Of a stretch of DNA of 64,000 bases, positions 1-64,000 are shown piece by piece. The stretch comes from a virus. The translations under genes were made by a program, and so were the position numbers. Within the stretch, counting starts at the first letter, position 1, and each line of letters opens with the position of its first letter. The notes beneath the pieces were generated by a model. That model ran no database searches, had not been told where the DNA came from, and saw only the letters and a program-made list of their open reading frames with translations. Where the stretch lies: the IMG/VR virus record IMGVR_UViG_3300028173_000007, positions 1 through 64,000 of that record. One strand, given 5' to 3'.

Positions 1-299
1 GCCGCCGCCGAGAGTACGTCGGTCGCATCGAGGCCGCGCGCGACGACGACATCGCGACTGAGCCCGTGCCGAGCGTCGACGAGTACCGCGCCGCCCTCGC
101 CGGGTGGGCTCGCGGCTCGTCGCCTCGATGGCGACACCTCAAGCTCGCGGCAGACCTGCTCGCGGCGCACGGTGAGCACGCCCGCGTCTGGTTGCTCGGC
201 GAGGGGCTCGACCTTGAGCCGAGCCTGCGCCGCAAGGTCGACGAGGCGCTGCGGCTGGCGGGCGTGCTCACCGTCGTGACGCCTGACCTGTTCGATTGA
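1..299 (+). CDS. Partial small protein, 5' end outside window
   Basis: An open frame runs in from the window edge (codons in phase with base 3) to a TGA at 297-299. An internal GTG at 66 would give a 77-residue product, but the frame is open upstream with normal codon use (RRREYVGRIEAARDDD...), so I read this as the 3' end of a longer gene. The visible part is charged and probably helical, with no recognisable motif; the C-terminus reads LTVVTPDLFD. It lies upstream of the polyvalent-protein operon. Function unknown; the true start cannot be seen. Confidence 0.55.
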   Translation, partial: RRREYVGRIEAARDDDIATEPVPSVDEYRAALAGWARGSSPRWRHLKLAADLLAAHGEHARVWLLGEGLDLEPSLRRKVDEALRLAGVLTVVTPDLFD

Positions 300-302
300 C
301 AC

Positions 303-317
303 GCGGGCTGAGCCCGC
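303..317. other. Short perfect inverted repeat between genes
   Basis: GCGGGCT and AGCCCGC form perfect 7-base arms around a single G, just after the stop of the first gene and before the Shine-Dalgarno of the next. There is no T-tract, so it is at best a weak terminator or mRNA-stabilising hairpin. Confidence 0.3.
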
Positions 318-330
318 TGGGGAGATGATG

Positions 331-864
331 ATGAGGTCCTTTCTGGTCGGGCTGCTGCTGGTGCTCTGCTTGCCGCTCGGCGGCGCGACGATGTGCGACA
401 CCGACTCCGACGTGCCGATGCCGTGCGCGCAGGCTGACGGTGGCGTGTGCGCCTCGCCGTGGTACATCAATCGCGCGTTCGGGGTGATTCGCAACGGCGA
501 CGCCAAGCCCATCCTCGCGCTGAACGTCTACTGGCAGAACGAGCCCGCAGGAGCGGCGCTGACGGTCAACGGGGTCGTGCTCCAGTGCCAGTTCACGCCG
601 GGGTCGCGGTCGTTCCCATGCTCGGGTGGGACGTGGACGGTCACCGTCGAGGCGGCTGACGAGATCGTGGTCAAGTTCCACCCCTACAGCGGGACACCCG
701 GCAACGGGACCGCGATCTACTACAAATTCAGCGGCGACTCGTCCATTCCGGCCGGGCTCAAGCAGCCGAGCCAAATCGGGACCCTCGGTGAGTACGACTG
801 GCGCGACCAGCGCACGGGCACAGGCCGCGACCATCACGCCGACGTCTACTGGCGTGCGCGGTGA
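331..864 (+). CDS. Putative exported small protein with signal peptide
   Basis: Three ATGs in a row occur at 325, 328 and 331. I prefer 331 because the GGGGAG at 319-324 then sits 6 bases upstream. The N-terminus (MRSFLVGLLLVLCLPLGG) is a typical signal peptide: a positive residue, a hydrophobic core and small residues at the end. The mature part of about 155 residues contains several Cys residues (MCD, PCAQ, VCAS, LQCQF, FPCSG) that could form disulfides, so it is probably exported to the periplasm or cell surface. It is beta-rich in appearance and matches no family I know. It is followed by a GTGA-coupled micro-ORF. Secretion is inferred from the leader only. Confidence 0.6.
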   Translation: MRSFLVGLLLVLCLPLGGATMCDTDSDVPMPCAQADGGVCASPWYINRAFGVIRNGDAKPILALNVYWQNEPAGAALTVNGVVLQCQFTPGSRSFPCSGGTWTVTVEAADEIVVKFHPYSGTPGNGTAIYYKFSGDSSIPAGLKQPSQIGTLGEYDWRDQRTGTGRDHHADVYWRAR

Positions 865-962
865 GCACGAGCATCAGCCTCGGCGACATCGAGAGGCTGC
901 CGCGCTGTCGGCCTGACCCGATGGGCAGCGGCGACCTGTTCGACCCGGCAGACCCGGCATGA
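861..962 (+). CDS. 33-residue translationally coupled micro-ORF
   Basis: GTG at 861 overlaps the upstream TGA (862-864) as GTGA, and its own TGA (960-962) overlaps the next ATG (959) as ATGA. It therefore fills the space exactly between two genes. The product begins MSTSISLGDIERLPRCRPDP and ends in an acidic tail. The same overlap style is used by most genes in this window, which is the main reason to believe it is translated. No motif or function is recognised. Confidence 0.5.
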   Translation: MSTSISLGDIERLPRCRPDPMGSGDLFDPADPA

Positions 963-3900
963 CGGCCCGTGACCTGCTCCGCTCGGCCCGCGAGGCCCTC
1001 TCCGCGGCCGAGTGGCTCCCCGTGCCCGCCCGTGTCGGTGCGGCCCTCTGGCGGCGCCAGTCGGCGACGCTGGCCAAGGGCGCCGGGCACAAGTACGTCC
1101 GCCGCGAGCGGAACCCGAACCCCCCGCCCAAATGGCGCTACTACTACCGGGCGGCCAGCGCGGCCCGCGGCCTCCGCGCCGAGCTCTACGCGGGCGAGAA
1201 GTTCCAGATCGACCACGACGGCCAGGCGGGGCACTTCGAGGTGGTGGAGCTCAGCGGCGACCGGGTGACGGTGCGGCACGACGAGTCCGGCGAGCTCGTC
1301 ACGGTGACGCGGGCGGCCCTCGAAGCCATGTTCCGAGACCACCACGCGGAGGCCATCGACGCGCACCGCGGCCGGCTCTCGCGGGACCTCACCGCGGCGA
1401 AGAAGCACGGCGCCAGTCGGCGCCAGGTGGCCCGGCTCGAAGATGAGGCCCGCCGCCACGGCCACGAAGACCTCGTGAAGCCGAAGCAACGGACCCGAAG
1501 CCCCGAGGGCATCCCGCGCACCGAGGCGCCGGATCTCCTGCTCGTCGGGTGCGTCAAGACGAAGGCGGCGCACGACGAACGGGTGCCCGTGCGCGACCTG
1601 TACCGCTCCCGCACATGGAACCGCCGGCGGGACTACGCCGAAGCCCGCGAGCTCGTCGAGGGCCCCCCCTGGGCGGTCGTGTCGGCCGGCCTGGGCGTGG
1701 TGGACCCTGACCGGCAAACGAAGCGGTACGACGCCCAGGTGAAAGACCTCAAGGGGCCAGCGCGGGCGAAGTGGCTCAAGCGCGTGCGCGGCGCCTTGAT
1801 CGGGAAGCTCTACCGAGGGGAACGGCCCGACACGCCCCGGCGCATCGAGATCATCGCCGGCGCCGACTATGTGAAGGCCGTTCGGGAGGCCCTCGAAGGG
1901 CTCCCCGTCGAGGTGGTGCAGCCCCTCGAAGGCGTGGGGCTCACGCACCAAGAACAGTGGCTCCAGGCCCAGGCCCAGGAGCTCAAGGCGCAACATGAGA
2001 CGTTGGCAGAGCAGGCCAACCGGGAGTCGCCAGGCCGGCCCGAGTGGCACGGCCGCCTATCGCACCTGGGCCTATCGTGGGCCGATTGGGAGGTGCGCCA
2101 CGACTCCGCGGCCGACGCCGTGCGGCGCATCCTGCACCTGCGCCAGAGCTCCGACGGCTGGCACTTCGAGGCGGCCGCCGCGAAGGCCCTCGGTGAGACG
2201 CTCACCGACTACGCCGGCTATCCGGTCGAAATGGAGGACGAAGACGGCGAGTCGTGGCTTGAGGTCGAGCCCGAAGAACTCCCGTCGTGGTTCGGCCGGC
2301 CCGACTGGACGCCCGAGTTTGCCGCGAAGGTCTACCGGCGCGTGGTCGAGCACATCGACGACTGGACGCCCGACGAGGACGACCACCCCGACGGCGTGCC
2401 CGAGTGGGCCGAGGGCTTTCTTCACGAGGTCATGGCCGACGAGCTCGAAACGCCGCCCGACGGCCTGCGCTTGTCGATGGTGTCGAAGGACGAAGCCCGC
2501 CGGTTCATCACGAAGCATCATTCCGCCATGCCGAAGTGGAACCATCGCGGGGTGGTTTTCACCCTGGGCGTGCGTGACCCGCGGGGGCGGCTCGTCGCCG
2601 TAGCCACCGCGAACACCCCGACGGCGCGCGCCTGGCGAGACCACCCGCGCGAACTCGACACGGGGCGCATCCTGCCCGGCCACAACGTGTTGGAGCTCAC
2701 CCGCGTTGCCAGCGACGGCAGCGCGAAGGGCGCCGCGTCCATGCTGGCCCGGCGCGTGGTCGCCCTCGGTGAGAAGGCGAAGCGCGGCGACCCGACCGCC
2801 CCCCACCTCGTGATCACCTATCAACTGGCCAGCGAGAACGGCACCACCTACCGGGCCCTCCGCGACGTGGGCCTGCGCCCCGTCGAGCTCACGAAGGGGC
2901 GCAAGGGCGCCCGCAGGGCCGGCGGCCAGGTCGACGAGAACGACGCGGCGAAGCTCCCGAAACTGCGGTGGGAGGCCGGCCCGGCGGCCATGCCGGCCCG
3001 CTGGGACCTGCTCAACGCCATGAACGCGCGGCGTGAGCACCCCGAGCAACTGGCGACCCTGTTTGCGGCCGAGCGGGCAAACGTCGCCCTCGACGACTAC
3101 TTCGCCAGCGGCTCGAACCACGAAGGCGAGATCCGAGGCTTCCACCGCCTCGGGATCAACCCCGGCGTTGCCGCCGACCGGCTCAATGACCGCAACGTCC
3201 ACGAGCTCAAGCAACTTGCGGGGACCGGCCGCAAGGTCTTCGTGGACTCTGGCGCCTTCGGTGAAATCGACTTCAATGTCCCGAAGAAGGGGCAGAAGGG
3301 CCCGCCGCGGCCGGACCTGCCCATCGGGGCGCCGTTCGTGGTGAAGCCGATCACAGACGACGAGTGGCAAAAGCGGCTGGGCCGCTATCACGAGCTCGCC
3401 CAGGTCCTCGGCGGGCAAATGTACGCCGTCGCGCCCGACAAGGTGGCGCACCAGTCGGAGACCCTCGAACGGCTGGCCAGGTACGCGCCCCAGGTGCGCG
3501 AGATCGCCAAGCTCGGCGCGCACGTCATGGTGCCGATGCAGAAGGGCCAACTAGCCATGCCGGACTTCGCCCAGGTGGCCGCGAAGCGCCTCGGGATGAA
3601 GCCGGACGCCCTCATCTGGGCAATCCCCATGAAAAAGGACGCGACCACCCTCGACGAGCTCGAAGACTTTGTGCGCGAGGCGAAGCCCGGCCGCGTTCAC
3701 CTGCTCGGGGTGGGGCCCGACTCGAAGGCCTACCCGGCGATCCGCGCCATGTTCGACCGGGTGGCCCCCGGCACGGCGCTCACCCTCGACAGCGTGAAGA
3801 TCACCGCGGCCGTGGGTCGCGACGGCACCACGCCGGACGGCAAGCCCAAGGCCCGCGCGCTCACCGCCGCGCAAGACAGGGTGCGGGAGGCTATCGAGGC

Positions 3901-4339
3901 CTCCGCGTTCCGCGCAGACGACCCCGAGCTCCCCGACTACACCGACCACGCCGCCGAGCCGAGCGAGTGGACGACGGAGGCCAGCCGCCGGCGGCTGTGG
4001 GCTACCTGGCGCGGGCGGGACGTGGCCCGGCTCACGAAGACGATCCGAGACCTGCGCGCCGAGCACGGCGCCAGAAAGCCCGTGCCCGAGCCGCTGGCCC
4101 GAGCGAGGGCCGAGCTCAAGACCCTACGCGCCGACGCGAAGCTGTGGCGAGACGACCCCGACGAGTGGATGCAGGCCCCGATCCCCGGCGCAGACCACCT
4201 GAGCAACTACGAGGACCCGTCCGTCGCGACTGACCTTGAGGACACCTGGCGCGACTGGTTCGTAGGCGCCGGCTCGGTGGCCGTCCGAAAGGAGCGCGCC
4301 ATCGTAGAGGCGTTTGGCGAAGTGGGCCGGAAACGGTAG
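959..4339 (+). CDS. Polyvalent protein: KGAGHKY module, DUF6884-like, GNAT-like and TGT/DpdA-like domains
   Basis: 1126 residues. Residues about 40-175 are the shared module (KGAGHKY at 40-46, WRYYY, GHFEV, RHDESG, KKHG). Residues about 192-325 resemble DUF6884 (LLLVGCVKTK, RDLYRSRTW, VVSAGLGVVDPD). About 505-670 resemble an XF1762/GNAT-type acetyltransferase (EARRFITKHH, VLELTRVASDG, LVITYQLASENG). About 707-960 resemble the tRNA-guanine transglycosylase/DpdA superfamily (VFVDSGAF, APDKVAHQSETLERL, VPMQKGQ, LLGVGPDS, DSVKI). DpdA enzymes put 7-deazaguanines into DNA, and the fusion hints at nucleic-acid base modification. ATG at 959 overlaps the preceding micro-ORF. Roles are inferred from motifs; the shared module suggests virion association. 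Confidence 0.75.
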   Translation: MTARDLLRSAREALSAAEWLPVPARVGAALWRRQSATLAKGAGHKYVRRERNPNPPPKWRYYYRAASAARGLRAELYAGEKFQIDHDGQAGHFEVVELSGDRVTVRHDESGELVTVTRAALEAMFRDHHAEAIDAHRGRLSRDLTAAKKHGASRRQVARLEDEARRHGHEDLVKPKQRTRSPEGIPRTEAPDLLLVGCVKTKAAHDERVPVRDLYRSRTWNRRRDYAEARELVEGPPWAVVSAGLGVVDPDRQTKRYDAQVKDLKGPARAKWLKRVRGALIGKLYRGERPDTPRRIEIIAGADYVKAVREALEGLPVEVVQPLEGVGLTHQEQWLQAQAQELKAQHETLAEQANRESPGRPEWHGRLSHLGLSWADWEVRHDSAADAVRRILHLRQSSDGWHFEAAAAKALGETLTDYAGYPVEMEDEDGESWLEVEPEELPSWFGRPDWTPEFAAKVYRRVVEHIDDWTPDEDDHPDGVPEWAEGFLHEVMADELETPPDGLRLSMVSKDEARRFITKHHSAMPKWNHRGVVFTLGVRDPRGRLVAVATANTPTARAWRDHPRELDTGRILPGHNVLELTRVASDGSAKGAASMLARRVVALGEKAKRGDPTAPHLVITYQLASENGTTYRALRDVGLRPVELTKGRKGARRAGGQVDENDAAKLPKLRWEAGPAAMPARWDLLNAMNARREHPEQLATLFAAERANVALDDYFASGSNHEGEIRGFHRLGINPGVAADRLNDRNVHELKQLAGTGRKVFVDSGAFGEIDFNVPKKGQKGPPRPDLPIGAPFVVKPITDDEWQKRLGRYHELAQVLGGQMYAVAPDKVAHQSETLERLARYAPQVREIAKLGAHVMVPMQKGQLAMPDFAQVAAKRLGMKPDALIWAIPMKKDATTLDELEDFVREAKPGRVHLLGVGPDSKAYPAIRAMFDRVAPGTALTLDSVKITAAVGRDGTTPDGKPKARALTAAQDRVREAIEASAFRADDPELPDYTDHAAEPSEWTTEASRRRLWATWRGRDVARLTKTIRDLRAEHGARKPVPEPLARARAELKTLRADAKLWRDDPDEWMQAPIPGADHLSNYEDPSVATDLEDTWRDWFVGAGSVAVRKERAIVEAFGEVGRKR

Positions 4340-4415
4340 GGTGCAGGTCCCCAACCGGACGCCGGGGACGGGGCCGCACTCGGGTCGTGTCGCGGTCCCG
4401 CCCCCGGTGCCCATC

Positions 4416-4424
4416 TGATAGGAT
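4416..4424 (+). promoter_or_regulatory. Putative extended -10 promoter element
   Basis: TGATAGGAT lies in the 103-base gap upstream of the gene at 4443, which has a good GGAGG Shine-Dalgarno (4434-4438). The same TGnTAG(G/A)(A/G)T pattern occurs at 16922, 22530 and 62695 upstream of other genes. No convincing -35 box is seen, so it would act as an extended -10. Confidence 0.4.
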
Positions 4425-4442
4425 GCGGCCACCGGAGGACCT

Positions 4443-5354
4443 ATGCGGCCGCTACCCCTCGACCATCCCGTGCGTGTGACCGAGGACGCGACGCCCGACG
4501 CCCGCGGCATCTTTCCAGGCCTCGGCGACGGCGGCCCGCCTCCCGTTCCGTTGTCGACCGTCCTCTCCCCGCTACGGGGAAGCGACCGGGCCGGCGCGAG
4601 GGCCGCCCTTGAGGCCCCGACGCGCGAAACCCTGGCCGACCTCCGCGGCGCCTACCGAGACGCCGGCCTGGCCGGGCCCAAGCTCGCCGCGGCCATGCAA
4701 TCGGCCGCGCGCTACATCGCCCACATGCGCCGGCGCAACCCACGGGGGCGCACCGAGCCCGATCACCTGCGGAAAGCGGCCTACTACGCCGGCGCGGAGG
4801 CCCTCGCGGCCAAGGTGGCGCGGGAGGTGGAGATCCCCGGCTTCATCGGCCGAGTCGTGTGGATGGCCCAGGCGCGCGACCTCCGCAAAGGGGCCGGCCA
4901 CAAGTACCTTCGCCGCGTGAAGGGGGCGAACGGGAAATGGCGGTACTTCTACAAGGTGAGCGGCGGCCGCGGCCTCGGGCACGCTGACGAGTTCCACGTC
5001 GGCGCGAAGTTCGCCGGCGGCGGCGGTCACTTCGAGATCGTGAGCGAGTCCGGCGACATCGTGGAGATCCGCCACGACGAGACGGGGGGGACGCGCAGGC
5101 TGGACAAGGCGGCCCTCTCCGAGCTCCTGCGAAAGCACCACGTCGAAATCGACACCGAGGGTTTCAGCTACTACGTTGGGCGCCTCGGGCCAGCCGACGC
5201 CTATCCAGGCACGGCCGGCGCCGCCGCGGCGGCGCGCTTCCACGGGCTCGACTATCACGAGCATGGAGCGCCCGACGTGCATCCACGACGGCGCGGCCGC
5301 GGGCAGGTGGCCGCGGCTGACGGACTACTGGCCAAGGCCAAGGGGGCAGCATGA
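4443..5354 (+). CDS. Module-only KGAGHKY protein without effector domain
   Basis: 303 residues. ATG at 4443 has GGAGG 4 bases upstream. Residues about 60-135 are helical and Ala/Arg-rich. Residues about 149-240 are the shared module (KGAGHKYLRRVKGANGKWR, GHFEIV, RHDETGG). The tail of about 60 residues is low-complexity with no recognised catalytic motif. Across RVKGANGKWRYFY the nucleotide sequence is almost identical to the next gene (4917-4952 against 5501-5536), which points to recent duplication of the module. The stop overlaps the next ATG (ATGA at 5351). It may be a structural or adaptor version of the module, or the remnant of a larger polyvalent gene. Function unknown. Confidence 0.7.
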   Translation: MRPLPLDHPVRVTEDATPDARGIFPGLGDGGPPPVPLSTVLSPLRGSDRAGARAALEAPTRETLADLRGAYRDAGLAGPKLAAAMQSAARYIAHMRRRNPRGRTEPDHLRKAAYYAGAEALAAKVAREVEIPGFIGRVVWMAQARDLRKGAGHKYLRRVKGANGKWRYFYKVSGGRGLGHADEFHVGAKFAGGGGHFEIVSESGDIVEIRHDETGGTRRLDKAALSELLRKHHVEIDTEGFSYYVGRLGPADAYPGTAGAAAAARFHGLDYHEHGAPDVHPRRRGRGQVAAADGLLAKAKGAA

Positions 5355-8300
5355 GCACGGACCTGATCACGCGAGCCGCGGCCCTCCTGGGGCGCGTGCG
5401 CGGCCACCTCGACGAGATCCCCGAGGCCGCCGGCGTGCTCCTGTGGGCCCGCCAGTCGGGCGAGCTCGTGAAGGGCGCCGGCCACAAGTACGTCCGGCGG
5501 GTGAAGGGCGCGAACGGGAAATGGCGGTACTTCTACGACGTGACGGGGGGCCACGGTGCCGCGCACCACGCAGAGATCCACCTCGGCGCGAAGTTCAAGG
5601 TTGAGCACGAGGGCAAGGCCGGCCACTACGAGGTGACGAAGGAAGACGGCGGGTGGGTGACCATCCGGCACGACGAGACGGGACACGAGGCCAAGGTCAA
5701 GAAGACCACCGTTCAAACCATGATCAAGCGCCAGCACGCGGAGCTATTCGCGGCGCACCGCGAGCGCACCGCGCGAGACGTGAAGGCGGCGAAGAAGTAC
5801 GGCGCCAGCGCGAAGCAGAAAGCCCGCCTGGCGGCGCACGCGAAGAAGTACGGGCACCACGACCTCGCCAACGAACTCACCGACACGGCCGCGCCCGATC
5901 ACGCCGGCGAATACGGGCGTCACGCGGAGCGAGCTCGCCACCACCACGACGAGGCCAGCAAGGCCACGCCCGGCACCCCCGAGCACAAGAAGCACCGCGC
6001 GGCCAGCCTGGCCCACGAGAAGGCGCGCGAGGCGCATAGCCGAGCCATCGGTGACACCGAGGCCTCCGCGGGCGCCTTCGAGGCCTCGAAGGCCGCGGAC
6101 GCACTCACAGTCGAGCACCCCGAAGTCCACGCGGCCCGCCGAGCCCTCGAAGCACACGAGCGGAAACGTCAACAGGTCTCCGACCGCATGTACCGGCGAA
6201 CGAAGGCGGGCAGCGTCTCCACCGGCGCCCGTGCCGCCTACGACCTCAAGATGGGGCAGCTAGTCGAGCAGGAAGGCCACCTCCGCGCGGCCCTCGCCGC
6301 GGCCGAGGACAAGGCCAAGCGCGGGCCCGACGGCGAGCTCACCACCGACGAGCTCGCCCAGCGCCGCGCCGCGGCCGAGGCCTCGGCGCTCAAGCGCCGG
6401 GGGACCGGGAAGCCCGACGAGCCCGACAACGTGGTGCAGTTCCCGAAGCCCGAGCCGAAGCCCGAGCCCGAGTCGACCCGACCCGACCCGGCCCTACTCG
6501 CCCCGCTGGCCGACAAACTCGTCTCGCAACTGCTCCCCGGCATGAAGGGGCACGCGAAGCGCGCCGAGCTCCTGGCCATCGCCGCCGAGCACCTGGCGAA
6601 CATGGTCGGGCAAGAGCCCTCCGAGGAAACGGCGCAGGCCCTCGCGGCCGCCCTCACGACGAAGGCGCGCGAGCTCTCCGCGTCCAACGTGGTGCGCCTG
6701 GGCGGCCTGGGCGGCCGGAAGACGAAGCAGGAGAAGGCCGAAGCCTGGATGCGAGACGCGGCGGCGAAGCAGCGCGCAGGCCTGCGAGACGGCAAGCCGG
6801 GGCACCGCATCCACTACACCGGCGACCGGGCCAACAGCCCGCGCAACGGCGAGGTGATCGCCGCGTTCCCCGGTCACTACCGGGTGAAGTGGGACGACGG
6901 CACCGAAGGCAACGTCGAGCGGATCGGGGTGCGGGGCTGGGATAACGCCGGCGCCCGCTTCCATTGGGAGGACGAGAACCCGAGCGGCGACAGGAGCCCC
7001 GAGGCTATCGAGGAAGGCAAGCGGCAAGCGGTGGCCCACCGGGAGGCCGCCGACAAGGTGGCAGCGGCAGAGAAGGCCGAGCAGGACCGGAAGCACGCGG
7101 GGTGGCACAAGCCCGCCGACCGCACCGAGGCGTCCAAGCGGCTCAAGGCCGCGTTGCAGAAGCTCTACCCCGACGGCCAGTGGAGCGTGACCGGGGGGAA
7201 GGGGACCGGCTACGGGTGGCTCAGCATCAACGGCACCTCTGAGGCCGAGGGGAAGCTGCGCGACGAGCACCGCATTATCACGAGTGTTTCCAGCGGCAGT
7301 CGTGATTCCACCGTGCGGGACCTCGAAGAAGCGTCGGGGATCTTCACCCCCGGCGAGGGCCTCGCGCCGGGCAGCGTGGCCAGGAAGCACGCCGACAAGG
7401 CCGCAGCCGAGGCCGCAAGGCGCGAGGGCGCCGGCACCACGCGCCACGTCGGCCAGGTGGTCACCATCGGATCCAACCGCCGGCGCTACGTCGTGGTGAG
7501 CTCCGAGCAGGTGGGGTCCAGCCCGCCCCGCTACAACTTGTCCGCCCTCTCGGGCGGGATGCGGGGCTCGGGGCCGTCCTCGGTGTCCGCCGACGACCTC
7601 ATCCCCCACGCCGACCAGCGGATCACCTTCGACGGGGCCCAGGCGGCCGACCGCCGGGCCCGCGCGCTCCGCTCGCTGGCGCTCAACAGCAACGCCGACC
7701 CCGACACAAAGCAGCGGGTCCGGCTGGCGGCGAGCTCGGGGGGCGCGGTCCTCTCCCCGGCCGAGCTCGCCCAGCGCAAGGCCGCCGCCGACGCCGCGGC
7801 CCTCAAGCGCACGAAGGCGCCCGAGGTCCCCCCGGTGAAGCCCCCGGTGAAGCCCCCGGTGAAGCCCCCGGTGAAGCCCCCGCAAAGCGACTCGGGCCGG
7901 TCGGACGCTGACAAGCCCTCTCCCCAACCGGCGGCCCAGCGTCCGGCCGGCTTTTCTGCCCCCGTCGCTTTCACCGGCGAGACCCGCGAGAGCGTGACGA
8001 AGAAGCGCGGAAACACCGTCTGGAGCGTGCCCCACGCGGGGAGCATCCCCGACGCGCAGTTCACGGCCATGAAGGACGCCGCGCGGGAGCAGAAGGGCTA
8101 TTACCTGCGCGGCCAGGGCTTCACGTTCCGCGACCCCGAACACGCCCGGCAATTCGTCGCGGCCTGGGGCGCCGGTGACGGTGCGGTCCCGACGACGACG
8201 CCCGACGCGGACGGGAAGCGCCGCGCCAGGGCAGATCGGGCGAAGAAGCGAACGAAACCCGACGGCTTCGACGCGGCCGAGGGCGCCGGCGAGGGCTGGC

Positions 8301-10903
8301 GCCGCAAGCGGGACGCCCTGACCGGAACCGAGGGCAAGGTCGCCCGCGTGGTGATCACGCAGAACCCCAACGGCACGCACTCGGCCACCGTCCACGGCCG
8401 CAAGCTGGAGGGCGAGCATCGGTTCCCCTACGACGCCGGCAAGGCCGCCGCGGCCGAGCTCGGGCGCCTACAGGCGATCCGCAACGCCGACCGCAACCGG
8501 GAGATCGCCAGGCGCCAGGCCTCGAAGTTGGGGCTGGTGAGGGCCGAAGCCCCCCCGGCTCCCCCTGCGACGATCCAGCCGACCCGCGACGAGACCGAGC
8601 CGGCCATGACGGCCCGGCACGCGGCCGAGATCCAAGCCATCGAGGACGGCGAGCTCAAGCCCAGCGAGAAGTTTGACGCGCGGCGAGACGCCAAGGTCCG
8701 GCACGAGGTCGAGGCCTTCGAGGCCGGCCACCGCTGGCAGGACCCCGCGAAGGTGCGGGAGACCCACGCGAAAGCCACGCGCCGCGGCTTCAACACCTGG
8801 GGCGGCCGGCGCCAGGCGGGGTGGAAGCATCATGGAATGGAGACCGAGCGCGCGGCCCTCCCGAAGATCATGGAGCGCCACCGCGCACACGAGAAGGCCC
8901 AGCGCGCCCACCAGCGCGCCACCGGGTCGGCGGCCTCCCGGCTGACGGCGCTCTATAACCACCTGACCAACGGCGGCGCATGGCGCGACAGCGCGCCCGA
9001 GGTGGGCGAAGTCGTGAAGCACCGCAACGACACCAACGAGGTCAAGACGGTGGGCTCTCGCAACGCCCGAGTCGGGGGCCGCCTGCGCGGCCACCGCGAA
9101 CTCGGGATGCCCCACGCCGAAGGCCTCGCCGCGGTGATCTCGTCGGCGACCGACGACGACCTGTCCGAGCTCTCGGCCGGGCACGCCCAGCACGGGGGGC
9201 TACAGTCGCAGGGCTCCCCCGGCCTCTCGCCCTACGGTTTCGGCATGGAGGCCGCCAGCGCCGAGGTGGAGCGCCGGCAGAAGGCGGGCACCTGGGCGCC
9301 TTCGAGCGAGGCCCCAGCGCCGCGCACCGTGGCCGCCCTCAACACGGCCCGAGAGGCGATCAAGGCCGCGCGCAAGGCGCGAAACGACGCCAGCGACCGT
9401 CGGACGGAAGGCCGGCAGAAGCTCGCCGGCGAACACCTGGCGAAGATCGGCGCGACGCGAGCCCCGGCCCCGAAGCGGACCAGTCGGCCGAAGGCCGCCG
9501 CGGAGGCCTACGCGGCGGACTACGGGCGGGACGCCCGCATCGACCACCACGCCGAGCGGGTGTCGGTGGTACGAACGACCGGCTGGGATGGAAAGACGCC
9601 CTCGTGGCACGTCGTCGAGCACCACCACGACGGGACGCACACGCGGCACGCGGACAGCGCCATTGACCGCAAGCGGGACGCCCTCGCCTACGCCGAGGAC
9701 GTGCGGAAGACCCGCAAGGCCGCCGGGGCCCCGACGGACGCCCACCTGGCCATCGCGGCCGACCTCGACCACCTCGCCCGGCACGTCGACAACGCCCAAT
9801 ATGAGGTGCCCGAGCACCTGCACGGGGCCCTTGACGCGCGCGACTTCAAAGAGCGCGGAGTGGCGCACTCCGACGCATGGCGCGAGGCGCACCCGCGCGG
9901 CACGAACCCCCTCGGGCTGGAGCGGCACAACGACGCGACCTACATGCGCGAGCTCGCACACAAGCTCCGCTCGGGCATGAGCGGCAATACGCAGGTGATC
10001 GGCGGCGAGATCCACGGCGGGCCAGGCGTCCTCGCACGCCACGAGGGCGGCTATGCGAAGGCCCGAGCGAAGGCCGTCGCGGACAACGCAGATCGGCCGG
10101 AACAGCACCGCGCGGGGAACTACGGCCACGTCGTCGGGCACAACAGGTCGGCCCGTGTGGCCGACCGCGCCCAGGTCATGCACGACGCCGAAAAGCACCT
10201 GGGCAAGTGGCGGGCGATCATGCACGACCCGACGACCCCGGCCGGCGATCTGCACGAGCCCGAGCAGGGCACCGCGAACCACGCGATGCGGGTGGCGAAC
10301 AGCGACGCGCACCGGAAGGCCTACCGCAACGGCTACACCTTCGAGCGCGGCGGCCTCCCGGCCGAAGGCGTCGAGCGGGACTATCACGAGGCCCTCACCG
10401 GGATGGACAACTACGCGCGAAAGCGCGCCGTCGAGGCCATGAAGTCAACCGGCGTTCGCCCCGTGCCTCACGGGCACTTCCACACCGCGCAATCGAAAGC
10501 GCCCGGCGTGCCGCTGGCGAAGGCCTACCCGCCCGCGCTCATGCGACCCTTGGCGCGCGCTGACCGCCTCCTGGCGCTCGCCAAGGGCGATACGGGGTGG
10601 CGCACCATGCCGAACGTCGTTCGGATCAAGTTCGGGGCTGGCGGGAAGATTGAGGCGGGCCCGTCGCACATGATCGGCCGGCGCTTGCAAGACGTGAAGC
10701 GCGGCGCCAAGGCGGCCGTGGACACGTCGAGGATGGCGTCTGGGTATCATGTGACCGTCAACGAGGCCGGCGTGCGCGCGAGTGGCTTCCAGCCAGAGAA
10801 GCACGCGGAGACGGGATACGGGGGGTATGGGTCTTTCACGACCGGGACGCAGCCGACCAGTCGGGGGCGTTGCATGGCGCGCAACGGATGGCCCGATACA
10901 TGA
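5351..10903 (+). CDS. Giant polyvalent protein (1850 aa), ART-like C-terminus continued by frameshift
   Basis: Residues 41-175 hold the shared module. Next come a His/Ala-rich coiled coil, linker repeats of the type KRGPDGELTTDELAQRR (about residue 322 and again about 797), a stretch resembling large-polyvalent-protein-associated domains (about 600-650, WSVTGGKGTGYGWLSING), a Pro-rich spacer and a second small LPD-like segment (GYYLRGQGFTFRDPEHARQF). The long C-terminal region is unrecognised until YHVTVNEAGVRASGF near residue 1800, which resembles the start of an ADP-ribosyltransferase fold. In this frame the domain stops abruptly at 10903. A -1 shift in the six Gs at 10820-10825 gives GYGGVWVFHDRDAADQ and continues to 11508. 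The effector is probably an ART made by frameshift, or one broken by an indel. Confidence 0.75.
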   Translation: MSTDLITRAAALLGRVRGHLDEIPEAAGVLLWARQSGELVKGAGHKYVRRVKGANGKWRYFYDVTGGHGAAHHAEIHLGAKFKVEHEGKAGHYEVTKEDGGWVTIRHDETGHEAKVKKTTVQTMIKRQHAELFAAHRERTARDVKAAKKYGASAKQKARLAAHAKKYGHHDLANELTDTAAPDHAGEYGRHAERARHHHDEASKATPGTPEHKKHRAASLAHEKAREAHSRAIGDTEASAGAFEASKAADALTVEHPEVHAARRALEAHERKRQQVSDRMYRRTKAGSVSTGARAAYDLKMGQLVEQEGHLRAALAAAEDKAKRGPDGELTTDELAQRRAAAEASALKRRGTGKPDEPDNVVQFPKPEPKPEPESTRPDPALLAPLADKLVSQLLPGMKGHAKRAELLAIAAEHLANMVGQEPSEETAQALAAALTTKARELSASNVVRLGGLGGRKTKQEKAEAWMRDAAAKQRAGLRDGKPGHRIHYTGDRANSPRNGEVIAAFPGHYRVKWDDGTEGNVERIGVRGWDNAGARFHWEDENPSGDRSPEAIEEGKRQAVAHREAADKVAAAEKAEQDRKHAGWHKPADRTEASKRLKAALQKLYPDGQWSVTGGKGTGYGWLSINGTSEAEGKLRDEHRIITSVSSGSRDSTVRDLEEASGIFTPGEGLAPGSVARKHADKAAAEAARREGAGTTRHVGQVVTIGSNRRRYVVVSSEQVGSSPPRYNLSALSGGMRGSGPSSVSADDLIPHADQRITFDGAQAADRRARALRSLALNSNADPDTKQRVRLAASSGGAVLSPAELAQRKAAADAAALKRTKAPEVPPVKPPVKPPVKPPVKPPQSDSGRSDADKPSPQPAAQRPAGFSAPVAFTGETRESVTKKRGNTVWSVPHAGSIPDAQFTAMKDAAREQKGYYLRGQGFTFRDPEHARQFVAAWGAGDGAVPTTTPDADGKRRARADRAKKRTKPDGFDAAEGAGEGWRRKRDALTGTEGKVARVVITQNPNGTHSATVHGRKLEGEHRFPYDAGKAAAAELGRLQAIRNADRNREIARRQASKLGLVRAEAPPAPPATIQPTRDETEPAMTARHAAEIQAIEDGELKPSEKFDARRDAKVRHEVEAFEAGHRWQDPAKVRETHAKATRRGFNTWGGRRQAGWKHHGMETERAALPKIMERHRAHEKAQRAHQRATGSAASRLTALYNHLTNGGAWRDSAPEVGEVVKHRNDTNEVKTVGSRNARVGGRLRGHRELGMPHAEGLAAVISSATDDDLSELSAGHAQHGGLQSQGSPGLSPYGFGMEAASAEVERRQKAGTWAPSSEAPAPRTVAALNTAREAIKAARKARNDASDRRTEGRQKLAGEHLAKIGATRAPAPKRTSRPKAAAEAYAADYGRDARIDHHAERVSVVRTTGWDGKTPSWHVVEHHHDGTHTRHADSAIDRKRDALAYAEDVRKTRKAAGAPTDAHLAIAADLDHLARHVDNAQYEVPEHLHGALDARDFKERGVAHSDAWREAHPRGTNPLGLERHNDATYMRELAHKLRSGMSGNTQVIGGEIHGGPGVLARHEGGYAKARAKAVADNADRPEQHRAGNYGHVVGHNRSARVADRAQVMHDAEKHLGKWRAIMHDPTTPAGDLHEPEQGTANHAMRVANSDAHRKAYRNGYTFERGGLPAEGVERDYHEALTGMDNYARKRAVEAMKSTGVRPVPHGHFHTAQSKAPGVPLAKAYPPALMRPLARADRLLALAKGDTGWRTMPNVVRIKFGAGGKIEAGPSHMIGRRLQDVKRGAKAAVDTSRMASGYHVTVNEAGVRASGFQPEKHAETGYGGYGSFTTGTQPTSRGRCMARNGWPDT
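7829..7876 (+). repeat. 12-bp tandem repeat encoding PPVK spacer
   Basis: Four perfect copies of CCCCCGGTGAAG encode a (PPVK)n hinge inside the 1850-residue polyvalent protein. It follows one of the ELAQRK-type linkers and precedes a low-complexity Ser/Asp/Pro segment, so it acts as a rigid interdomain spacer. Confidence 0.85.
10820..10825 (+). other. G6 homopolymer, candidate -1 frameshift site
   Basis: In the frame of the 1850-residue protein the codons are TAC GGG GGG TAT. Slipping back one base lets the tRNA on GGG (10823-10825) re-pair perfectly and continues with GTA TGG GTC TTT, reading GGVWVF and then an open frame to 11508. It is either a programmed -1 site or a sequencing/assembly indel in a homopolymer. 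Confidence 0.5.
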
Positions 10904-11508
10904 AGGACATTCGCGCCATCCATCGCCACGCCGACCCGATGAAACACGCCGAGGATCTCATCCAAGAGCACAACGCCGCCGCCCACGCGGCGGCCGACGA
11001 GCGGGCCGCCGCCGAGCCGGCGAGGATTCGAGCGCGTGACGCGGCGTGGCGGGCCGAAGCCGCCAGGTCGTCGCGAGCCGAGGCCAAGGCGATCATCGCC
11101 CACGCCGACCGGGTGACCCCCGCCGCCCTCCGAGGAATTGCCCGCCGCGCTGCGGCTATGTCGCCCCAGGCAAGAGACAAGGCGCACGCGGCGAACATGG
11201 CCCACGCCCGAAACATGCTCGCGATGGGCGAGCGTGCCGGCGAGGTCCCCGCGAACGCCGCGGAGCGCGCGATGGCGACATATGCCCACGCTTCGCGGTT
11301 CGGGGGCCTTGAACTGGCGACGGCGGTGGCGGCCCTGCCCTCGCTTCGGGCCCTTGCGGCTCACAAAAACGACCCAACGATCATGCCGCTACGGTTCGAC
11401 CTGGCAAACGCGCGCAACGGGCAGCACACCGGCGACGGGTGGGAGGCGTTCGCCCCCGAGCACGTTCACATCGAAGCCGCGCCTCGCCGCGCTCGGGGTG
11501 CGGCGTGA
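10870..11508 (+). CDS. C-terminal part of ADP-ribosyltransferase-like domain, frame -1 to upstream gene
   Basis: The stand-alone ORF would start at a TTG with no Shine-Dalgarno. The frame is open well upstream (at least to 10741) and only makes sense from about 10825, where it reads VWVFHDRDAADQSGALHGAQ. This is the expected continuation of the ART-like text YHVTVNEAGVRASGF in the upstream frame. A long Ala-rich helical insert follows, then IMPLRFDLAN and GWEAFAPEHVHIEA, which resemble the closing strand of ART folds. I therefore treat it as the 3' exon-like part of the 5351 gene, not a separate gene. Its stop overlaps the next GTG (11505). Confidence 0.55.
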   Translation: MHGAQRMARYMKDIRAIHRHADPMKHAEDLIQEHNAAAHAAADERAAAEPARIRARDAAWRAEAARSSRAEAKAIIAHADRVTPAALRGIARRAAAMSPQARDKAHAANMAHARNMLAMGERAGEVPANAAERAMATYAHASRFGGLELATAVAALPSLRALAAHKNDPTIMPLRFDLANARNGQHTGDGWEAFAPEHVHIEAAPRRARGAA

Positions 11509-11741
11509 GCGGCGGGCCCCAGGAGACGCCCCAGGCCTTCACGCCGCCCCTGTCCATGCCCTTGACACCTCTGGCGGCTGTTTCCTACGGGCTTCCTGCC
11601 ACTTCGGCGCCGCCCACGGGCCCGTGGGATGGCGGCCCGGTGTTCATCCAGAGCTTGTCCTCGCCTCTACCCGACGAGTGCCCGGCGGAGCGGGCGTGCC
11701 CTAATGTCGAGCAGACGGATGACCTGAGCGCGATTGACTAG
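11505..11741 (+). CDS. Small Pro-rich protein of unknown function
   Basis: 78 residues from GTG at 11505, overlapping the upstream stop as GTGA; the longer in-frame extension from 11439 would overlap the upstream gene. The sequence is rich in Pro, Ala and Ser (begins MSGGPQETPQAFTPPLSMPL) with two Cys near the C-terminus (DECPAERACP), and looks unstructured. No family is recognised. The coupled start and neighbours suggest it belongs to the polyvalent operon. Confidence 0.5.
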   Translation: MSGGPQETPQAFTPPLSMPLTPLAAVSYGLPATSAPPTGPWDGGPVFIQSLSSPLPDECPAERACPNVEQTDDLSAID

Positions 11742-11770
11742 CACCTGAGCTTTCAGGATGTGCCCGCTGT

Positions 11771-12016
11771 GTGTTCGACTGGCGGGCCATGCTCCGCGAC
11801 TGGACTACCCGGCTGGTGCCGTTCGTGATCGCCTGGGCCGCGTGGACCGAGCTCCGCGTTCACGATCTGGAGCAGGAGAACCGCCGATTGACCGCGGAGA
11901 ACGCCCGACTCGACGACGACGTATCGAAGACCACCGACGCGGTGCAGGCGGCGAAAACGCAGCTTGCCGGCGTGGGCGCGCGCCTCGATACCGCCCTCAC
12001 GCTACTGAGGAATTGA
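11771..12016 (+). CDS. Small membrane-anchored coiled-coil protein
   Basis: 81 residues from GTG 11771. A single hydrophobic segment (RLVPFVIAWAAW, residues about 14-26) is followed by a coiled coil with clear heptads (LEQENRRLTAENARLDDDV). This is the layout of i-spanins (Rz-type) and of some holin-like or phage membrane proteins. The next gene begins two bases after the stop and has a hydrophobic N-terminus, so a spanin pair is possible. However, the real lysis genes appear to be at the other end of the window. Membrane anchoring is seen in the sequence; function is unknown. Confidence 0.5.
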   Translation: MFDWRAMLRDWTTRLVPFVIAWAAWTELRVHDLEQENRRLTAENARLDDDVSKTTDAVQAAKTQLAGVGARLDTALTLLRN

Positions 12017-12018
12017 CC

Positions 12019-12450
12019 GTGTGGGTGCTGGTGCTGGTGCTACTCCTGCCCGACGCAGGGCTCCCCGACGCGGGCCCCGTTGCCGTTGACGCGGCCGCCC
12101 CCGATGCGGGAACCCCCGACGCGGCGATCCCGATGCTCACCCCCGAGGCCGCGGCCAGGCTGGCCGCCATCGAGGCCCGCGAGCGGGTCCACGTCGAGTG
12201 GCTGCGCGCTGTGAGGACGCCCCGCGTCGGCCCCGTCCCGAAGCGGGTCGAGCGGACGCGCCGCCGGCGCGCGCACCGCATCGGCCGCGCGGAGGCCCGC
12301 CGACGAGCTCTCGCGGTCGCGCGTCGCGCCCGAGCTCGTGCGGAGGCGCGCGCCCTGCTATTCGAGGCGGCGGCGCAGGTGGAGCAGGCGCAGTATGAGG
12401 TGCAGGCCCTCGCCCCAGAGCAGGAGCAGGAGCAGGAGCAGGCCCCGTGA
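12019..12450 (+). CDS. Short-leader protein with PDAG repeats and basic helical C-terminus
   Basis: 143 residues from GTG 12019. The N-terminus MWVLVLVLLLPDAG is a short hydrophobic leader. It is followed by LPDAG/VDAA/APDAGTPDAA repeats, a composition common in Myxococcota exported proteins. The rest is a very basic helical region (ERTRRRRAHRIGRAEARRR) ending in a Glu/Gln run. The stop overlaps the next GTG as GTGA. It may be the partner of the preceding membrane coiled-coil protein. No family is recognised, and the host hint is only compositional. Confidence 0.5.
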   Translation: MWVLVLVLLLPDAGLPDAGPVAVDAAAPDAGTPDAAIPMLTPEAAARLAAIEARERVHVEWLRAVRTPRVGPVPKRVERTRRRRAHRIGRAEARRRALAVARRARARAEARALLFEAAAQVEQAQYEVQALAPEQEQEQEQAP

Positions 12451-14954
12451 GCCAGTTGCCCTTGGTTTTTGAGCGCGCGGCCAGAGCGCGCGCCTCGCGG
12501 GCCGTCGAGGTCCCCGAATGGATGGGTCGCATCCTGTGGGTGAGGTCGCGCGGTGAGCTCATGAAGGGCGCCGGGCACAAGTATATCCGGCGCGTCGCGG
12601 CGAAGAACCCGCCCCCGAAATGGCGCTACTACTACAGCGCCGGCGGCGGTGCAGGCCTGGGGCACGCCGACGAGATCACCACCGGCGCCGCCTTCAAGCT
12701 CTCGCACGGTGGCCAGGCGGGGCACTTCCACGTCACGGCAGAACTCGACGGCGACCTCGTGCGCGTCCGCCACGACGAGACGGGGCACGAGGTCGAGATC
12801 ACGCGGGCGGCCCTCGCGGCCATGCTGCACCGCGAGCACGCCGCCCTTGTGAGCGGACACGCCGCGAAGGTCAAAGAGGATCTCGAAGCGGTGAAGAAGC
12901 ACGGGACCGCGGCCCAGCGCGCCCGTGTCGAGTCCCGTGCCCGGCGCTACCAGCACACGCGGCACCTGGCAGAAGACGCAGGGGTGGGCGTCCGCCCCTA
13001 CGTCTCGCCGCGCGAGCGTGAGCTCACCCCAGCCGAGGCCGAGGTGCGCCGCGTGGCCTACGCGATCAAGCGCGCCCACGAGACCCCCGAGGACACGAGG
13101 ACCGCCGCGCGCGCGATGGCCCAGGCCGTGCCCGCCCTGGCCCAACTTGTGCCGATCCCGTCCTCGAAGGGCGACACGCGCGCGAACGCCGCCCTCTGCG
13201 AGCAGATCGCCGGCATGGTTCACGGCGCCTCGGTGGCCGACGTGCTGCACCGGCTGGCCCCGACCGAGCCCTCACACCAGCGGCGCAAACGTGGCTTGGC
13301 CGGGCACACCGCCGACGCGCACCGCTTCGAGGTCACCGGCGAGCTCGACGCGGCCCGGCCCGTGATCTTCGTCGACAACGTGACGACGAGCGGCGCCACC
13401 TTCGAGGCCGCCGGGCGCGACGTTGGCCGCGGTACAGGGGTGGCCTACGCGAAGGCCACGAGCGACAACCCCGCCGCACCTGCACCGACCGCCTGGCGAA
13501 GCGGCGCCGATGGGCACGGCGGGGCCGGGCTCCGCATCCTGAGCCTGTTTTCTGGCGCAGGTGGCTTCGATATGGGGCTCCACGCGGGGCTACCTCACGC
13601 GCGCACCACCGGCCTATGCGAGATCGACCCCTACGCGCGCAAGGTCCTCGCGCGCGCCTTCCCCGGCGTCGCCCAGCACGAGGACGTGAACACCCTCGCC
13701 AGCGGCGAGGACAAGCCCGCAGAGCGCCCGAACATGATTATCGGGGGCTTCCCATGCCAGGATCTCTCGGCGGCCAACGTGCGCGCCAAGGGGCTCAGCG
13801 GGGAGCGGTCGGGGCTTTACCGCAAGATGCGCGACATCATCGAAGGGCAGGACCCGGATTGGGTCGTCTTCGAGAACGTCCCTTTGCTGCGCTCACGCGG
13901 CCTCGACGTGGTGCTCATGGATATGCAGGCCCTCGGCTATGAGGTGACCTGGGATTCAATCTCTGGCGCGTCGGTGGGAGCTCCACACCAGCGAGATCGG
14001 GTGTTCGTGGTGTGCCACCGCCCAGGCGTCAAGCTCGACTGGCAACGGCCCGACCGTGAGCTCACGGGGCACCACTGGCAGTCGGACCCGCCTCCGCTCC
14101 GCGACAGCGGGACGCACAGGCAGACCCGGATCGCACACACGGTCCTCGCGGGTAACGCGGTGATCCCCCAGGTGGCCGAGCACCTGGGGGAGATCATCGG
14201 CGGGAGCTCGCCAGGCCAGGCCGAGCCCACCGGGAAGGAGATCGCCAGGTGGACCGGCGACGCATGGGTGAGTCCGAAGGGGAAACCCGTGGTGAAGTTC
14301 CCGCGCGCCGGCCTGCTACGCGACGGCGTGGTCTACGAGAACGAACACACGAAGCAGGACGGGGGCGGCATCCGAGAGGGCGACAAGGTGTGGGTCCGCA
14401 ACACCGACTCGGCCGGCGGCGGGGACGTATACGACGCAGAGCAGCGGCTCGCCCTCGACCACCTCACGCGGAACACGACGATCCCCCCGGCGATGCAAAC
14501 CACGGTGGACGAGCTCGTGTCCTGGGGCATCGTCGACAAGACCGACAAGGGGTACACCTTGACGGGCTGGGGTGAGCACGCCGTCGAGAACATGAGCCAG
14601 TGGACCTACGACGGCGAGGGCGGGGTCAATGATGCGTTCCTCGGGCGCGTCCACTACGTCAACGGCGACAGCTACGACGTGGAGCTCCCGAACGGGGATA
14701 TCGAGCCCTTTGACGAAGAATACGTCCGGCTCATGCCGACGGTCGTCAAGAGCGACTGGAAGGGCTACGGCAAGGCGGATTCCGAGAATACGCCGCAGTA
14801 CGACACGGGGCGCGCGGGGCGCGACCGGGGCCGCCAGCTTATGCACTGGGTCGACGGCTACATCAATCCGAAGTTCGCCGAGTGGCACATGGGTTTTCCG
14901 AGGGGTCACTTTGACGTAGGCCAGGCCCCAGACGACTATAAGCCGATCAAGTGA
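12447..14954 (+). CDS. Polyvalent protein: KGAGHKY module, phosphoribosyltransferase-like and C5-cytosine methyltransferase
   Basis: 835 residues. The shared module is at 40-175. Residues about 233-335 look like a ComF-type phosphoribosyltransferase (LVPIPSSKGDT, VIFVDNVTTSGATFEAAG). Residues about 361-585 are a DNA C5-cytosine methyltransferase: ILSLFSGAGGFD (SAM binding), GFPCQDLS (catalytic Cys), FENV and QRDRVFVV, then GNAVIPQVAEHLGEI (motif X). The stretch between QRDR and motif X is only about 55 residues, too short for a normal target-recognition domain. About 240 residues follow motif X and end with NPKFAEWHMGFPRGHFDV, a signature normally found before motif X, so the order looks permuted. 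Likely role: methylation of incoming or host DNA. Virion location is inferred. Confidence 0.8.
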   Translation: MSQLPLVFERAARARASRAVEVPEWMGRILWVRSRGELMKGAGHKYIRRVAAKNPPPKWRYYYSAGGGAGLGHADEITTGAAFKLSHGGQAGHFHVTAELDGDLVRVRHDETGHEVEITRAALAAMLHREHAALVSGHAAKVKEDLEAVKKHGTAAQRARVESRARRYQHTRHLAEDAGVGVRPYVSPRERELTPAEAEVRRVAYAIKRAHETPEDTRTAARAMAQAVPALAQLVPIPSSKGDTRANAALCEQIAGMVHGASVADVLHRLAPTEPSHQRRKRGLAGHTADAHRFEVTGELDAARPVIFVDNVTTSGATFEAAGRDVGRGTGVAYAKATSDNPAAPAPTAWRSGADGHGGAGLRILSLFSGAGGFDMGLHAGLPHARTTGLCEIDPYARKVLARAFPGVAQHEDVNTLASGEDKPAERPNMIIGGFPCQDLSAANVRAKGLSGERSGLYRKMRDIIEGQDPDWVVFENVPLLRSRGLDVVLMDMQALGYEVTWDSISGASVGAPHQRDRVFVVCHRPGVKLDWQRPDRELTGHHWQSDPPPLRDSGTHRQTRIAHTVLAGNAVIPQVAEHLGEIIGGSSPGQAEPTGKEIARWTGDAWVSPKGKPVVKFPRAGLLRDGVVYENEHTKQDGGGIREGDKVWVRNTDSAGGGDVYDAEQRLALDHLTRNTTIPPAMQTTVDELVSWGIVDKTDKGYTLTGWGEHAVENMSQWTYDGEGGVNDAFLGRVHYVNGDSYDVELPNGDIEPFDEEYVRLMPTVVKSDWKGYGKADSENTPQYDTGRAGRDRGRQLMHWVDGYINPKFAEWHMGFPRGHFDVGQAPDDYKPIK

Positions 14955-14961
14955 GGACGCT

Positions 14962-16644
14962 ATGACCCGCCGAGAGCAACGGATCGCGCGCTTCCGCAAG
15001 GCCTGGGGCCGCGACGACCTACGGAAATCCGACGTGGCCCGTGGTGGCCGCTACGTCTACCGGGTGAAGAAGGGCAAGGGCTGGCACTACGTCTACCCCG
15101 AGGACCTCCAGCACCACGCCAGGCCGCACAGCGAGCCCGAGCCGCAGACCCACCGCCATGAGCACGGGGACCTGCGCGAAGACCTCAAGGCCGACGAGCT
15201 CGCCCGCATGGGCGCGAAGATGGGCGGCGCCAGGCTGGACCGGGAGAACCACGACTCGAAGGGGAACCCGATCCTCGTGCCCGTGCGCGACCCGCACCAC
15301 GAGTGGAACAGCCTTCGTGAGAAGATCAGCGCGCGGATCGGCAACGTGGGAGACCACCCCGACGCGCTGGCGCGTGAGGCGGACTGGAAGAACGCGGAGG
15401 CCTCGACGCCGGCCGATCTCGTGAAGCTGGCCGAGGCCACCGCGCCGCACTACATGGACTGGTGTCGCGGGATTGCCAAGGCCGTTCCGGCGGCCGCGGC
15501 CTACGCGGGCGAGGGCGACCAGTACGCCACAAAGACCCTCAAGAGCCTGACGCGAAAGGTGACCTCGAAGGCCGAGCGGCTCGTGGATCGCGGCAGCTTC
15601 ACCGACCACGCGGCGGCCGTGGCGCACGTCTGCAACGACCAGATCGGGGATTGCCTGCGCGCGTCCCTGCTCGTCGACCACGCCGAGGACGTGAGCAAGA
15701 TCGTGGCGTCCATGCGGACGCACGCGAAGGCCATCGGCGGGGACGTGCTCGTCGAGAACAAGTGGACGAACGGCGAGCGGGGCGCCTACTGCGCCGTTCA
15801 CGCCTGGGTGCAGTTCCCCACGCCCGACGGCGGCCACATGCAGGCCGAGCTCCAGATTCACCCGCGCGCCATCCTCGGCGCGAAGGAGAAGATGCACCTC
15901 ATCTACGACGTGACCCGCGAAAACGACTTCAAGGGGGACCAGCGCGCCTACGACTGGAGCTCGAAGCTGACCTTCGCCGCGGGCATGGCCCGAGTGGCTG
16001 GCGCGGAGCACCCGCACACGCGCAACCAGCGCGAGGCCAACGCCCACCACGCCGACCGCGCCGACCTGCACGGCTACCACGCCGAGGAAAGCGCCCACCC
16101 CGACGACCGGGCGCTCCACGCGAAGGCGGCCGGTCTACACGCCCAGGCCGCCGCCCAGGCCTCGAACCTGCACGGGGCCGGGCACGCCGAGGCCGAGGCC
16201 GCAGCGTTCAGCGCGCGCGCGGCGGGGCAGGTCGCCAACTACGTCCCCGAGCACCGCACCGCGGCCGCCGAGCATGGGAAGGCCGGGCAGGGCGCCGGCC
16301 ACCAAGACGCGATGGCCGCTCACCAACAGGCGATGGCCGCCCACCTGGCCGGCGACGAGAATGCGGCGGGGCTCTCGCACCGCGCCAAGGCTATGTCCGC
16401 GGCCCTGCACTCCCGCGACCACGACACGGCCCACAAGTACGGCGTTCACAACCACAACCGGACGGCCGGGCACCACGACGAGGCCGGGATCAAGCTCAAG
16501 GGCCAGGAAGCCCGCGTTCACCGAGACGCGGCCCAGGCCCATCGGGCCGCGGCCCATGCCCACAAGCGAGGCGACGCCCGCGCCGGGTCACTGTCCCGCG
16601 CCGCCATCGCGGCCACCGGCCGCGCGGGCCAGCACATCGGGTGA
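14962..16644 (+). CDS. Polyvalent-type protein with RelA/SpoT-like domain and His/Ala-rich tail
   Basis: 560 residues, ATG 14962 preceded by TGAGGACGCT. Residues about 27-52 carry a degenerate form of the shared head motif (GGRYVYRVKKGKGWHYVY). Residues about 203-303 resemble the RelA/SpoT nucleotidyltransferase fold: ERLVDRGSF, IGDCLRASLLVD, ENKWTNGERGAYCAVHAWV and MQAELQIHPRAI match the D-x-R-A, K-N and E-x-Q-x-H pattern. Related small domains synthesise (p)ppGpp or pyrophosphorylate tRNA (toxSAS). The C-terminal third is repetitive HxA/HHA-rich helix. Alternative: a distant nucleotidyltransferase without alarmone activity. Its place between two KGAGHKY proteins supports membership of the same cargo set. 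Confidence 0.6.
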   Translation: MTRREQRIARFRKAWGRDDLRKSDVARGGRYVYRVKKGKGWHYVYPEDLQHHARPHSEPEPQTHRHEHGDLREDLKADELARMGAKMGGARLDRENHDSKGNPILVPVRDPHHEWNSLREKISARIGNVGDHPDALAREADWKNAEASTPADLVKLAEATAPHYMDWCRGIAKAVPAAAAYAGEGDQYATKTLKSLTRKVTSKAERLVDRGSFTDHAAAVAHVCNDQIGDCLRASLLVDHAEDVSKIVASMRTHAKAIGGDVLVENKWTNGERGAYCAVHAWVQFPTPDGGHMQAELQIHPRAILGAKEKMHLIYDVTRENDFKGDQRAYDWSSKLTFAAGMARVAGAEHPHTRNQREANAHHADRADLHGYHAEESAHPDDRALHAKAAGLHAQAAAQASNLHGAGHAEAEAAAFSARAAGQVANYVPEHRTAAAEHGKAGQGAGHQDAMAAHQQAMAAHLAGDENAAGLSHRAKAMSAALHSRDHDTAHKYGVHNHNRTAGHHDEAGIKLKGQEARVHRDAAQAHRAAAHAHKRGDARAGSLSRAAIAATGRAGQHIG

Positions 16645-16697
16645 TCTCGACTGGACCCCTTGACGGGTGTCCGGTATCCTATGAGTGGAGGTGAACC

Positions 16698-16901
16698 ATG
16701 TACTACGTTCTGACTGGCGGCGAGCCGGTCGAGGTCCGCAACGGGAAGGTGTACCACTGGACGCAGGCGGGGCAGAAGGTCGCCGCGCCCAAGCTCTCGG
16801 TGAGCGAGGTGGAGAACGACGGCTACGCGCTTCCGGCCGAGAAGGTCCCGGCCGCGGTGAGGGCCTACAACGCCAAGTGCGCCCAGGCCGCCCGCGCCTG
16901 A
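16698..16901 (+). CDS. Small conserved-looking phage protein, unknown
   Basis: 67 residues with a strong Shine-Dalgarno (TGGAGGTGAACC before ATG 16698). It begins MYYVLTGGEPVEVRNGKVYHW and looks beta-rich at the N-terminus with an alpha-helical end (VPAAVRAYNAKCAQAA). Its own ribosome-binding site and separate gaps on both sides suggest expression independent of the coupled operon. No family is recognised. Confidence 0.6.
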   Translation: MYYVLTGGEPVEVRNGKVYHWTQAGQKVAAPKLSVSEVENDGYALPAEKVPAAVRAYNAKCAQAARA

Positions 16902-16921
16902 CGCGCCCCGCTGGCGCCCCG

Positions 16922-16930
16922 TGGTAGGAT
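16922..16930 (+). promoter_or_regulatory. Putative extended -10 element overlapping a start codon
   Basis: TGGTAGGAT matches the motif at 4416, 22530 and 62695. It overlaps the ATG at 16929. If it is a real -10, transcription would begin near 16936 and translation would use the GTG at 16938, nearly leaderless. No -35 is evident. Confidence 0.35.
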
Positions 16931-19727
16931 GCCGCCCGTGGACACACCGACCCGAGTAGCCCGAGCTCGGGCCCGCGCGCAGCTTGCCCCGGCCCCTTCC
17001 CGTGAGCTCCGCGCCCAGGCCTACCGCGCCTCGCTGGTGAAGGGCGCCGGGCACAAGTACGTCCGGCGCACCCCCAATCCCAACGCCCCCCCGAAATGGC
17101 GGTACGACTACCAGCACCGCAACTTCAACGGGCGCGGCTCGGCCGAGAAGGTCGACGCGGTGTCCCGACGCCATATCACCGAGGGCGCGAAGGTCGCAGA
17201 CGGGAAGGGCGCAGGGCATTGGGAGGTGCGAGAGCTCGAAGGTGGGGGGGTCGAGCTCGTCCACGACGAGACCGGCGAGCGCAAGGCGTTCGACAACGCC
17301 TACAGCGCCGCGCGCCACCTCAACGAAGCGCACGCCCCCCTCACGAGCGAGGCCACGAAGGCCCGCCGCGCGCGCCGGGTGCGCGAGTGCAAGATCGCCG
17401 CTCGCCAGGCGGCCCAGGCGCACCGAGACTTCGAGAAGGCCCCGTCGGTGAAGGGGCTTCGCAAGTGCGCGGCCGGCTGGGCGGCGGCCCTCAACCTCGC
17501 GCGCGCTGGCGCGCTGGATTGGGAGGACCTCTATCGGTGGTTTCCGAGCACCGTCGAGCCGCCCGCCAGCCCCGCGGAACTCGGGCGCGAGCTCGCGGAG
17601 CTCCGCGCGGAGATCGCCCTGTTCGGCAGCGCCCGGCCGTGGTCGGCATCCGAGGTGCTCCAGCACCGGCACCCCGACCGGATCAAGAAGGCCGTTCGGT
17701 TCCGCTACCTCTACCGCCTGGCCGACGGCCTGGGCGGGGCGTGGCAACAGGACACGCAAGCGGAGGACCGGCACAACAGGTGGCCGCCCGCGTGGAACGG
17801 GAAGTACCTCCGCGGCACCTGGGATGGGGTGCCATCGCTTGCGCGAAGTGTCACGAAGCCGCCGACCGCTCGGAAGGTCGCCGCCGCGCTCCGCGGCAGC
17901 AACGCCGCAAAGGACATCGGCCGCAACACTTGGATCGTCGTCGGCGCCAACTTCGAGAAGCTCCCCGACGACGCCACGGATCACGAGCGGGAGGTGGCCC
18001 GGCTGGCCCGCGAGCTCATGGCCCAGCACAAGGGCTACATCGCCGGGGTGGACGTGTCGGAGTCCCTGCCGACGGGTGAGTATGAGCTCGGCGCCGCCGC
18101 CCGAGCGTTGCACATCGACTCGACGGTCCCCGTCGAGAAGATGCGGCCCGAGGCGCTGGCGCCGCCGGCGCCTGTGACGCTCGCCGCCTTGTTCGAGACG
18201 GCCCAGGAGAAGCGGCGAACGCTCGGGGTGGACGATACGCCGCTTGAATGGCCCCCCGGCGCAGACCCTCAGATGGCAGTCGGGGAGCTCATCGGGGCCC
18301 GAGGCATGGTCACCATGCCGACGAGCATGGCTATCGCGGCCCTCAACGCAGGTCGCGCCCAGGCCGCCGAGCAGGTGCGCGCGAAGCACGCGCAGTCCTG
18401 GGCGCCGGTCCAGGCGAAGATCGCCGCCGCGCTCGCCGCGGTGGGCGAGCTCCCCGGCACGAAGGCCGATCACCTGACAGACGCGCTCATCGAGCAGACG
18501 GGGCTATCACGGGCCGAGGTGGCCACGGCCGCGGCCTACGCCAAGGCCGAAACGCGAGTAGTCGCGGGGCGGGTCGGCCGGCTCGAAGGTGAAGCGTCGG
18601 AGGTCTACTCGAAGCTCTATCACGGCGAAATGAAGGAGGCCGGGGCCGCCGTCGAAGAAGCCTTGACTGAGGATCACGAGTGGATGCTCAAACAGGATCC
18701 CGTCGCGACGTTATGGATGGTGGCGCCCATGCTCAAGACGGACAACGGCGGCCCTCTGTCCAAGGCCCTCGGGCCTGAGATCGCCCAGCGGGCGACAGCG
18801 GCCTACGACGCCGGCCTGGCGGCGCGCGACCGGGAGGTGAAGGCTCGCAAGGCCTCGCGCGAGGCCCGTGTAGGGCCCAGCGAGGCCCGCAAGGTGTGGG
18901 CCGAGTGGTTCCCCGGCGAGAAGATGCCGAAGCCCGAGGCCTGGCGGCTCGACGGGGCCCAGGCCGACGCCTTGGGTCTCGACGCCGCGGCGATGCGCGA
19001 GGTGAGGCGCCGCGTGCGCGAGAAGGCATCGAGTGAGGACCTCGCGCATATCCGCGAAGCCCTCGGGATCAAGGGCGACCCGGCGGCCGGCCTGGCCAGC
19101 CTCGACACGGGCACACCGGAGCAGGTGCGCGCCTCGTGGCGCACGGGCGCTGGGGTCAAGAAGACCCCCGAAGAATTCCGCGCCGAGCCACTAGACCGAT
19201 TCCAGAGCTACGACACGCAGACGGACCCTGGGAGGTTGGCGCACCTGTTCGCCAACGTGGCGCAGTCGGTCGTCCCCCGGAACGTGCGGATCGACTTGTA
19301 CCGGGGTGAATTCCGAGCGCACGCCGGGCACGAGGGCATCATCCGGCAGGACATGGGCCCGGCTGGAGCCGTGAACGCAAGAACGCTGTGGCACGAGTAC
19401 GGACATCAAATCGAGTTCGGAAACAAGGCCATCGGTGCGGCAACTAAGGCCATGCTCCGCGAGCGATGCGCTGGCGAATCAGCGACCCACCTCGGCGCCG
19501 GGTATGAGGCCTACGAGGTGGCCTACGAGGACGAGTTCGCGAGCCGGTACACCGCGAAGCACTACGACCACGTTGGAACCTCAGAGGTGTTGAGCATGGG
19601 CATTGACGCCTACCTTCACGACCCGGCCGAGCTCCAACGGGACGATCCCATGCTCTTTGGCTTCGTGCTGGCCGTCGTCTCGGGAGCGTTCGGCCCCGCC
19701 ACGGGTCACTTCAAGGCCAGGTCGTGA
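16929..19727 (+). CDS. Polyvalent protein: KGAGHKY module and HExxH metallopeptidase
   Basis: 932 residues from ATG 16929; GTG 16938 is an alternative start (neither has a good ribosome-binding site). The shared module begins with KGAGHKY at 38-44 and is slightly diverged (GHWEV, VHDETGE). The middle (about 140-700) is mostly helical and unrecognised. The C-terminus has a zinc-peptidase motif HEYGH at 822-826 (TLWHEYGHQIEF). About 45 residues later it reads YEDEFASRYTAKHY, followed by SEVLSMGIDAYLHDP, in the arrangement seen in metallopeptidase domains attached to phage head-morphogenesis and polyvalent proteins. Likely cleaves host or virion proteins; whether it acts in maturation or after injection is unknown. 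The stop overlaps the next gene (GTGA at 19724). Confidence 0.75.
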   Translation: MPPVDTPTRVARARARAQLAPAPSRELRAQAYRASLVKGAGHKYVRRTPNPNAPPKWRYDYQHRNFNGRGSAEKVDAVSRRHITEGAKVADGKGAGHWEVRELEGGGVELVHDETGERKAFDNAYSAARHLNEAHAPLTSEATKARRARRVRECKIAARQAAQAHRDFEKAPSVKGLRKCAAGWAAALNLARAGALDWEDLYRWFPSTVEPPASPAELGRELAELRAEIALFGSARPWSASEVLQHRHPDRIKKAVRFRYLYRLADGLGGAWQQDTQAEDRHNRWPPAWNGKYLRGTWDGVPSLARSVTKPPTARKVAAALRGSNAAKDIGRNTWIVVGANFEKLPDDATDHEREVARLARELMAQHKGYIAGVDVSESLPTGEYELGAAARALHIDSTVPVEKMRPEALAPPAPVTLAALFETAQEKRRTLGVDDTPLEWPPGADPQMAVGELIGARGMVTMPTSMAIAALNAGRAQAAEQVRAKHAQSWAPVQAKIAAALAAVGELPGTKADHLTDALIEQTGLSRAEVATAAAYAKAETRVVAGRVGRLEGEASEVYSKLYHGEMKEAGAAVEEALTEDHEWMLKQDPVATLWMVAPMLKTDNGGPLSKALGPEIAQRATAAYDAGLAARDREVKARKASREARVGPSEARKVWAEWFPGEKMPKPEAWRLDGAQADALGLDAAAMREVRRRVREKASSEDLAHIREALGIKGDPAAGLASLDTGTPEQVRASWRTGAGVKKTPEEFRAEPLDRFQSYDTQTDPGRLAHLFANVAQSVVPRNVRIDLYRGEFRAHAGHEGIIRQDMGPAGAVNARTLWHEYGHQIEFGNKAIGAATKAMLRERCAGESATHLGAGYEAYEVAYEDEFASRYTAKHYDHVGTSEVLSMGIDAYLHDPAELQRDDPMLFGFVLAVVSGAFGPATGHFKARS

Positions 19728-20725
19728 GGTTCCGCGCGACGGTCACCGCCCCAGGCGGCGGGGAGCCCCACGAGTTCGCCGCCGGCGAGGGTCTCACCAT
19801 GACCCCGAGCCCCGAGACCGTGGGCCTGTGGGTGGGCCGCGTTCAACACCGTTCAGGCCGGATGCCTGGGGCCTACCGAGGCTTCGACCCCGAGGACCCG
19901 CGCCAGGTGGCCGACGCGGCCGACTTCCTTCGGTGGAAGGGCTGGCGCGTCGAGGTCCACGAGGACACGGTTCCGCTTCTCCCGAAGCCCCCCGGCTTCG
20001 ACAGGCGCCCCGAGGCCGAGCGCCCGGCCGGTGAAGGCTTCACGCTGGCCGAACTCGGCCAGTCGCACCTTGCGGGCGAGCTCGCAGCCGAGCGAGTCGC
20101 CGCGGCGCGCGCCGAGCTCGCGCAGCCTGCGGCCAACTTGGCGAAGGCCCACCCCATCGGGCCGCCACCCAAGCGCAACAGAAAGACCTACCCGTACCAG
20201 GGGACCATTACCTATGCGGGGATCATCCCGATCCGCGTAGAGAACCGGGCCGGGTCGATGCGCCGCGGCGTGGACGGCGACGGGCGCAAGTGGGCCACGA
20301 AGATGCACGACCACTACGGGGAGGTCGTCGGCACCCTGGGCGTGGATGGTGACCCCGTGGACGTGTTCGTCGGGCCGCTGGAGCACGCACCCTGGGCGTA
20401 TGTAGTCCATGCCACCGACCCCCGCACGGGGCGCTACGACGAGTGCAAGATCATGATGGGCTATGGCACCAAGCGAGAGGCGGCGGCGGCCTTCCGGGGG
20501 CACTACGACGGGCCCGGCTTCTACGGGGCGATCCGCAAGGTGGCGTTGACGGAACTTCTCGCGTGGCTTCGTGATCCGAAGAATCGAGGTCAAAAGGTCA
20601 CGGCCGGTTCCGCACTTTCAAAGGGCTGTGAGGTAGAGTCCCCCGGCGAGGGTCGAGCCGCCCGCGCAGAACGCGCGCAGAAGCGCGCCCACACGCAGGC
20701 CGCGCCGAAGCGCGGGGAGGGGTAG
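19724..20725 (+). CDS. Inorganic-pyrophosphatase-like (InPase) domain protein
   Basis: 333 residues, GTG start coupled to the upstream stop. Residues about 155-285 match the pyrophosphatase-like domain known from MuF and polyvalent proteins: IPIRVENRAGSMRRGVDGDG, TLGVDGDPVDVFVGP, DPRTGRYDECKIMMGY and a closing helix LTELLAWLRD. The Asp cluster in GVDGDPVDVFVG would bind metal. The N-terminal 100 residues are unrecognised and the C-terminus is basic and disordered (AERAQKRAHTQAAPKR). It lacks the KGAGHKY module but sits directly before the portal gene. Probable substrate is pyrophosphate or a nucleotide; activity untested. Confidence 0.75.
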   Translation: MRFRATVTAPGGGEPHEFAAGEGLTMTPSPETVGLWVGRVQHRSGRMPGAYRGFDPEDPRQVADAADFLRWKGWRVEVHEDTVPLLPKPPGFDRRPEAERPAGEGFTLAELGQSHLAGELAAERVAAARAELAQPAANLAKAHPIGPPPKRNRKTYPYQGTITYAGIIPIRVENRAGSMRRGVDGDGRKWATKMHDHYGEVVGTLGVDGDPVDVFVGPLEHAPWAYVVHATDPRTGRYDECKIMMGYGTKREAAAAFRGHYDGPGFYGAIRKVALTELLAWLRDPKNRGQKVTAGSALSKGCEVESPGEGRAARAERAQKRAHTQAAPKRGEG

Positions 20726-20727
20726 CC

Positions 20728-22575
20728 GTGGCGAGGTGGTGGGAGCGAGTCGGGGAGAGCGCCGGGGCGGCGCTGGGTGACGGCCTGGCCGCGATGGGCG
20801 AGGGCATGGCCGCGGTGAATGAGGGCATGAGCAAGGCCCGCCGCCGAGACTCCGCGCAGACGGCAGAGAGCAAGGGCCAGGACACCGCCGCGGCGCGCGC
20901 GGTGGCCACGCCCAGGCGCGGCGGACTCGCAGAAGCGAGGGCCGCAGGGGGGAAGGGCGCAGGCCTGGAAGGGATCTTCACCGATCCCGAGCTCGAACTA
21001 TTCATGACGCGCACGCCGGGCGGGGACTACGCCGAGCGGCCGAGCGGCGTCGCGTGGGACGTGTTGAGGCGCATGGCGAAGACGCCGCCCATCGCGGCCG
21101 TCGGAAACACCATGTGCGATGGACTCGCCGAGTTCTGCACGCCCAGCGACAATCGACACCTGCCCGGCTTCCGCCTCCGCGTCCGCGGGAAGGATGCGCG
21201 GTACAGCCCCTCGAAGGCCGAGCGGGGGGCGCTCGACGAGGCGCAGGCGTTCCTCTACAACTGCGGCAACGTGGGCGACGTGGCCGAGCTCGTCCACCGG
21301 CCGACCCTCGAACAGTGCGTGCGCGCCGGCTTCTGGGATTCGTTCCGGTTTGACCAGTTCTGCGCCCAGGTAGAGCCGGCCGCGGGCTGGCGCCCAGGTG
21401 GCCGCTTCGAGGCGCACCGCTTCTATGCCTGGCCTGGCCACACGATGCGGCTCGCCATGCCGCCAGAGGACGGGTCTCGGCTCGCCGACGACGACTTCAA
21501 GGCAACGCGGTACGTCCAGATCGACCGCCACGATCAGGTGGTGGGATCGTTCAACGGCCAGCAGATGCTTTGGGGCACGATGCGCCCCATGACCGACATC
21601 GAGAACGCCGGCTATGGGTACTCGGTGTTGGAGCAGTTGGTAGACGTGCTCGCCGGGTGGTTATACGGCTACGGGTACAACAAAGCGTACTTCAAACAGG
21701 GCGCCAACGTGCGCGGCATCCTGCAATTCGACACCGAGCCGCCGGCGAAGCAACAGCGCCGTTTCGAGCGGTACTTTCACGCGCTGGTGTCGGGTGTTGG
21801 CAACGCACACAAGGTTCCTATCGCGTGGGGCGCGAAAGCTCAGTGGATCGGTCTCGGGCAGACGAACAAAGACATGGAGTTCAACCAGTGGATGGATTTT
21901 CTGACGAAGCTCCTATGTGCGATCTGCGGCATCGATCCCGCTGAAATCAACTTCACATACGGGAACAGCGGCCAGGGCTCCGCGATGGGCACGGCCTCGG
22001 CCGCAGAGAAGATCGAAGTGAGCCGCAACCGTTGGCTACGCCCCCGCGTGCGGAGCCTGTTCGAGTGGCTCAACAAGTGGGTAGTTTGGACCCGCTGGCC
22101 CGAGCTCGAAGCCGTCCCGACGGGGCTCAACGAGCGGAGCGAAGAAGCGGAGCAGGAGCGTTTGCTCAAGCTCGTGGAGAAGACGCACCACGTTGACGAG
22201 GTGCGCGCCATGATGGGCGACGGCCCGCTCCCGAAGAAGGACGCCCAGGAGACCCCCGGCGGCGTGATTCTAAATCAGGTGTGGCAGCAGGCCACCGCGC
22301 CCCAGCCCGAGGGCATGGGCGGCCCAGAGGGCGAGGGCGGCCCCGAGGGCGGCCCCGAGGGCGAAGGCCAGGGGGACGCCAGCGACGAAGACGTTGCGAA
22401 CGCCGAAGAAGCCTTGTTCGGTGGCGCCAAGGGCAAGCCCGACGACGGCGACGGCGACGGCGACGGCGACCCCTTCGACGAGAGCAAACTTGCAAAGAGC
22501 TTCGAGACGCGCCAGGCCAGAGCGGCCCGTGGTAGAGTGCGGGCGCGCGTGCAATTGAGACCACGGGAGGACTGA
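20728..22575 (+). CDS. Portal protein
   Basis: 615 residues, GTG 20728. The central region has features of tailed-phage portals: YGYSVLEQLVDVLAGWLYGYGYNKAYFKQGANVRGIL, a long helical stem segment and CGIDPAEINFTYGNSGQGSAMGTASA before the wing/crown region. The first 75 residues are Ala/Arg-rich. The C-terminus is acidic and repetitive (GPEGEGGPEGGPEGEG, DDGDGDGDGD) and then basic. The portal forms the dodecameric DNA-entry ring and recruits terminase. Its terminase is not in the window. The following two small genes and the MuF-like gene complete a head-assembly cluster. Confidence 0.85.
   Translation: MARWWERVGESAGAALGDGLAAMGEGMAAVNEGMSKARRRDSAQTAESKGQDTAAARAVATPRRGGLAEARAAGGKGAGLEGIFTDPELELFMTRTPGGDYAERPSGVAWDVLRRMAKTPPIAAVGNTMCDGLAEFCTPSDNRHLPGFRLRVRGKDARYSPSKAERGALDEAQAFLYNCGNVGDVAELVHRPTLEQCVRAGFWDSFRFDQFCAQVEPAAGWRPGGRFEAHRFYAWPGHTMRLAMPPEDGSRLADDDFKATRYVQIDRHDQVVGSFNGQQMLWGTMRPMTDIENAGYGYSVLEQLVDVLAGWLYGYGYNKAYFKQGANVRGILQFDTEPPAKQQRRFERYFHALVSGVGNAHKVPIAWGAKAQWIGLGQTNKDMEFNQWMDFLTKLLCAICGIDPAEINFTYGNSGQGSAMGTASAAEKIEVSRNRWLRPRVRSLFEWLNKWVVWTRWPELEAVPTGLNERSEEAEQERLLKLVEKTHHVDEVRAMMGDGPLPKKDAQETPGGVILNQVWQQATAPQPEGMGGPEGEGGPEGGPEGEGQGDASDEDVANAEEALFGGAKGKPDDGDGDGDGDPFDESKLAKSFETRQARAARGRVRARVQLRPRED
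22530..22538 (+). promoter_or_regulatory. Putative extended -10 element within 3' end of portal gene
   Basis: TGGTAGAGT, 42 bases before the ATG of the next small gene. It is a close variant of the element at 4416, 16922 and 62695. A related GGTAGAGT is at 20632-20639, upstream of the portal gene. No clear -35 is present. Confidence 0.3.
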
Positions 22576-22579
22576 CCAT

Positions 22580-23005
22580 ATGAGCCACGCTTCGACCTTC
22601 GCCAACCCCTCGGATGCCGCCGCACAAGGCATCCTGAACGACTTGCGTTACCGGCCCTACGTCGTGCGCGAGGAAACGCCCGTCGCGAACCGCGTCGAGC
22701 GGGTCATGCGCGCGCTGGTGCCGGGCCGCATCGTCGGCGCCGACTCGTGGATCCGCACCGGCGGCGGGAACGTCACCACCGCGGACGTGCGTATCAACGG
22801 CGCCACCGTCATCGCGGCCGTCATGAGCCACGACGGCGCCACCGACGCCGAGCTCATCGAGGCCGCGCTCAAGACCGACCACGCGGACTACGACGCCACC
22901 GACAAGGTGATCAAGTTCGACGCCGGCGACGTGATCAGCGTCGTGTGGACCGCCCTCGGGGCTGGCGCCGCCGGTGGCCAGGTTCAGGTCAACGTCCAGT
23001 TCTAG
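22580..23005 (+). CDS. Small virion-type protein between portal and MuF-like genes
   Basis: 141 residues from ATG 22580. The sequence alternates short beta strands (RVERVMRALVPGRIVGADSW, VTTADVRINGATVIAAVM, VISVVWTALGAG) and ends QVQVNVQF, as in jelly-roll-like decoration or head-fibre proteins. Its place right after the portal and its simple composition support a structural role, for example a capsid decoration or head-associated protein. No family is recognised. Confidence 0.55.
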   Translation: MSHASTFANPSDAAAQGILNDLRYRPYVVREETPVANRVERVMRALVPGRIVGADSWIRTGGGNVTTADVRINGATVIAAVMSHDGATDAELIEAALKTDHADYDATDKVIKFDAGDVISVVWTALGAGAAGGQVQVNVQF

Positions 23006-23066
23006 CGGCTGGCGAGGCCATCAACACGGGTGAGCCGCCCCCGGCTGGCGGCCGGGAGGCGGGACC

Positions 23067-23477
23067 TTGGCCCTTGACCTGATCATGGACGTGAACGTCA
23101 CGGCGGCCAGCCGCCAGTCGGGCACGTCCGCGACGGCCGACGCCGAACGGGGCTTTGCCCCGGCGCGGCGCATCCGGCAGACGGTCTCCACCCTCACGCG
23201 ATCCGCCTTGCACGCACCGTTCGAGGTCGCAGCGGCCGAGAACCGGCAGATCGACTTGGGCAGCCTCACCGATCCGCGCTTCCTGTTCGTGGTGGTCTAC
23301 AGCGGCACGATCAAGGTTCGCACGTCCGGCGTCGCCGGCGAGGCCCTCTCCGTCTCCCCACCCGCCACCGGGCAGGTGGGTTTGTTCCTGATCACGGCGC
23401 CCGCGACGGGGCTGTGGCTGGAGAATGCGGGGACCGACCCCGTGCTGTGCGAGGTACTCGCCGCCGGCCTGGAGTAG
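23067..23477 (+). CDS. Small beta-rich virion-type protein
   Basis: 136 residues from TTG 23067, chosen because GGGAGG lies about 8 bases upstream; this ribosome-binding site decides the start. It is beta-rich (FLFVVVYSGTIKVRTSG, QVGLFLITAPATGLWLENAG). It belongs to the portal-MuF block and ends just before the next gene. A head decoration or accessory role is likely from context; no family is recognised. Confidence 0.5.
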   Translation: MALDLIMDVNVTAASRQSGTSATADAERGFAPARRIRQTVSTLTRSALHAPFEVAAAENRQIDLGSLTDPRFLFVVVYSGTIKVRTSGVAGEALSVSPPATGQVGLFLITAPATGLWLENAGTDPVLCEVLAAGLE

Positions 23478-23483
23478 CCGCCG

Positions 23484-24800
23484 GTGGAGCCTCTCACCCT
23501 CACCGTGGACGCCGCCCCCGGCGAGCTCGCCGCCCGGCTCCCCGAGGTGGTCGCGGCACTCCTGCGCACCGACCCCACGTCTACCCCGCGCATGGTCCGC
23601 GAGGCCACCGAGGCGCTCCACAAGGCGCAGTCGGAACCGGACTGGTGGCGGTGGCCCGTCGGCGCCGCCCTGACCGCTGCGGCCCGCGACGTGGCCATGA
23701 AGCGGGCCGAGCGGGTCAAGCGGCGGGTCTTCGAGGTGCTGGGGGTGCCCGAGCTCCAGAAGTCCGCCGCAGACGACCTGTGGCTCACCCCTGAGCGCCT
23801 GGCGCGGCTCCAGGCCGCGATCCGTGACGAGCACCTGGCGCTGGCCGTGGAGCTCTACGGCCCGACGGTGATCCCGGCCGACGAGCTCGCGCGGCTGCGG
23901 CTCGAAGGCGTGCTCACCGACTTGGACATCGAAGAAGCGCGCGGCCTGGGCGTGTTGGGCGTTGGCGTCCCCCTCGGCCACGGCATCCACGCCGACGAAG
24001 CCGCCGGTGAGCTCACCGCAGAAGAAGCCCGCGACTTGGCCGAAGACCTGGCCGCGACGTGGGACGGGTGGGACGACGAGCCCGAGCCCGAGCCCGAGCC
24101 CGGTGCAGACCCGCCGCCCCCGCCGGCTGACCCTCCCGCGGGTGTGGCCCCAGCGGCCCCCGCGGCGCCGGCGGGGGCACCTCTTACCGAGCGCCAGCGG
24201 GCGGCCCAGGCGGCCCGGCTGCGCGGAGGTGCGCAGATCGTCGGGCTGGGGAACCGGGTGGCCGCGGACCTGACGACCGTCGCTATCGACTCCACGGGGC
24301 CCGAGGCGCAGAAGCGCCGGCGGGCGGTGGCCGAGGCCATCGCCCAGGGCATCGAGACGGGCGCCAGCCGCTCAGACATTCGGCACGCGGTCGCGATGGC
24401 CCTCGGCGGGGACTACGCGCGCGACCTCGACCGCATCGTCAAGACCGAGCTCCACGCGGACATGCAGACCGGCCAGCGCGACGCCCTGCTCCACGAGGAA
24501 GGGCCCGACGTGCGCGTCGCGGTGACCCTCTCGCCGGGCGCGTGCCGCAACTGCCGGCGCCTGTACGGCGGCCAGTCGTTCAAGGCGGCCGACCTGCCCC
24601 TCCCCTCGGTCAACTTCCGGGTGAAGGCGGCCGACCGGGTGGCGTGCGTGCCGCCCGCGCACCCCAATTGCCAGTGCCATATGCGGTGGTTGCCGATGCG
24701 GTGGGGCGTGGATTCCGAGGGCCGGCCCGTGCCGCCCTCGAAGCTGGAAAAGAGTATCGAGCCGCGGCCGCGCTTCGTGCGGCGGCATAGGCCCAAGTGA
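23484..24800 (+). CDS. Mu gpF / SPP1 gp7-like minor head protein
   Basis: 438 residues, GTG 23484. The C-terminal third carries the hallmark of MuF-type head morphogenesis proteins: RIVKTELHADMQTGQRDALL, then a CRNCRRLYGG pair and HPNCQCHMRWLP. The middle has a Glu-Pro/Pro-Ala hinge (EPEPEPEPGADPPPPP) separating an N-terminal helical domain from the MuF core. MuF proteins are packaged in few copies near the portal, can be ejected with the DNA and are often fused to toxins. Here the toxin-like domains lie in separate neighbouring genes, and the stop is coupled (GTGA, 24797) to the 2114-residue polyvalent gene. Confidence 0.8.
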   Translation: MEPLTLTVDAAPGELAARLPEVVAALLRTDPTSTPRMVREATEALHKAQSEPDWWRWPVGAALTAAARDVAMKRAERVKRRVFEVLGVPELQKSAADDLWLTPERLARLQAAIRDEHLALAVELYGPTVIPADELARLRLEGVLTDLDIEEARGLGVLGVGVPLGHGIHADEAAGELTAEEARDLAEDLAATWDGWDDEPEPEPEPGADPPPPPADPPAGVAPAAPAAPAGAPLTERQRAAQAARLRGGAQIVGLGNRVAADLTTVAIDSTGPEAQKRRRAVAEAIAQGIETGASRSDIRHAVAMALGGDYARDLDRIVKTELHADMQTGQRDALLHEEGPDVRVAVTLSPGACRNCRRLYGGQSFKAADLPLPSVNFRVKAADRVACVPPAHPNCQCHMRWLPMRWGVDSEGRPVPPSKLEKSIEPRPRFVRRHRPK

Positions 24801-27800
24801 GGACCCCGATGGACCCGTTCGACACCCGAAGCCTTCGGTTCACCCGCCCCCTCCCGGTCGAGCTCACAAAGGGCATGGAGCCCGGCGATGAGTTCGTCCC
24901 GGTCTCGAAGTACCTCGGCGTGCTCCTGTGGGTCGGCCAGTCGGGCGAGCTCGTGAAGGGCGCCGGGCACAAGTACCTTCGGCGGGTGCCGGACGGGCGC
25001 GGCGGCTGGCGCTACTTCTACAACGTGGCCGGCGGCGGCGGCCTCGGCCACCACGACGAAATGCAGGCCGGCGCGAAGTTCAAGCTCGCGCACAACGGCC
25101 AGGCGGGGCACTTCGAGGTCCACGAGGATCACGGGGATCGCGTCACCATCCGGCACGACGAGAGCGGCCACGAGACGCGCGTCTCGAAGAAGGCGCTCCG
25201 CGCCATGCTCCACAAAGAGCACGCCCAGGCCGTCACGGCGCACACCGCGAAGGTCAAAGAGGATCTCGCCGCGGTGGCGAAGCACGGGACGGCGGGGCAG
25301 AAGAAGCGGCTACAGGCCCGCGCGGACAAGTACGGCCACACCCGGCACCTGCTCCGCGAGCAGGAGAAGCACGGGAAGACCGCCGAGGGTCACACCCGCA
25401 GCGGGCGGGAGATCCCCCACGTCGACTCCCACGGCGACGAGCGCGACGAGGCGACCGAGGATTGGGGCCAGGAGGACCACGACGACGCCGCGCGCCACCA
25501 CGCCGCGGCTGCGCGCGGCGCCGGCGCCGGCGCCGCCCACGTCAAGGCCGCCCACCTGGCCGCCGCCGCCCACCACCGCGAGGCCGCGTCCACGGTCCCG
25601 ATCAAGAAGCTCGACGAAGACGAGCGGGACCTTGCGCTCGACGTGATCGGCCGGCTGCGCCGCGAGATCGGGAAGCTCAAGAGCGGGCTCGAAGCCGGCG
25701 CGAAGGAAGAACAGCGGTTCGGCGGGCACTCGGTGTTCCGCACTCACCACGGGATGCACTCGTTCACGGCGCCCACCGGGGCCGACAAGGGCAAGATCGC
25801 GGAGGCCTGGATCACGTCGCACCTTGAGCGCGTCGGGCACGAGGCCATGAAGGAGGCCGCCGACAAGCACTATGGCGGCGAGAACGAAGACGCCCCCCAC
25901 GAGCACGGCATCCCCGAGAACGTACTTCGCGCCGTCCGCGCCACGCTGCGCCCCGAGGTGGTGAGCGCCTGGAGCATGGGCGGTATCAAGCTCATGGACG
26001 ACGGCCAGGCGCAGAAGAAGGCCGCAGCGGCGGCCAGCGCCACCGGGAAGCAGGCCGTGGCCGACAAGGCCAAGCGCGCCGAGGCGAAGAAGGCCCGCGC
26101 GGCCGAGAAGAAGGCCGCCCGCGCCGAGAAGGCGCGCGCCGAGGCGAAGCCCGAGGACGACCCGAAGCGGGGCCCCGACGGCGAGCTCACCGAGAAGGAG
26201 AAGGAACAGCGCCGCGAGAACGCGCGGCGCCGCAAGGGGACCGGGAAGCCCGACGAGCCGAAGAAGGGCCGCGCCCCGGCCTTCGACAATGAGACCTGGG
26301 CGAAGAAGTACGGGAAGCACGCGGAGAACGTCGAGGTCGTCGGCGGGCACATGACCGTATGGCAGATGGGCCAGAGCGGGAGCATGGGCACCCGCGGAAA
26401 CTGGTACGTCACCGCGCCCAACGGGAAGAACGTCGGCCGGGCGGCCAGCGCGGAGAAGGCGCGGGAGGTGGCCGAGCAGAAGGCCGCTCAGCACAAGCCG
26501 CTCGGCGCTGGCGAGGTGCTGGACGAGATCCGCAAGCGCGGGGGCCACGGCATCGCGGACGGGATGCACGCGGACGCGAAGGAACGCACCGAGGGCCACT
26601 ACACCGCCACGACGCACACCGGGAAGAAGATCCCCAAGGGCGGCCCAGGCGAGCACACCGAGGGCTGGAGCTCCGCGGAGCACTCCAGCGCGGCGGCCTG
26701 GCACAAGAAGCAGGAGGACGCCAAGCGAGCGGACCCGCGTTCAAGCCTCGAAGACGCGAACCACCACGGCCGCATGGCCGAAGCGCACCTCGGGGCCTAC
26801 ACGGCGATCCACGAGGGGCGGACGAAGGCGCGGAAGGCGAAGGACTTGGCCGCGCTCAAGGCCGACCCGAAGGCGAGGTTCCACGACGCCCTTGCGTCGA
26901 CCGGGTACGGCCCCGGCGGCCGGGGCTATGAGGCCGTGCGGGACTACATCGGCCTCGCCAACAGCCCCGAGGAAGCGGGCACCCTGGCGGCCGCCCTCGA
27001 CTACTCGGGAGAGGCGGGCGCGCGTAGCTTCGAGGCCCTGGCGGCCCGAGCTCTCAAGGTGTCCCCGGCCGAGCTCGTGACGCGCAAGCGCGCCCACGCA
27101 GCGGCCGGCGCGGCCGCCGGCGGCGCCAAGGGCGACGAGCCGAAGCGGGTCGGCGGGGAGCTCACCGAGAAGGAGAAGGAGCAGCGGCGGGAGAACGCGC
27201 GCCGGCGGCGCAAGTTCACCCCCATCGACCCGAAGAAGGCCGCAGTCCCCGAGCACCTCCGCGCGGGGACTGCGGCGCAGGTGGGCGAGAACATCGCGGC
27301 GAACGCCAAGCTCGCCAGCACCGACGACGAGCGACAGAACGTCCGCGATCACGTCTCGCGGCTACTCGCCGCGGGGACGATCACGTCCGAAGCCGGGGAG
27401 CGGGCGTACCTGGCCGCTGGGCTGACGAAGGACGGCGGATTCAAGGCGGCCGAGCCCGCCCCCAAGGCCGAGCCCGCCCCCAAGGGGCGGGAGGCCCGCC
27501 AGGCCGAACACAAGCGCCGAGGCGGCGAGGCGGCGACCGCTCACCAGGCGGTCGCCGACCACCAGAGCGCGTGGATCAAAGAGCAGGGCGGGTCCGCCAA
27601 GTTGCGCGAGCGCGGCATCCGGCGCATGGACCAGATCCCGGTGCCGGACGAGCTCAAGATGAAGCGCCAGAAGGCGCGGGATGCCGTTGCGGCGCACCAC
27701 CACGAGAACGGCGGCGCGGGCGGCTTCACGGCCGCGGCGATCAACGACGCGACCGCCTTTATCAAGCGCAGCGAGGCCAGCGGCGGCAACTTCGAGGTGC

Positions 27801-30800
27801 TCAAGTGGGCCCGCGCGGTGTTGTCGCAGATCAAGGCGGCCGGCCCCAACGCCGTGCGCGACACCCCCCCGCACCCCGGCAAGGGGAGCGCCACCGCGAC
27901 CGCAGAGAAGTTCCTCGCCCGGCTGCGCGACCAGAACAGCCATTGGGGCGGAGACGACCGCAACGACGTGGGCGATGCCATCGTGAAGGAGGGCCGAAAC
28001 AAGCGGACGGGGGCCGCGGAGCACGTCGTCAACTTCACGACCCGCCGCGGCCGCGAGGACCACCAGCGGCTCGGGGCCATCGCGACCGGCTTCGGCGGCC
28101 AGATGGTGCGGCGCAAGGGCTTCGTGTTCGCCACGCCTGAGAAGGCGCGCGCCTTCGCGGAGGCGCACGCCATCCACCACGGCACGGGCTCGCCCTACAG
28201 CGCCAGCAAGGCGGCCCAGGAGCCCGAGGGCGGCAAGCGGGGGCCCGGCGGTGAGCTCACCCCCGACGAGCTCGCCCAGCGCCGGGAGAACGCCGCGAAG
28301 CGCAAGGGGACGGGAAAGCCCGACGACGCGCCCAAGGCGAAGCCGAAGAAGGCCGACGAGCCCAAGGCGAAGCACCACCACGACGGTTGGCCCGAGGACC
28401 AGTACCAGCGCGCGCAGGCCTTCCGGCGCGCGCTCTATGAGGGCCCGATCAAGCTCGGGAACGGCGGCCAGGTGGAGACCACCGACACGGGAGTCAAGGT
28501 CACGCACCCCGACGGGCGTGAACACGAGATGCGCGTCCCCAGGATCGACCGCGACAACACGGCGATTGAGGCCGCGGAGAACGGCGGGCCCGTGATCGCG
28601 GCGCCCCTGGGCAGGATGGAGGGCTACACCGCGAAGGCCGACGGCCTCCCGGTGGGGGGCCGCGCTCACATCGCGTACAACAAGGGCCAGGACGCCCTCG
28701 CCAAGCTCCACGCGCACGCCAGCGCACGGGCCCGCGGTGAGAAGGTGGACGCCGGCGAGCTCCACGACGCGGCCGAGGCCGTCACGCGACACGCCCAGGC
28801 CGTCGAGGCGGCCCACACCCGCCGCGGGAAGCCGCGGGACGCGGCCCTGCGGAAGCGCGGAAGTCTGATCGCGCAGCGAGACGCCGTGCTCTCCAGCGCC
28901 CAGGATGCCGTCGCGTTCCACGGCCAAGGCAAGCCCGACCCCGAGGCCTTCCACGCCTGGGCCAAGGACAAGAGCCCCGAGAAGCTCGTAGACCTGGCCG
29001 CGAAGGTCACCGGGGAGGGCGGGCACCCCGCCGCAACTGAGCTCGCCTTCGGCAAGGTGCCGGCGCACGACATCGTGCGCGCCGCGATGGACAGCATCGG
29101 CAAGACCGGCTCTCGTGCCCGAAGCATCCCCGCCACCATGCGGCGCGCGGTCCATGCCCTCGGCCACCTGGCGGGGGAGCACCGCGGACACGAGAGCATG
29201 GCCCTCGGCGCGGCCTGGACCGACCTTCCCGACGCGGTGTTGGAGGGGATCAAGACCCGAGGCCGCACCGCAGACGGCAAAGACTGGCACCCCAACGGCC
29301 AGCGGAAGCGCGCCGCGGAGAACGCCGTCGGTGAGCTCCGCGCCCGCGACAACGCCGCCCAGCGGCTCGGCGTGCCCCGTGTCGAGGTTCAGCCGAAGGT
29401 GGGGGTCAACGGCACCGAGCTCAGTCACTTGGCGGCGGGCATGAGCGACCTTCGCAAGCGGGCCAGCGCCGGCGACAAGCACGCGGAGGGCGAGATCAAG
29501 ATGCGCGGCATGGCCGCCGATCTCCTGGGCCACGGGAAGCACGTCCTCGACTCCCTGCACGACCACGGCGGCGTGCATGAGGTGTTCGGCGGCGACCACG
29601 AACACATCAAAGCGCCGGACGGGAGCACCTACCGCCGGAACACGGGCCACGCCGGCGAGACGACGTGGAAGAAGGTCGGCGCGGACGGCACGACCGGCGA
29701 GTCGTGGAACCGCGGGGCGAGCCGCGCGGCTCTCGAAAAGCAGCACGGCACCGACGGGTGGGGCGACGCCAACGAGACGAAAGAGCAGGCCCACGGCCGG
29801 CTACTGGCCGACCTGAGCACGCAAGCCGGGCAGACGAGGCGGACGCCTGGGCGAAAGGAGCTCAGCGGGTACGACAAGACGGGGATCGCGATCCGCCAGC
29901 ACCTCGAAGGCTCGAAGCTCATCGAGCACGACGAGCACGGCCCCGTGTCGCTCGGCCAGGTGGCCGAGGTCATGGACCGGCACCAGAACGTCGCGGAGGC
30001 CGGCTCGAAGCGCGACAACATCCCCTCGCCCAACTGGCCGGCGAAGCTCTCCGACGAGCGCCTGGGCGAGATCGTGAAGCACCGCAACGAGCCCGGTCTA
30101 CACGACCGCTTCCACCGGGAGCAGACCGCGCGCGCCGATCACGAGCTCCACCAGGGCGACCACGGCGATCACGAGGCGGCGAAGTCCGGTAACGGCTGGA
30201 CGGTCAAGAAGGGCGGAAAGCACACCGGGATCAAGGCCGACACGAAGGGCGAAGCCCTGCACGCGGCCGGGATGCTCCACCGAGGGGACTCGGGCGAGGA
30301 CGTAGAGCACGCCCTCGCCACGGGCACGGCGAAGCGCGCGGTGGGCGTCTACAAGGAACGCCGGCGCCAGGCCGCCGCGGGGGCCGACGCGGCCAGCCTG
30401 CACGCCATGACGCAGGCGACGGCGCCCGCCGCCGGTGAGTTCAACGTCGAGGCGAAGCCGCACACGACCCGAGCGAAGGCGGCCGCCCGCATGGCGAAGT
30501 TCGCCAGCACCGAGGATGATCGCGTCAACTTGCAGAGCTACCATGTGAAGGATGGGCACGCCACCGCGACGGACGGGCACCGCCTGGCCAGTATCCCCGT
30601 GAAGGGTGACCACGAGGACGGGGCGACCTACCGAGCTCACGGCGACGCGGTGCCGAAGCACATCGAGGGCGACGCCGAGAAGGTGGCCGCGTGGCACAAG
30701 GGCTGGGGCCGAGGCTCGCAGAGCGACGTGAACTTCCCCGACTACACGCAGGTCACGCCCAAGGGGCACCCCCACGTCGATCACGTCGATGCGAAGCACC

Positions 30801-31141
30801 TCACGACCGCACTTCGGATGCTCAAGCCGCACATGGACGGGAAGGTCCCCCACATGCGCCTTGAACGGAAGGACGGGAAGCTCTACGCCACCGCCGACGT
30901 GGGCCACGCGGTAGACGGCGGCGTGGCACGCATCCACCTGGGCGACACCTCGCACCCTGACGGGCAGGTGGGCATCAATCACAAGTACCTCTCCGACGCG
31001 ACGCAGGGCGCAAAGGGCACGGTCCAGATCAAGACCGGGAGCATGAAGCCCCGAGCCGACGACAGCGACCACGGCCTCGCGCCGATGGCCGTACACCGCG
31101 AGGACGGCGAGAAGCACATCATCATGCCGCTGCGCGTGTGA
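24797..31141 (+). CDS. Giant polyvalent protein (2114 aa) with C-terminal sliding-clamp-like domain
   Basis: GTG 24797 is coupled to the MuF-like gene. KGAGHKY begins at residue 54, and the rest of the module (GHFEVHE, RHDESGHE, KHGTAGQKKRL) runs to about 190. Three copies of the linker K-R-[GV]-x-G-G/D-E-L-T-x-[KD]-E (about 455, 782, 1145) divide the protein into blocks; a small LPD-like segment (GGQMVRRKGFVFATPEKARAF) is near 1100. Much of 1150-1890 is unrecognised charged helix. Residues about 1895-2114 resemble the C-terminal half of DNA polymerase III beta clamp: ATATDGHRLASIPV, NFPDYTQVTPKG, VGINHKYLSDA and the terminal KHIIMPLRV (E. coli DnaN ends VVMPMRL). The domain could bind clamp partners or mimic the host clamp. 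Confidence 0.8.
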   Translation: MRTPMDPFDTRSLRFTRPLPVELTKGMEPGDEFVPVSKYLGVLLWVGQSGELVKGAGHKYLRRVPDGRGGWRYFYNVAGGGGLGHHDEMQAGAKFKLAHNGQAGHFEVHEDHGDRVTIRHDESGHETRVSKKALRAMLHKEHAQAVTAHTAKVKEDLAAVAKHGTAGQKKRLQARADKYGHTRHLLREQEKHGKTAEGHTRSGREIPHVDSHGDERDEATEDWGQEDHDDAARHHAAAARGAGAGAAHVKAAHLAAAAHHREAASTVPIKKLDEDERDLALDVIGRLRREIGKLKSGLEAGAKEEQRFGGHSVFRTHHGMHSFTAPTGADKGKIAEAWITSHLERVGHEAMKEAADKHYGGENEDAPHEHGIPENVLRAVRATLRPEVVSAWSMGGIKLMDDGQAQKKAAAAASATGKQAVADKAKRAEAKKARAAEKKAARAEKARAEAKPEDDPKRGPDGELTEKEKEQRRENARRRKGTGKPDEPKKGRAPAFDNETWAKKYGKHAENVEVVGGHMTVWQMGQSGSMGTRGNWYVTAPNGKNVGRAASAEKAREVAEQKAAQHKPLGAGEVLDEIRKRGGHGIADGMHADAKERTEGHYTATTHTGKKIPKGGPGEHTEGWSSAEHSSAAAWHKKQEDAKRADPRSSLEDANHHGRMAEAHLGAYTAIHEGRTKARKAKDLAALKADPKARFHDALASTGYGPGGRGYEAVRDYIGLANSPEEAGTLAAALDYSGEAGARSFEALAARALKVSPAELVTRKRAHAAAGAAAGGAKGDEPKRVGGELTEKEKEQRRENARRRRKFTPIDPKKAAVPEHLRAGTAAQVGENIAANAKLASTDDERQNVRDHVSRLLAAGTITSEAGERAYLAAGLTKDGGFKAAEPAPKAEPAPKGREARQAEHKRRGGEAATAHQAVADHQSAWIKEQGGSAKLRERGIRRMDQIPVPDELKMKRQKARDAVAAHHHENGGAGGFTAAAINDATAFIKRSEASGGNFEVLKWARAVLSQIKAAGPNAVRDTPPHPGKGSATATAEKFLARLRDQNSHWGGDDRNDVGDAIVKEGRNKRTGAAEHVVNFTTRRGREDHQRLGAIATGFGGQMVRRKGFVFATPEKARAFAEAHAIHHGTGSPYSASKAAQEPEGGKRGPGGELTPDELAQRRENAAKRKGTGKPDDAPKAKPKKADEPKAKHHHDGWPEDQYQRAQAFRRALYEGPIKLGNGGQVETTDTGVKVTHPDGREHEMRVPRIDRDNTAIEAAENGGPVIAAPLGRMEGYTAKADGLPVGGRAHIAYNKGQDALAKLHAHASARARGEKVDAGELHDAAEAVTRHAQAVEAAHTRRGKPRDAALRKRGSLIAQRDAVLSSAQDAVAFHGQGKPDPEAFHAWAKDKSPEKLVDLAAKVTGEGGHPAATELAFGKVPAHDIVRAAMDSIGKTGSRARSIPATMRRAVHALGHLAGEHRGHESMALGAAWTDLPDAVLEGIKTRGRTADGKDWHPNGQRKRAAENAVGELRARDNAAQRLGVPRVEVQPKVGVNGTELSHLAAGMSDLRKRASAGDKHAEGEIKMRGMAADLLGHGKHVLDSLHDHGGVHEVFGGDHEHIKAPDGSTYRRNTGHAGETTWKKVGADGTTGESWNRGASRAALEKQHGTDGWGDANETKEQAHGRLLADLSTQAGQTRRTPGRKELSGYDKTGIAIRQHLEGSKLIEHDEHGPVSLGQVAEVMDRHQNVAEAGSKRDNIPSPNWPAKLSDERLGEIVKHRNEPGLHDRFHREQTARADHELHQGDHGDHEAAKSGNGWTVKKGGKHTGIKADTKGEALHAAGMLHRGDSGEDVEHALATGTAKRAVGVYKERRRQAAAGADAASLHAMTQATAPAAGEFNVEAKPHTTRAKAAARMAKFASTEDDRVNLQSYHVKDGHATATDGHRLASIPVKGDHEDGATYRAHGDAVPKHIEGDAEKVAAWHKGWGRGSQSDVNFPDYTQVTPKGHPHVDHVDAKHLTTALRMLKPHMDGKVPHMRLERKDGKLYATADVGHAVDGGVARIHLGDTSHPDGQVGINHKYLSDATQGAKGTVQIKTGSMKPRADDSDHGLAPMAVHREDGEKHIIMPLRV

Positions 31142-31413
31142 CGGTGGACGAACCGCGTTCAATCCGGTGCGGCTCGTGTGGCCACACCATCGGGGCTCAC
31201 CAGGGCGGCCGGCTCAAGTTGCGCGTGCGTGTCCTGGCGTTCGGGCCGGACGGCGCCGCGAAGGCCCCGTGCCCGCGCTGTAAGCGCGACACGCCGGTTC
31301 CGGTGGAGCTCGCCCCCGAGTACCGGCCGGCAGCCCTCAACCGCCAGTCTCGGGCCGCAGCCGCGCGAGCTCGGGCCGCGGCCAGGTTGACGCACGCGCC
31401 CGAGACGCCTTAG
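31138..31413 (+). CDS. Com-like zinc-ribbon protein
   Basis: 91 residues, GTG 31138 overlapping the upstream TGA. Two Cys pairs (IRCGSC at 11/14 and CPRC at 45/48) flank a short beta stretch, the pattern of Mu Com-type zinc ribbons. The C-terminal half is basic and Ala/Arg-rich. Mu Com activates translation of the mom DNA-modification gene by binding its mRNA. Here it follows an operon with possible DNA-modifying domains, so an RNA- or DNA-binding regulatory role is plausible but unproven. It is the last gene before a strong terminator. Confidence 0.6.
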   Translation: MTVDEPRSIRCGSCGHTIGAHQGGRLKLRVRVLAFGPDGAAKAPCPRCKRDTPVPVELAPEYRPAALNRQSRAAAARARAAARLTHAPETP

Positions 31414-31474
31414 CCTCTCGGGCAGACGCGATAGCGACACTCATTAGCGGCCTAGTCCCCCAGGGGACACCGAG

Positions 31475-31508
31475 AGGCGCCCAGGGGAGACCCTGTGGCG
31501 CCTTTTTG
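31475..31508 (+). terminator. Rho-independent terminator after polyvalent/Com block
   Basis: AGGCGCC(31475-31481)...GGCGCCT(31497-31503) pair, with an inner AGGG/CCCT extension, around a GAGA loop, followed by TTTTT (31503-31507). This is the clearest intrinsic terminator in the window and separates the upstream operon from the protease-scaffold-capsid genes. A smaller dyad GTCCCC-CA-GGGGAC lies just before it. Confidence 0.8.
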
Positions 31509-31525
31509 CGTTTGGAGAGCCCGGC

Positions 31526-32377
31526 GTGACCATGCCAGCCCCCAGCCCCACAACCCGCCTTCACGGGTGGATGCCGTGGGAGGCCTTTTTCAAGGCCGAC
31601 GCGCCCAAGGGCAAGCGGCTACGCATTCGCGGCATCGTGAGCACCGAGCACCGAGACCTACAAGGCGAGGTGGTCGTGCAGGCCGGCCTCGACTGCTCCC
31701 CGATCTCGCAAGGCCGCGGGTGGTTCAACGACAATCACCGCCGCGAGACGGGCCAGGAGCTCGGCATCCCGACGAAGGTGTGGCGAACGAAGGTCAAGGG
31801 CGTACCGGCGACGGCCGTCGAGGGCTACCTGCTCGACACGCCCGAGGGCCGGCGCGTGTGGACGAACGCGCGCGCTCTCGCGGGGACCGGCCGCAACTAC
31901 GGTTTCAGCGTCGAGGGCGCGATCCTCGAACGGGACGTGACCGACCAGAAACGGATCGTCCGCTCGGTTGCCCGGCAGATCGCGATCACCCGTTGCCCGG
32001 TCAACCCGAACACCGAACTTGAACCAATCGCCAAGAGCCTCACGGCGCACATGGAGAAGGCCGTCCGCTTGGGCGCCGCCTTCCCTGGCGCCAGCGGCCA
32101 GCCTGGCCAGATGGGCGCGCTGGTGCCGCAGGACCTCGGCCGTCGGGCCGACGGCCACGACGACGAAGTGCAGTTCTTCGGGGGCCTGGCCTTCGATTGG
32201 GCCGCGTTCGCGCGGTCTCACAGCGCATCGGACGCCCTCAGAAACGGGCGCCGTCGCACACGTCCCCGCCTGGAGAAATCCCAGGCAGTCGCCTATGTCC
32301 GCGCGCGGCTCCCCGGTGCCACCGACGCGCAGATCAGAACCATCCTCGCCGGCGCGTCCGGCGCAACTGGAGCGTGA
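31526..32377 (+). CDS. Prohead maturation protease (HK97-type)
   Basis: 283 residues, GTG 31526 (ATG 31532 is an in-frame alternative). RIRGIVSTEHRDLQGEVVVQ is the opening strand pair of HK97-type prohead proteases. GWFNDNH carries the likely catalytic His (H71) and YGFSVEG the catalytic Ser (S128), followed by SVARQIAITRCPVNPNTE. The C-terminal 100 residues are more variable and helical. It is followed by a scaffold-like gene and the major capsid gene, the usual order. It would cleave the scaffold and capsid N-termini during maturation, and possibly the polyvalent proteins. Confidence 0.8.
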   Translation: MTMPAPSPTTRLHGWMPWEAFFKADAPKGKRLRIRGIVSTEHRDLQGEVVVQAGLDCSPISQGRGWFNDNHRRETGQELGIPTKVWRTKVKGVPATAVEGYLLDTPEGRRVWTNARALAGTGRNYGFSVEGAILERDVTDQKRIVRSVARQIAITRCPVNPNTELEPIAKSLTAHMEKAVRLGAAFPGASGQPGQMGALVPQDLGRRADGHDDEVQFFGGLAFDWAAFARSHSASDALRNGRRRTRPRLEKSQAVAYVRARLPGATDAQIRTILAGASGATGA

Positions 32378-32379
32378 AC

Positions 32380-33177
32380 ATGGAGATCCTGCCCTACCTC
32401 AAAAGCATGGCGAAGGGTGGCGACAAGGCCGCGCTGGCGTGCCTCAAGTCGATGGCCGGTGACGGCAACGACGACGCGGCCGATGCGGTCCACGAGCTCG
32501 AAGGCGGCGACGTGGACGGCGGGAACGGCTCGGAGGCCGGCGACGCCCTCAACGGCGAGTTCGGCAAGTCGGAGGACTTCGGCCCCCTGTTCGACCTCGA
32601 CGCCCTCGACAACGAGATCGCGGACGCGGAGCCCTTCGCCAAGTCGGAGGACTACCCCGAGGTGCCCGACGCCCGCGAGATCATCGGCGCCCAGGATGGC
32701 GTCGCGGCCGCGATGGCGATGGACGCCGACGATCTCGTCGAGGGCTTCGTCAAGGGCGTGTCGGAGGCCATCGACCGCCTCGGTGACGCGACCCTGTGGA
32801 ACGGGACCGGCGTGGAGGCGATGGCGAAGTCCGTCACCGCCATTGGCGAGATCCTGCACGCGCAGACCGACGCCCTCGGCGAGCTCCGCAAGGGCATGAC
32901 CGAGCTCCGCGCCACCTTCCTGAGCCGCGGCGCCGGCCTGGCCGGCGTGGACGCGGCGCAGCCCGCGGCCCGCCCCCGTCTGCGCAAGTCGCTGGACGAC
33001 GACGCGCTGGGGGCCCCCAGCGCCGGTGACGACCTGAACACGTTGCGGAAGTCGCTCCGCACCATGCGCGGCGCGACCTCCCGCGACGACACGGCGAAGC
33101 AGGCCATGATCGGCGAGGCCCTCGAAGACCTGACCATCGGCGAGACGGCGCGTGCGCGCGCCCTCGTGGCCGGCTGA
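32380..33177 (+). CDS. Scaffolding protein (putative)
   Basis: 265 residues from ATG 32380; GTG 32374 would overlap the protease stop as GTGA and is an alternative. It is acidic, Ala-rich and mostly helical, with a repeated [FY]-G/A-K-S-E-D-[FY] element (FGKSEDF, FAKSEDY). A long amphipathic helix (EAMAKSVTAIGEILHAQTDALGELRKGMTEL) precedes a basic tail. Composition, size and position between protease and major capsid gene fit a scaffold. No strict family motif is seen. Confidence 0.65.
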   Translation: MEILPYLKSMAKGGDKAALACLKSMAGDGNDDAADAVHELEGGDVDGGNGSEAGDALNGEFGKSEDFGPLFDLDALDNEIADAEPFAKSEDYPEVPDAREIIGAQDGVAAAMAMDADDLVEGFVKGVSEAIDRLGDATLWNGTGVEAMAKSVTAIGEILHAQTDALGELRKGMTELRATFLSRGAGLAGVDAAQPAARPRLRKSLDDDALGAPSAGDDLNTLRKSLRTMRGATSRDDTAKQAMIGEALEDLTIGETARARALVAG

Positions 33178-33252
33178 CACACAACCTGCGCGGCGCGTAG
33201 GGCCGCACTCGGACCACCGGGCGCCTGGCGCTCTCAGATTGGAGAAACCATC

Positions 33253-34758
33253 GTGGAAATTGCGGACATTTTCGGCGGACAGGCCGAGGTCACCGGCGCC
33301 GGCGTCGCGGCGGCGCTCGGGAAGGGCTCGGTGGGCGAGCTCCTCAAGTCGATGAGCGTCGGGGCGACGTTCCCGGCCCAGATCGGGGACCTCAACCCCG
33401 GTCAACTGATGGCGACGGTCCCCCAGGACCTCGACGACGTGCTCCACAACATGAGCTTCGACCCGCGGAAGCACACCTTCCTGTTCCGCGAGACCCACCA
33501 CGACAAGGTGTGGAGCACGGTTCACCAGTACGTCCGCAAGCAGTCGCAGGGCTCGCTCGGCCGTCGGTTCATGTTCCACCAGGAGGGCGGCCTGCCGCCC
33601 GAGTCGGACAGCACCTACACGCTGGAGCAGGTCGCGATGAAGTTCGCCGGCTCCGTCCGGCGGCTCCCGATCCAGGCGCGGCTCGTGAAGTCCATCGCGG
33701 GTAACACCGTGAAGGCCCAGAACAAGGACGGGGCCGAAGAAATCCTCGCCGGCATCGAGTGGGCGATGCTCTACGGCAACCCGACCGTGAACCCGATGAC
33801 CTTCGAGGGGATCAAGCAGTCGATGATCCGCGAGGGGATCAGCCTCGACGCCGGCGGCATCGCGCCCACCGAGGCGCTCATCGATGAGGGCATGGAGCGG
33901 ATCACCGAGCGGCCCAACTGGGGCTACCCGACCGACATCCTGTGCAGCCCCCGGATGCACAAGACGATCCGGCAGGTCTACGCGCCCCGAATGCGCTCCA
34001 TGCTCGGCAAGGCCTTTCACCCCAACTACAGCTTGAAGGGCATGACCTTCGATCACTGTGCCGAGGGTGACGAGGTGCGGATTCGGAAGCACCCGCTCGC
34101 CATCGAAGAAGCCCCCGTGTGCGACGAGCTCGGGGCCGGCCCCGACCCGAGCAAGCGCCCCGTGCTCCCCATCGTGATCAGCCAGCCCACGCCGGCCAAC
34201 GACGCGGACAGCCTGTACGGCAACGGCCAGGCGGCGCGCGCCGGCGGCGTGGTCAAGTACCGCGCCGTGGCCATCAACGAGTACGGGATGAGCGTCCCCC
34301 TGACCCTCAACGACGCCAACATCGGCGCCGGCCAGTCCGCGCCCTTCACGATCAAGGATGGCGCCGTCCCCGGCGCGCTGAACCGGGCGACCGGCTTCAT
34401 CATCTACCGCACCGAGCCGGGCCTGCTCGCGCCCACCGCCACGCAGATCGACGAGATCAGCGCGGCCAGCGGCGCGAACGTGACCTACACCGACCGCGCC
34501 GAGAACCTGCCGGGGTGCTCCGACCTGTTCCTCCTGAGCAACAACCGCGAGGCCTTGTGCTGGAAGCAGTTGCTCCCCTTCTTCAACTTCCCGCTGGGGA
34601 ACCTCGACACGTCCTACCGCTGGGCGCTGCTCCTGTTCGGGGCCCTCAAGATCGCGTTGCCCCGGCACCACGCCGTGATCCGCAACGTGAAGCCCGACCT
34701 CGCGCTGCGCCAGGTCTTCGGGCCCGGCGATCAGAGCTCGGCCCAGGCCAACCTGTAG
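33253..34758 (+). CDS. Major capsid protein with FN3/Ig-like insertion
   Basis: 501 residues, GTG 33253 with GGAGAA upstream. The body has the features of an HK97-fold capsid protein: N-arm and E-loop like GSLGRRFMFHQEGGLPPESDSTY, then DILCSPRMHKTIRQVYAPRMRSMLGKAF and a C-terminal receptor-like ALLLFGALKIALPRHHAVIRNVKP. Residues about 301-426 are an inserted beta-sandwich (VVKYRAVAINEYGMSVP, ATGFIIYRTEPG) like FN3/Ig domains that decorate some capsids. It is flanked by scaffold upstream and a perfect stem-loop downstream. Confidence 0.85.
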   Translation: MEIADIFGGQAEVTGAGVAAALGKGSVGELLKSMSVGATFPAQIGDLNPGQLMATVPQDLDDVLHNMSFDPRKHTFLFRETHHDKVWSTVHQYVRKQSQGSLGRRFMFHQEGGLPPESDSTYTLEQVAMKFAGSVRRLPIQARLVKSIAGNTVKAQNKDGAEEILAGIEWAMLYGNPTVNPMTFEGIKQSMIREGISLDAGGIAPTEALIDEGMERITERPNWGYPTDILCSPRMHKTIRQVYAPRMRSMLGKAFHPNYSLKGMTFDHCAEGDEVRIRKHPLAIEEAPVCDELGAGPDPSKRPVLPIVISQPTPANDADSLYGNGQAARAGGVVKYRAVAINEYGMSVPLTLNDANIGAGQSAPFTIKDGAVPGALNRATGFIIYRTEPGLLAPTATQIDEISAASGANVTYTDRAENLPGCSDLFLLSNNREALCWKQLLPFFNFPLGNLDTSYRWALLLFGALKIALPRHHAVIRNVKPDLALRQVFGPGDQSSAQANL

Positions 34759-34760
34759 CC

Positions 34761-34796
34761 GGTTGAGACGGGCGCCGGCTGGCGCCCGTCTCAACC
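34761..34796 (+). terminator. Perfect 16-bp stem-loop after capsid gene
   Basis: GGTTGAGACGGGCGCC (34761-34776) pairs perfectly with 34781-34796 around a GGCT loop, starting two bases after the capsid stop. No T-tract follows, so it may act as a partial terminator or 3' stabiliser that keeps capsid mRNA abundant. Confidence 0.7.
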
Positions 34797-34865
34797 CTCC
34801 CGCTTGGGTGCGGTTGCCCGCCCGCGGCCCCTGTGCTCACACCTGCCGGGCATGGAGCGGCTTTC

Positions 34866-35114
34866 ATGCCCACGTTCACAGCCCACAACCCTTGTGCCTC
34901 GGGGCCAGTCCGAACGTCGCATGGCGTCTTCGAGGCCATCGACGGCACAATCACATTCGTTGGCGCTCCCGAGCTCGCAGACTACTTCCGCTCGACGGGG
35001 TGGGAGGTCGTCGTGCAGACTCCACCGAAGCCCGCCGCACCGAAGCGGGCGCCGAAGCGCGGACGCAAGCCGAAGGCGGCCGCGGAGACGCCCCCGAGCG
35101 GGGGCGAGGGGTAA
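34866..35114 (+). CDS. Small head-associated protein with basic Pro/Lys tail
   Basis: 82 residues from ATG 34866 (TGGAGCGG upstream); the longer GTG at 34833 is less likely. The N-terminal half forms a small compact domain (TSHGVFEAIDGTITFVG, LADYFRSTGWEVVVQ). The C-terminus is disordered and basic (PKRAPKRGRKPKAAAE). Similar small proteins often follow the capsid gene in large myophages. Function unknown, possibly DNA- or capsid-binding. Confidence 0.5.
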   Translation: MPTFTAHNPCASGPVRTSHGVFEAIDGTITFVGAPELADYFRSTGWEVVVQTPPKPAAPKRAPKRGRKPKAAAETPPSGGEG

Positions 35115-35117
35115 CCG

Positions 35118-35633
35118 ATGGCGTCCGTCCTCGACATTCTCCGCAGCCTGGGCCGCCTGGGCCTGCGCCTCGACGTGGCCGCGATTCAGCGGTCATTCTC
35201 CCGAACCTCGAACGCCCTTCACGTTGTGACCGGGCCGGCGATGCCGGTGTACGCGAACATCGAAGCGGCCCGAGGCCTCCCCTACAACGACGTGGAGCCG
35301 CTGCTTTCGCAGGCGGGAGCGGCCGCGGCCGCGGCGCCGGCCGACCCCGCCGACATCAACGACGCGGCGAAGGATGCCGCGCTGGAGACCCGGTACTTTG
35401 GCCGAGCTCGCCTGTTTTGGCGGAACACCGCCGGCGGGACGCGCACGTCGGTCAACGTGACCGTGTGGGCCCGCACGGCCCTCGGCTGGGTCAAGACCAG
35501 TGACGCGGTGGTCGCCCTGGCCGAAGGCACCGAGTGGGTCATGGCGAACGTGGCCTATCGGGACGTGTACCTCGAAACGACCCTCACCGGGGGCGCCGGC
35601 GAGGTGACGATCTACGTCGGCGGGGAGGGCTGA
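35118..35633 (+). CDS. Beta-rich virion-type protein, unknown
   Basis: 171 residues from ATG 35118. After a short helical start it is beta-rich (RARLFWRNTAGGTRTSVNVTVWART, AYRDVYLETTLTGGAGEVTIYVGG) with an Ala-rich hinge near residue 70. The pattern is that of a decoration or fibre-head domain. It is in the block between capsid and connector genes. No family is recognised. Confidence 0.5.
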   Translation: MASVLDILRSLGRLGLRLDVAAIQRSFSRTSNALHVVTGPAMPVYANIEAARGLPYNDVEPLLSQAGAAAAAAPADPADINDAAKDAALETRYFGRARLFWRNTAGGTRTSVNVTVWARTALGWVKTSDAVVALAEGTEWVMANVAYRDVYLETTLTGGAGEVTIYVGGEG

Positions 35634-35634
35634 C

Positions 35635-36108
35635 GTGCCGTCCCCGCTCAATTCGCCGCCGGTGTTCCTTCCCTTCGCGCCGACGCACGACACGTTGCCG
35701 TCGTCGCCCTACACGGGCCAACAGGTGACGCACGCGGCGTCGGGGGTGGTGTTCCGGTGGAACGGCGCGGCCTGGGCCGCGGCCGCGCCTGGGCGGGAGG
35801 TGGCGCCCGCTGGCGCTGGCGTGGTGGTGGGGCGACTGGTGACCGTTGTGGCTGGCCTGGCCGAGCTCACCGACCCCGCCGCGCACCTTCACTGTTCCGG
35901 CATCGTGGAGGCGGTCGTCGAGGCCCTCGCCGTCTTCCGCTTCGCTGGGCCGGTGGCCGGTTTCTCTGGCCTCACACCCGCCGCGACGATCTACGCCGGC
36001 GCCGGGGGGCTCCCCGTCGAGGACCCCGACGACGCCGAGAACGTGATCGCCGTCGGGTATGCCAGTGCGGCCGACACGATCCACGTTCAGCCGTCCGTCG
36101 GTGGGTGA
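35635..36108 (+). CDS. Capsid-decoration-like beta protein
   Basis: 157 residues, GTG 35635. It ends in the beta pattern found at the tips of many phage head and tail decoration proteins: LTPAATIYAGAGGLPVEDP, NVIAVGYASAADTIHVQPS. The same type of ending occurs in the 930-residue fibre (36959-39751). The short N-terminus FLPFAPTHDTLPSSPYTGQ could be the capsid-binding part. It is probably a minor capsid decoration or short head-fibre protein. Confidence 0.5.
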   Translation: MPSPLNSPPVFLPFAPTHDTLPSSPYTGQQVTHAASGVVFRWNGAAWAAAAPGREVAPAGAGVVVGRLVTVVAGLAELTDPAAHLHCSGIVEAVVEALAVFRFAGPVAGFSGLTPAATIYAGAGGLPVEDPDDAENVIAVGYASAADTIHVQPSVGG

Positions 36109-36406
36109 GCCCTCGCGCCCGGTGGCGGCGGACCTCCTGCTCATCGCCCTACTCGACGCGGGCGGCGCGCGGCATGGTCGCGTAGTGGTCTCGGGGAACC
36201 GATGCCGGTTCCACCTTGACCTTGAACGCTTGGACCGCGAGGGCCTCGCCGACAACCTGGCGCTTCTGGCGTCGGCTGTGCGTGAGCTCCCCGAAGTTGC
36301 AACGACGGCCGACCTGGCCGACCTGTTTGAAACCTCGGTCCTGCGACAGTGGGACCGGGCCATCAAGGCCGCCAAATCGGCGGTACAACACGCCCGCAGG
36401 AGATAG
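36101..36406 (+). CDS. Small helical phage protein, unknown
   Basis: 101 residues from GTG 36101, overlapping the upstream stop by 8 bases; the reading frame extends further upstream, but only this start avoids a large overlap. Largely helical (LADLFETSVLRQWDRAIKAAKSAVQHARR) with a beta pair RHGRVVVSGNRCRFHLDL. No family is recognised. It belongs to the small-gene run after the capsid gene. Confidence 0.45.
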   Translation: MGEPSRPVAADLLLIALLDAGGARHGRVVVSGNRCRFHLDLERLDREGLADNLALLASAVRELPEVATTADLADLFETSVLRQWDRAIKAAKSAVQHARRR

Positions 36407-36409
36407 CCC

Positions 36410-36874
36410 GTGCCCCGCAAGCCCTCACGCGCCCGCAAGACCTCAGTGTCCGAGTCGGAGGCCCGCGTAGCGGACCTGTTCGAGCGTCTCCAGGCGCACG
36501 GAAACGCCGAAATCGAGGCCTGGAATGCCCAGGTCGTCAAGATGGAGGCCGCCTGGGGCGCCTACCGCGCCCACCGCGTCGGCCGCATTCAGCGCGCAAA
36601 CACGGTCCTCGGCGGCCTCAAGGATAAGCTCGTCGACTTCGGCCGCGTCGGGCAGGGCCGCGCCCCGCTCTACGCCGACCGGCGGCCCCTGGCGGACCTC
36701 TACCGCGAGGGCGTGGCGGTCCTGGGCGACCCCATCCCCGAGGACGACGCCGCAATCCTGGCCGTTCTGGGCGCCGAGGTGGCCGCATTCCTGGCCGAGT
36801 CCCCAGCCTTGCCGCCCGCACTTCCGGCGCCCACCGAGGACGACGCCGACGAACTCATCGAGCCTGAGCTCTAG
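36410..36874 (+). CDS. Helical virion-assembly protein, unknown
   Basis: 154 residues, GTG 36410. The basic N-terminus (MPRKPSRARKTS) is followed by long amphipathic helices (ARVADLFERLQAHGNAEIEAWNAQV) and an acidic Pro-rich end. Composition and place suggest a connector-related or assembly protein, but no family is recognised. Confidence 0.45.
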   Translation: MPRKPSRARKTSVSESEARVADLFERLQAHGNAEIEAWNAQVVKMEAAWGAYRAHRVGRIQRANTVLGGLKDKLVDFGRVGQGRAPLYADRRPLADLYREGVAVLGDPIPEDDAAILAVLGAEVAAFLAESPALPPALPAPTEDDADELIEPEL

Positions 36875-36958
36875 CGACGGCGCCGTCCTCGGGATACGCT
36901 CCAGGCGCCCGAAAGGCCCGCACGCTCGCTCGCATAAACCCAACTGAGAGGTGCGCTT

Positions 36959-39751
36959 ATGTCTTTCGGGACCCCCGTTTCCTTGCGCCGGTGGGATACC
37001 ACCGCCAACAAGATCGCCCGGCTCAACGCCAACGACACGGACGCGAACAACGTCCTCGCCATGAACCAGATCCGCGCGGGCGAGTTTCACCTCGCGTCGG
37101 GCGGCGGCGGGTCCCCGATCTACGACGGGGCGACTGGCGCCGTGGCTGTGGCCACGCTGCGCGACAGCGGCGCGCACAACTTCGGCCTGAGCGGCGCCGC
37201 GATCACCTTCGATGGTGACGTGGTGGTGTCGGGCGATCTCATGCTCACCGGGCAGACCTTGACGGTCAACGGCGAGGTGAGCCTCACCGACTCGCACGTC
37301 TACATGAACGCGGGCTACCAGACGGCCGCGGGCCGCGCCGGCGGCCTGGCCGTGAACTACTTGCCCACCGCCACGGTGGACACGGCGAACGGCGCGGTTG
37401 CGGCCACCACCCTCGCCACGACCGGGACGGGGATCTTTGCCGCGGGCGATTTCGTGCAGATCGCGAGCTCGGACAACGGGATCGACGGCGTGTACGAGGT
37501 CGTGAGCCACACGGCAAACGTCCTGACGATCAACGGCACCCCGACCCACCAGTTCTGCGCCACGGCGATGGCCGTCGGCACCGAGGACACCGGAACGAAG
37601 CTGACGAAGGTCACCGTTTCGGTGCTCCAGGCGGGCACCGATGGCCTGTGGGAGATGGGCAAGGGCGCCACCGCGTCGGACTTGACCTCCGACCTGGAGG
37701 ACCTCGGCGCCGCCGCCCTGACCGGCATCCTCGAAGACCTCGACACCCTGGGGGCGGCGGCCTCCGACGGGCAGTTCATCGTCGCCACGGGCGCGGGCGC
37801 CTTCGCCTACGAGTCCGGCGCCACCGTCCGCACCTCGCTCGGGCTGGCCATCGGCTCGGACGTGCAGGCCTATGACGCCGAGCTCGCCGCGCTGGCGGGC
37901 CTGACCTCGGCGGCCGACGGCCTGCCCTACTTCACCGGCAGCGGGACGGCCGCCCTGGCCACCATGACCGCGGCGGGCCGGGCCATCCTCGACGACGCCG
38001 ACGCGAGCGCCCAGCGCACGACCCTGGGCCTGGCCATCGGCTCGGACGTGCAGGCCTACGACGCGGAGCTCGCCGCGCTGGCGGGCCTGACCTCGGCGGC
38101 CGACTCCCTGCCCTACTTCACCGGCAGCGGGACGGCCGCCCTGGCCACCATGACCGCGGCGGGTCGGGCCATCCTCGACGACGCCAACGCGAGCGCCCAG
38201 CGCACCACGCTCGGCCTGGCCATCGGCTCGGACGTGCAGGCCTACGACGCGGACCTGGCCGCCATCGCCGCGCTGGCCAACACCGACGGGAACTTCATGG
38301 TCGGCAACGGCTCGGCCTGGGTGGCCGAGTCCGGCGCCACGGCGCGCACCAGCCTCGGGCTGGGCACCGGCGACTCGCCCACCTTCGCCAACGCGACCCT
38401 GACGACGGACCTCACCGTCGCCACGATCACGGGCCAGGCGTCCTCGGTGGTGATCGGCGCGGCCTCCGACATGGTGAGCATCGGCTCCTACGGCGGCGGG
38501 AACACCCTCACCATGTACGGGTCCACCGTGTCGATCTCGGGCGACGACGGCGCCGTCGACACCATCGGCGCCGGGCTGAACTTCACGGGCGGCATGGGCG
38601 GCGCCTACAGCGCGACGAGCGCGGCGGGCGGCGGCGGCTTCAACTTCAACACCGGGTCGGGTGGGGCCGGCGGCGGGTCCGGCCTCGACGGCGCCGCCGG
38701 CGGCGATGTCTACTTCACCTTGGGGGGCGGCGGGTCGAACATCGGCTTCACCGGCGGCAAGGGCGGCAGCTTCAACGTGTCCGGCGGTCAAGGCGGCGAT
38801 GCGGAGAATGGTGGCGACGTGACCTTCGACGCCGGCATGGCCGGGTCGGGCGGGTCCGACGGCGCGATCAGCATCGGCGCCAGCTACGCACTCACCCTGG
38901 CGCTGGCGAACAGCGCCACCACGACGAGCGCCTACGGCCTGTGGGACTTCGCCAACACGGGCGGGTCCACCGGGAACGCCGACTTCGACGTGGCCGGCTA
39001 CGCGCAGTTCGCGGGGGCGGTCGAATTCGACTCCACCGTGCAACTGGACGGGGCGGCCACCTTCAACGCGGACGCGACCTTCGCCGACGCCGTGAAGGTC
39101 CAGTTCGGGACCGGGACCGATGCCGACATCGCCTGGGTGGACGGGTCGAGTCTGCTCGACTTCAACGTCACCGGCTCGCTGGAGATCGACACCTCGGCCG
39201 CCATCGCCATCGAGAGCTCGGGCGGGGCGATCAGCATCGGGGCCGACGCGGTGGCCCAGGCGATCAACATCGGCACCGCCGGCGCGCGCACGGTCAAGCT
39301 CGGCAACACCGCGGCCACCGTCGAGATCGACGGGCCGGTCGTCCAGCAGATCGACGAGGGCTGGGGCGTCAAGACCGGCGCGGGCGGGCTGGACGTGGCC
39401 ACCAACACGGTCGGCACCGGCGCGGTGGTCTACTTCTCGGGCAACGACACGCTCAGCGGGGCCACCGCGGCCAGCAGCGGGGGTGCCGAGGATACCTTCG
39501 GCGTGTACGATGGCACGACGATTGTGGACCGTGGTCCGGTGACCATCGCGAAGAAGACGGGGGCGGCGTGGACGGCGGGCGACAAGGTGTACCTCGACCC
39601 CACCAACAGCGAGGCGACCACCACGGCCCCCAGCGGGTCGAGCGAGTGGGTGCGCAGCCTCGGCCGCGTCATGACCTCGGCGGCCAGCGGGGACGCCACC
39701 GGCCGCGTGTGGCTGACCCTCTCGGAAGACCCGATGCAGAACCCGGCGTAA
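36959..39751 (+). CDS. Large fibre protein, probable head or neck fibre
   Basis: 930 residues, ATG 36959 with GAGAGGTG upstream. The N-terminus (MSFGTPVSLRRWDTTANKI) is followed by beta-helix-like text, then 62-residue repeats (AYDAELAALAGLTSAAD, LPYFTGSGTAALATM, GRAILDDA) common in phage fibres. A Gly-rich collagen-like section lies at about 540-640 (GGAGGGSGLDGAAGGD). The C-terminal beta domain (GDKVYLDP, VRSLGRVMTSAASGDATGRVWL) resembles decoration-protein tips. It sits between head and connector genes and not with the tail fibres, so a head/neck fibre binding host or environmental surfaces is likely. Confidence 0.7.
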   Translation: MSFGTPVSLRRWDTTANKIARLNANDTDANNVLAMNQIRAGEFHLASGGGGSPIYDGATGAVAVATLRDSGAHNFGLSGAAITFDGDVVVSGDLMLTGQTLTVNGEVSLTDSHVYMNAGYQTAAGRAGGLAVNYLPTATVDTANGAVAATTLATTGTGIFAAGDFVQIASSDNGIDGVYEVVSHTANVLTINGTPTHQFCATAMAVGTEDTGTKLTKVTVSVLQAGTDGLWEMGKGATASDLTSDLEDLGAAALTGILEDLDTLGAAASDGQFIVATGAGAFAYESGATVRTSLGLAIGSDVQAYDAELAALAGLTSAADGLPYFTGSGTAALATMTAAGRAILDDADASAQRTTLGLAIGSDVQAYDAELAALAGLTSAADSLPYFTGSGTAALATMTAAGRAILDDANASAQRTTLGLAIGSDVQAYDADLAAIAALANTDGNFMVGNGSAWVAESGATARTSLGLGTGDSPTFANATLTTDLTVATITGQASSVVIGAASDMVSIGSYGGGNTLTMYGSTVSISGDDGAVDTIGAGLNFTGGMGGAYSATSAAGGGGFNFNTGSGGAGGGSGLDGAAGGDVYFTLGGGGSNIGFTGGKGGSFNVSGGQGGDAENGGDVTFDAGMAGSGGSDGAISIGASYALTLALANSATTTSAYGLWDFANTGGSTGNADFDVAGYAQFAGAVEFDSTVQLDGAATFNADATFADAVKVQFGTGTDADIAWVDGSSLLDFNVTGSLEIDTSAAIAIESSGGAISIGADAVAQAINIGTAGARTVKLGNTAATVEIDGPVVQQIDEGWGVKTGAGGLDVATNTVGTGAVVYFSGNDTLSGATAASSGGAEDTFGVYDGTTIVDRGPVTIAKKTGAAWTAGDKVYLDPTNSEATTTAPSGSSEWVRSLGRVMTSAASGDATGRVWLTLSEDPMQNPA
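37838..38278 (+). repeat. 186-bp tandem repeat in fibre gene
   Basis: Units begin at 37838, 38024 and 38210, each opening with codons for LGLAIGSDVQAYDA. The first two units are nearly identical over their 62 codons and the third diverges after about 20. High nucleotide identity suggests recent duplication and a route to fibre-length variation. Confidence 0.85.
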
Positions 39752-39768
39752 GCCGAAGGGGGGCGTAG

Positions 39769-40092
39769 ATGGCCCGACGTAAGAAGCCCGCGCCCCCCAG
39801 CTTCGGCGCCGAGGTCCCGCTAGGGGATCTCGTCGCCAGGCTGGCCGTTGCGGCCCTCGTGACGCGAGTCGGTCGCCCCCATGAGGTGCCCGCCATGCAA
39901 CGCCAGGCGGACGCCTTGACGGCGGCCCTGAACTCGGTGCCGTGTCGCTTCGATCTCACCGCCACCGACGACGCCGGCGCCGAGTTACTACAGCGAGTCG
40001 AGGCCGGCGACCTGGGCGTCCTCGACGCCATCGTTCGAGCGAGCCGGGCCGGGCATGGACTCACTGTGACCCCCACGAAGGTTTCGCCATGA
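39769..40092 (+). CDS. Small helical protein in neck region
   Basis: 107 residues from ATG 39769, preceded by AAGGGGGGCG. The basic start (MARRKKPAPPSFG) leads into helices (GDLVARLAVAALVTRV, DALTAALNSV). The stop overlaps the next ATG (ATGA at 40089). No family is recognised; the position suggests head completion or a chaperone. Confidence 0.5.
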   Translation: MARRKKPAPPSFGAEVPLGDLVARLAVAALVTRVGRPHEVPAMQRQADALTAALNSVPCRFDLTATDDAGAELLQRVEAGDLGVLDAIVRASRAGHGLTVTPTKVSP

Positions 40093-40331
40093 GCTCCCCG
40101 CCTGTGGCCAACCGCTTTGGCGTCACGGCCTCAATCGAGGACGGGCTCGCCGTCCTCTCGTTCGCCTACCAGCCGCCCGCGGTGCCTGGCCGGGAGCCGC
40201 GGGGCCCCGTCGTGGTGAGCACGCAGGCGCTCCCGCTACCCGTGGTGCGCGGCCTCCGCGCGGCCCTCGAAGAACTCGAAGTGCGCCTCGCCCAGCACGA
40301 GGTCACGACTCGCCCGACAGGGGGGCACTAG
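40089..40331 (+). CDS. Small protein coupled to neck genes
   Basis: 80 residues from ATG 40089, overlapping the upstream stop. The longer in-frame ORF from 39942 is excluded because it would overlap the upstream gene. Beta-rich start (RFGVTASIEDGLAVLSFAY), then a helix (VVRGLRAALEELEVRLAQHEV). The next GTG follows the stop immediately. Unknown function. Confidence 0.5.
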   Translation: MSSPPVANRFGVTASIEDGLAVLSFAYQPPAVPGREPRGPVVVSTQALPLPVVRGLRAALEELEVRLAQHEVTTRPTGGH

Positions 40332-41720
40332 GTGGCCATCTTCGGCAAAATCGGACAGCCCGTTCGCATTCAGGCCCCGATCTACGAGCTCGACGGGGTG
40401 ACCCGAAAGGCCGGCGTCGCGGCCGACGTGGACGTGCAGGTGCTCGTGGGTGGCGTTGACGCCGCCCTGGCGTCCACCGTCAACGAGATCGCCACCGACG
40501 CGGGCCCCGAGTACCTCGTGACCTTCACGCCGCTTGTGGAGGGCCTGCACACCGTCCGCATTCGCTACGCCCCGACCATGACCGACCTCGGCGACGAGGT
40601 GCAGGTGTGGCGGCACAACTTCAACGACTTGGCGGGATTTACGGTGCTCCCGCTGGCCCGCGCGGCGGTGGACGTGGGGAACGCCGTCGAGCTCCGCGTG
40701 CGCTTCGTCCTCAACGATGGCACGCCGTTTGATCCCTTCGAGCTCCGACAGGTGGTGATCACCAACGCGGACACGTCCGCGGTGCTGTGGACTATCGGCG
40801 CGGCGGGCATCGAGCGACTGGCCGAGGGCGAGTATCGCGTCTGGACCCCCGTAGCCCTCGGCGAGAGCCTCACGCTGGCGGATCGTTGGTACTTCAAGGG
40901 CTTCAACGGGTCGGAGCAGTCGCGGGGCTTCGCGCGCGTCGTGGCGGCCGTGGTGGGCGCCACCGACCTGCTCGTCACGGTCGAGCGGCTCAAGCGTCAC
41001 GAGCTCGGCGGGGTGGACCTCACCGACAACGACGGAAACCCGCTGGCGCTGGAGACCTTCGAGGAATCCATCCGAGAGGCCACCGACGAGCTCGCCGCCC
41101 GGCTGGATATCAAGCTCGCGCCCGAGGTGGTCACCGAACACCACGACTACGACCTTTCCCGGTGGTCGATGTTCGGCTGGACCGAGGTAGACCACCGGCC
41201 GCTGCGCGAGGTCCTCAAGGTCGAGGCCTCATACCAGGGTAGCGGCTACGTCCTTCCGTTCCCCGTCGAATGGATCAACATCGTTGACCCCGACTTCGGG
41301 CAGTTCAACGTGGTTCCGCAGACGGGAACCCTTGAACAGTTCCTCACCATGCAAGCGGGTAACGCGGTGGGCTCGCTCATGCCCGTGTTGCACCCCGGCG
41401 GATCCCCGTGGTGGCCGAACCTCTTTCACGTCACCTACCGCGCCGGCTTCGACGTGGGGAAGGTGCCGCCGCGCATTCAGAAGGCGATTGCGCTCAAAGC
41501 GGGCATCGAGATCCTCAACATCGCCGGCGAGATGATCATCGGGTCGGGCATCGCCAGCCAGTCGATCAGCATCGGCGGCCTCTCGCAGTCGGTGTCGACG
41601 ACGAGCTCGGCGACGAACGCCGGACACGGCGCGCTCATCATCCAGTTCACCAACCAACTGAAAGAGCTCATTCCGGCCATCCGGCGCCAGTACCACGGCG
41701 TGAGCTTCGGGGTGGTGTGA
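40332..41720 (+). CDS. Head-tail connector (adaptor) protein
   Basis: 462 residues, GTG directly after the previous stop. The N-terminal 220 residues are beta-sandwich-like (IRIRYAPTMTDLGDEV, VVITNADTSAVLW). The C-terminal half resembles myophage connector proteins: helices DELAARLDIKLAPEVV, then FPVEWINIVDPDFGQFNVVP, FHVTYRAGF and IQKAIALKAGIEILNIAGEMIIGSG followed by GGLSQSVSTTSSATNAG. The position between head and tail genes supports adaptor function, closing the portal channel. Confidence 0.75.
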   Translation: MAIFGKIGQPVRIQAPIYELDGVTRKAGVAADVDVQVLVGGVDAALASTVNEIATDAGPEYLVTFTPLVEGLHTVRIRYAPTMTDLGDEVQVWRHNFNDLAGFTVLPLARAAVDVGNAVELRVRFVLNDGTPFDPFELRQVVITNADTSAVLWTIGAAGIERLAEGEYRVWTPVALGESLTLADRWYFKGFNGSEQSRGFARVVAAVVGATDLLVTVERLKRHELGGVDLTDNDGNPLALETFEESIREATDELAARLDIKLAPEVVTEHHDYDLSRWSMFGWTEVDHRPLREVLKVEASYQGSGYVLPFPVEWINIVDPDFGQFNVVPQTGTLEQFLTMQAGNAVGSLMPVLHPGGSPWWPNLFHVTYRAGFDVGKVPPRIQKAIALKAGIEILNIAGEMIIGSGIASQSISIGGLSQSVSTTSSATNAGHGALIIQFTNQLKELIPAIRRQYHGVSFGVV

Positions 41721-41721
41721 C

Positions 41722-42591
41722 GTGGCCGAGTGGTGGATCGACAAGGCCGGCCAGCCGGCCAGGCGGGCGCCAAAGCACGGCGGCAAGAGCTCGGGCGTCT
41801 ACTTCGATCCCGACAAGTTCGAGCGGGCCATTCAGGAACAGGGCGACCTTGTGCGCTGGGAGCAGGCGGCCCGGTGCCCGTGCTCGAACCCCACCGGCCA
41901 CGCGGACCCGCTGTGCGAGTCCTGCGGCGGGCAGGGCTGGGAGTATCACTCGCCCCTTGAGATCCGCGCCATCGTCGACCGCCTGGAATTCAGGATCGAC
42001 GCGCTGGAGAAGATGGGGGACTTGGCCTTCGGCTCGGTCGCTTGCACGTTGCAGCCGGTCCACCGGCTCAATTTCCGCGACCGGCTGGTGCTACTTGAGA
42101 ACGTGATCGGTCACTCGGAGCTCACCCGCCGGCGCGGCCAGGTGGACCGGCTCGCCTTCCCCATCGCGCACACCACCGAGCGGGTGCTCACGAAGAACGC
42201 CGCCGGCGAGGAAGTGGTGCGCCAGTGGAAGGCGGGCGTCTTGCGCTTGCGGTTGCAGACCGGCGACCGCACGCCCGGCCCCGTGCTCCGCGAGGGCCTC
42301 GACTTCGCGGTGACGGGCGACGGGCGCATCGACTGGAGCCTCGGGGACCAGCGCGGGACCGCCCCAGGGCTCCCCGAGGGCCCCCGCGCGCCAGGTGGCG
42401 CCTACGCGGTGACCTACTACCACCACCCGAGCTACATCGTGTCCAACTGGCCCTATGCCATGCGAACGCTCCACGTCCAGCGGAAGCGCCCGAGCCCCGA
42501 GCACCTCCCCGGCCCGATCAGCGCCTTCGCCCAGCTTGAGGCCCGCCGCGACGAATTCGGGGCGACCATCGTGGAGGATCCCGGTGCGTGA
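41722..42591 (+). CDS. Neck protein with zinc-binding Cys cluster (head closure candidate)
   Basis: 289 residues, GTG 41722. Four Cys near residues 53-72 (RCPCSNPTGH, LCESCGGQGW) form a likely structural zinc site seen in myophage neck proteins. The rest is beta-rich with an OB-like appearance (VACTLQPVHRLNFRDRLVLLENV, TYYHHPSYIVSNWPYAMR). It lies between the adaptor and a tail-completion-like gene, fitting a stopper or head-closure protein. The stop overlaps the next start by 8 bases (GTGCGTGA). Confidence 0.65.
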   Translation: MAEWWIDKAGQPARRAPKHGGKSSGVYFDPDKFERAIQEQGDLVRWEQAARCPCSNPTGHADPLCESCGGQGWEYHSPLEIRAIVDRLEFRIDALEKMGDLAFGSVACTLQPVHRLNFRDRLVLLENVIGHSELTRRRGQVDRLAFPIAHTTERVLTKNAAGEEVVRQWKAGVLRLRLQTGDRTPGPVLREGLDFAVTGDGRIDWSLGDQRGTAPGLPEGPRAPGGAYAVTYYHHPSYIVSNWPYAMRTLHVQRKRPSPEHLPGPISAFAQLEARRDEFGATIVEDPGA

Positions 42592-43558
42592 GAAGGACCT
42601 CGGCGTCGAGCTCGACGCGCTGCTAGACCTTGAGGGGTGGGGGCGGACCTCGGTGGAGCTCCGCTTGCGCCGCATCCTGCGAATGGCGCGCGCGCACGCG
42701 GTCGAGCTCGCCGGGACCCGCCTCGAAGGGCCGCGCCAACAGTGGGTCGACGCCCTGGGCGAGCCGACCTTCGAGGCCCTCTCCCCCACCATCATGCGCG
42801 CGTCGCTGGTGCTGGGTGAGGGCGGCGCCGCGGGCAACGTCAAGGCCTTCGCCCACATGCTCGAAGAAGGCGCCCCCGCGTGGGATCTGCGCCTGACCAT
42901 GTTCCCCGGCCGCCCCGAGAAGCAGCACCAGATCAAGCGGGACGCCGAGGGGTTTCGCTACCGTTCGATCCCGTTCAAGCACTCAATGGGCGGCGCGAAG
43001 CCCGCGGGGCACCAGTTCACCCGAACCGGCCAGCGCCCCAACAGCCTCGCCCACCGCGGAGCTCTCGACTTGGCCGGGGCCCAGGTCGTGAACCGCGCGG
43101 TGTCCGATGGGATGGCGCGGATCAAGGGCCGCGACGCCCGCCGCGCGGCGGGCCAACTTCCGCCGCACACGCGCGGCAACACGCGCACCGCGCCGGGCCT
43201 CCCGACGAAGTGGGGCGAGCGCCTCGACGCCGGCCTGGCGCCCATCCTGCGGCAACGGCACGTCACCGACATTTTCTCGGGCATGGTCCGCACCTCGAAG
43301 GACTACGAGAAGAAGCAGGACGAGGGCGGCCACATGACGTTTCGGACGATCTCGGAGAATCCGGGGACGCACCGCTACGACACCGACGGACGCGGAGGCC
43401 CAGGAGGAAAGCGCAACGTCATGGGGAACACCTCAGAGCGCAACTGGACGCACCCCGGCTTCCCTGGCGTGTTCATCCTGCGCGATACGCAGTCCTACGC
43501 CTTGAGCATCGCCGGCGAGCACTTCGGCCCGCTCGACTCGGGGGCCCCCGGTGCGTGA
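42584..43558 (+). CDS. Tail completion-type neck protein
   Basis: 324 residues from GTG 42584, which uses the same 8-base GTGCGTGA overlap seen again at 43551. The longer ORF from 42455 would bury itself in the upstream gene. An N-terminal helical region (VELRLRRILRMARAHAVELAG) is followed by a mixed region and HPGFPGVFILRD near the C-terminus, reminiscent of HK97-gp10-like tail-completion proteins (HPG motif). Position before the terminator and sheath genes agrees. Confidence 0.55.
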   Translation: MREKDLGVELDALLDLEGWGRTSVELRLRRILRMARAHAVELAGTRLEGPRQQWVDALGEPTFEALSPTIMRASLVLGEGGAAGNVKAFAHMLEEGAPAWDLRLTMFPGRPEKQHQIKRDAEGFRYRSIPFKHSMGGAKPAGHQFTRTGQRPNSLAHRGALDLAGAQVVNRAVSDGMARIKGRDARRAAGQLPPHTRGNTRTAPGLPTKWGERLDAGLAPILRQRHVTDIFSGMVRTSKDYEKKQDEGGHMTFRTISENPGTHRYDTDGRGGPGGKRNVMGNTSERNWTHPGFPGVFILRDTQSYALSIAGEHFGPLDSGAPGA

Positions 43559-44243
43559 GCATCCAGACGACGCCCTCGGCCCGCAGGCCGTCGCGCCTGG
43601 CGACGGTGGCGCACACTCGCTGTACGCCTTCGCGGAGCGGTTGTTTGTAGAGGCCCTCGTCAACGGGGTGATCCAGTTCCAAGCGAACCCCCGGCATTGG
43701 GATGCCCTGCTCGGCTTCATTGACGAACTCGAACGGGCCAACGTGCGCCGCGTCATGGAGGCCCGCCCGCCCTCGATTCGCCACGGCTACGCGCGCGACG
43801 GGGACCCCTGGCCGGTGATCGGGGTCACGCTGGGATCTGAGGTCCCGAACCTCGACGTAGCGGGGGGCGTGCTGGCGGTCGAGGATGGCGTGCTGGAACT
43901 CGGGGAGATCCGAACGCAGAACCTCGACTTGACGATCTACGCGGACAATCCCGATCTGGCGCTGTACCTGTATCACTGGACGAACTACGTCCTACTCGCG
44001 CACACCGATTGGCTGCACCGGCAGGGTTTGATGATGCCGCAGTTCACCTCGGGGCAGGAGCTCGCGCCCGACCCGCGATACCTCCCCGAGACGTGCTATC
44101 TTCGGCGCGCGACTTGGCAGGTGACCGGCGAAGTGTACGCCGCGATCCCCATGCGTGACCCGCCGGGGCGGGTGTACGCAGCGAACCCGACGGCGGTCGT
44201 AGACGGTCACCGCGGGCTGATCCGAACCGGAGGTGCGGAATGA
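43551..44243 (+). CDS. Tail terminator (putative)
   Basis: 230 residues, GTG 43551. It starts with a helical region (LYAFAERLFVEALVNGVIQFQ), then beta segments (PWPVIGVTLGSEVPNLDVAG, NLDLTIYADNPDLALYL, YLRRATWQVTGEVYAAIP). Tail terminators of myophages combine an N-terminal helix with a small alpha/beta core and are encoded just before the sheath gene, as here. The call rests mainly on position. The stop overlaps the sheath ATG. Confidence 0.5.
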   Translation: MREHPDDALGPQAVAPGDGGAHSLYAFAERLFVEALVNGVIQFQANPRHWDALLGFIDELERANVRRVMEARPPSIRHGYARDGDPWPVIGVTLGSEVPNLDVAGGVLAVEDGVLELGEIRTQNLDLTIYADNPDLALYLYHWTNYVLLAHTDWLHRQGLMMPQFTSGQELAPDPRYLPETCYLRRATWQVTGEVYAAIPMRDPPGRVYAANPTAVVDGHRGLIRTGGAE

Positions 44244-46738
44244 GTGCGAGCTCGGTGCAGACGACGAAGGGCTCAACCCACGTCCCCGGCGTCTATAACG
44301 AAACGAAGGTCGTCGGCATCCCCCTCGCGACGCCTGGCGCAAAGGTGCTCGTGCTCATCGGTGAGGCCGAGGGCGCGGAACCGGGCAAGATCCACACCCT
44401 CACGCGGCCGGGCGCGGCCCGCGCGCTCTTTCGCTCGGGTGACCTGCTCGACGCGGCCCTCATGGCCTTTGACCCGAGCCGCTCGGCGAAGATCACCGGC
44501 CGCCCGGCGCAGGTGTTCGCGTACAAGACGAACCCCGCCACGCAGTCGGCCGTCACCCTCGGGAACGGGGACGGTGACGCCCTCGTGCTCACCAGCCGCG
44601 ATTATGGCCTGTTCACGTCGCGCATCGGCGTTGACCTGACCTTGGGGACGAACCAGGGCTTCAAGGTGGACGTGGAGCTCGACGGGAAGACCGAGAGCGC
44701 CGACGACCTCGGCGGCGTCGCGGCCTTCACCGCCGACTACGCCACCACCGGCGACGCCGCCACCATGCAAATGGTCGTGAGCGACACCGAGATCCGCGCG
44801 GACTACACGGTGGCCCGTGCCGGCCTGGCGATCACCGACCCGGCCGCGGCCGGACTCGTCGAGGTCCTGAGCTCAAGTGCCTACGACGCGCACCAGCGCG
44901 TCACCGTCTATGGGCTGGACGCCGGCGGCGATCCGGTCTTCGAGGTCTTCGCGCTCAACGGCGTGACGGCCGTTGTCGGGTCGCAGACCTTCGGCCAGGT
45001 CACCGGCTGGCGCGTGGATGGCGCCACCGCTGGCGTGATCACGGTGCAGGAGGACGGCGCGGGCGGCGTGCTGGACACCACCGCGGCCACGCTCAGCGTG
45101 GCGGCCACCGGCAAGGTGGAGGTGGTGAGCACCGACGCCGACGACACCGGCCGGATCATCGTCGAGGGCCTCTCCGCGGCCGGGAACCCCATCGCGGAGA
45201 CGCTCACCCTGGCCGGCCTGGGCGTGGTGGCCGGCGCGCTCGTCTTCGACAAGGTGACGCGCGCGCGCCTCGTGGGCGTGGCCGAGGGCAACGTCTCGGT
45301 GCGGCAGAACAGCGACAACGCGGTCGCCTTCACCATCGCCGCGGGCAGTCTCACCGCGGGCGTGGACATCAACGAGGGGCTGTACCTCCCCGACGCGATG
45401 GCCTTCGACTCGGTGATCAGCACCATCCTTGACGCGGCCAGCGTGGGCGCCGTCCTCGTGGTGCGCGGGCTGAACCGGGCCGGCGCCGCGGTGGCCGAGA
45501 AGGTGGCCCTGCTCGACTCGGCCGTGCTCACCACCGCCGACGTGGTGCAGGTGACGCAGATCGAGCTCGGCGCCCTTCCGGTGGCCCGCACGGTGACCCT
45601 CTCGGGAACCGCGGCGAGCTCGAAGGTGGCCGAGCGGCCGCTACTGCGCGACGCCGTGGCCTACTTCAACGCCCTTCCCGGCTTCGCCGCGGCGACGGCC
45701 TCCCCGGCGGCCTTCAAGGTGGTGGACCTCGACAGCGCCAGCCAGTCGATCCGAAGCGCGACCCCCGTCGACTTCGGCGCCGATCTCGTCGCCCTCGTGG
45801 GGTGGTTCAACGCTTCGAGTCGACTCGTCTCGGCCGCGGCCAGCGCCGGCGCCACCGGGGCGCCCTCAGTCCTCGCACAGCGCGCCTACCTCGTGGGCGG
45901 GGCCGAGGGCACCACGGCGATGGATCATTGGCGCGCGGCCCTCCTGGCCGCGAAGAAGGCCACCCTCGACGCGGCCTTCAAGGCCTCCCGCCAGGTGATC
46001 GTTCCCCTGAGCGACTCCGATGCGGTCCACAACCTGATCAACGGCGAGCTCCGCGCCCGCGACGGCGTGCATGAGGCCGCCGCGTTCCTCGGGCTCGCCA
46101 CCACGAAAGACAAGGCCGCGATCAAGACCGCGATCCGCGCCGGGAACAACCGGCAGATCGCGTTCAGTGCGCAACAGGTGGTGGCCTTCGACGACAGCGG
46201 CGCCGAACGCACCATGCCGGCGTGGTCCTGGCCCGTGCTCCTGGGCGCGCTCATGTGCGGCAGCCGCACGGCCGAGCCGCTCACCGAGGCCGAGGGCAAC
46301 ACGATCCGCACGGTGAACCATGCGTCGTGGGATGCGGTCGACGACATCGAGGAAATGATCGCGGCCGGGCTGATCGTCGTGCATGGGCGCCAGGTGGTGC
46401 GCTCGGTGTCCTCGTGGCTGGAGGACGACAATCGGTACTACACCGAGGTCTCCACGAATGAGAGCCTCGACGACTCGGCCTTCAACATGCGGCGCGCGCT
46501 GCGCCCGCTGGTGGGGGCGCCGGACTTCGACGGGAGCGCCTCGACGCTCCGCTCCGCGGCCTTGGCCGAGCTCGAACGGCAGGTGACCCGCGGCGAGATC
46601 AAGACCTTCAACCCCGAGGGCGTGGTCGTGACGGACATCGGGGACGGCTTCGACGTGGACTATGAGATCGAGCCCGTCGAGCCGATCAACTTCATCCGGC
46701 CGACCGCCTACGCTCAGCCGCTCTCTGTCCGCATCTAG
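44240..46738 (+). CDS. Tail sheath protein with three inserted beta repeats
   Basis: 832 residues, ATG coupled to the upstream stop. The N-terminus GSTHVPGVYNETKVVGIP is typical of contractile sheath proteins, and the C-terminal domain has TIRTVNHASWDAVDDIEEMIAAGLIVVHGR and ALAELERQVTRGEIKTFNP. Residues about 205-460 contain three similar beta units with the core V-x-G-L-x-x-x-G-x-x-[VI]-[FA]-E (VTVYGLDAGGDPVFEVFAL, IIVEGLSAAGNPIAETLTL, LVVRGLNRAGAAVAEKVAL). These explain the length well beyond the usual 400-500 residues and probably protrude from the sheath surface. The protein drives contraction during infection. Confidence 0.85.
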   Translation: MSASSVQTTKGSTHVPGVYNETKVVGIPLATPGAKVLVLIGEAEGAEPGKIHTLTRPGAARALFRSGDLLDAALMAFDPSRSAKITGRPAQVFAYKTNPATQSAVTLGNGDGDALVLTSRDYGLFTSRIGVDLTLGTNQGFKVDVELDGKTESADDLGGVAAFTADYATTGDAATMQMVVSDTEIRADYTVARAGLAITDPAAAGLVEVLSSSAYDAHQRVTVYGLDAGGDPVFEVFALNGVTAVVGSQTFGQVTGWRVDGATAGVITVQEDGAGGVLDTTAATLSVAATGKVEVVSTDADDTGRIIVEGLSAAGNPIAETLTLAGLGVVAGALVFDKVTRARLVGVAEGNVSVRQNSDNAVAFTIAAGSLTAGVDINEGLYLPDAMAFDSVISTILDAASVGAVLVVRGLNRAGAAVAEKVALLDSAVLTTADVVQVTQIELGALPVARTVTLSGTAASSKVAERPLLRDAVAYFNALPGFAAATASPAAFKVVDLDSASQSIRSATPVDFGADLVALVGWFNASSRLVSAAASAGATGAPSVLAQRAYLVGGAEGTTAMDHWRAALLAAKKATLDAAFKASRQVIVPLSDSDAVHNLINGELRARDGVHEAAAFLGLATTKDKAAIKTAIRAGNNRQIAFSAQQVVAFDDSGAERTMPAWSWPVLLGALMCGSRTAEPLTEAEGNTIRTVNHASWDAVDDIEEMIAAGLIVVHGRQVVRSVSSWLEDDNRYYTEVSTNESLDDSAFNMRRALRPLVGAPDFDGSASTLRSAALAELERQVTRGEIKTFNPEGVVVTDIGDGFDVDYEIEPVEPINFIRPTAYAQPLSVRI

Positions 46739-46746
46739 GAGGACCG

Positions 46747-47190
46747 ATGCCCAACGCGAACACCGGAATTCAGCGCGGCGCAGTCCAGCACGGCGCTCGC
46801 GGCTACCTCACGGTTGGGGGAAAGACGGTCGGCTATGTGCAGTCCGTCTCCTGGCAAGAGGGCACCGAGTTTCAGCCGCTCGACGTGCTCGACAACTTGG
46901 AGACCGAAGAACACGTCCCGGTGGCCTACACCGTGTCGGGGTCCGTCTCGCTGGTGAAGGTGGTAGACCGCTCGCTCAAGCGGGCCGGGATTCAGACCCC
47001 CATCGCCCAGGTGCTCGGGGCGGGAACGCTCACCATCGAGATCAAGGACCGCCCGACGGATCAAGCTACCAACATCATCGAGGGCGTCCGGTTCAGCACG
47101 AAGTCGGGCAACATGGCGAAGCGCCAGATCACCGTCGAGAATCTCCAGTTCGTCGCGCTTCGGATGCGCGACGAGTCGGGGCTGGTGTAG
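46747..47190 (+). CDS. Tail tube protein
   Basis: 147 residues, ATG 46747 with AGGAGGACCG upstream. It has the size and beta pattern of contractile-tail tube proteins (YLTVGGKTVGYVQSVSWQEG, YTVSGSVSLVKVVDRSLKRAG, LTIEIKDRPT, RQITVENLQFVAL), and it directly follows the sheath gene. It forms the inner tube through which DNA, and possibly cargo proteins, pass. Confidence 0.85.
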   Translation: MPNANTGIQRGAVQHGARGYLTVGGKTVGYVQSVSWQEGTEFQPLDVLDNLETEEHVPVAYTVSGSVSLVKVVDRSLKRAGIQTPIAQVLGAGTLTIEIKDRPTDQATNIIEGVRFSTKSGNMAKRQITVENLQFVALRMRDESGLV

Positions 47191-47251
47191 CAGCACCGCC
47201 CCCCCCCACCCGCACCCCGGCCAGGCCGGGCCTCACGACCAGGGGTAGACC

Positions 47252-47710
47252 ATGACGAAGACCGACGACGCCGCCGCCCTCCTGGGCGAGCTCGACGAAG
47301 CCGCGGCCCTCCGCGAGCTCACCAGCGCAGGCAAGCCCACCGACGCCCCCGAGATCATCCCCCGCGAGAAGGTGATCGGCATCCACTACAGGTGCGGCGA
47401 CGGCGAGGTGCTCGAAGGTGCGCTCACCTTCTCGGTGCCCAGCGTGCGGCAAGAGCGCGTGATCGAGGCGCGCAAGGCGCAACTGTGCGGCGGCATCCCT
47501 CCGATCACCGAGGCGGGTATGTACCTCATCGAGCAGATCGCTTACTTGGAGGTCTGCACCGCCAACCGGCCAAAGTGGATGGCCGAGGTGCAGGACATCC
47601 CCGACCCTGCGCTCCTGGGCGCCCTGTATCGGGAGGCGCGCGAGCACCACGCGCGGTTTCGTGGAGCCGCGCGCGATCTTCGGCCGGGTGCTGGGGACGC
47701 TCAGCGATAG
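47252..47710 (+). CDS. Tail assembly chaperone, first ORF (gpG-like)
   Basis: 152 residues, ATG 47252, after a 61-base gap with a 9-base C run (47199-47207). It is helical and acidic with Ala-rich stretches, lying between tube and tape measure genes, the standard place of tail chaperones. Its 3' end overlaps the next ORF by 50 bases in a different frame. In its last codons TTT at 47657-47659 is followed by C, offering a +1 slip (TTT to TTC) into the frame of the next ORF. Confidence 0.7.
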   Translation: MTKTDDAAALLGELDEAAALRELTSAGKPTDAPEIIPREKVIGIHYRCGDGEVLEGALTFSVPSVRQERVIEARKAQLCGGIPPITEAGMYLIEQIAYLEVCTANRPKWMAEVQDIPDPALLGALYREAREHHARFRGAARDLRPGAGDAQR

Positions 47711-47981
47711 CGAGGCCCGCGTTCGCCAGGCCTGGGAGGATGTCTTCGGGCAGCCCGCGGCGGGCAACCCGCTTTGGCATGACCAGCCCTGGGCGGTGAG
47801 CCTGGCCGCGGTGCTGGAGAAGCGCGTCCGCGAGGACCGCGCCGACCCGGTGGCCTCGCGGGAACTCGAACACCTGCTAGAGTCCTACCTGTCCGGCCGT
47901 GACCCTGACCGATACGACCCGGTGGTCGACGAGATCGAGGCGGCCATCGCACGGGGCGAGGACCCCTTCGAGGACTCGTGA
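47661..47981 (+). CDS. Tail assembly chaperone, second ORF (gpT-like)
   Basis: 106 residues if started at GTG 47661; in phage fashion it may instead be made as an extension of the first ORF by a +1 frameshift at TTT-C (47657-47660), giving HARF then VEPRAIFGRVLG. Helical and acidic (ARVRQAWEDVFGQ, YDPVVDEIEAAIARG). The stop overlaps the tape measure GTG. Either expression mode is possible. Confidence 0.6.
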   Translation: MEPRAIFGRVLGTLSDSEARVRQAWEDVFGQPAAGNPLWHDQPWAVSLAAVLEKRVREDRADPVASRELEHLLESYLSGRDPDRYDPVVDEIEAAIARGEDPFEDS

Positions 47982-49801
47982 GCGACTACAAAACCACCCT
48001 CAAAGTCGACGCGGATACCTCGGGGCTCCAGGCCGCCCGCGACGAGCTCGCCAAACTCCACGAGGAACGCGCCCGCTTTGAGCAAGGCCGAGACCCGACC
48101 ACCGGGGCCCCCGGTGGCGCCGGGGGCCCCGGTGGCGGCGCGGGGGGTGGCGGTGGCGGCGGCGCCGAGGGCGGCGCGCGCGCGGCCCGAGAGGTGGAAG
48201 AAGTAGAGCGCCGGCGGGTGGTCACACGCGACGGGCGGGTCACCACCTACGACTACGACGAAGACGGCAACCTCACCCGCACGAGGACCCGGCGCACCGT
48301 CGGCCAGTGGGGAAAGGACACCGCCGGCCAGGCAGTCAATCAGGCGCCGGGCTACGGCATGATCGCGACTGCGCTCGCCGGCATCCCGGTCATTGGCGGG
48401 CTCCTGGCGTCGGGCGTCTCGGGCCTCATGGAGACCCGCAGCCGCTATGCCGCCTATGAGTCCTCAGAGGCCGACCTCCTGGCGCTTGAGGGCAACACCC
48501 GCACCAGTCGGCCCGAGGGCCTGGGCGTGCGTCTGGGGCTCGGGCCGGCGGCCCTGCGCGGGCAACTGCGCGGGCTCCTGGGCGGCGGGTACAACCAAGA
48601 CGCCCTGACGAGCGCCGGCATGGGCGCAGGGGCCGACGCCATCGCCCGGCGGCTGGCCGTCACGGCGGCGCTCACGGCGGGCGATGCCTACGGGATCGAC
48701 TCGGGCACGTTCGGGGAGTACCTCGGCCAGTGGAAAGAGGGCGGGGGCCTCTCCCGCCGGTCGATGGGCAGCACCGACCCATACTCCCACATGATGCTTT
48801 CGATGAGCGGCGCGCGGCTGGCCGAGAATTCGCCCCAGGACATCGGCCGCTATCTGTCCATGATCGCGGCGAACACCGCGAACATGGCCGAGCAGGGGCT
48901 CAACATCGACCCGCTGGCGCTGGTGACCCTCGGGGAGACTCTGCGCCAGGTGGGAGGCGGGAGCGCAGCGGGGATTGACCTCTCGCGCCAGGCTACAGGC
49001 CTGCGCGGCATGAAGGCCGGCCAGGCCTGGGGGAACATGCTCATGGGCGTGGGCCGCGGCCAGGGCTCGCCCATGCAGGAGGCCATGATTCACGACCTCA
49101 TGGGGACCGGCGACGGCGAAAGCTACTTCGAGAACAGCTTTCGGCTTCAAAACGTCATGCATAACCCGCAGGAGGCGGCGGGCCTGCTCCTGAGCACGAT
49201 CAAGCGGTTTCGGGAGTCGCCGGGCGACAAGTACGAGCGGTGGTGGACGATGAGCCAGTTCTTCCCCGACCAGAACCCGAACGACCTCATGGCGTGGCTC
49301 ACCGGCGACGAGCTCCCCGAACTCGGGGAGGTGTCGGCAGCCCTCGGGGGGAACGTCGGGGACACGGCGGCGGACATCGGCAAGCGCGCCGGCCGGTCCC
49401 GCCAGTTCAAGAAATCCGAGGCGGGCATGGAACGCGAAGACGTGCAACGCCTTCGCGGGGACGCCTCGGCCCGAGGCTTTGTGCTCAAGGCGGATCGGGC
49501 TTTCTTCGACGCCAAGCGGGTGATTCTCGACACAACGATCCTCACGCCGGGAAGCCTCCTGATCAAGACCATCGACCACCTCAAAGACAAGGCGACGGCG
49601 GCGCCGGGCGACAAGGGCGTCATGCGCCAACTGCAAGAGTGGCTCCTGCCAGGCGGGGCGGCGGCCAAGGGGGCGAAGGCGGTCCCGGTCAAAAAGACCC
49701 AAGTGGAGATCGTGCCTACTGAGGGCCTTCAACACATGTTCCGGTTCATCGAGCGTATTGAAAGCGGCGAGGGCGAAGGCGCCTTCTCGAACTACGGGTG
49801 A
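47978..49801 (+). CDS. Tail tape measure protein
   Basis: 607 residues, GTG coupled to the chaperone stop. It begins with TTLKVDADTSGLQAARDELAKL, the typical tape-measure start. A Gly-rich linker (GGAGGPGGGAGGGGGGGAEG), a membrane-like segment (GMIATALAGIPVIGGLLASGVSG, about 127-150) and long helices follow. Position after the chaperone pair is diagnostic. The length predicts a fairly short contractile tail, at roughly 1.5 angstrom per residue about 90 nm. The hydrophobic part may form a channel in the host membrane. Confidence 0.75.
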   Translation: MSDYKTTLKVDADTSGLQAARDELAKLHEERARFEQGRDPTTGAPGGAGGPGGGAGGGGGGGAEGGARAAREVEEVERRRVVTRDGRVTTYDYDEDGNLTRTRTRRTVGQWGKDTAGQAVNQAPGYGMIATALAGIPVIGGLLASGVSGLMETRSRYAAYESSEADLLALEGNTRTSRPEGLGVRLGLGPAALRGQLRGLLGGGYNQDALTSAGMGAGADAIARRLAVTAALTAGDAYGIDSGTFGEYLGQWKEGGGLSRRSMGSTDPYSHMMLSMSGARLAENSPQDIGRYLSMIAANTANMAEQGLNIDPLALVTLGETLRQVGGGSAAGIDLSRQATGLRGMKAGQAWGNMLMGVGRGQGSPMQEAMIHDLMGTGDGESYFENSFRLQNVMHNPQEAAGLLLSTIKRFRESPGDKYERWWTMSQFFPDQNPNDLMAWLTGDELPELGEVSAALGGNVGDTAADIGKRAGRSRQFKKSEAGMEREDVQRLRGDASARGFVLKADRAFFDAKRVILDTTILTPGSLLIKTIDHLKDKATAAPGDKGVMRQLQEWLLPGGAAAKGAKAVPVKKTQVEIVPTEGLQHMFRFIERIESGEGEGAFSNYG

Positions 49802-49805
49802 GCCG

Positions 49806-51491
49806 ATGATGGGAGACCTGCCCGTCAAGGGGCACGACAAGTTGCGGCCAGGTGCGCAGGTGGTAGACCACGGGCACCGCTACACGCCGCGGTTGACCTT
49901 CTACAGCTACGCCAGCGGCGAGCTCGAAGCGGGCGCATACGTTACGGGCTTCGACGTGTCCACCGATCTGAGCAACCCCGAGGGCCAGTGGTCGGCCACG
50001 CTCAAGCGGCGGATCTTCCCGCTGGGCGACAGCGACGCCCAGCCGGACGTTGACCGCGATTGGGGCGCGCTCCTGAGCCCCGGCGACTGGTGTCTGATCA
50101 CCGTTCACGACGGCCACCACGGGTGGCCGCTTCGCCTGGGCCGCATCGACGATATCCACCGCTCGCGCGAGGCCGGCCAGGGCGGCGTGACGCGCTACAC
50201 CTACAGCGTGAGCGGCTCGAACGCGGGCTCATGCCTCACGAAGCACGAGGTGGTGGTCCTCCCGCAGTTCAAGGGCGCGACGGCGGCCGACCTGCTCCGC
50301 GACTTGGGCCCGTTTCACCGCTCCCTGGGCCGGGTCCTGTTCCGCTTCGGGAAGGATGGCGTGGCGCCGCACGAGCTCGTGCCGTCCCTGCTCTACTTCT
50401 TCCTCGGCCGCTACACCGGCGAGACCTACGGGCGCTCGGCGGCGCCGGTCTTCACCCTTCCGCCGACGATGCCGGTCAAGCCCATCGGCCGACCGGAGGA
50501 CGTGTTCGGGCGGCTGGGGGACGGCTGGCCCTTGGGCGACCTCCTGCGCTTCGAGACCGAGCGCCTCGACGGGCGCGTCGTGATCCGAGAGCTCATGGCC
50601 GGACTGCCCGACGGCCAACGGCTGTGGGACTACCTCGGGAGCTTCTCAGACCCCGACGTAAACGAGTTCTTCGTCGACTTCCTCCCGAACTCCTGGGAAG
50701 TGGGAAAGTCTATGTCCGTCGAGGACTTCACCCACGACGGCGGCGACATCGACTTCTCGCCGCGCGCGGTGCTGCGGCGCCGGCCCTTCCCGTCGGAGGC
50801 CTACATGACGGCCCGCGCTATCGGCTTCGGCGTGGAGCCCATCGGGCCGACCGGCGTCGAGCGGTGGCAGCGTCTCCCCTGGACGATGATCGACGAGCGC
50901 CAACTGCAATCGGACGAGACGGGGCGCAGCGACCGCGAGCGGTTCAACTTCTACTTGTCCCTTCCGCACTCCAGCTTCGGCGGCCACCCCTACTCGCTCG
51001 CCCTCGGCTCGGGCTCGCGCGGCGAGCTCCCGATCACGGCGGGGACCCGCAACGCGGTGGGCGAGGGGACCGACCTTGACCGCGCCGAGCGTCACGGGTG
51101 GCGCAGGCGGGAGATCCGCTCGCCCTACCTCCCGACCGACCCGAGGGCGCACACCGCGCAATACTACGTCTGGAGCCGGCTACTTGCCGACTGGAATCAG
51201 GGGAACGCCGAGCGATGGTCGGGGACCCTGACCACCGGCCGGATGCTCCCCGGCGTGCGGGTGGGCGAGCGGCTCCACGTCTTTCGGGACGGCCGCTCGC
51301 GCGTCGAGGGGTACTACATCGAGCGGGTGTCGCACTCGTGGCGGCGCGCGGGGACCGGCGAGCGCACCAGTACAACGATGTCCGTCACGAGGGGCAGCGA
51401 AGACCCGCTCGGCGGCTACAGCCCGAAGGGCTGGGGGGCGGACACCGACGGCGCCGACCTGCGGCGGATCCTGATCGGAGACACCGCGTGA
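49806..51491 (+). CDS. Baseplate hub protein (gp27 / gpD-like)
   Basis: 561 residues from ATG 49806, the first good start after the tape measure stop; the longer frame from 49758 would overlap it. Beta-rich N-terminal domain (RLTFYSYASGELEAGAYVTGFDVS), a central region with TYSVSGSNAGSCLTKHEV and a C-terminal GTLTTGRMLPGVRVGERLHVFRDG typical of hub proteins that bind the spike. Position next to the spike gene supports this. It forms the ring connecting tube and baseplate. Confidence 0.7.
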   Translation: MMGDLPVKGHDKLRPGAQVVDHGHRYTPRLTFYSYASGELEAGAYVTGFDVSTDLSNPEGQWSATLKRRIFPLGDSDAQPDVDRDWGALLSPGDWCLITVHDGHHGWPLRLGRIDDIHRSREAGQGGVTRYTYSVSGSNAGSCLTKHEVVVLPQFKGATAADLLRDLGPFHRSLGRVLFRFGKDGVAPHELVPSLLYFFLGRYTGETYGRSAAPVFTLPPTMPVKPIGRPEDVFGRLGDGWPLGDLLRFETERLDGRVVIRELMAGLPDGQRLWDYLGSFSDPDVNEFFVDFLPNSWEVGKSMSVEDFTHDGGDIDFSPRAVLRRRPFPSEAYMTARAIGFGVEPIGPTGVERWQRLPWTMIDERQLQSDETGRSDRERFNFYLSLPHSSFGGHPYSLALGSGSRGELPITAGTRNAVGEGTDLDRAERHGWRRREIRSPYLPTDPRAHTAQYYVWSRLLADWNQGNAERWSGTLTTGRMLPGVRVGERLHVFRDGRSRVEGYYIERVSHSWRRAGTGERTSTTMSVTRGSEDPLGGYSPKGWGADTDGADLRRILIGDTA

Positions 51492-52609
51492 AGCCACCGT
51501 TCCGCTATCAGGAGGCCACGCCGCGCCGGGTGCGCGGGCGTCCCCCGCGCCAGGTGAAGCAGACCTTCCCCACGCGGGGGGTCGTCATGGCGGTTCACTT
51601 TGCAGACGAGACCGAGGGCGGCGAACTCCCGTCCGCGGCCTACCACCACCCCGCCCAGGTGACGTGCGACGTGTTGACGTGGTGGGGCGGCGCTATCTAC
51701 GACGTGCCGGTCATGCAACGCGGATCCTCGGTGGGTGACGCGGAGCTCTGGACGCCGCGGCCGGCGACGCGGACCCTCGACGGATCCCCGCTCGTGTGGG
51801 AGCAGACCCCCGAGGACGCCCCGGCCGACCCCGAGAACACCGACGGGGAGTGGGTCGTCGTCGCGTTCTTCGACGGGGACCCCTCGGCGCCCTACATCGA
51901 GGGGAGCATCCCCCACCCCAGGACGCGGCGCGCGCACGGTGGCGCCCAGGCCCGCGAGGCCTTCGACCCCACGGCCGACGGCTCTATGCCGATCACACCC
52001 CACGGGCATGAGCGGTACACCGCTCACGCGGGGTCTGTGCTGCGCGTGGACGCTTCGGGGAACGTCCGCTTGGACACGCGCCAGGCCGGGGAGGACCAGA
52101 CCGGAGAGGGCGCCCCGAGCGGCGGTCATGTTGACGTGGATCTCCGCTCGGGCGCCTGGGTCACCCTTCGATACGACGGCGGGCGCCAGGTGCGCTTGCG
52201 GCTCGACGGCGACGGCACCCCGCAACTGGATATCTTCGCAGGGGATCGGCCGCTGGCGCGGCTCTCGGACTACATCGAGATCAACGCCACCACGTCGCCC
52301 CTCTGGGCCGCATTCATCGCGGCGGTGGTCGCCGCACACCAGACGGTCATTCCGCCGCTACAGGCCGCAGCGAACGCCCAGGGAACCACGGTGGACGCCC
52401 TCGCAGCCTGGGCGGCAACGCCGGCCCCGCCCAACAACGGCCGGCCCCCGTTCGTCGCGCCTGACGTGGGCGAGGTGCTCCCTGTGCCGCCGCCGGCGGC
52501 GGGCCCGTTCCCGGCGCCATACGATCAAACGCCCGGCGGCGCCCCGCCGGCGGGCTTCCAGGCGGTCGGCCAGGTGGTCACCGCGAGCTCGCAGATCCGG
52601 GGGACCTGA
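51488..52609 (+). CDS. Baseplate spike / gpV-like protein
   Basis: 373 residues from GTG 51488, overlapping the hub stop as GTGA; an in-frame ORF from 51098 is an antiparallel-free shadow of the hub gene. An OB-fold-like start (KQTFPTRGVVMAVHFADE, VTCDVLTWWGGAIYDVPVMQ, GEWVVVAFFDGDPSAPYIEG) is followed by a beta region (HAGSVLRVDASGNVRLDT, GAWVTLRYDGGRQVRLRLDG) and a Pro-rich end. It would form the central spike that pierces the outer membrane. No terminal HxH iron-site motif is seen. Confidence 0.65.
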   Translation: MKPPFRYQEATPRRVRGRPPRQVKQTFPTRGVVMAVHFADETEGGELPSAAYHHPAQVTCDVLTWWGGAIYDVPVMQRGSSVGDAELWTPRPATRTLDGSPLVWEQTPEDAPADPENTDGEWVVVAFFDGDPSAPYIEGSIPHPRTRRAHGGAQAREAFDPTADGSMPITPHGHERYTAHAGSVLRVDASGNVRLDTRQAGEDQTGEGAPSGGHVDVDLRSGAWVTLRYDGGRQVRLRLDGDGTPQLDIFAGDRPLARLSDYIEINATTSPLWAAFIAAVVAAHQTVIPPLQAAANAQGTTVDALAAWAATPAPPNNGRPPFVAPDVGEVLPVPPPAAGPFPAPYDQTPGGAPPAGFQAVGQVVTASSQIRGT

Positions 52610-54382
52610 ATGGCAGTCACACACAGCGAGCGCCCGAGCCGGTGGCGGTTCACCTACGCGATGGAGCTCGTCGCCATCGACGGCAGCGGCCGCGGCGCGA
52701 ACCGGGTGCTGAACCTCCCGATCAACCCGACTTCCGTCGCGTACCGGAGCACGCCCGGCAACGATGAGACGTGGACCGCTGGCGGCGTAGCCCTCGAAGA
52801 TTCGGGATTCGTGTCTCGCGATATCACGATCCAGGGCTCGCCAGGCCTGGAACCGAAACGGGGGTGGAAACTGGAGAGCACCGACCCGCACAAGCCGGAA
52901 ACGGGCTTCACCTTCCGAGACGGAAACGAGCTCTTTGCGGAGCTATGGCGGTGGTTCGAGTTCTACGCCGAGCTCAAGCGCCGACAAGACGTTGCGAGCA
53001 AGTGGTTCATGGTGTGGCACGACTTCCGCCGCGGCTGGCATTGGGTCGTGCAGCCGAAGGAGTGGGACACCTCGCGGGAGGCGAAGCAGCACCGGCTACA
53101 CCACCCGTTCGAGTTCCGGCTCAAGGCCGTTTCGGACTACGACGCGCTCGCCCTGGGCGGCGTGGCGGGCTTCTTCGCAGACGTGCGGAGCGCCACCGAC
53201 GAGATCGCCGGGCTCCTGCTCGACGCGGCCGGCTACCTGGCGGACATCGACTCGTTTCGCTCGGAGGCCGACCAGACGTTCCTCGGCGGCATCCAGCAGG
53301 TGATCTCGGCGGGCGGCCGCATCCTCGACGGCCTGGCCGCGGTCTCCGCTGGCGTGCGGGACACCCTCAACTTTGAGAACCGACTCGCGGCGCAGATGGC
53401 GACGCTCGTGGACGGGCTCGCCTACGAGCTCAGTGCGGCCTTCGGGAAGCACCGAGACGGCGCGGCCGCGCCGGGGGCTGGTGACCCTTGGACGCCTGGG
53501 AACCAGCCGGCGAGCCGCGCGGTGGCGGCCTACCGGGCCACGCAGCAAATGTCGCAGTCCCTCGACCGGATGAGAGCTCGCCGCGACCTGTGGGAACCGG
53601 ACCTTCCCGAAGCGCGCGCCCGGCGGCGCGCGCTTCGAGCGGGCGCAACGGCCCTCAGTGACGCGGAGGTGGCCGCGCCCGGCGTGCTGGCCATCGGTGC
53701 CCGCGCCACGGCCGGGTCGGCGTACACGCGCGCTCTGGCGCGCAGACGAGAGGCCGAGCGGGAGAGCTTGCCGACCTACACGGGGACTCGGGCCTACGTC
53801 GTGGCGCCGGGGGACACCCTGCTCTCGATTGCGCTCGAAGAAGTGGGGGCCCGCGACGCATGGACGGATATTGCGGCCATCAACAGCCTGCGGCACCCCT
53901 ACATGAGCCGAGCTCGCACGCCGGGCACGGTGGCGCCTGGGGATACGATCATCGTGCCCACCTTCGGGACCTCGAAGCCGTCCCCCAGGGGCACGAGGGC
54001 TGAAATCGAGCGGGAGGCCCTCGGGGTGGACTTCGAGCTCACCGCCGGCGGGCTCGTCTACAACGCCGCCGGCGACGGCTACCGAACGGTGGAAGGTGTG
54101 GCCTGCTACCTGCAATCCATCAACGAGGTGCGCTTCGGTACGAAGTTCGGGGAGAACCTCACCTGGCCGTCCGTGGGCATCCTGGCCCCGGTGGGCTCGC
54201 CCAATCGCGACGGGACACCATCGGCTGTGGCACTCTCTGTGCGCCGCGCGTGCCTCACCGACCCGAGGACGGCCGAAGTTGTGGATCTCGAATTCATCGA
54301 CGGTGGAGACACCATCGACGTAGTGGCCACGCTCCGACCCCAGGGGTTTACGGGTACGCTCACCGTCCAGCGGAGGGCCTGA
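52610..54382 (+). CDS. Baseplate protein: LysM domain fused to gp25-like wedge domain
   Basis: 590 residues. The first 190 residues are a beta domain resembling phage DUF-type baseplate proteins (NLPINPTSVAYRSTPG, RRGWHWVVQPKEWD). Helices follow to about 395. A LysM-like domain lies at about 400-450 (AYVVAPGDTLLSIALEE, WTDIAAINSLRHPYM, VAPGDTIIVP). The C-terminus (about 470-590) resembles gp25/gpW-type wedge proteins (VACYLQSINEVRFGTKFGEN, RRACLTDPRTAEVVDLEFI). LysM and gp25 are usually separate genes, so the fusion is unusual. It would link the hub to the wedge proteins and may bind peptidoglycan. Confidence 0.65.
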   Translation: MAVTHSERPSRWRFTYAMELVAIDGSGRGANRVLNLPINPTSVAYRSTPGNDETWTAGGVALEDSGFVSRDITIQGSPGLEPKRGWKLESTDPHKPETGFTFRDGNELFAELWRWFEFYAELKRRQDVASKWFMVWHDFRRGWHWVVQPKEWDTSREAKQHRLHHPFEFRLKAVSDYDALALGGVAGFFADVRSATDEIAGLLLDAAGYLADIDSFRSEADQTFLGGIQQVISAGGRILDGLAAVSAGVRDTLNFENRLAAQMATLVDGLAYELSAAFGKHRDGAAAPGAGDPWTPGNQPASRAVAAYRATQQMSQSLDRMRARRDLWEPDLPEARARRRALRAGATALSDAEVAAPGVLAIGARATAGSAYTRALARRREAERESLPTYTGTRAYVVAPGDTLLSIALEEVGARDAWTDIAAINSLRHPYMSRARTPGTVAPGDTIIVPTFGTSKPSPRGTRAEIEREALGVDFELTAGGLVYNAAGDGYRTVEGVACYLQSINEVRFGTKFGENLTWPSVGILAPVGSPNRDGTPSAVALSVRRACLTDPRTAEVVDLEFIDGGDTIDVVATLRPQGFTGTLTVQRRA

Positions 54383-54385
54383 TCC

Positions 54386-55789
54386 ATGTTCGAGCTCCAG
54401 ACTGACCGGGAGGTGCGGGAGCGGCTCGTCGCTCGTGTCGTCGCGCGGTCGGTCCTCTCCGACCTGGCACCGGGCGATCCCATGCTACAGCTTCTCGGGG
54501 CGGCCGCCCTGGAGTTCGAGGGGGTGTATCTGGCCGCGGCCGAGATCCTCGCCCTGTTCAACCTCGACGACGCCACCGGGGAAGACCTCGACGAGCGCGG
54601 CGCCGAGGTCCTGCCCGACGGGCTCCCCAGGGGCGGGGCCTCTCGGGCCGTCGGCCAGCTTCGGTGGACCGCGCCGAACGCCGTCGCCGTCGAGGTGCCG
54701 ATCCCGGCGGGCACCGTCGGCGCCCGCGCGGGGTCGCCGCCGACGAACTACGTCACCACCGAGGCCGGGCGCATCCCGGTCGGGTCCACGCAAAGCGAGG
54801 CCCTCACCGGGGGGGACATCGCCGCGGCCGCGGCCGCGCCAGGTGGCGCCGCCAACGCGGCCATCGACTCGGTGCAGGTGTTCGTCGGGGCCGTGCCCAA
54901 CGCGACCATTCTCACGAACCCCGCGCCCTTCCAGGGGGGGCGCGACGCCGAATCCGACGCGGACTACCGCGACCGGATCCGCGCCCACCTGCGGACCCTC
55001 TCGCGGTGCATCCCCGAGGCCCTCGAACAACGCGCCCGCTCGGCCGAGGTCGCCGGGCGTCGCGTGACCGCGGCGCGCACCTGGGAGGATCCCGTGAACC
55101 GGGGGCACGTCGTGGTCTACATCGACGACGGTAGCGGCCAGCCGGCCGAGACCGCGGCGGCCGCGGCGGTGGTGTTCACCGACGCGGTGGCTGGGGCGGT
55201 GGGGGGCGAACAGGAGTTCTACGTCCCCCTCTGGCCCGTGTTCGGCAGCCTGACCGTGACGCACACGCCCAGCGGCGGGCCCGCCGCGGTGCTCACCGAG
55301 GGCACCGACTACGTTCTGATCGGCTCTCGCGGCCTCGTGTGGCTCACGTCCTCGGCCTTCCCGACCGGCCTCGCGACCGGGGCCAAGTTGGAGGTCTCGG
55401 CGTACACGCACTATGCGGGGCTGATCCGAGAGGCTCAGCGGCGAATCGAGGGGGACCCGGCAGATCGGGTGAACTACCCGACTTGGCGCGCGGGTGGCGT
55501 GGTGGTCGACGTGCTCCCCCCCGTGCTTCGCCAGGTGACCGTGACGGCGCACGTTGTGGCCGACGTGGACGCAGACCGAGAGGCCGTGGTCGCGAACGTC
55601 CGCCGGGCGCTGGCGGCCTATGTGAACGGCCTTGGCATCGGCCGCGCCGTCGTCCATTCCGAACTCGTGGAGCGGGCGATGGGCGTTGCGGGCATGTACG
55701 ATGTGACCATCGAGGCGCCGGCGGCGAATATCCCCGTAGCCTTCAACGCCGTGGCGCGCGTCACCACGGCCAACTTGACCGTTTTGTAG
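54386..55789 (+). CDS. Baseplate J-like wedge protein
   Basis: 467 residues, ATG 54386. It has the features of gpJ-type baseplate proteins: an N-terminal helical domain (MLQLLGAAALEFEGVYLAAAEILALFNLDDATGEDLDERG), then PIPAGTVGARAGS, ESDADYRDRIRAHLRT and VAGRRVTAARTWED, with the C-terminal VTVTAHVVADVDADREAVV. It forms the wedges that trigger sheath contraction. It follows the gp25-like domain as in P2 and T4-type clusters. Confidence 0.85.
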   Translation: MFELQTDREVRERLVARVVARSVLSDLAPGDPMLQLLGAAALEFEGVYLAAAEILALFNLDDATGEDLDERGAEVLPDGLPRGGASRAVGQLRWTAPNAVAVEVPIPAGTVGARAGSPPTNYVTTEAGRIPVGSTQSEALTGGDIAAAAAAPGGAANAAIDSVQVFVGAVPNATILTNPAPFQGGRDAESDADYRDRIRAHLRTLSRCIPEALEQRARSAEVAGRRVTAARTWEDPVNRGHVVVYIDDGSGQPAETAAAAAVVFTDAVAGAVGGEQEFYVPLWPVFGSLTVTHTPSGGPAAVLTEGTDYVLIGSRGLVWLTSSAFPTGLATGAKLEVSAYTHYAGLIREAQRRIEGDPADRVNYPTWRAGGVVVDVLPPVLRQVTVTAHVVADVDADREAVVANVRRALAAYVNGLGIGRAVVHSELVERAMGVAGMYDVTIEAPAANIPVAFNAVARVTTANLTVL

Positions 55790-55798
55790 GGGGCGCAG

Positions 55799-56251
55799 GT
55801 GGCGAAACCGATTGCGATCACGGGGGGCGAGCAGACCCACGCCTACGCCGATCTTCCGCTGGTGGTGGGGCTCAACGGCGCATCATCCACCGCGGACGCC
55901 GGGCGGACTATCGTGTCCTACTCGTGGACCTTCCTCGAAGTCCCCCAGGGCTCGGCGGCGGTGCTGGCCAGCGCCGCCACCGCCACGCCGAACTTCACCG
56001 CAGACAAGCCGGGAACCTACCTCGCCGTGCTGGAGGTCACCGACTCGGGGGCCGAGATCAGCGACACCGACGTTCGGACCATGCCAGCGACGGCCTACGC
56101 GGCCGTGACGGTGACCACGCAGTTTCTCGCGCTCAAGGTGCCGGCCTGGCAGCAGCGGCGCGTGTCGCGCGAGCTCCAAAGCAACTGGCACGCCCTCGAC
56201 GCGGAGATCGGCGCCGTGCGCGGCCGCCTTGACGCCCTGGAGACGCCCTGA
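55799..56251 (+). CDS. PKD/Ig-like domain tail protein
   Basis: 150 residues, GTG 55799. The text YSWTFLEVPQGSAAVLAS...FTADKPGTYLAVLEVTDSG is a PKD-type Ig-like domain often found at phage surfaces, and it precedes a helical C-terminus (WQQRRVSRELQSNWHALDAEIGAVRGRL). It overlaps the next ATG by one base. Probably a distal tail surface or fibre-attachment protein. Confidence 0.6.
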   Translation: MAKPIAITGGEQTHAYADLPLVVGLNGASSTADAGRTIVSYSWTFLEVPQGSAAVLASAATATPNFTADKPGTYLAVLEVTDSGAEISDTDVRTMPATAYAAVTVTTQFLALKVPAWQQRRVSRELQSNWHALDAEIGAVRGRLDALETP

Positions 56252-57378
56252 TGGCCCTTCGCTACTCGTTCTTTGCCGCCGACGGCACCGGCGCCGGCGT
56301 GACCGGCCTCACCCCCACGGTGGAGACCTGGCGGACAGCCGCGGGCGGCGCCCCATCGGACGCCCAGCCGAGCTTGACCGAGCTCGACGCCACGAACGCG
56401 GCCGGCTGGTACTACTTCGATCTCGACGTGCAGGCGGACACGCTGATCGGCATCGACTTCACGGCAGCGACGACTAACGTCAAGGGCCCGAGCGGCTATA
56501 GCGGTGGGCGTCGCGTGTCCGCCGAGCTCCAGACCACCGACGCGGCCTTCACCAGTGCGCGACTCGCCAACCTCGACGAGCTCGGCGGCTCGAACCTGCC
56601 AGCCGACGTGGATACGCTCGTCGCGCGGCTCACCGCGACTCGCGCGGGCAACCTCGACGAGATCACCGGGACCCGCCTCTCCGAGCTCGACCCGGCCAAC
56701 ATGCCGGCCGGGGTGTCCACGGCGTCGGCCCAGGCCACGACGGCGGCCACGCAGGCCACGACGGCGGCCACGCAGGCCACGACGGCGGCCACGCAGGCCA
56801 CGACGGCGGCCACGCAGGCCACGACGGCGGCCACGCAGGCCACCGCGGCCTCGGCCTCGGCCGCGACGGTTGAGACGCGGCTCTCCGCGGGTCGCGCGAG
56901 CAACCTCGACAAGATCGACGACGCGATCTCCAACGTGGCCGACAACGTGTGGGACGTGGCGGTCGGGGTGCCCGTCGTGGGCAGCTTCGGGGCGGCGGTC
57001 AACGACCAGCCCTCCCGCGTCTTCGCGTTCAGCCTGGGCGAATTCGATGCCGCGACGATGATCGCGGAGATCCTCGCGTGTTGCCGGGCCACCTCCGACA
57101 ACGTGTGGGCGAAGATGCCCGCCGCGGCGGCCGCGCCGAACGGATCCTTCGGGTGGTTGCTGGAGCTCGCCGCGCGCATCGCCGCGAAGGTCAACGTGGT
57201 TGTCGACCCCGGCACCTTCGACGGGGTGAAGATGGAAGACGGCGCGATCCGCGTCTACCGCACCTTGGCGCACGCGGACCTCGACAACCCCGCAAACGCC
57301 ATCGCGACGATCAGCCTGGCCGCGGTCTATGACGGCTCCGACAACCTCGACAAGCTCACCGGGACCGAACCGGGGTGA
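56251..57378 (+). CDS. Tail fibre-like protein with heptad repeats
   Basis: 375 residues, ATG 56251. The N-terminal beta domain (ALRYSFFAADGTGAGVTG, GWYYFDLDVQADTLIGIDF) is followed by ARLANLDEL/RAGNLDEIT repeats and a run of five identical heptads ATTAATQ, a triple coiled-coil signature of trimeric fibres. The C-terminus has a beta domain (DGAIRVYRTLAHADL). A trimeric fibre or fibre-attachment protein is likely. The stop overlaps the next GTG. Confidence 0.65.
   Translation: MALRYSFFAADGTGAGVTGLTPTVETWRTAAGGAPSDAQPSLTELDATNAAGWYYFDLDVQADTLIGIDFTAATTNVKGPSGYSGGRRVSAELQTTDAAFTSARLANLDELGGSNLPADVDTLVARLTATRAGNLDEITGTRLSELDPANMPAGVSTASAQATTAATQATTAATQATTAATQATTAATQATTAATQATAASASAATVETRLSAGRASNLDKIDDAISNVADNVWDVAVGVPVVGSFGAAVNDQPSRVFAFSLGEFDAATMIAEILACCRATSDNVWAKMPAAAAAPNGSFGWLLELAARIAAKVNVVVDPGTFDGVKMEDGAIRVYRTLAHADLDNPANAIATISLAAVYDGSDNLDKLTGTEPG
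56734..56838 (+). repeat. 21-bp tandem repeat encoding ATTAATQ heptads
   Basis: Five exact copies of the 21-base unit GCCACGACGGCGGCCACGCAG encode coiled-coil heptads. Perfect identity indicates recent expansion and possible length variation. Confidence 0.9.
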
Positions 57379-57980
57379 GCTCACGGCACACCATCGCGGC
57401 GATCACGGGGGGCTTCGGCCTTCCCGGTGTCTACGCGCCGGGCGTCCTGACCGAGCTCGTCCCCGCTCCAACGCTGGCGGACCCGCCGCCCGAGCCGGGG
57501 GGGTGGGGTGACCGCTTCGGGGAGGACTTCGGCGGGGGGGTGCCTGCACCTGCGGCGCAGTCCCCGTCGACCACCATCCCTGACGATGGGGGCCTGTTCC
57601 TGACCGTGACCCTCTACGGGGCGCCGAACGGCCGCTACAGGGCCACCGTGGGCGGCGTGGGGGCCTACTCGGGCGTTCCGGGGCAGGGCTTCGACCTCTA
57701 CCAGTCCGGCGAGCCGGTCCCCGAGCAATTCGGGGAGGGCGCCATCCTCTCGGTGCGAACGCTGCGCTTCGTCGCGCCGGCCGGCCTGGCCACCGGGGCT
57801 CACGACATCGTGATCGCCGGGCCGGGGGGCTACGTCGAGACCTTCGCCGGCGCCGTGAGCGTCGTGCGCCGGCCCCGGCGCGTCCTCGATTACTCATTCA
57901 GGGCTAAGTTCCCGCCGGGCTCATACACGGCGCTACGGGGGCTCGTGGAGCTCCCCAGCGGGGAGGTCCTCGACCCGTGA
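57375..57980 (+). CDS. Beta-rich distal tail protein, unknown
   Basis: 201 residues, GTG coupled to the upstream stop. A low-complexity start with Pro/Gly is followed by Ig-like beta text (FLTVTLYGAPNGRYRATVGG, ILSVRTLRFVAPAGLATGAHDIVIAG). It resembles receptor-side tail proteins, but no family is certain. The stop overlaps the next GTG (57977). Confidence 0.5.
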   Translation: MSSRHTIAAITGGFGLPGVYAPGVLTELVPAPTLADPPPEPGGWGDRFGEDFGGGVPAPAAQSPSTTIPDDGGLFLTVTLYGAPNGRYRATVGGVGAYSGVPGQGFDLYQSGEPVPEQFGEGAILSVRTLRFVAPAGLATGAHDIVIAGPGGYVETFAGAVSVVRRPRRVLDYSFRAKFPPGSYTALRGLVELPSGEVLDP

Positions 57981-59287
57981 GCATCTACAGGAACGGCCGC
58001 GAGGTGACCGACGCCCTGGGCGACGAGTTCAACCGCCTCGCCGGCGCCATCGCGACACGCCTTGTCGCAGACCTCCCGCCGGCAGGTCACGAGACGCCGC
58101 CAGCGGGCGCGGTGGCCGCGCAGGTTGAGACCACCTGGGCGATGGATGCCGCGGGCGGCGAGGTCATGATCCGGGGCGAGCGCATCCCCTACACGAGCGC
58201 CGGCGTGGGCCTGCTCTCGGGGCTCACCCGCGACCCGTTCGTCACCGAGACGTACCGCCGCGGCGAGCTCGTGGTGTACCTGGGTCGCACGTCGGCGCTC
58301 GACGAAGCGCGGGCCATGCTTCTCGCGCGCACGGCCGAGGGCCCGTATCTGGCGGTCAAGGGGCGCAACCTGGGCGTGCCTCGCTACCTGAACGTGACCG
58401 AGCCCACCTATCGGTTGCTGATCCTCGCCCTGGCATACATGCCGGCGAAGGGATCGCGGGACAGCCTCGACACCCTGCTCGCGGCCCTGTTCGCTGATCA
58501 GGGCCTCGACGGCACCGGGGAAGCCTTCGCGGACGGGCGGGTAGTGGCCGCGGTGGGCACCTTCAAGGCGTCCATGCGCGGGCTCATGGTAGACGTGGGC
58601 GCCCCCGCGATCCGCACGCGGATCCTTCGGGTGAGCGGCGACGGCGCGACGATCTGGTGCGACCGGCAGGGCTCCCCGCATTGGCTCCCCGCGGCCTTCC
58701 CGCCGGCGAACCCCGCAGCCTTCCACGTCCACCCCTGGGCGGTCTCTGAGCCGGCAGACCGGCCCTGCACCGTGCGGGTCACCGTGCGGACGCGGCCCGC
58801 CGCGTCACCGCTCGGCTACGCCTACCTCGCGCCGGCCGAGATCGTGACGCCGGTCGCCGTTGGCCAGGTGGCCGTCACGCACACGATCCGCCAGGTGCTC
58901 GGGGTGTGGCTGGCCACCGACGCCCACCGGACGGGCACGAACTACGCCACGTCCAACACCTTCGCGGGGTCCGTCGTCACCCTCGACACCCCGCTCCCCG
59001 GCGCCCTCCCCGACGTGGTGGTGGACTACGGGTGGGCCTATCCCGAGGGCGGCGCCGGCGCCGGGGGTCTGCCCGGTGACGCCACCGGCCGCGGCACCGC
59101 CGAGATCCTGCCCGGCGTCCACGTTCGCAACCCTGACCCCATCATGGCGGGCGAGGTGCAGGTGGGCGAGCTCGTGCGATATCCGCTCTACCTGGGCGGG
59201 CGCCTGTCCGCGCTTCGAGCTATCCTCGACGCGCTCACCGTGGCCGGGGTGATCGCTGAATCCGATATCGGGGTGTGGGAGTCGTAG
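57977..59287 (+). CDS. Distal tail protein, unknown, coupled to fibre gene
   Basis: 436 residues, GTG 57977. Beta-rich with some helices (MDAAGGEVMIRGERIPYTSAG, YLAVKGRNLGVPRYLNVTEPTYRLLILALAYM, GLMVDVGAPAIRTRILRV). A Gly-rich hinge at about 355-370 precedes the last domain. It lies between baseplate and fibre genes, so a tail-fibre network or gpI-like role is likely. No family is certain. Confidence 0.5.
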   Translation: MSIYRNGREVTDALGDEFNRLAGAIATRLVADLPPAGHETPPAGAVAAQVETTWAMDAAGGEVMIRGERIPYTSAGVGLLSGLTRDPFVTETYRRGELVVYLGRTSALDEARAMLLARTAEGPYLAVKGRNLGVPRYLNVTEPTYRLLILALAYMPAKGSRDSLDTLLAALFADQGLDGTGEAFADGRVVAAVGTFKASMRGLMVDVGAPAIRTRILRVSGDGATIWCDRQGSPHWLPAAFPPANPAAFHVHPWAVSEPADRPCTVRVTVRTRPAASPLGYAYLAPAEIVTPVAVGQVAVTHTIRQVLGVWLATDAHRTGTNYATSNTFAGSVVTLDTPLPGALPDVVVDYGWAYPEGGAGAGGLPGDATGRGTAEILPGVHVRNPDPIMAGEVQVGELVRYPLYLGGRLSALRAILDALTVAGVIAESDIGVWES

Positions 59288-59288
59288 C

Positions 59289-61721
59289 ATGAGACGAGTC
59301 ATTTTCAAGCTCGACGGGCAACGGCTCGACCGCCCCGACGCGGAGGCGCTACACGCGCTCCCCGACGAGGCCCTCCGCGACATTCTCCGCGGGCTGGTGA
59401 GCGGCGCGGAGAAGTTCGTCCTGGGCGGCTTCGAGGTCACGTTGACCGGCCCGAGTGAGCCGAAGCAGATCAACGTCGCACTCGGGGCCGCGGTGAGCGG
59501 CTGGACGCGCGACGACGGCGTGACCGAGTACGGGCAGCTACTCGACGAGGGGCTACAGGCCGCGCTCTTGTACGACTTCGCCGGCCTGGCCGCCGGCACC
59601 TATTCGGTGTGGGTCCGTTTCGCCTACGTCGAGGGGCAGACCGCGAACCGCGCCTACCTGGCCGACGTGGCCGGCGTGGGCGTGGAGCGGGTGCAGCCCA
59701 CCGAGACGCGCCTCCTGGCCGATTGGGAGCTCACCGCGACCCGAGACGGCGTGGACCCTGATCCCGGCTTCGGGTGGCTGCGCGTGGCGCGCGTGGCCTA
59801 CTCGGGCGCCGATCTCGTGGATACTGACATCGTGCTCGGCCGCGAATCTCTGTTCGAGGGCGTGGGCACCGCGAGCGGCTGGGCCCTTCCCGATCACAGC
59901 CGAGACGACGACCGCCTGGCGAACGGCCTGACCACGCTCAAGACCTGGGCCTGGGCCATCATGCGCCGGGTGCAGGAGCTCGGCGGGGCCAAGTGGCACC
60001 GCGCGCCGCTCTACGCCGAGAACGTCCGCAGCGCCAGCACCGAGATCGGCATCGTGGACGGGACCGGCGATGCCGACAGCGCGCACCTCAAGTTGACCTC
60101 ACCAGTGGCCGCCCTGGCGCTCACGGTGCAGTTCGCGGGAGGCGTGGGGCAGGACCCCCGCGCCGGGGTGGTCTTTCATCCCCAGGCGGCGGCGCCTGGC
60201 CAGTGGGACATCGACGCATCGGCTGGGTCTGTCCTGCTCTCGGCCTCTACCATCCGGCGCTACATTCGCGGTGCCGGCGGCATCCTCTCGCGCACCGCCG
60301 GCGCGAACGCCCTACTCACGAACGCCGGCGCGGCCCTGCACACCTTCCGCGGCCTGACCTTCCGCGCAGCGGCGGGGGGTGACCCCCTTCTCCTGCTCAA
60401 CGGCGGCGACCTGACCTTCGTGGACTGCCGTTTCGAGGACACCGGCGGGGCCACGTCTGCTCTCGTGGAGCTCACCGGCGCGGCGCGCGTCCGCTTCATC
60501 AACTGCACCTGGGTCCCCGCCGCGGGGGCTGACGGCCTACTGGTGAACCATGCCGGCGCAGACGTGGTACTCGACGGCTGCACCTGGGCCGGCGGCCGCT
60601 ACGGCGCCCAGATCGCCACCACGCCCGCGCGGCTTCTGGTGCGCGCTCCGCACTTCACCGGCGGCATCGACACCGGGATCAAGGGCGCGGCCGGTGGTGA
60701 GGTGCTGGAGCTCACCGGGCCCACCTCGGACGGCTCGATTGTGACTGCCCTCGTGGACCTGGGCGGCACGGCGCCGGTCTTCTACTCGGGGGCCGGCGCC
60801 GCCGATGCGCTGGTGCCCAACACGGGGGACGTGCGGCCCTCGCTGGACGCCGGCGTGCTCCGAGCTCGCAAGGGGCGCCTGTACCTCGACCACCGGACGG
60901 GGGGCGCCGCGGGCGGCCGGTATATCTACGCCGCCGACGGATTCCTCAAGGGCACCGCGCGCGACCTGGGCGCCCTCGACGCCGACTTCCGCTATCTGCA
61001 CGCCGGCGGGCGGCGGGTCATGCTCCAGTCCGGCACGGCCGGCCGAGGCCGCGGCATGGTCTACGACCCGACCGAGATCGGCGGCCTGGGCCTGATTCAG
61101 ATCGCGGACGTGGACGACCCCGGCGGGGGCGAGGTCGTCACGCCCGACGTGGGCCTCAACGCTGACCGCATCCTCCTGGGCCGGACCATCGGCGCGAACG
61201 CGGCCGGGTGGCTGACCCGACACACGGCCTTGCGCGGGTGGGTCCGCATTCGCGTGGACGAAGGTTTCGCGGCGCCCTACTTCCAAGTCGAGTCCGCCCG
61301 CGGGGACGGGACGCCAATCGCGGTGACGCGCGAGCTCGACGACGTGAACGGAGACGCCCACTACTACACGATCCGGCATGACGCCTTCGGCGGCGGGATC
61401 GACACATGCTTCTCGGCGCAGGGCTACGCCGGGGCACTCGGTCAACGAAACTACGACCAGAACGCGGCCTTTTCCGAGACCCTCGGCCGGACCTTCCACG
61501 TTGATCTGCGGCAGTTGCAGATCGGCGGGGACGTGACACTCGTCCTCGTGCCCTACATGCGCGAACCGAACGGCGACATCGTGCATTTCAAGGGCGATGC
61601 GACCTGGGCGACCGCCATCGGGACCTATTGGGATCTGCCGAAGGCCTACGAGATCCACGTCCAGGCCCACGGGAAGGCCGGCGCGGAGTTTGTCGAGGGG
61701 GGTGGTGACCTCTGGCCTTAG
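59289..61721 (+). CDS. Tail fibre / tailspike-like protein
   Basis: 810 residues, ATG 59289 two bases after the upstream stop. The N-terminal 240 residues look like a baseplate-attachment part (KFVLGGFEVTLTGPSEPKQINVALG, AAGTYSVWVRFAYVEG). A right-handed beta-helix region follows, with regular short strands (LTFVDCRFEDTGG, VRFINCTWVPAAG, VVLDGCTWAGG), as in tailspikes. The last 200 residues (GWVRIRVDEGFAAPYFQVES, FSETLGRTFHVDL) are beta-rich and probably receptor-binding. Enzymatic activity is possible but no active-site motif is clear. Its stop overlaps the convergent minus-strand stop. Confidence 0.75.
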   Translation: MRRVIFKLDGQRLDRPDAEALHALPDEALRDILRGLVSGAEKFVLGGFEVTLTGPSEPKQINVALGAAVSGWTRDDGVTEYGQLLDEGLQAALLYDFAGLAAGTYSVWVRFAYVEGQTANRAYLADVAGVGVERVQPTETRLLADWELTATRDGVDPDPGFGWLRVARVAYSGADLVDTDIVLGRESLFEGVGTASGWALPDHSRDDDRLANGLTTLKTWAWAIMRRVQELGGAKWHRAPLYAENVRSASTEIGIVDGTGDADSAHLKLTSPVAALALTVQFAGGVGQDPRAGVVFHPQAAAPGQWDIDASAGSVLLSASTIRRYIRGAGGILSRTAGANALLTNAGAALHTFRGLTFRAAAGGDPLLLLNGGDLTFVDCRFEDTGGATSALVELTGAARVRFINCTWVPAAGADGLLVNHAGADVVLDGCTWAGGRYGAQIATTPARLLVRAPHFTGGIDTGIKGAAGGEVLELTGPTSDGSIVTALVDLGGTAPVFYSGAGAADALVPNTGDVRPSLDAGVLRARKGRLYLDHRTGGAAGGRYIYAADGFLKGTARDLGALDADFRYLHAGGRRVMLQSGTAGRGRGMVYDPTEIGGLGLIQIADVDDPGGGEVVTPDVGLNADRILLGRTIGANAAGWLTRHTALRGWVRIRVDEGFAAPYFQVESARGDGTPIAVTRELDDVNGDAHYYTIRHDAFGGGIDTCFSAQGYAGALGQRNYDQNAAFSETLGRTFHVDLRQLQIGGDVTLVLVPYMREPNGDIVHFKGDATWATAIGTYWDLPKAYEIHVQAHGKAGAEFVEGGGDLWP

Positions 61722-61927
61722 CCGAGGACGCCGGCCGCGGTGAGGCGCTCAACCGCCCTCGCCAGGCGGTAGCGGTCGAGCTCGGTACAGACGGCGGACG
61801 GTAGGACGACCGCGCTTCGGACGGGGCTTCTGGGGTCGTACCATTCCTCGACGCACGACAACTGCGGCACATCGCCGCACGTCCAGCCCTTCGCGGTGAG
61901 GTGCTCGGTGAGCTCAAGGCGCGTCAC
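61718..61927 (-). CDS. Small protein at the end of minus-strand receiver operon
   Basis: 69 residues from GTG 61927, overlapping the receiver-gene stop (TGA 61924-61926) as GTGA; the longer upstream extension would overlap that gene. It reads MTRLELTEHLTAKGWTCGDV, with two Cys (GWTCGDV, LSCVEEW) and a helical end (YRLARAVERLTAAGVLG). Its stop TAA overlaps the stop of the convergent tail-fibre gene by three bases. Function unknown; co-expression with the receiver protein suggests a partner. Confidence 0.5.
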   Translation of the reverse strand: MTRLELTEHLTAKGWTCGDVPQLSCVEEWYDPRSPVRSAVVLPSAVCTELDRYRLARAVERLTAAGVLG

Positions 61928-62499
61928 TGGCCGAGCAGCGCGGATACCGTGGCGTAGGGCTCGCCAGGCACGAAGGGTTTGCGCACATAGGGCACGCCCA
62001 GGTCCTCGGCCACCCCAGGCGCGAAGGTGGCCGAACCCGACATCAACGCGAAGGGCACGCCCAGCGACGCCGCCAGCACCCCGAGGTCTCGCCCGTAATA
62101 TGGGTCCATGTGCAGATCGGAGAGCACCGCAAGGGGTGTGCGTCTGATCCACCAGCCCACCGCGACCGGCCGCAGGGGGATCACGGGGACCGTGAGGTGC
62201 ATCCCGAGCATTCGCGCCACCGATTTACGAATGTAGGCCTGATCGTCCACCACGAGGACGGCGCGGGTGTAGGGCCCGAACCGCGGCTTCGCAAACTGCG
62301 CCAACATGCCGAAGGTGCAGCCCTCGACGTGTTGGATCGCGCCCCGCGAGGCCCCGGTCTCGTCGCACATGGCGCAGCGCCAGGACACCCCGCCCGTTCG
62401 GTCTCGGTCGTACTCACCAGTCGCCCCGGAGTGAAACATGGTCGCGCTTCGGGGCGCGGGGCCATCCTCGAACGGCAATCCGACCGGCCGCTCAGACAT
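61924..62499 (-). CDS. Zinc-finger plus response-regulator receiver (REC) protein
   Basis: 191 residues from ATG 62499. Residues 42-61 hold CAMC...H...C, a probable C2HC zinc site (C42, C45, H57, C61). Residues about 80-188 form a CheY-like receiver: VLVVDD (D85, D86), LSDLHM with the phospho-acceptor D128, MSGSA (S154) and VRKPF (K174) are all present. Residues between D86 and D128 are atypical (LTVPVIPLRPVAVGWWIRRTP), but the key positions are intact. Phages rarely carry receivers. It could capture phosphate from host kinases or modulate host signalling. It overlaps the upstream membrane-protein gene by 8 bases and couples to the small gene downstream. Confidence 0.7.
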   Translation of the reverse strand: MSERPVGLPFEDGPAPRSATMFHSGATGEYDRDRTGGVSWRCAMCDETGASRGAIQHVEGCTFGMLAQFAKPRFGPYTRAVLVVDDQAYIRKSVARMLGMHLTVPVIPLRPVAVGWWIRRTPLAVLSDLHMDPYYGRDLGVLAASLGVPFALMSGSATFAPGVAEDLGVPYVRKPFVPGEPYATVSALLGQ

Positions 62500-62617
62500 C
62501 GGACCACCACCCCAGCCGAGCACCGGCGACGAAGACCCCCAGGGCCCCACCGCTGACCAGCGACAGCACCAGAAGCCCGTAAGCCCATGCCGCCGCGTCG
62601 TCTACCCCTGTCCCCAT
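62492..62617 (-). CDS. 41-residue membrane protein, first gene of minus-strand operon
   Basis: ATG at 62617 on the minus strand has an excellent GGGAGGG Shine-Dalgarno (plus 62623-62629) five bases upstream, which decides the start. The product MGTGVDDAAAWAYGLL... has one transmembrane segment (AWAYGLLVLSLVSGGALGVFVAG) and a short WWSDV end. The stop lies inside the start region of the receiver gene, so the two are coupled. A small membrane partner or holin-like protein is possible; function unknown. Confidence 0.55.
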   Translation of the reverse strand: MGTGVDDAAAWAYGLLVLSLVSGGALGVFVAGARLGWWSDV

Positions 62618-62665
62618 GCGAGCCCTCCCGTTGTGTCCAGTGAGCGTGGACGGCATACGAACGCC

Positions 62666-62671
62666 TGTCAA
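62666..62671 (-). promoter_or_regulatory. Consensus -35 box for minus-strand operon
   Basis: On the minus strand the sequence reads TTGACA exactly, about 50 bases before the ATG of the membrane-protein gene. A matching -10 is poor (CACGCT at 17-base spacing), so activation by a regulator is possible. Confidence 0.35.
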
Positions 62672-62690
62672 TGTTCTGCGCCCGCTCACG

Positions 62691-62709
62691 CTGGTGATAG
62701 GATCACCAG
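62691..62709. promoter_or_regulatory. Operator-like dyad overlapping extended -10 in divergent region
   Basis: CTGGTGAT-AGG-ATCACCAG is a perfect inverted repeat (8-base arms, 3-base centre), embedding TGATAGGAT (62695-62703). It lies between the divergent minus-strand receiver operon and the endolysin gene at 62729, so it may be a binding site for a dimeric regulator controlling lysis gene transcription. Confidence 0.55.
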
Positions 62710-62728
62710 CCTAACCCGAGGTGAGTCA

Positions 62729-63580
62729 ATGAGCTTTGCGACTGCTCTCGCCGCTCTTGAGGCGGCCCACGCCGACGAGCTCCGACACGTCTCCCGTGAG
62801 GGCGCACACGAGCGGCTCGACCTCGAAGCGAGGATCGCGGAGCTCAGCGCGGAGCTCAGCGCGCGCCAGGTGGTGCCCTCCCCGCAGGCGGCGCCGCTCG
62901 GGGCGGGCACCGAGCTCGGCGGGCCCGGTCGCGTGGCTGTGTCGGCCGCGCTGGCGGACTGGCGCGCGGTCGTTCAGGAGCCGCCGGGAACGGGGGCCGA
63001 GCGCATTCACGAGATCATCGAGGCGTGCGGGTGGGGCTACTCGGTGGTCTCGGCCGACGAGCGGGCCGAGCGCCGGCGCGATGGCCAGCCGCACCCCGAC
63101 CGCTACACCCACAACGGGGATTTCTCGTGGTGTGGGTGTGCCGTGGGCTCGTGGTGGGCCCAGGCCGCTTTGCGGCCCGTCTGCCGTCCTGGCATCGACG
63201 AGCGAAGCGCGCGCAGCTACAAGCGGACCCCGCTCAAGGTCTTTTCGTCGTGCTACAGGCTCGTCCACCACTACGCGGCGGGTACGCCGCGGATCGTTGA
63301 CCCCGAGGGCGTGCAGGCCGGCGACATCGTGATCGTCGGCCCGAAGCCTGGCCACCGCAAGGCGAGGACGTGGGGCGCGCATGTGACGATGGCCACCGGG
63401 CCGCTACAGGCCGACGGGGAGGTCCCCACCGTCGAGGGGAACGCCAAGGGGCGAGGCCCGAACGGTGACACCTACGAGGGCGTGGTGTGTCGCTCTCGGC
63501 CGCTGGCGAGCAACCGCGCTTCCGTCTACCGTGTGCTCCATTGTATCCGGCCCATCGCGGCCGACTTCGCGGAGGTGTGA
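62729..63580 (+). CDS. CHAP-like endolysin (putative)
   Basis: 283 residues from ATG 62729, with GAGGTGAGTC upstream deciding the start; the longer frame from 62438 is rejected. An N-terminal coiled coil (LAALEAAHADELRHVSREG) is followed by a catalytic domain: FSWCGCAVGSWW with the likely nucleophile Cys, RTWGAHVTMATG with the likely His, and a conserved EGNAKG further on, the order expected of CHAP amidase/endopeptidases. AGDIVIVGPK is a typical CHAP strand. The next gene is a holin-like protein, so this is the lysis module. No signal peptide is seen, so it would be holin-dependent. Confidence 0.65.
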   Translation: MSFATALAALEAAHADELRHVSREGAHERLDLEARIAELSAELSARQVVPSPQAAPLGAGTELGGPGRVAVSAALADWRAVVQEPPGTGAERIHEIIEACGWGYSVVSADERAERRRDGQPHPDRYTHNGDFSWCGCAVGSWWAQAALRPVCRPGIDERSARSYKRTPLKVFSSCYRLVHHYAAGTPRIVDPEGVQAGDIVIVGPKPGHRKARTWGAHVTMATGPLQADGEVPTVEGNAKGRGPNGDTYEGVVCRSRPLASNRASVYRVLHCIRPIAADFAEV

Positions 63581-64000
63581 TCTTGTCCCGTCTCGTGTTC
63601 CTCATGTTCGCCCTCGTGCCGGCCGCTGCGCTGGCCCAGGAGGCCGCCGCGGCCTCCCCCTGGGCCTCGGCCCTCGGCTATCTGCTCCAGGCGGCAGCGG
63701 TCGTCCTGCTCGCCCTCGCGAGCCTGGCCTCGAAGCGGCTTTTGGCCCGCTTCGGCGTGAAGCAGTCCGCGGAGCTCCAGGCCGCCATTCAGAACACGGT
63801 ACGCACCGGCGTATCCGCGGCCGAGGAATGGGCCGCGCGAGAGCTCAAGGCCGGACGGGTGCCCGACAGCCGCGAGAAGTTCGAGCTCGTGCTAGGGCTC
63901 GTCAAGGCCGCCTGGCCGAAGGCCCGCGAGAACGATGTTGTGCAGGCCATCGACGCCGAGCTCGCGCGAACCCCTGGCCTGGGCGCCACCGGCAAGCGCG
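63577..64000 (+). CDS. Holin-like membrane protein, 3' end beyond window
   Basis: It starts at GTG 63577, overlapping the endolysin stop as GTGA; TTG 63583 is an alternative. At least 141 codons are open to the window end. The N-terminus is a signal-like segment (LVFLMFALVPAAALAQ) followed by a second hydrophobic stretch (ALGYLLQAAAVVLLALASLAS). A helical tail (AAIQNTVRTGVSAAEEWAARELKAG) resembles LLH-type holins. Position right after the CHAP-like endolysin supports lysis function. Confidence 0.6.
   Translation, partial: MILSRLVFLMFALVPAAALAQEAAAASPWASALGYLLQAAAVVLLALASLASKRLLARFGVKQSAELQAAIQNTVRTGVSAAEEWAARELKAGRVPDSREKFELVLGLVKAAWPKARENDVVQAIDAELARTPGLGATGKR

Follow-up and report, generated by a model that had tools for sequence, protein, structure and literature searches.

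A candidate tag of protease site and hairpin at the start of head-linked phage effectors

We propose that an element with the sequence KGAGHKY, which recurs in a viral DNA, marks the start of effector units of the polyvalent type that are packaged into the phage head and injected into the host, and that it joins a site for the head maturation protease to a conserved hairpin. We put the probability of this reading at about 0.6. What is new here is a Φ-x-K/[GAS] motif (the slash marks the proposed cut) ahead of GAGHKY. The choice of proteins that a phage loads and injects is understood in few systems, and the tag is a candidate address label for loading other proteins into phage heads. The window analysed is a stretch of 64,000 nucleotides from the 89,587-base IMG/VR record IMGVR_UViG_3300028173_000007.

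A recurrent module in otherwise different proteins

The KGAGHKY pattern has exactly six matches in the whole 89,587-base record, and a reversed control pattern has none. The matches fall in the six open reading frames (ORFs) in which the sequence-only reading had seen a recurrent module (Table 1), and the copies align over ~130 residues, with 34-48% identity to the first copy, that of the protein starting at 959. The elements L-x-KGAGHKY-x-RR, WRY-x-Y, GH and HDE-x-G are invariant across the alignment. This repetition is far beyond chance. An iterated profile of the six copies and their relatives recovers each copy (E 5e-28 to 1e-45), which is a consistency check only, because the copies form part of the model.

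The degenerate version that had been read in the 14962 protein is confirmed as a degenerate hairpin, GGRYVYRVKKGKGWHYVY, and the remainder of each tagged protein does differ, as the diverse cargo described below attests. The C-terminal K-[KY]-G-rich helix ascribed to the module holds in part: four of the six copies show a clear K-[HY]-G helix, with the K doubled in three, and it is absent from those at 4443 and 16929. The module is not always N-terminal, as had been claimed. In the 303-residue protein called at 4443 the copy starts near residue 147, and relatives have internal hairpins and proteins with several hairpins: among 73 non-redundant hairpins, those of relatives counted in, 19 are located over 250 residues from the start of their stop-to-stop ORF, and eight proteins in this set carry two or three.

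Table 1. Tagged proteins and neighbouring genes of the window
Feature	Coordinates	Strand	KGAGHKY match	Details
Tagged protein, 1126 aa	959..4339	+	1076	module ~1043-1441; proposed cut after K codon 1076-1078, TLAK/GAGHKY
Cargo of the 959 protein	959..4339	+		DUF6884, Mom/XF1762-like acetyltransferase
Tagged protein, 303 aa	4443..5354	+	4887	internal module ~4854-5183; proposed cut after K 4887-4889, DLRK/GAGHKY
Tagged protein, 1850 aa	5351..10903	+	5471	module ~5438-5833; proposed cut after K 5471-5473, ELVK/GAGHKY
Tagged protein, 835 aa	12447..14954	+	12564	module ~12537-12935; proposed cut after K 12564-12566, ELMK/GAGHKY
Cargo of the 12447 protein	12447..14954	+		C5 DNA methylase
Degenerate-hairpin protein	14962..16644	+		hairpin ~15043-15096; LRK/S a few residues upstream
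Tagged protein, 932 aa	16929..19727	+	17040	module ~17007-17435; proposed cut after K 17040-17042, SLVK/GAGHKY
HEYGH motif, zincin-like, read by eye	near C-terminus of the 16929..19727 protein	+
InPase, polyvalent kind, untagged	19724..20725	+		NLAK/AH site upstream of InPase domain
Portal protein	20728..22575	+
MuF-like protein	23484..24800	+		below Pfam cut-off; motif sites 3 vs 0.8 expected
Tagged protein, 2114 aa	24797..31141	+	24956	module ~24926-25318; proposed cut after K 24956-24958, ELVK/GAGHKY
C-terminus of the 24797 protein	24797..31141	+		DNA polymerase III beta clamp-like (weak)
Head maturation (prohead) protease, proposed cutter	31526..32377	+		motif sites 4 vs 0.7 expected
Scaffold-position protein	32197..33177	+		true start probably nearer 32370; no family match; motif sites 8 vs 1.0 expected
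Major coat protein	33253..34758	+		motif sites at residues 24, 32, near N-terminus

AlphaFold2 models the module as a β-hairpin with an SH3/Tudor-like barrel and helices (mean pLDDT 87), the stretch ahead of the hairpin being of low confidence. The barrel matches known folds weakly (Foldseek best E 0.11; VIA best Z 6.1, rmsd 2.4 over 58 residues), and these scores led us to reject a reading in which it is a Tudor domain with the corresponding function. A likeness to the translocation-signal domain of F-plasmid TraI (4l0j, Z 4.5; 9f12, Z 4.7) was set aside because many unrelated folds reach equal scores.

The most widely shared part of the module is the hairpin, the barrel being missing or different in many relatives. 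The hairpin consensus, GAGHKY-[VIL]-[RK]R ... [WY]-x-Y-x-Y, is rich in basic and aromatic residues, and its H, Y and paired tyrosines do not vary across alignments of 25 and 26 divergent proteins, an invariance that is partly built in because the selection pattern already contained these residues. The module found no match by tblastn in the plasmids collection or by profile among PDB sequences; Pfam, PHROGs and NCBIfam gave no family over it in the window proteins (the 24797 protein lay outside the PHROGs scan), and the motif letters retrieved no paper from open-licence PMC text. The single PHROG overlap in relatives, a weak one to phrog_1619 (E 0.15, residues 16-39 of the L090 protein), was not used.

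Linkage to the head genes and diversity of cargo

All 67 module copies in 27 records lie on the portal strand. Among the 13 records that reach 70 kb, copies lie at a median of 7,282 bases from the portal; block shifts give 24,455, and 3 of 10,000 shifts placed the copies as close to the portal as observed. One record (G009) is an exception, with two copies at a distance of ~50 kb. Where adjacency was visible, in two chromosomes, the module adjoins the sole portal match. The module is thus found on the portal strand and usually near the portal, not mainly in the non-structural contexts that would have spoken against the sequence-only reading.

The cargo behind the module is diverse and includes ddrB-ParB, LPD1, InPase, methylase and RNA ligase. 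Scans covered 51 of 59 ORFs, the eight shortest being left out, and among these 51 tagged proteins of relatives ddrB-ParB occurs in 11, LPD1 in 8 and InPase in 4. One polypeptide can hold several activity domains, as do the 959 protein and the L060 protein (SNF2, helicase and LPD1); a two-domain architecture is demonstrated for some tagged proteins, not all. The only domain of the polyvalent class (ddrB-ParB, LPDs, InPase) in the window is the untagged InPase at 19724. It is well supported that the shared module marks polyvalent-type, head-linked and otherwise unrelated effectors. Parts of the 14962 and 959 proteins had been read by eye as RelA/SpoT-like and TGT-like, for which PDB sequences gave no support.

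A putative protease site ahead of the hairpin

The residues preceding GAGHKY form a Φ-x-K/[GAS] motif. Its hydrophobic residue, two before the K of KGAGHKY, is absent from the earlier description of the module and is what the tag has in common with other head proteins. In the non-tag genes of 20 portal regions (called on one strand at 90 residues; non-tag as defined by one pattern, with some degenerate-hairpin genes possibly among them) the motif occurs 490 times against 258.3 expected, a 1.9-fold enrichment, with controls at 0.92, 0.98 and 1.27. Ten distant regions (both strands, 120 residues) show no enrichment, with 77 sites against 78.8 expected. Around lysines in the proteins encoded after the protease, a hydrophobic residue at -2 is enriched 2.61-fold and S/A/G at +1 2.33-fold, counts that retain, with its neighbour, the L099 'S78 gene' (0 sites, 0 expected), probably a wrong ORF. 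A non-homologous protease row (L112) was removed, and the stretch near 51416 held no usable ORF for the motif count of the window, in which the portal shows no clear enrichment (2 sites, 1.5 expected).

A site lies at most 14 residues upstream of 70 of the 73 hairpins (random mean 4.9), leaving three without one, and does so for all 19 internal hairpins. It is also upstream of 24 of the 27 hairpins that were not chosen via K-G, although this count and those of the head genes are not independent, because these hairpins and head genes are related. The spacing between site and hairpin is variable, as in LVK/GKKGEERPGHKY. Tagged proteins overall are enriched only 1.38-fold, with one control at 1.32, and the large ones of the window do not exceed expectation (959, 3 vs 3.1; 5351, 3 vs 5.8; 24797, 5 vs 8.9). 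Since the non-hairpin sites of 65 tagged proteins match expectation (290 vs 291), the excess in these proteins is located at the hairpins. P1' of the tag sites is mostly Gly (50/71) and P2' mostly Ala (38/71); scaffold sites, unlike tag sites, favour a hydrophobic P2'.

The protease of the window matches phrog_1028 (E 9.3e-28), with a Pfam S78 match below cut-off, and its only fair model (pLDDT 62) resembles T4 gp21; its profile found no match among PDB sequences. The HK97 gp5 coat protein is cut at K103/S104, within a sequence, FNK/SL, of the Φ-x-K/S type, and the first residue of the solved herellevirus coat chain 9row_B comes immediately after DVVK; Φ-x-K/S is present at the HK97 cut and ahead of the herellevirus chain. 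Judged by sequence, the tag sites match these known coat cuts by the same kind of protease. Two herellevirus scaffolds hold 14 sites against 1.3 expected and 9 against 1.4, and the HK97 portal (2 vs 1.4) and protease (1 vs 1.3) are without clear enrichment. The available portions of papers on XM1, 7-7-1, phage 812, E217 and fRuSau02 yielded no cut sequence.

Proposed function and alternatives

In the explanation that we favour, the phage's own prohead protease would cut Φ-x-K/[GAS] during head maturation, and the mature effector would then begin with, or close to, the GAGHKY hairpin, which is often followed by a small SH3-like barrel and by helices. The short stretch ahead of the site would be a removable propeptide that may carry the protein into the prohead in the manner of the T4 and P1 targeting sequences; given this analogy, and since the module begins at the apparent cut, prohead targeting may reside in the segment before KGAGHKY. 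After the cut the basic-aromatic hairpin would tether the effector to DNA or an inner-head partner, or else serve as a handle for ejection, and the tagged effectors would be packaged and ejected. Each hairpin in a fused ORF has its own upstream site, so a fusion would yield separately tagged effectors, and the tag would account for how large fusions of this kind come apart. The earlier suggestion of a packaging or ejection tag is partly supported: it retains its shared module on unrelated head-linked effectors and loses its strictly N-terminal placement, and the tag may be more than a simple targeting peptide. It is conceivable, if in our estimate somewhat more apt to be wrong than right, that the head protease slices effector polyproteins at Φ-x-K/G, that the pieces emerge within the capsid, and that their shared N-terminal hairpin is a handle for retention and for ejection into the host; if so, a single label would precede effector modules that can be exchanged for one another. 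Because trypsin too cuts after lysine, the proposed cut would tend to be obscured in tryptic mass spectrometry.

The resemblance of the barrel to Tudor and SH3 folds, together with the basic and aromatic character of the hairpin, would suit a module that acts in the host cell, not in the head, as an accessory domain binding nucleic acid or protein and required by all these effectors once injected, with LxK simply part of the fold. The fold matches are weak, however, the hairpin is found without the canonical barrel, the stretch before it has no confident model, and a pure fold element does not explain the variable spacing from the site; we regard this role as unlikely. We are more sceptical still that Φ-x-K-[SAG] is a motif by which scaffold, protease and effectors all dock on a common partner (coat or portal), with hairpin and barrel strengthening the docking. 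Site enrichment and spacing alone cannot separate binding from cutting, and tag and scaffold sites prefer different P2' residues, but the HK97 cut falls at exactly this kind of site, the herellevirus coat chain starts right behind one, and the record has a gene for a head maturation protease.

Metallopeptidase domains within the polyvalent proteins might instead free the effectors, the tag only marking unit borders. Zincin-type processing is proposed in the portion available of Iyer et al. 2017 (PMC5512222), and the 16929 protein has an HEYGH motif, yet the site motif is common to coat, scaffold and protease genes, HK97 and the herelleviruses, which makes this release mechanism very improbable. 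Least credible is a functionless tag, its shared start a remnant of gene duplication and fusion: tandem paralogues that start with the module do exist (L027, L030, L032 and L033), but the site is retained despite variable spacing, and the hairpin residues are invariant, in part through selection, across unrelated cargo.

Relation to known systems

With a tag that is recognisable, candidate injected effectors, those with unknown cargo included, could be listed from sequence alone. The tagged proteins resemble the polyvalent proteins of Iyer et al. 2017 (PMC5512222), for which packaging and injection are predicted, in their ddrB-ParB, LPD1 and InPase cargo and in having genes beside virion genes; they differ in that the available text there proposes metallopeptidase processing, without this hairpin or a prohead-protease site per unit. 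As in the capsid-targeting sequences of T4 internal proteins and P1 DarB, 30 residues of which carry a reporter into the capsid (PMC9024508, available portion), an N-terminal element is combined with a putative inner-head protein. Here, in contrast to that account, the sequence is different, one folded module serves many unrelated cargoes and can also be internal, and the targeting is putative. According to the accessible parts of two papers (PMC12810830, PMC10052503), P1 DarA and the ejected proteins of SPN3US are inner-head proteins from which a prohead protease removes an N-terminal propeptide, although the P3-P2-P1 motif of the SPN3US protease differs from the tag site (PMC10052503). The hairpin was not found in seven P1 proteins checked (Dar, portal and protease). 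The likeness of the sites to those of HK97 and the herelleviruses does not extend to the tagged effectors, for which tblastn with two modules found no match in 50,697 phage records. The Exiguobacterium phage EalM-132 has the same portal-protease-scaffold-coat gene order.

Tagged genes flank the portal and MuF-like genes

KGAGHKY and its ~130-residue module are present in six ORFs of the window, which covers the first 64,000 bases of the 89,587-base virus record, and a degenerate hairpin is found in a seventh at 14962. Tagged ORFs flank the portal and MuF-like genes, and the head maturation protease, scaffold-position protein and coat protein are encoded downstream of these.

Head genes and selected cargo-bearing proteins of the window (position or ORF start)
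Position	Feature	Detail
959	Tagged protein	Cargo: DUF6884 and Mom/XF1762-like acetyltransferase
12447	Tagged protein	Cargo: C5 DNA methylase
16929	Tagged protein	HEYGH near C-terminus, read by eye
19724-20725	InPase of polyvalent kind	Untagged
20728	Portal gene	
23484	MuF-like gene	
24797-31141	Tagged protein	β clamp-like C-terminus, about 30380-31138
31526	Head maturation protease	phrog_1028, E 9.3e-28
32197	Scaffold-position protein	
33253	Coat protein	

A PF04860 portal was detected in 27 of 30 tag-bearing records (26 above the curated cut-off), and all 67 module copies in these 27 records lie on the portal strand, as do 61 of 61 copies in 26 records once G026, a record near-identical to the window, is excluded. 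Late genes often share one orientation, so distance says more about linkage than strand does. In the 13 records of at least 70 kb the median tag-portal distance is 7,282 bases versus 24,455 after block shifts, with equally close placement in 3 of 10,000 shifts; the exceptions are two copies in the relative G009, ~50 kb from the portal. The module also occurs in 3 of 282 Myxococcota genomes (E up to 1e-6). In G024 and G231 the sole portal match is 5.5-7 kb from the module on the same strand, G024 having an additional weak partial match elsewhere (E 0.0025). No portal match was found in the third genome, G274, whose module is probably the copy on L035's 6,840-base contig.

Structure and position of the module

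An AlphaFold2 model from a 40-row alignment (mean pLDDT 87, pTM 0.75) predicts a hairpin formed by strands at residues 19-22 and 28-31, a barrel with its strands in 51-87 and helices thereafter, with pLDDT below 50 for the first ten residues, ahead of the hairpin. PDB matches of the module are weak and to Tudor/SH3 barrels. Among viral proteins the top hit, at E 3e-6, comes from an uncultured phage and is annotated as a 'DdrB-like domain-containing protein'. Many relatives possess the hairpin without a canonical barrel. The sequence-only reading had the module always N-terminal, which does not hold: the copy at 4443 is internal, and 19 of 73 non-redundant hairpins start more than 250 residues into the ORF, counted stop to stop. 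Eight proteins contain two or three hairpins each, spaced 334-1083 residues apart. Four relatives (L027, L030, L032 and L033) encode adjacent paralogous proteins, several of 471 aa, with the module at each start.

A candidate protease site precedes the hairpin

The proposed prohead-protease site, Φ-x-K/[SAG] (Φ hydrophobic, the slash marking the cut; counted as [LFIMWV]-x-K-[SAG]), lies within 5 residues upstream of HKY in 60 of the 73 hairpins and within 14 residues in 70, compared with 4.9 at random positions in the same proteins, although these counts and those that follow are not independent because the proteins are related. All 19 internal hairpins have a site. Some hairpin search patterns included K-G ahead of HKY, a source of bias; the site nevertheless precedes 24 of the 27 hairpins that lack this string, whereas 1000 random trials gave 1.9 on average and never more than 6, and where the string is present the -2 residue, absent from all search patterns, is hydrophobic in 46 of 46. 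The 65 tagged proteins contain 365 sites, 75 immediately ahead of hairpins and 290 elsewhere, the latter against 291.1 expected, which locates the excess at the hairpins. Gly at P1' and Ala at P2' predominate in tag sites, contrary to the scaffold preference for a hydrophobic residue at +2.

The motif is also over-represented in the window's scaffold-position protein (8 versus 1.0 expected), protease (4 versus 0.7), MuF (3 versus 0.8) and coat protein (4 versus 1.4). No excess was seen in the portal (2 versus 1.5), the large tagged proteins or the 14 counted tail genes (8 versus ~10 summed). Non-tag genes, called mechanically, in 20 portal regions from 20 other records contain 490 motifs versus 258.3 expected from shuffling, with three control motifs at 0.92, 0.98 and 1.27. 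Distant regions (148 genes, 10 regions, 10 of those records) show no excess, at 77 versus 78.8, and the last control motif is at 1.29 there, close to its value around the portal. With Pfam models, the protease is recognised in 10 and MuF in 9 of the 29 records scanned, a single match of each exceeding its cut-off. Around the 85 lysines of seven proteins encoded immediately after the protease, hydrophobic residues are enriched 2.61-fold at -2 and 2.31-fold at +2, and S/A/G 2.33-fold at +1; R, E, D and Q in the same proteins have no comparable context.

HK97 gp5 is cut at K103/S104 (PMC10275583). The sequence record reads FNK/SL at this position, and gp5 has 5 motif matches where 1.6 would be expected, with 4 lying no further along than residue 103; the HK97 portal and protease show no enrichment. 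A model of the window protease has only two PDB matches at E <0.001, both to T4 gp21 chains. The related protease of G012 has matches in 609 cultured-phage records, mostly Staphylococcus, Bacillus, Enterococcus and Listeria phages, and the two examined are Herelleviridae. Their scaffold-position proteins (L131:3298-4305 and L132:4702-5511) have 9 versus 1.4 and 14 versus 1.3 sites, which suggests that this protease family shares a cut motif. Coat chain 9row_B, deposited with 439 residues, begins SFQTGYG, a start we read as the mature N-terminus; in the full-length chain 5lii_P, DVVK immediately precedes SFQTGYG. A search of open-licence full text found the letters of the tag motif in no paper.

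Proposed maturation of tagged proteins

In the simplest reading, the prohead protease would remove the segment ahead of GAGHKY so that the mature protein starts with the hairpin, and the same predicted cutting would separate fused effectors. For hairpins in the first 64 ORF residues, with ATG starts counted, this segment spans roughly 6-59 residues up to the site, several examples having 11-14. It may be the targeting part, by analogy with T4 IPIII and P1 DarB (PMC9024508). The proposed maturation has parallels in P1 DarA, which is processed by its protease (PMC12810830), and in SPN3US ejected proteins, from which N-terminal propeptides are removed (PMC10052503). The hairpin would not be needed for cutting, since scaffold and coat sites lack it; because every unit retains one, its role is probably later than cutting.

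Cargo domains

Judged by their domains, the tagged proteins are phage polyvalent proteins as defined by Iyer et al. 2017 (PMC5512222). Outside the module, each tagged protein of the window has a distinct sequence, and the 1850-aa protein at 5351-10903 has no confident family match beyond it. Among 51 relatives' tagged proteins scanned of 59 collected (E up to 1e-4), we found ddrB-ParB (11), LPD1 (8), InPase (4), SNF2 (4) and PAPS reductase (3), and single occurrences of ADP-ribosyltransferase, RNA ligase and C5 methylase. The RNA ligase domain of L080:5374-7227 (phrog_562 E 2.4e-37, PF09511) and the PAPS-reductase domain of L075:1806-4370 (phrog_424 E 5e-32) are on hairpin-bearing proteins of these relatives; the PAPS-reductase fold also serves in DNA phosphorothioation.

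The clamp-like C-terminus in the window matches TIGR00663 at E 2.9e-5, under the curated cut-off, and clamps in the PDB with E values no better than 0.025. A similar C-terminal sequence occurs in a tagged protein of a different phage, L046:9857-11779. The two together suggest a sliding clamp carried in the head, the window matches being weak. The untagged InPase has a Φ-x-K/A site immediately upstream of its catalytic domain, possibly marking a putative propeptide without a hairpin.

What the first reader, a model, noticed from the sequence alone, without database searches (positions are those of the whole stretch)
1532..3850. DUF6884-like, GNAT-like and TGT/DpdA-like domains in one protein
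DpdA-family enzymes exchange guanine in DNA for 7-deazaguanines, and phages use this against restriction. Fusion with a GNAT-like and a DUF6884-like domain in a probable virion protein is unexpected, because DNA modification by DpdA normally occurs during replication. No preQ0 biosynthesis genes are visible in the window.
Basis: partly seen in the sequence, partly recalled or inferred. Interest (0 to 1): 0.7.

Follow-up and report, generated by a model that had tools for sequence, protein, structure and literature searches.

The report
Phage multi-domain protein with DNA-modification enzymes
An uncultured, high-GC phage encodes, between its DNA-packaging and portal genes, one long protein that joins three predicted DNA-base-modifying enzymes; this would be a so far undescribed way for phages to ship a base-swapping (DpdA-like) enzyme inside the large 'polyvalent' proteins thought to enter the host with their DNA.

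Summary
One ORF (959-4339, 1126 aa) carries DUF6884 (aa 194-336, E 1.5e-23), a Mom-like GNAT (aa ~502-672) and a TGT/DpdA-like (beta-alpha)8 barrel (aa ~703-999). The barrel has no curated-model hit of its own. It is supported by profile comparison with phage DpdA (E 7e-9; score 68 against at most 18 in 100 shuffles), an AlphaFold model with eight strands, and structure matches to viral DpdA/TGT proteins. D763, D827, H914 and D944 are invariant in 26 sequences. No FolE, QueD or QueC is in the 89.6-kb record. The fusion is not a one-off: an independent phage keeps tag + Mom + DpdA (38-45% identity) without DUF6884. DUF6884 is also the domain of bacterial DpdC, so DpdA + DUF6884 is coherent. The barrel recurs in 26 further viral loci, 18 of them inside ORFs over 1,500 aa (some with ART-PolyVal or LPD38), and on plasmids beside LPD1; tblastn with two members found none in 50,697 phage records. 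Best reading: a polyvalent protein that modifies DNA bases for anti-restriction. Chemistry, substrate and virion location are inferred. The 2017 polyvalent-protein survey text does not mention TGT, DpdA or Mom.

The parts
959..4339 (+). Gene for the 1126-aa multidomain protein (the finding)
   Evidence: open frame without stops; twin phage L001 99.6% identical over 11.7 kb; divergent homologue in G037
1019..1498 (+). N-terminal shared 'KGAGHKY' tag domain (aa 21-180)
   Evidence: same domain in six genes of the window and in 30 of 40 searched phage records
1538..1966 (+). DUF6884 (PF21818; YaaA/DpdC-like), aa 194-336; motif CxxxK at C198-K202 and SAxxG at aa 242-246
   Evidence: motifs from Pfam paper PMC11701544
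2156..2461 (+). Uncharacterised region just before the Mom-like domain (aa ~400-501), kept with it in two other phages
2462..2974 (+). Mom-like GNAT acyltransferase domain (aa 502-672)
   Evidence: phrog_1384 and XF1762_fam; invariant HHS..MP, ELTR.ASDG and TY.L.SE.GTTY motifs in three phages
3065..3955 (+). TGT/DpdA-like (beta-alpha)8 barrel (aa 703-999)
3245..3247 (+). D763 of the DSGAF motif (counterpart of 9g DpdA D72; first catalytic Asp of TGT/DpdA)
   Evidence: 26 of 26
3437..3439 (+). D827 (APD motif; aligned near D114 of DpdA)
   Evidence: 26 of 26
3539..3541 (+). Q861 (P-x-Q-x-G motif; DpdA has H, TGT has Q)
   Evidence: 21 of 26
3698..3700 (+). H914 (H-x-LG motif; aligned with DpdA H196)
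   Evidence: 26 of 26
3788..3790 (+). D944 (counterpart of the DpdA DSS aspartate, second catalytic Asp)
   Evidence: one search aligns it with the DSS of nt-1 DpdA2; 26 of 26
3956..4336 (+). C-terminal helical extension, partly conserved in G037
4443..5354 (+). 303-aa protein made mainly of the tag domain
5351..10903 (+). 1850-aa tag protein of unknown function
12447..14954 (+). Tag + C5-cytosine DNA methyltransferase (PF00145, E 3.8e-31)
16929..19727 (+). 932-aa tag protein of unknown function
19724..20725 (+). InPase domain of polyvalent proteins (PF18823, E 5e-33); fused to the tag in phage G037
20728..22575 (+). Portal protein (context)
23484..24800 (+). Head maturation protease (context)
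24797..31141 (+). 2114-aa tag protein
33253..34758 (+). Major head protein (context)

Best explanation
The gene encodes a phage polyvalent protein whose enzymatic domains modify DNA bases. SHOWN by sequence or structure prediction: an N-terminal domain shared with five other genes of the head module; a DUF6884 (DpdC-type) domain; a Mom-like acyltransferase; and a DpdA/TGT-superfamily barrel with the aspartates and histidine in place. INFERRED mechanism: made with the late genes, the protein is packaged with or bound to the phage genome, possibly through the shared domain. The barrel exchanges guanines in the phage DNA for a 7-deazaguanine taken from the host's queuosine pathway (the phage makes none). 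The DUF6884 domain flips out or further converts that base, as DpdC is needed for dPreQ0 to dADG in bacteria. The Mom-like domain acylates adenine N6. The neighbouring tagged gene methylates cytosine. Together these would hide progeny or incoming DNA from the restriction enzymes of the next host.
For: Domain calls with low E-values; DpdA homology far above shuffles; eight-stranded barrel with D763, D827, Q861, H914 and D944 at or just after strand C-termini; structural matches to an ART-PolyVal protein (E 2e-14), to nt-1 R9TGF0 (464 aa, the length of DpdA2 YP_008125322 in the nt-1 preQ0 cluster) and to several queuine TGTs. Mom + DpdA kept together in an independent phage at 38-45% identity, also after TerL, and a lone Mom-like gene next to TerL in a third. 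Position between TerL and portal, beside an InPase of polyvalent type and a tagged cytosine methyltransferase. The same barrel lies inside 3000-4200-aa ORFs, of which three were scanned: two carry LPD38 (one also ART-PolyVal and zeta toxin) and one helicase domains; and in LPD1 proteins of plasmids. DUF6884 occurs in bacterial DpdC (PMC11888242); polyvalent proteins typically sit near late genes (PMC5512222).
Against: No preQ0 gene in the record, and no QueC over its cut-off in any of 38 records, nearly all bearing the barrel, unlike 9g-type DpdA phages; so the base is unknown and would have to come from the host. DUF6884 co-occurs only in this phage and its twin among those records. PDB fold search ranks generic TIM barrels, not TGT. 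Profile comparison with E. coli TGT aligns only the DSG motif. The protein has a single cysteine (C198), outside the barrel, so no TGT-type zinc site. No proof of virion incorporation; no host sequence was examined.
Confidence: 0.55

Rival explanations
1. The DpdA-like barrel works on RNA rather than DNA: injected, it changes host tRNA (guanine/queuine exchange), altering host translation or blocking tRNA-cleaving defences; the Mom-like and DUF6884 domains act separately.
For: The superfamily's ancestral substrate is tRNA (established knowledge); polyvalent proteins often combine unrelated activities (PMC5512222); no preQ0 genes in this record.
Against: The closest profile match is to DNA-acting DpdA rather than to E. 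coli TGT; the barrel lacks the TGT zinc cysteines; it is fused to a Mom-like domain, whose known members modify DNA (PMC7824862), in two divergent phages.
Confidence: 0.15
2. The barrel has left base exchange and is another base or sugar enzyme, for example a DNA glycosylase or nuclease-like barrel attacking modified bases of host or rival DNA.
For: PDB structure matches are to sugar epimerases, KDO-8-phosphate synthases and aldolases; UV-endonuclease-like barrels are among the viral matches; 5 of 26 relatives lack the conserved Gln; no preQ0 supply was found.
Against: All motifs kept are those of DpdA/TGT, in the same order and at the right strands; generic TIM barrels match any TIM barrel.
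Confidence: 0.2
3. The long protein is mainly structural (internal head or scaffold protein) and its enzymatic domains are decaying passengers.
For: The shared N-terminal domain and the head-module position; a tag-only protein lies next door (4443-5354).
Against: Catalytic motifs are intact in all three domains; Mom and DpdA domains are retained at 47-51% identity between two phages, with fewest changes at second codon positions.
Confidence: 0.1

Closest known systems
Polyvalent proteins of phages and conjugative elements (Iyer et al. 2017, PMC5512222)
   Same: Long multidomain protein of disparate enzymes in the late/head gene region; neighbour InPase (PF18823) of the polyvalent type; relatives of the barrel in ORFs with ART-PolyVal, LPD38, zeta toxin or helicase domains, and with LPD1 on plasmids
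   Different: The survey's text does not mention TGT, DpdA or Mom; its supplementary domain list could not be read. The N-terminal tag domain has no Pfam model
Phage DpdA of 9g type and DpdA2 of Vibrio phage nt-1 (Hutinet et al. 2019, PMC6884629)
   Same: DSGAF, second Asp, H-x-(F/L)G and D-S-S motifs; barrel fold; profile match E 7e-9
   Different: Only ~16% identity over the aligned part; Gln instead of His in the (F)H-x-G motif; embedded in a large fusion; no preQ0 genes; tblastn finds neither the window barrel nor that of L014 in 50,697 phage records
Bacterial Dpd islands (DpdA/DpdB/DpdC; dADG in DNA)
   Same: DpdA-type barrel plus the DUF6884 domain that annotates DpdC (PMC11888242); weak PADLOC DpdC match E 0.0037
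   Different: One polypeptide, in a phage; no DpdB or restriction genes noticed nearby; DUF6884 is also in proteins not tied to Dpd (YfjM)
Mom family (phage Mu Mom; XF1762 family)
   Same: GNAT-type Mom-like domain with E 2.4e-6 to PHROG Mom-like and 7e-10 to XF1762
   Different: Below the curated XF1762 cut-off; fused to a DpdA-like domain instead of the nuclease fusions reported in jumbo phages (PMC7824862)

Membership tests
TGT/DpdA superfamily | (beta-alpha)8 barrel fold | tested here: met
   AlphaFold model, 8 strands, 161 residues with pLDDT of at least 90; TIM-barrel matches
TGT/DpdA superfamily | Two catalytic Asp (DSGxF and the late D) | tested here: met
   D763 and D944 in 26 of 26; aligned to DpdA and, weakly, DpdA2
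tRNA-type TGT (PF01702) | Pfam TGT model match | tested here: not met
   no match in the record, all 14 controls positive
tRNA-type TGT (PF01702) | Cys3-His zinc site | tested here: not met
   one Cys in the protein, outside the barrel; no conserved Cys column
Phage DpdA | Profile similarity to 9g-type DpdA, with the conserved His196 | tested here: met
   E 7e-9, H914 aligned with H196; shuffle control
Phage DpdA | Inserts a 7-deazaguanine into DNA | not testable with these tools
   needs nucleoside mass spectrometry
Phage DpdA | Linked preQ0 synthesis genes (common, not required) | tested here: not met
   no QueC, QueD or FolE in the record; QueE not tested
Polyvalent protein | Several disparate domains in one long polypeptide | tested here: met
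Polyvalent protein | Encoded near late/virion genes | tested here: met
   between TerL and portal, also in G037
Polyvalent protein | Carried in the virion and injected | not testable with these tools
   needs virion proteomics
Mom family | Curated model match | tested here: inconclusive
   phrog_1384 E 2.4e-6; XF1762_fam 38.9 bits, cut-off 50
Mom family | Acylates adenine N6 in DNA | not testable with these tools
   needs an assay
DUF6884 (PF21818) | Gathering score, CxxxK and LSAxxG motifs | tested here: met
   83.9 bits against 30; C198-K202 and VSAGLG at aa 241-246 (V in place of the L)
DpdC | Match to DpdC models over their length | tested here: inconclusive
   PADLOC DpdC E 0.0037 over 59 residues only

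The most novel reading that the evidence does not exclude
A previously undescribed polyvalent DpdA-like family, spread over uncultured phages and plasmids, is carried in the virion and performs guanine-to-7-deazaguanine exchange on phage DNA, using host preQ0 and coupled in one chain to DpdC-like and Mom-like domains, so that one protein hypermodifies two bases; a shared tag domain delivers it and other modifiers.
Probability: 0.25. Interest if true: 0.85.

Novelty: new variant of a known kind. Interest (0 to 1): 0.62.

Why it matters
DpdA-type base exchange is known from soluble phage enzymes usually made with their own preQ0 pathway. A DpdA-like barrel that recurs in giant polyvalent proteins, without preQ0 genes, would add an enzymatic class to those proteins, suggest that the host's queuosine pathway feeds phage DNA protection, and raise the testable possibility that DNA is modified at packaging or entry rather than during replication. 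The shared tag domain, present in a cytosine methyltransferase, an InPase fusion and the Mom-DpdA protein, offers a handle to test how such proteins reach the virion.

Tried and rejected
Single-sequence folding of the C-terminal 455 aa failed (pLDDT 40.6). Direct Pfam, PDB and PADLOC searches of the barrel found nothing useful. phrog_887 did not match the window record itself. A PAPS-reductase (QueC-superfamily) partner looked promising because it lies near the barrel in G037 and two plasmids, but it is not clearly enriched in viral records with the barrel (5 of 28, window phage and its twin included) over tag-only phages (3 of 27), so it was dropped. A chimeric-assembly explanation of the fusion was rejected because a divergent phage has the same Mom-DpdA order and a second contig is nearly identical. 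The tag was not found in cultured phages or plasmids.

Full report
OBSERVATION. The reported interval lies in one ORF, window 959-4339 (+), 1126 aa. It carries DUF6884 (aa 194-336, E 1.5e-23), a Mom-like GNAT (phrog_1384 E 2.4e-6; XF1762_fam E 7e-10, below cut-off) and, at aa ~703-999, a barrel that no curated model recognises directly. GC by codon position is 74/49/91%, as for a real gene.

THE BARREL IS A DpdA/TGT RELATIVE. tblastn found homologues on 38 plasmids (best 2e-11), some inside LPD1 proteins of Cupriavidus. An alignment of these (A1) found 27 viral loci: one is the twin phage and 26 are new, of which L025/L026 are twins. Eighteen of the 26 lie in ORFs above 1,500 aa. Three of those were scanned: one has helicase/SNF2-type domains, one LPD38 + ART-PolyVal + zeta toxin, one LPD38. 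Profile comparison of the viral set (A2) with nine phage DpdA proteins (A3) gave probability 95.8 and E 7e-9; 100 column shuffles reached 18.0 at most against 68.0, and the reversed profile 16.0. Nine of the 11 members of A1 match phrog_887, queuine tRNA-ribosyltransferase. The AlphaFold model (pLDDT 78.9, pTM 0.74) has eight strands in order, with D763, D827, Q861, H914 and D944 at or just after strand ends. D763, D827, H914 and D944 are invariant in 26 of 26 and Q861 is Q in 21. Viral structure matches include an ART-PolyVal protein (E 2e-14), several queuine TGTs and R9TGF0 of Vibrio phage nt-1. I identify R9TGF0 as DpdA2 because YP_008125322, named as DpdA2 in PMC6884629, is also 464 aa and lies between GTP cyclohydrolase and QueC-like genes; that identification rests on length and phage, not on a sequence match. 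Profile comparison aligns D944 with the DSS of that DpdA2, weakly (E 0.012). PDB matches are generic TIM barrels, so the fold search alone does not single out TGT.

THE FUSION IS REAL AND RECURRENT. Window proteins 959, 4443, 5351, 12447, 16929 and 24797 share a ~150-aa domain (invariant KGAGHKY). Scanning with it found 36 viral loci. In one of those phages (G037) a 1595-aa ORF has the same order, tag - Mom-like - DpdA-like, at 38-45% identity but without DUF6884. In G037 this gene also lies after TerL (one other tag gene between), and an InPase-tag fusion, portal, protease and another tag protein follow. In G034 a lone Mom-like gene lies beside TerL on the other strand. DUF6884 is therefore an optional part, and Mom + DpdA the conserved core in two phages.

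CONTEXT. PHROG and Pfam place a C5-methyltransferase (12447), InPase (19724), portal (20728), protease (23484), major head protein (33253) and sheath (44240) downstream. A protein that reads as large terminase (my reading of L041 5255-7531, record about 81,754-84,030; 62-63% identical to counterparts in G037 and G034) lies upstream across the record ends, which overlap by 729 bases at 95% identity. No QueC, QueD or FolE is in the record. The tag domain also occurs between a terminase fragment and a portal in a Myxococcales MAG (L094), so a myxobacterial host is a guess, not a result.

MECHANISM. Shown: domain content, kept catalytic motifs, recurrence, location. Inferred: the substrate is DNA; the base comes from the host's preQ0 pathway; DUF6884 acts like DpdC, in which that Pfam domain is found and which is needed for dADG (PMC11888242), though DUF6884 also occurs in the abasic-site/RNA-base lesion interactor YfjM (PMC11701544); Mom acylates adenine (PMC7824862); the protein enters with the DNA. 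Phages with DpdA alone are known, and host supply has been proposed (PMC6884629; PMC7824862).

COMPARISON AND NOVELTY. By architecture and location this is a polyvalent protein (PMC5512222), with virion packaging untested. That survey's main text does not mention TGT, DpdA, Mom or deazaguanine; its supplement was not available, so one of its 40 unnamed LPD domains might be this barrel. The barrel matches no Pfam LPD model. No paper found links DpdA with polyvalent proteins, within an open-access library only. I rate it a new variant of a known kind.

Noticed in passing
window 1019-1498, 4827-5156, 5414-5875, 12504-12962, 16980-17426, 24899-25378: A ~150-aa domain (KGAGHKY...WRY.Y...GHFEV...RHDE.G) shared by six different head-module proteins, present 1-6 times per record in 30 phage records, without a Pfam model and absent from cultured phages and plasmids at the thresholds used.
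   Followed up: partly
window 12447-14954: C5-cytosine methyltransferase with the same N-terminal domain; the Pfam match covers only the first half of the model, so there is probably an insertion.
   Followed up: no
L089 5743-9510 (phage G037): Tag protein upstream of the Mom-DpdA protein carries a PAPS-reductase-like domain (QueC superfamily); similar genes lie near the barrel gene on Alteromonas and Shewanella plasmids (L003, L008). Not clearly enriched overall.
   Followed up: partly
window 115-842 and the end of the record: The record's two ends overlap by about 729 bases at 95% identity, suggesting a circular or redundant genome assembled from mixed strains.
   Followed up: partly
window 5351-10903 against L001: The proline-rich VKPP repeat differs by one unit between the two near-identical phages (1850 against 1846 aa).
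   Followed up: no
L091 4261-5382 (minus), phage G034: A stand-alone Mom-like gene with the same upstream region lies directly after TerL on the opposite strand.
   Followed up: partly
L025, L032-L034, L037: Some polyvalent barrels have His or Pro instead of the conserved Gln of the P-x-Q-x-G motif, so part of the family may differ in base recognition.
   Followed up: no
L094 (Myxococcales MAG CP070713.1): Apparent prophage with TerL fragment - tag protein (1715 aa) - portal, a hint of the host group.
   Followed up: partly
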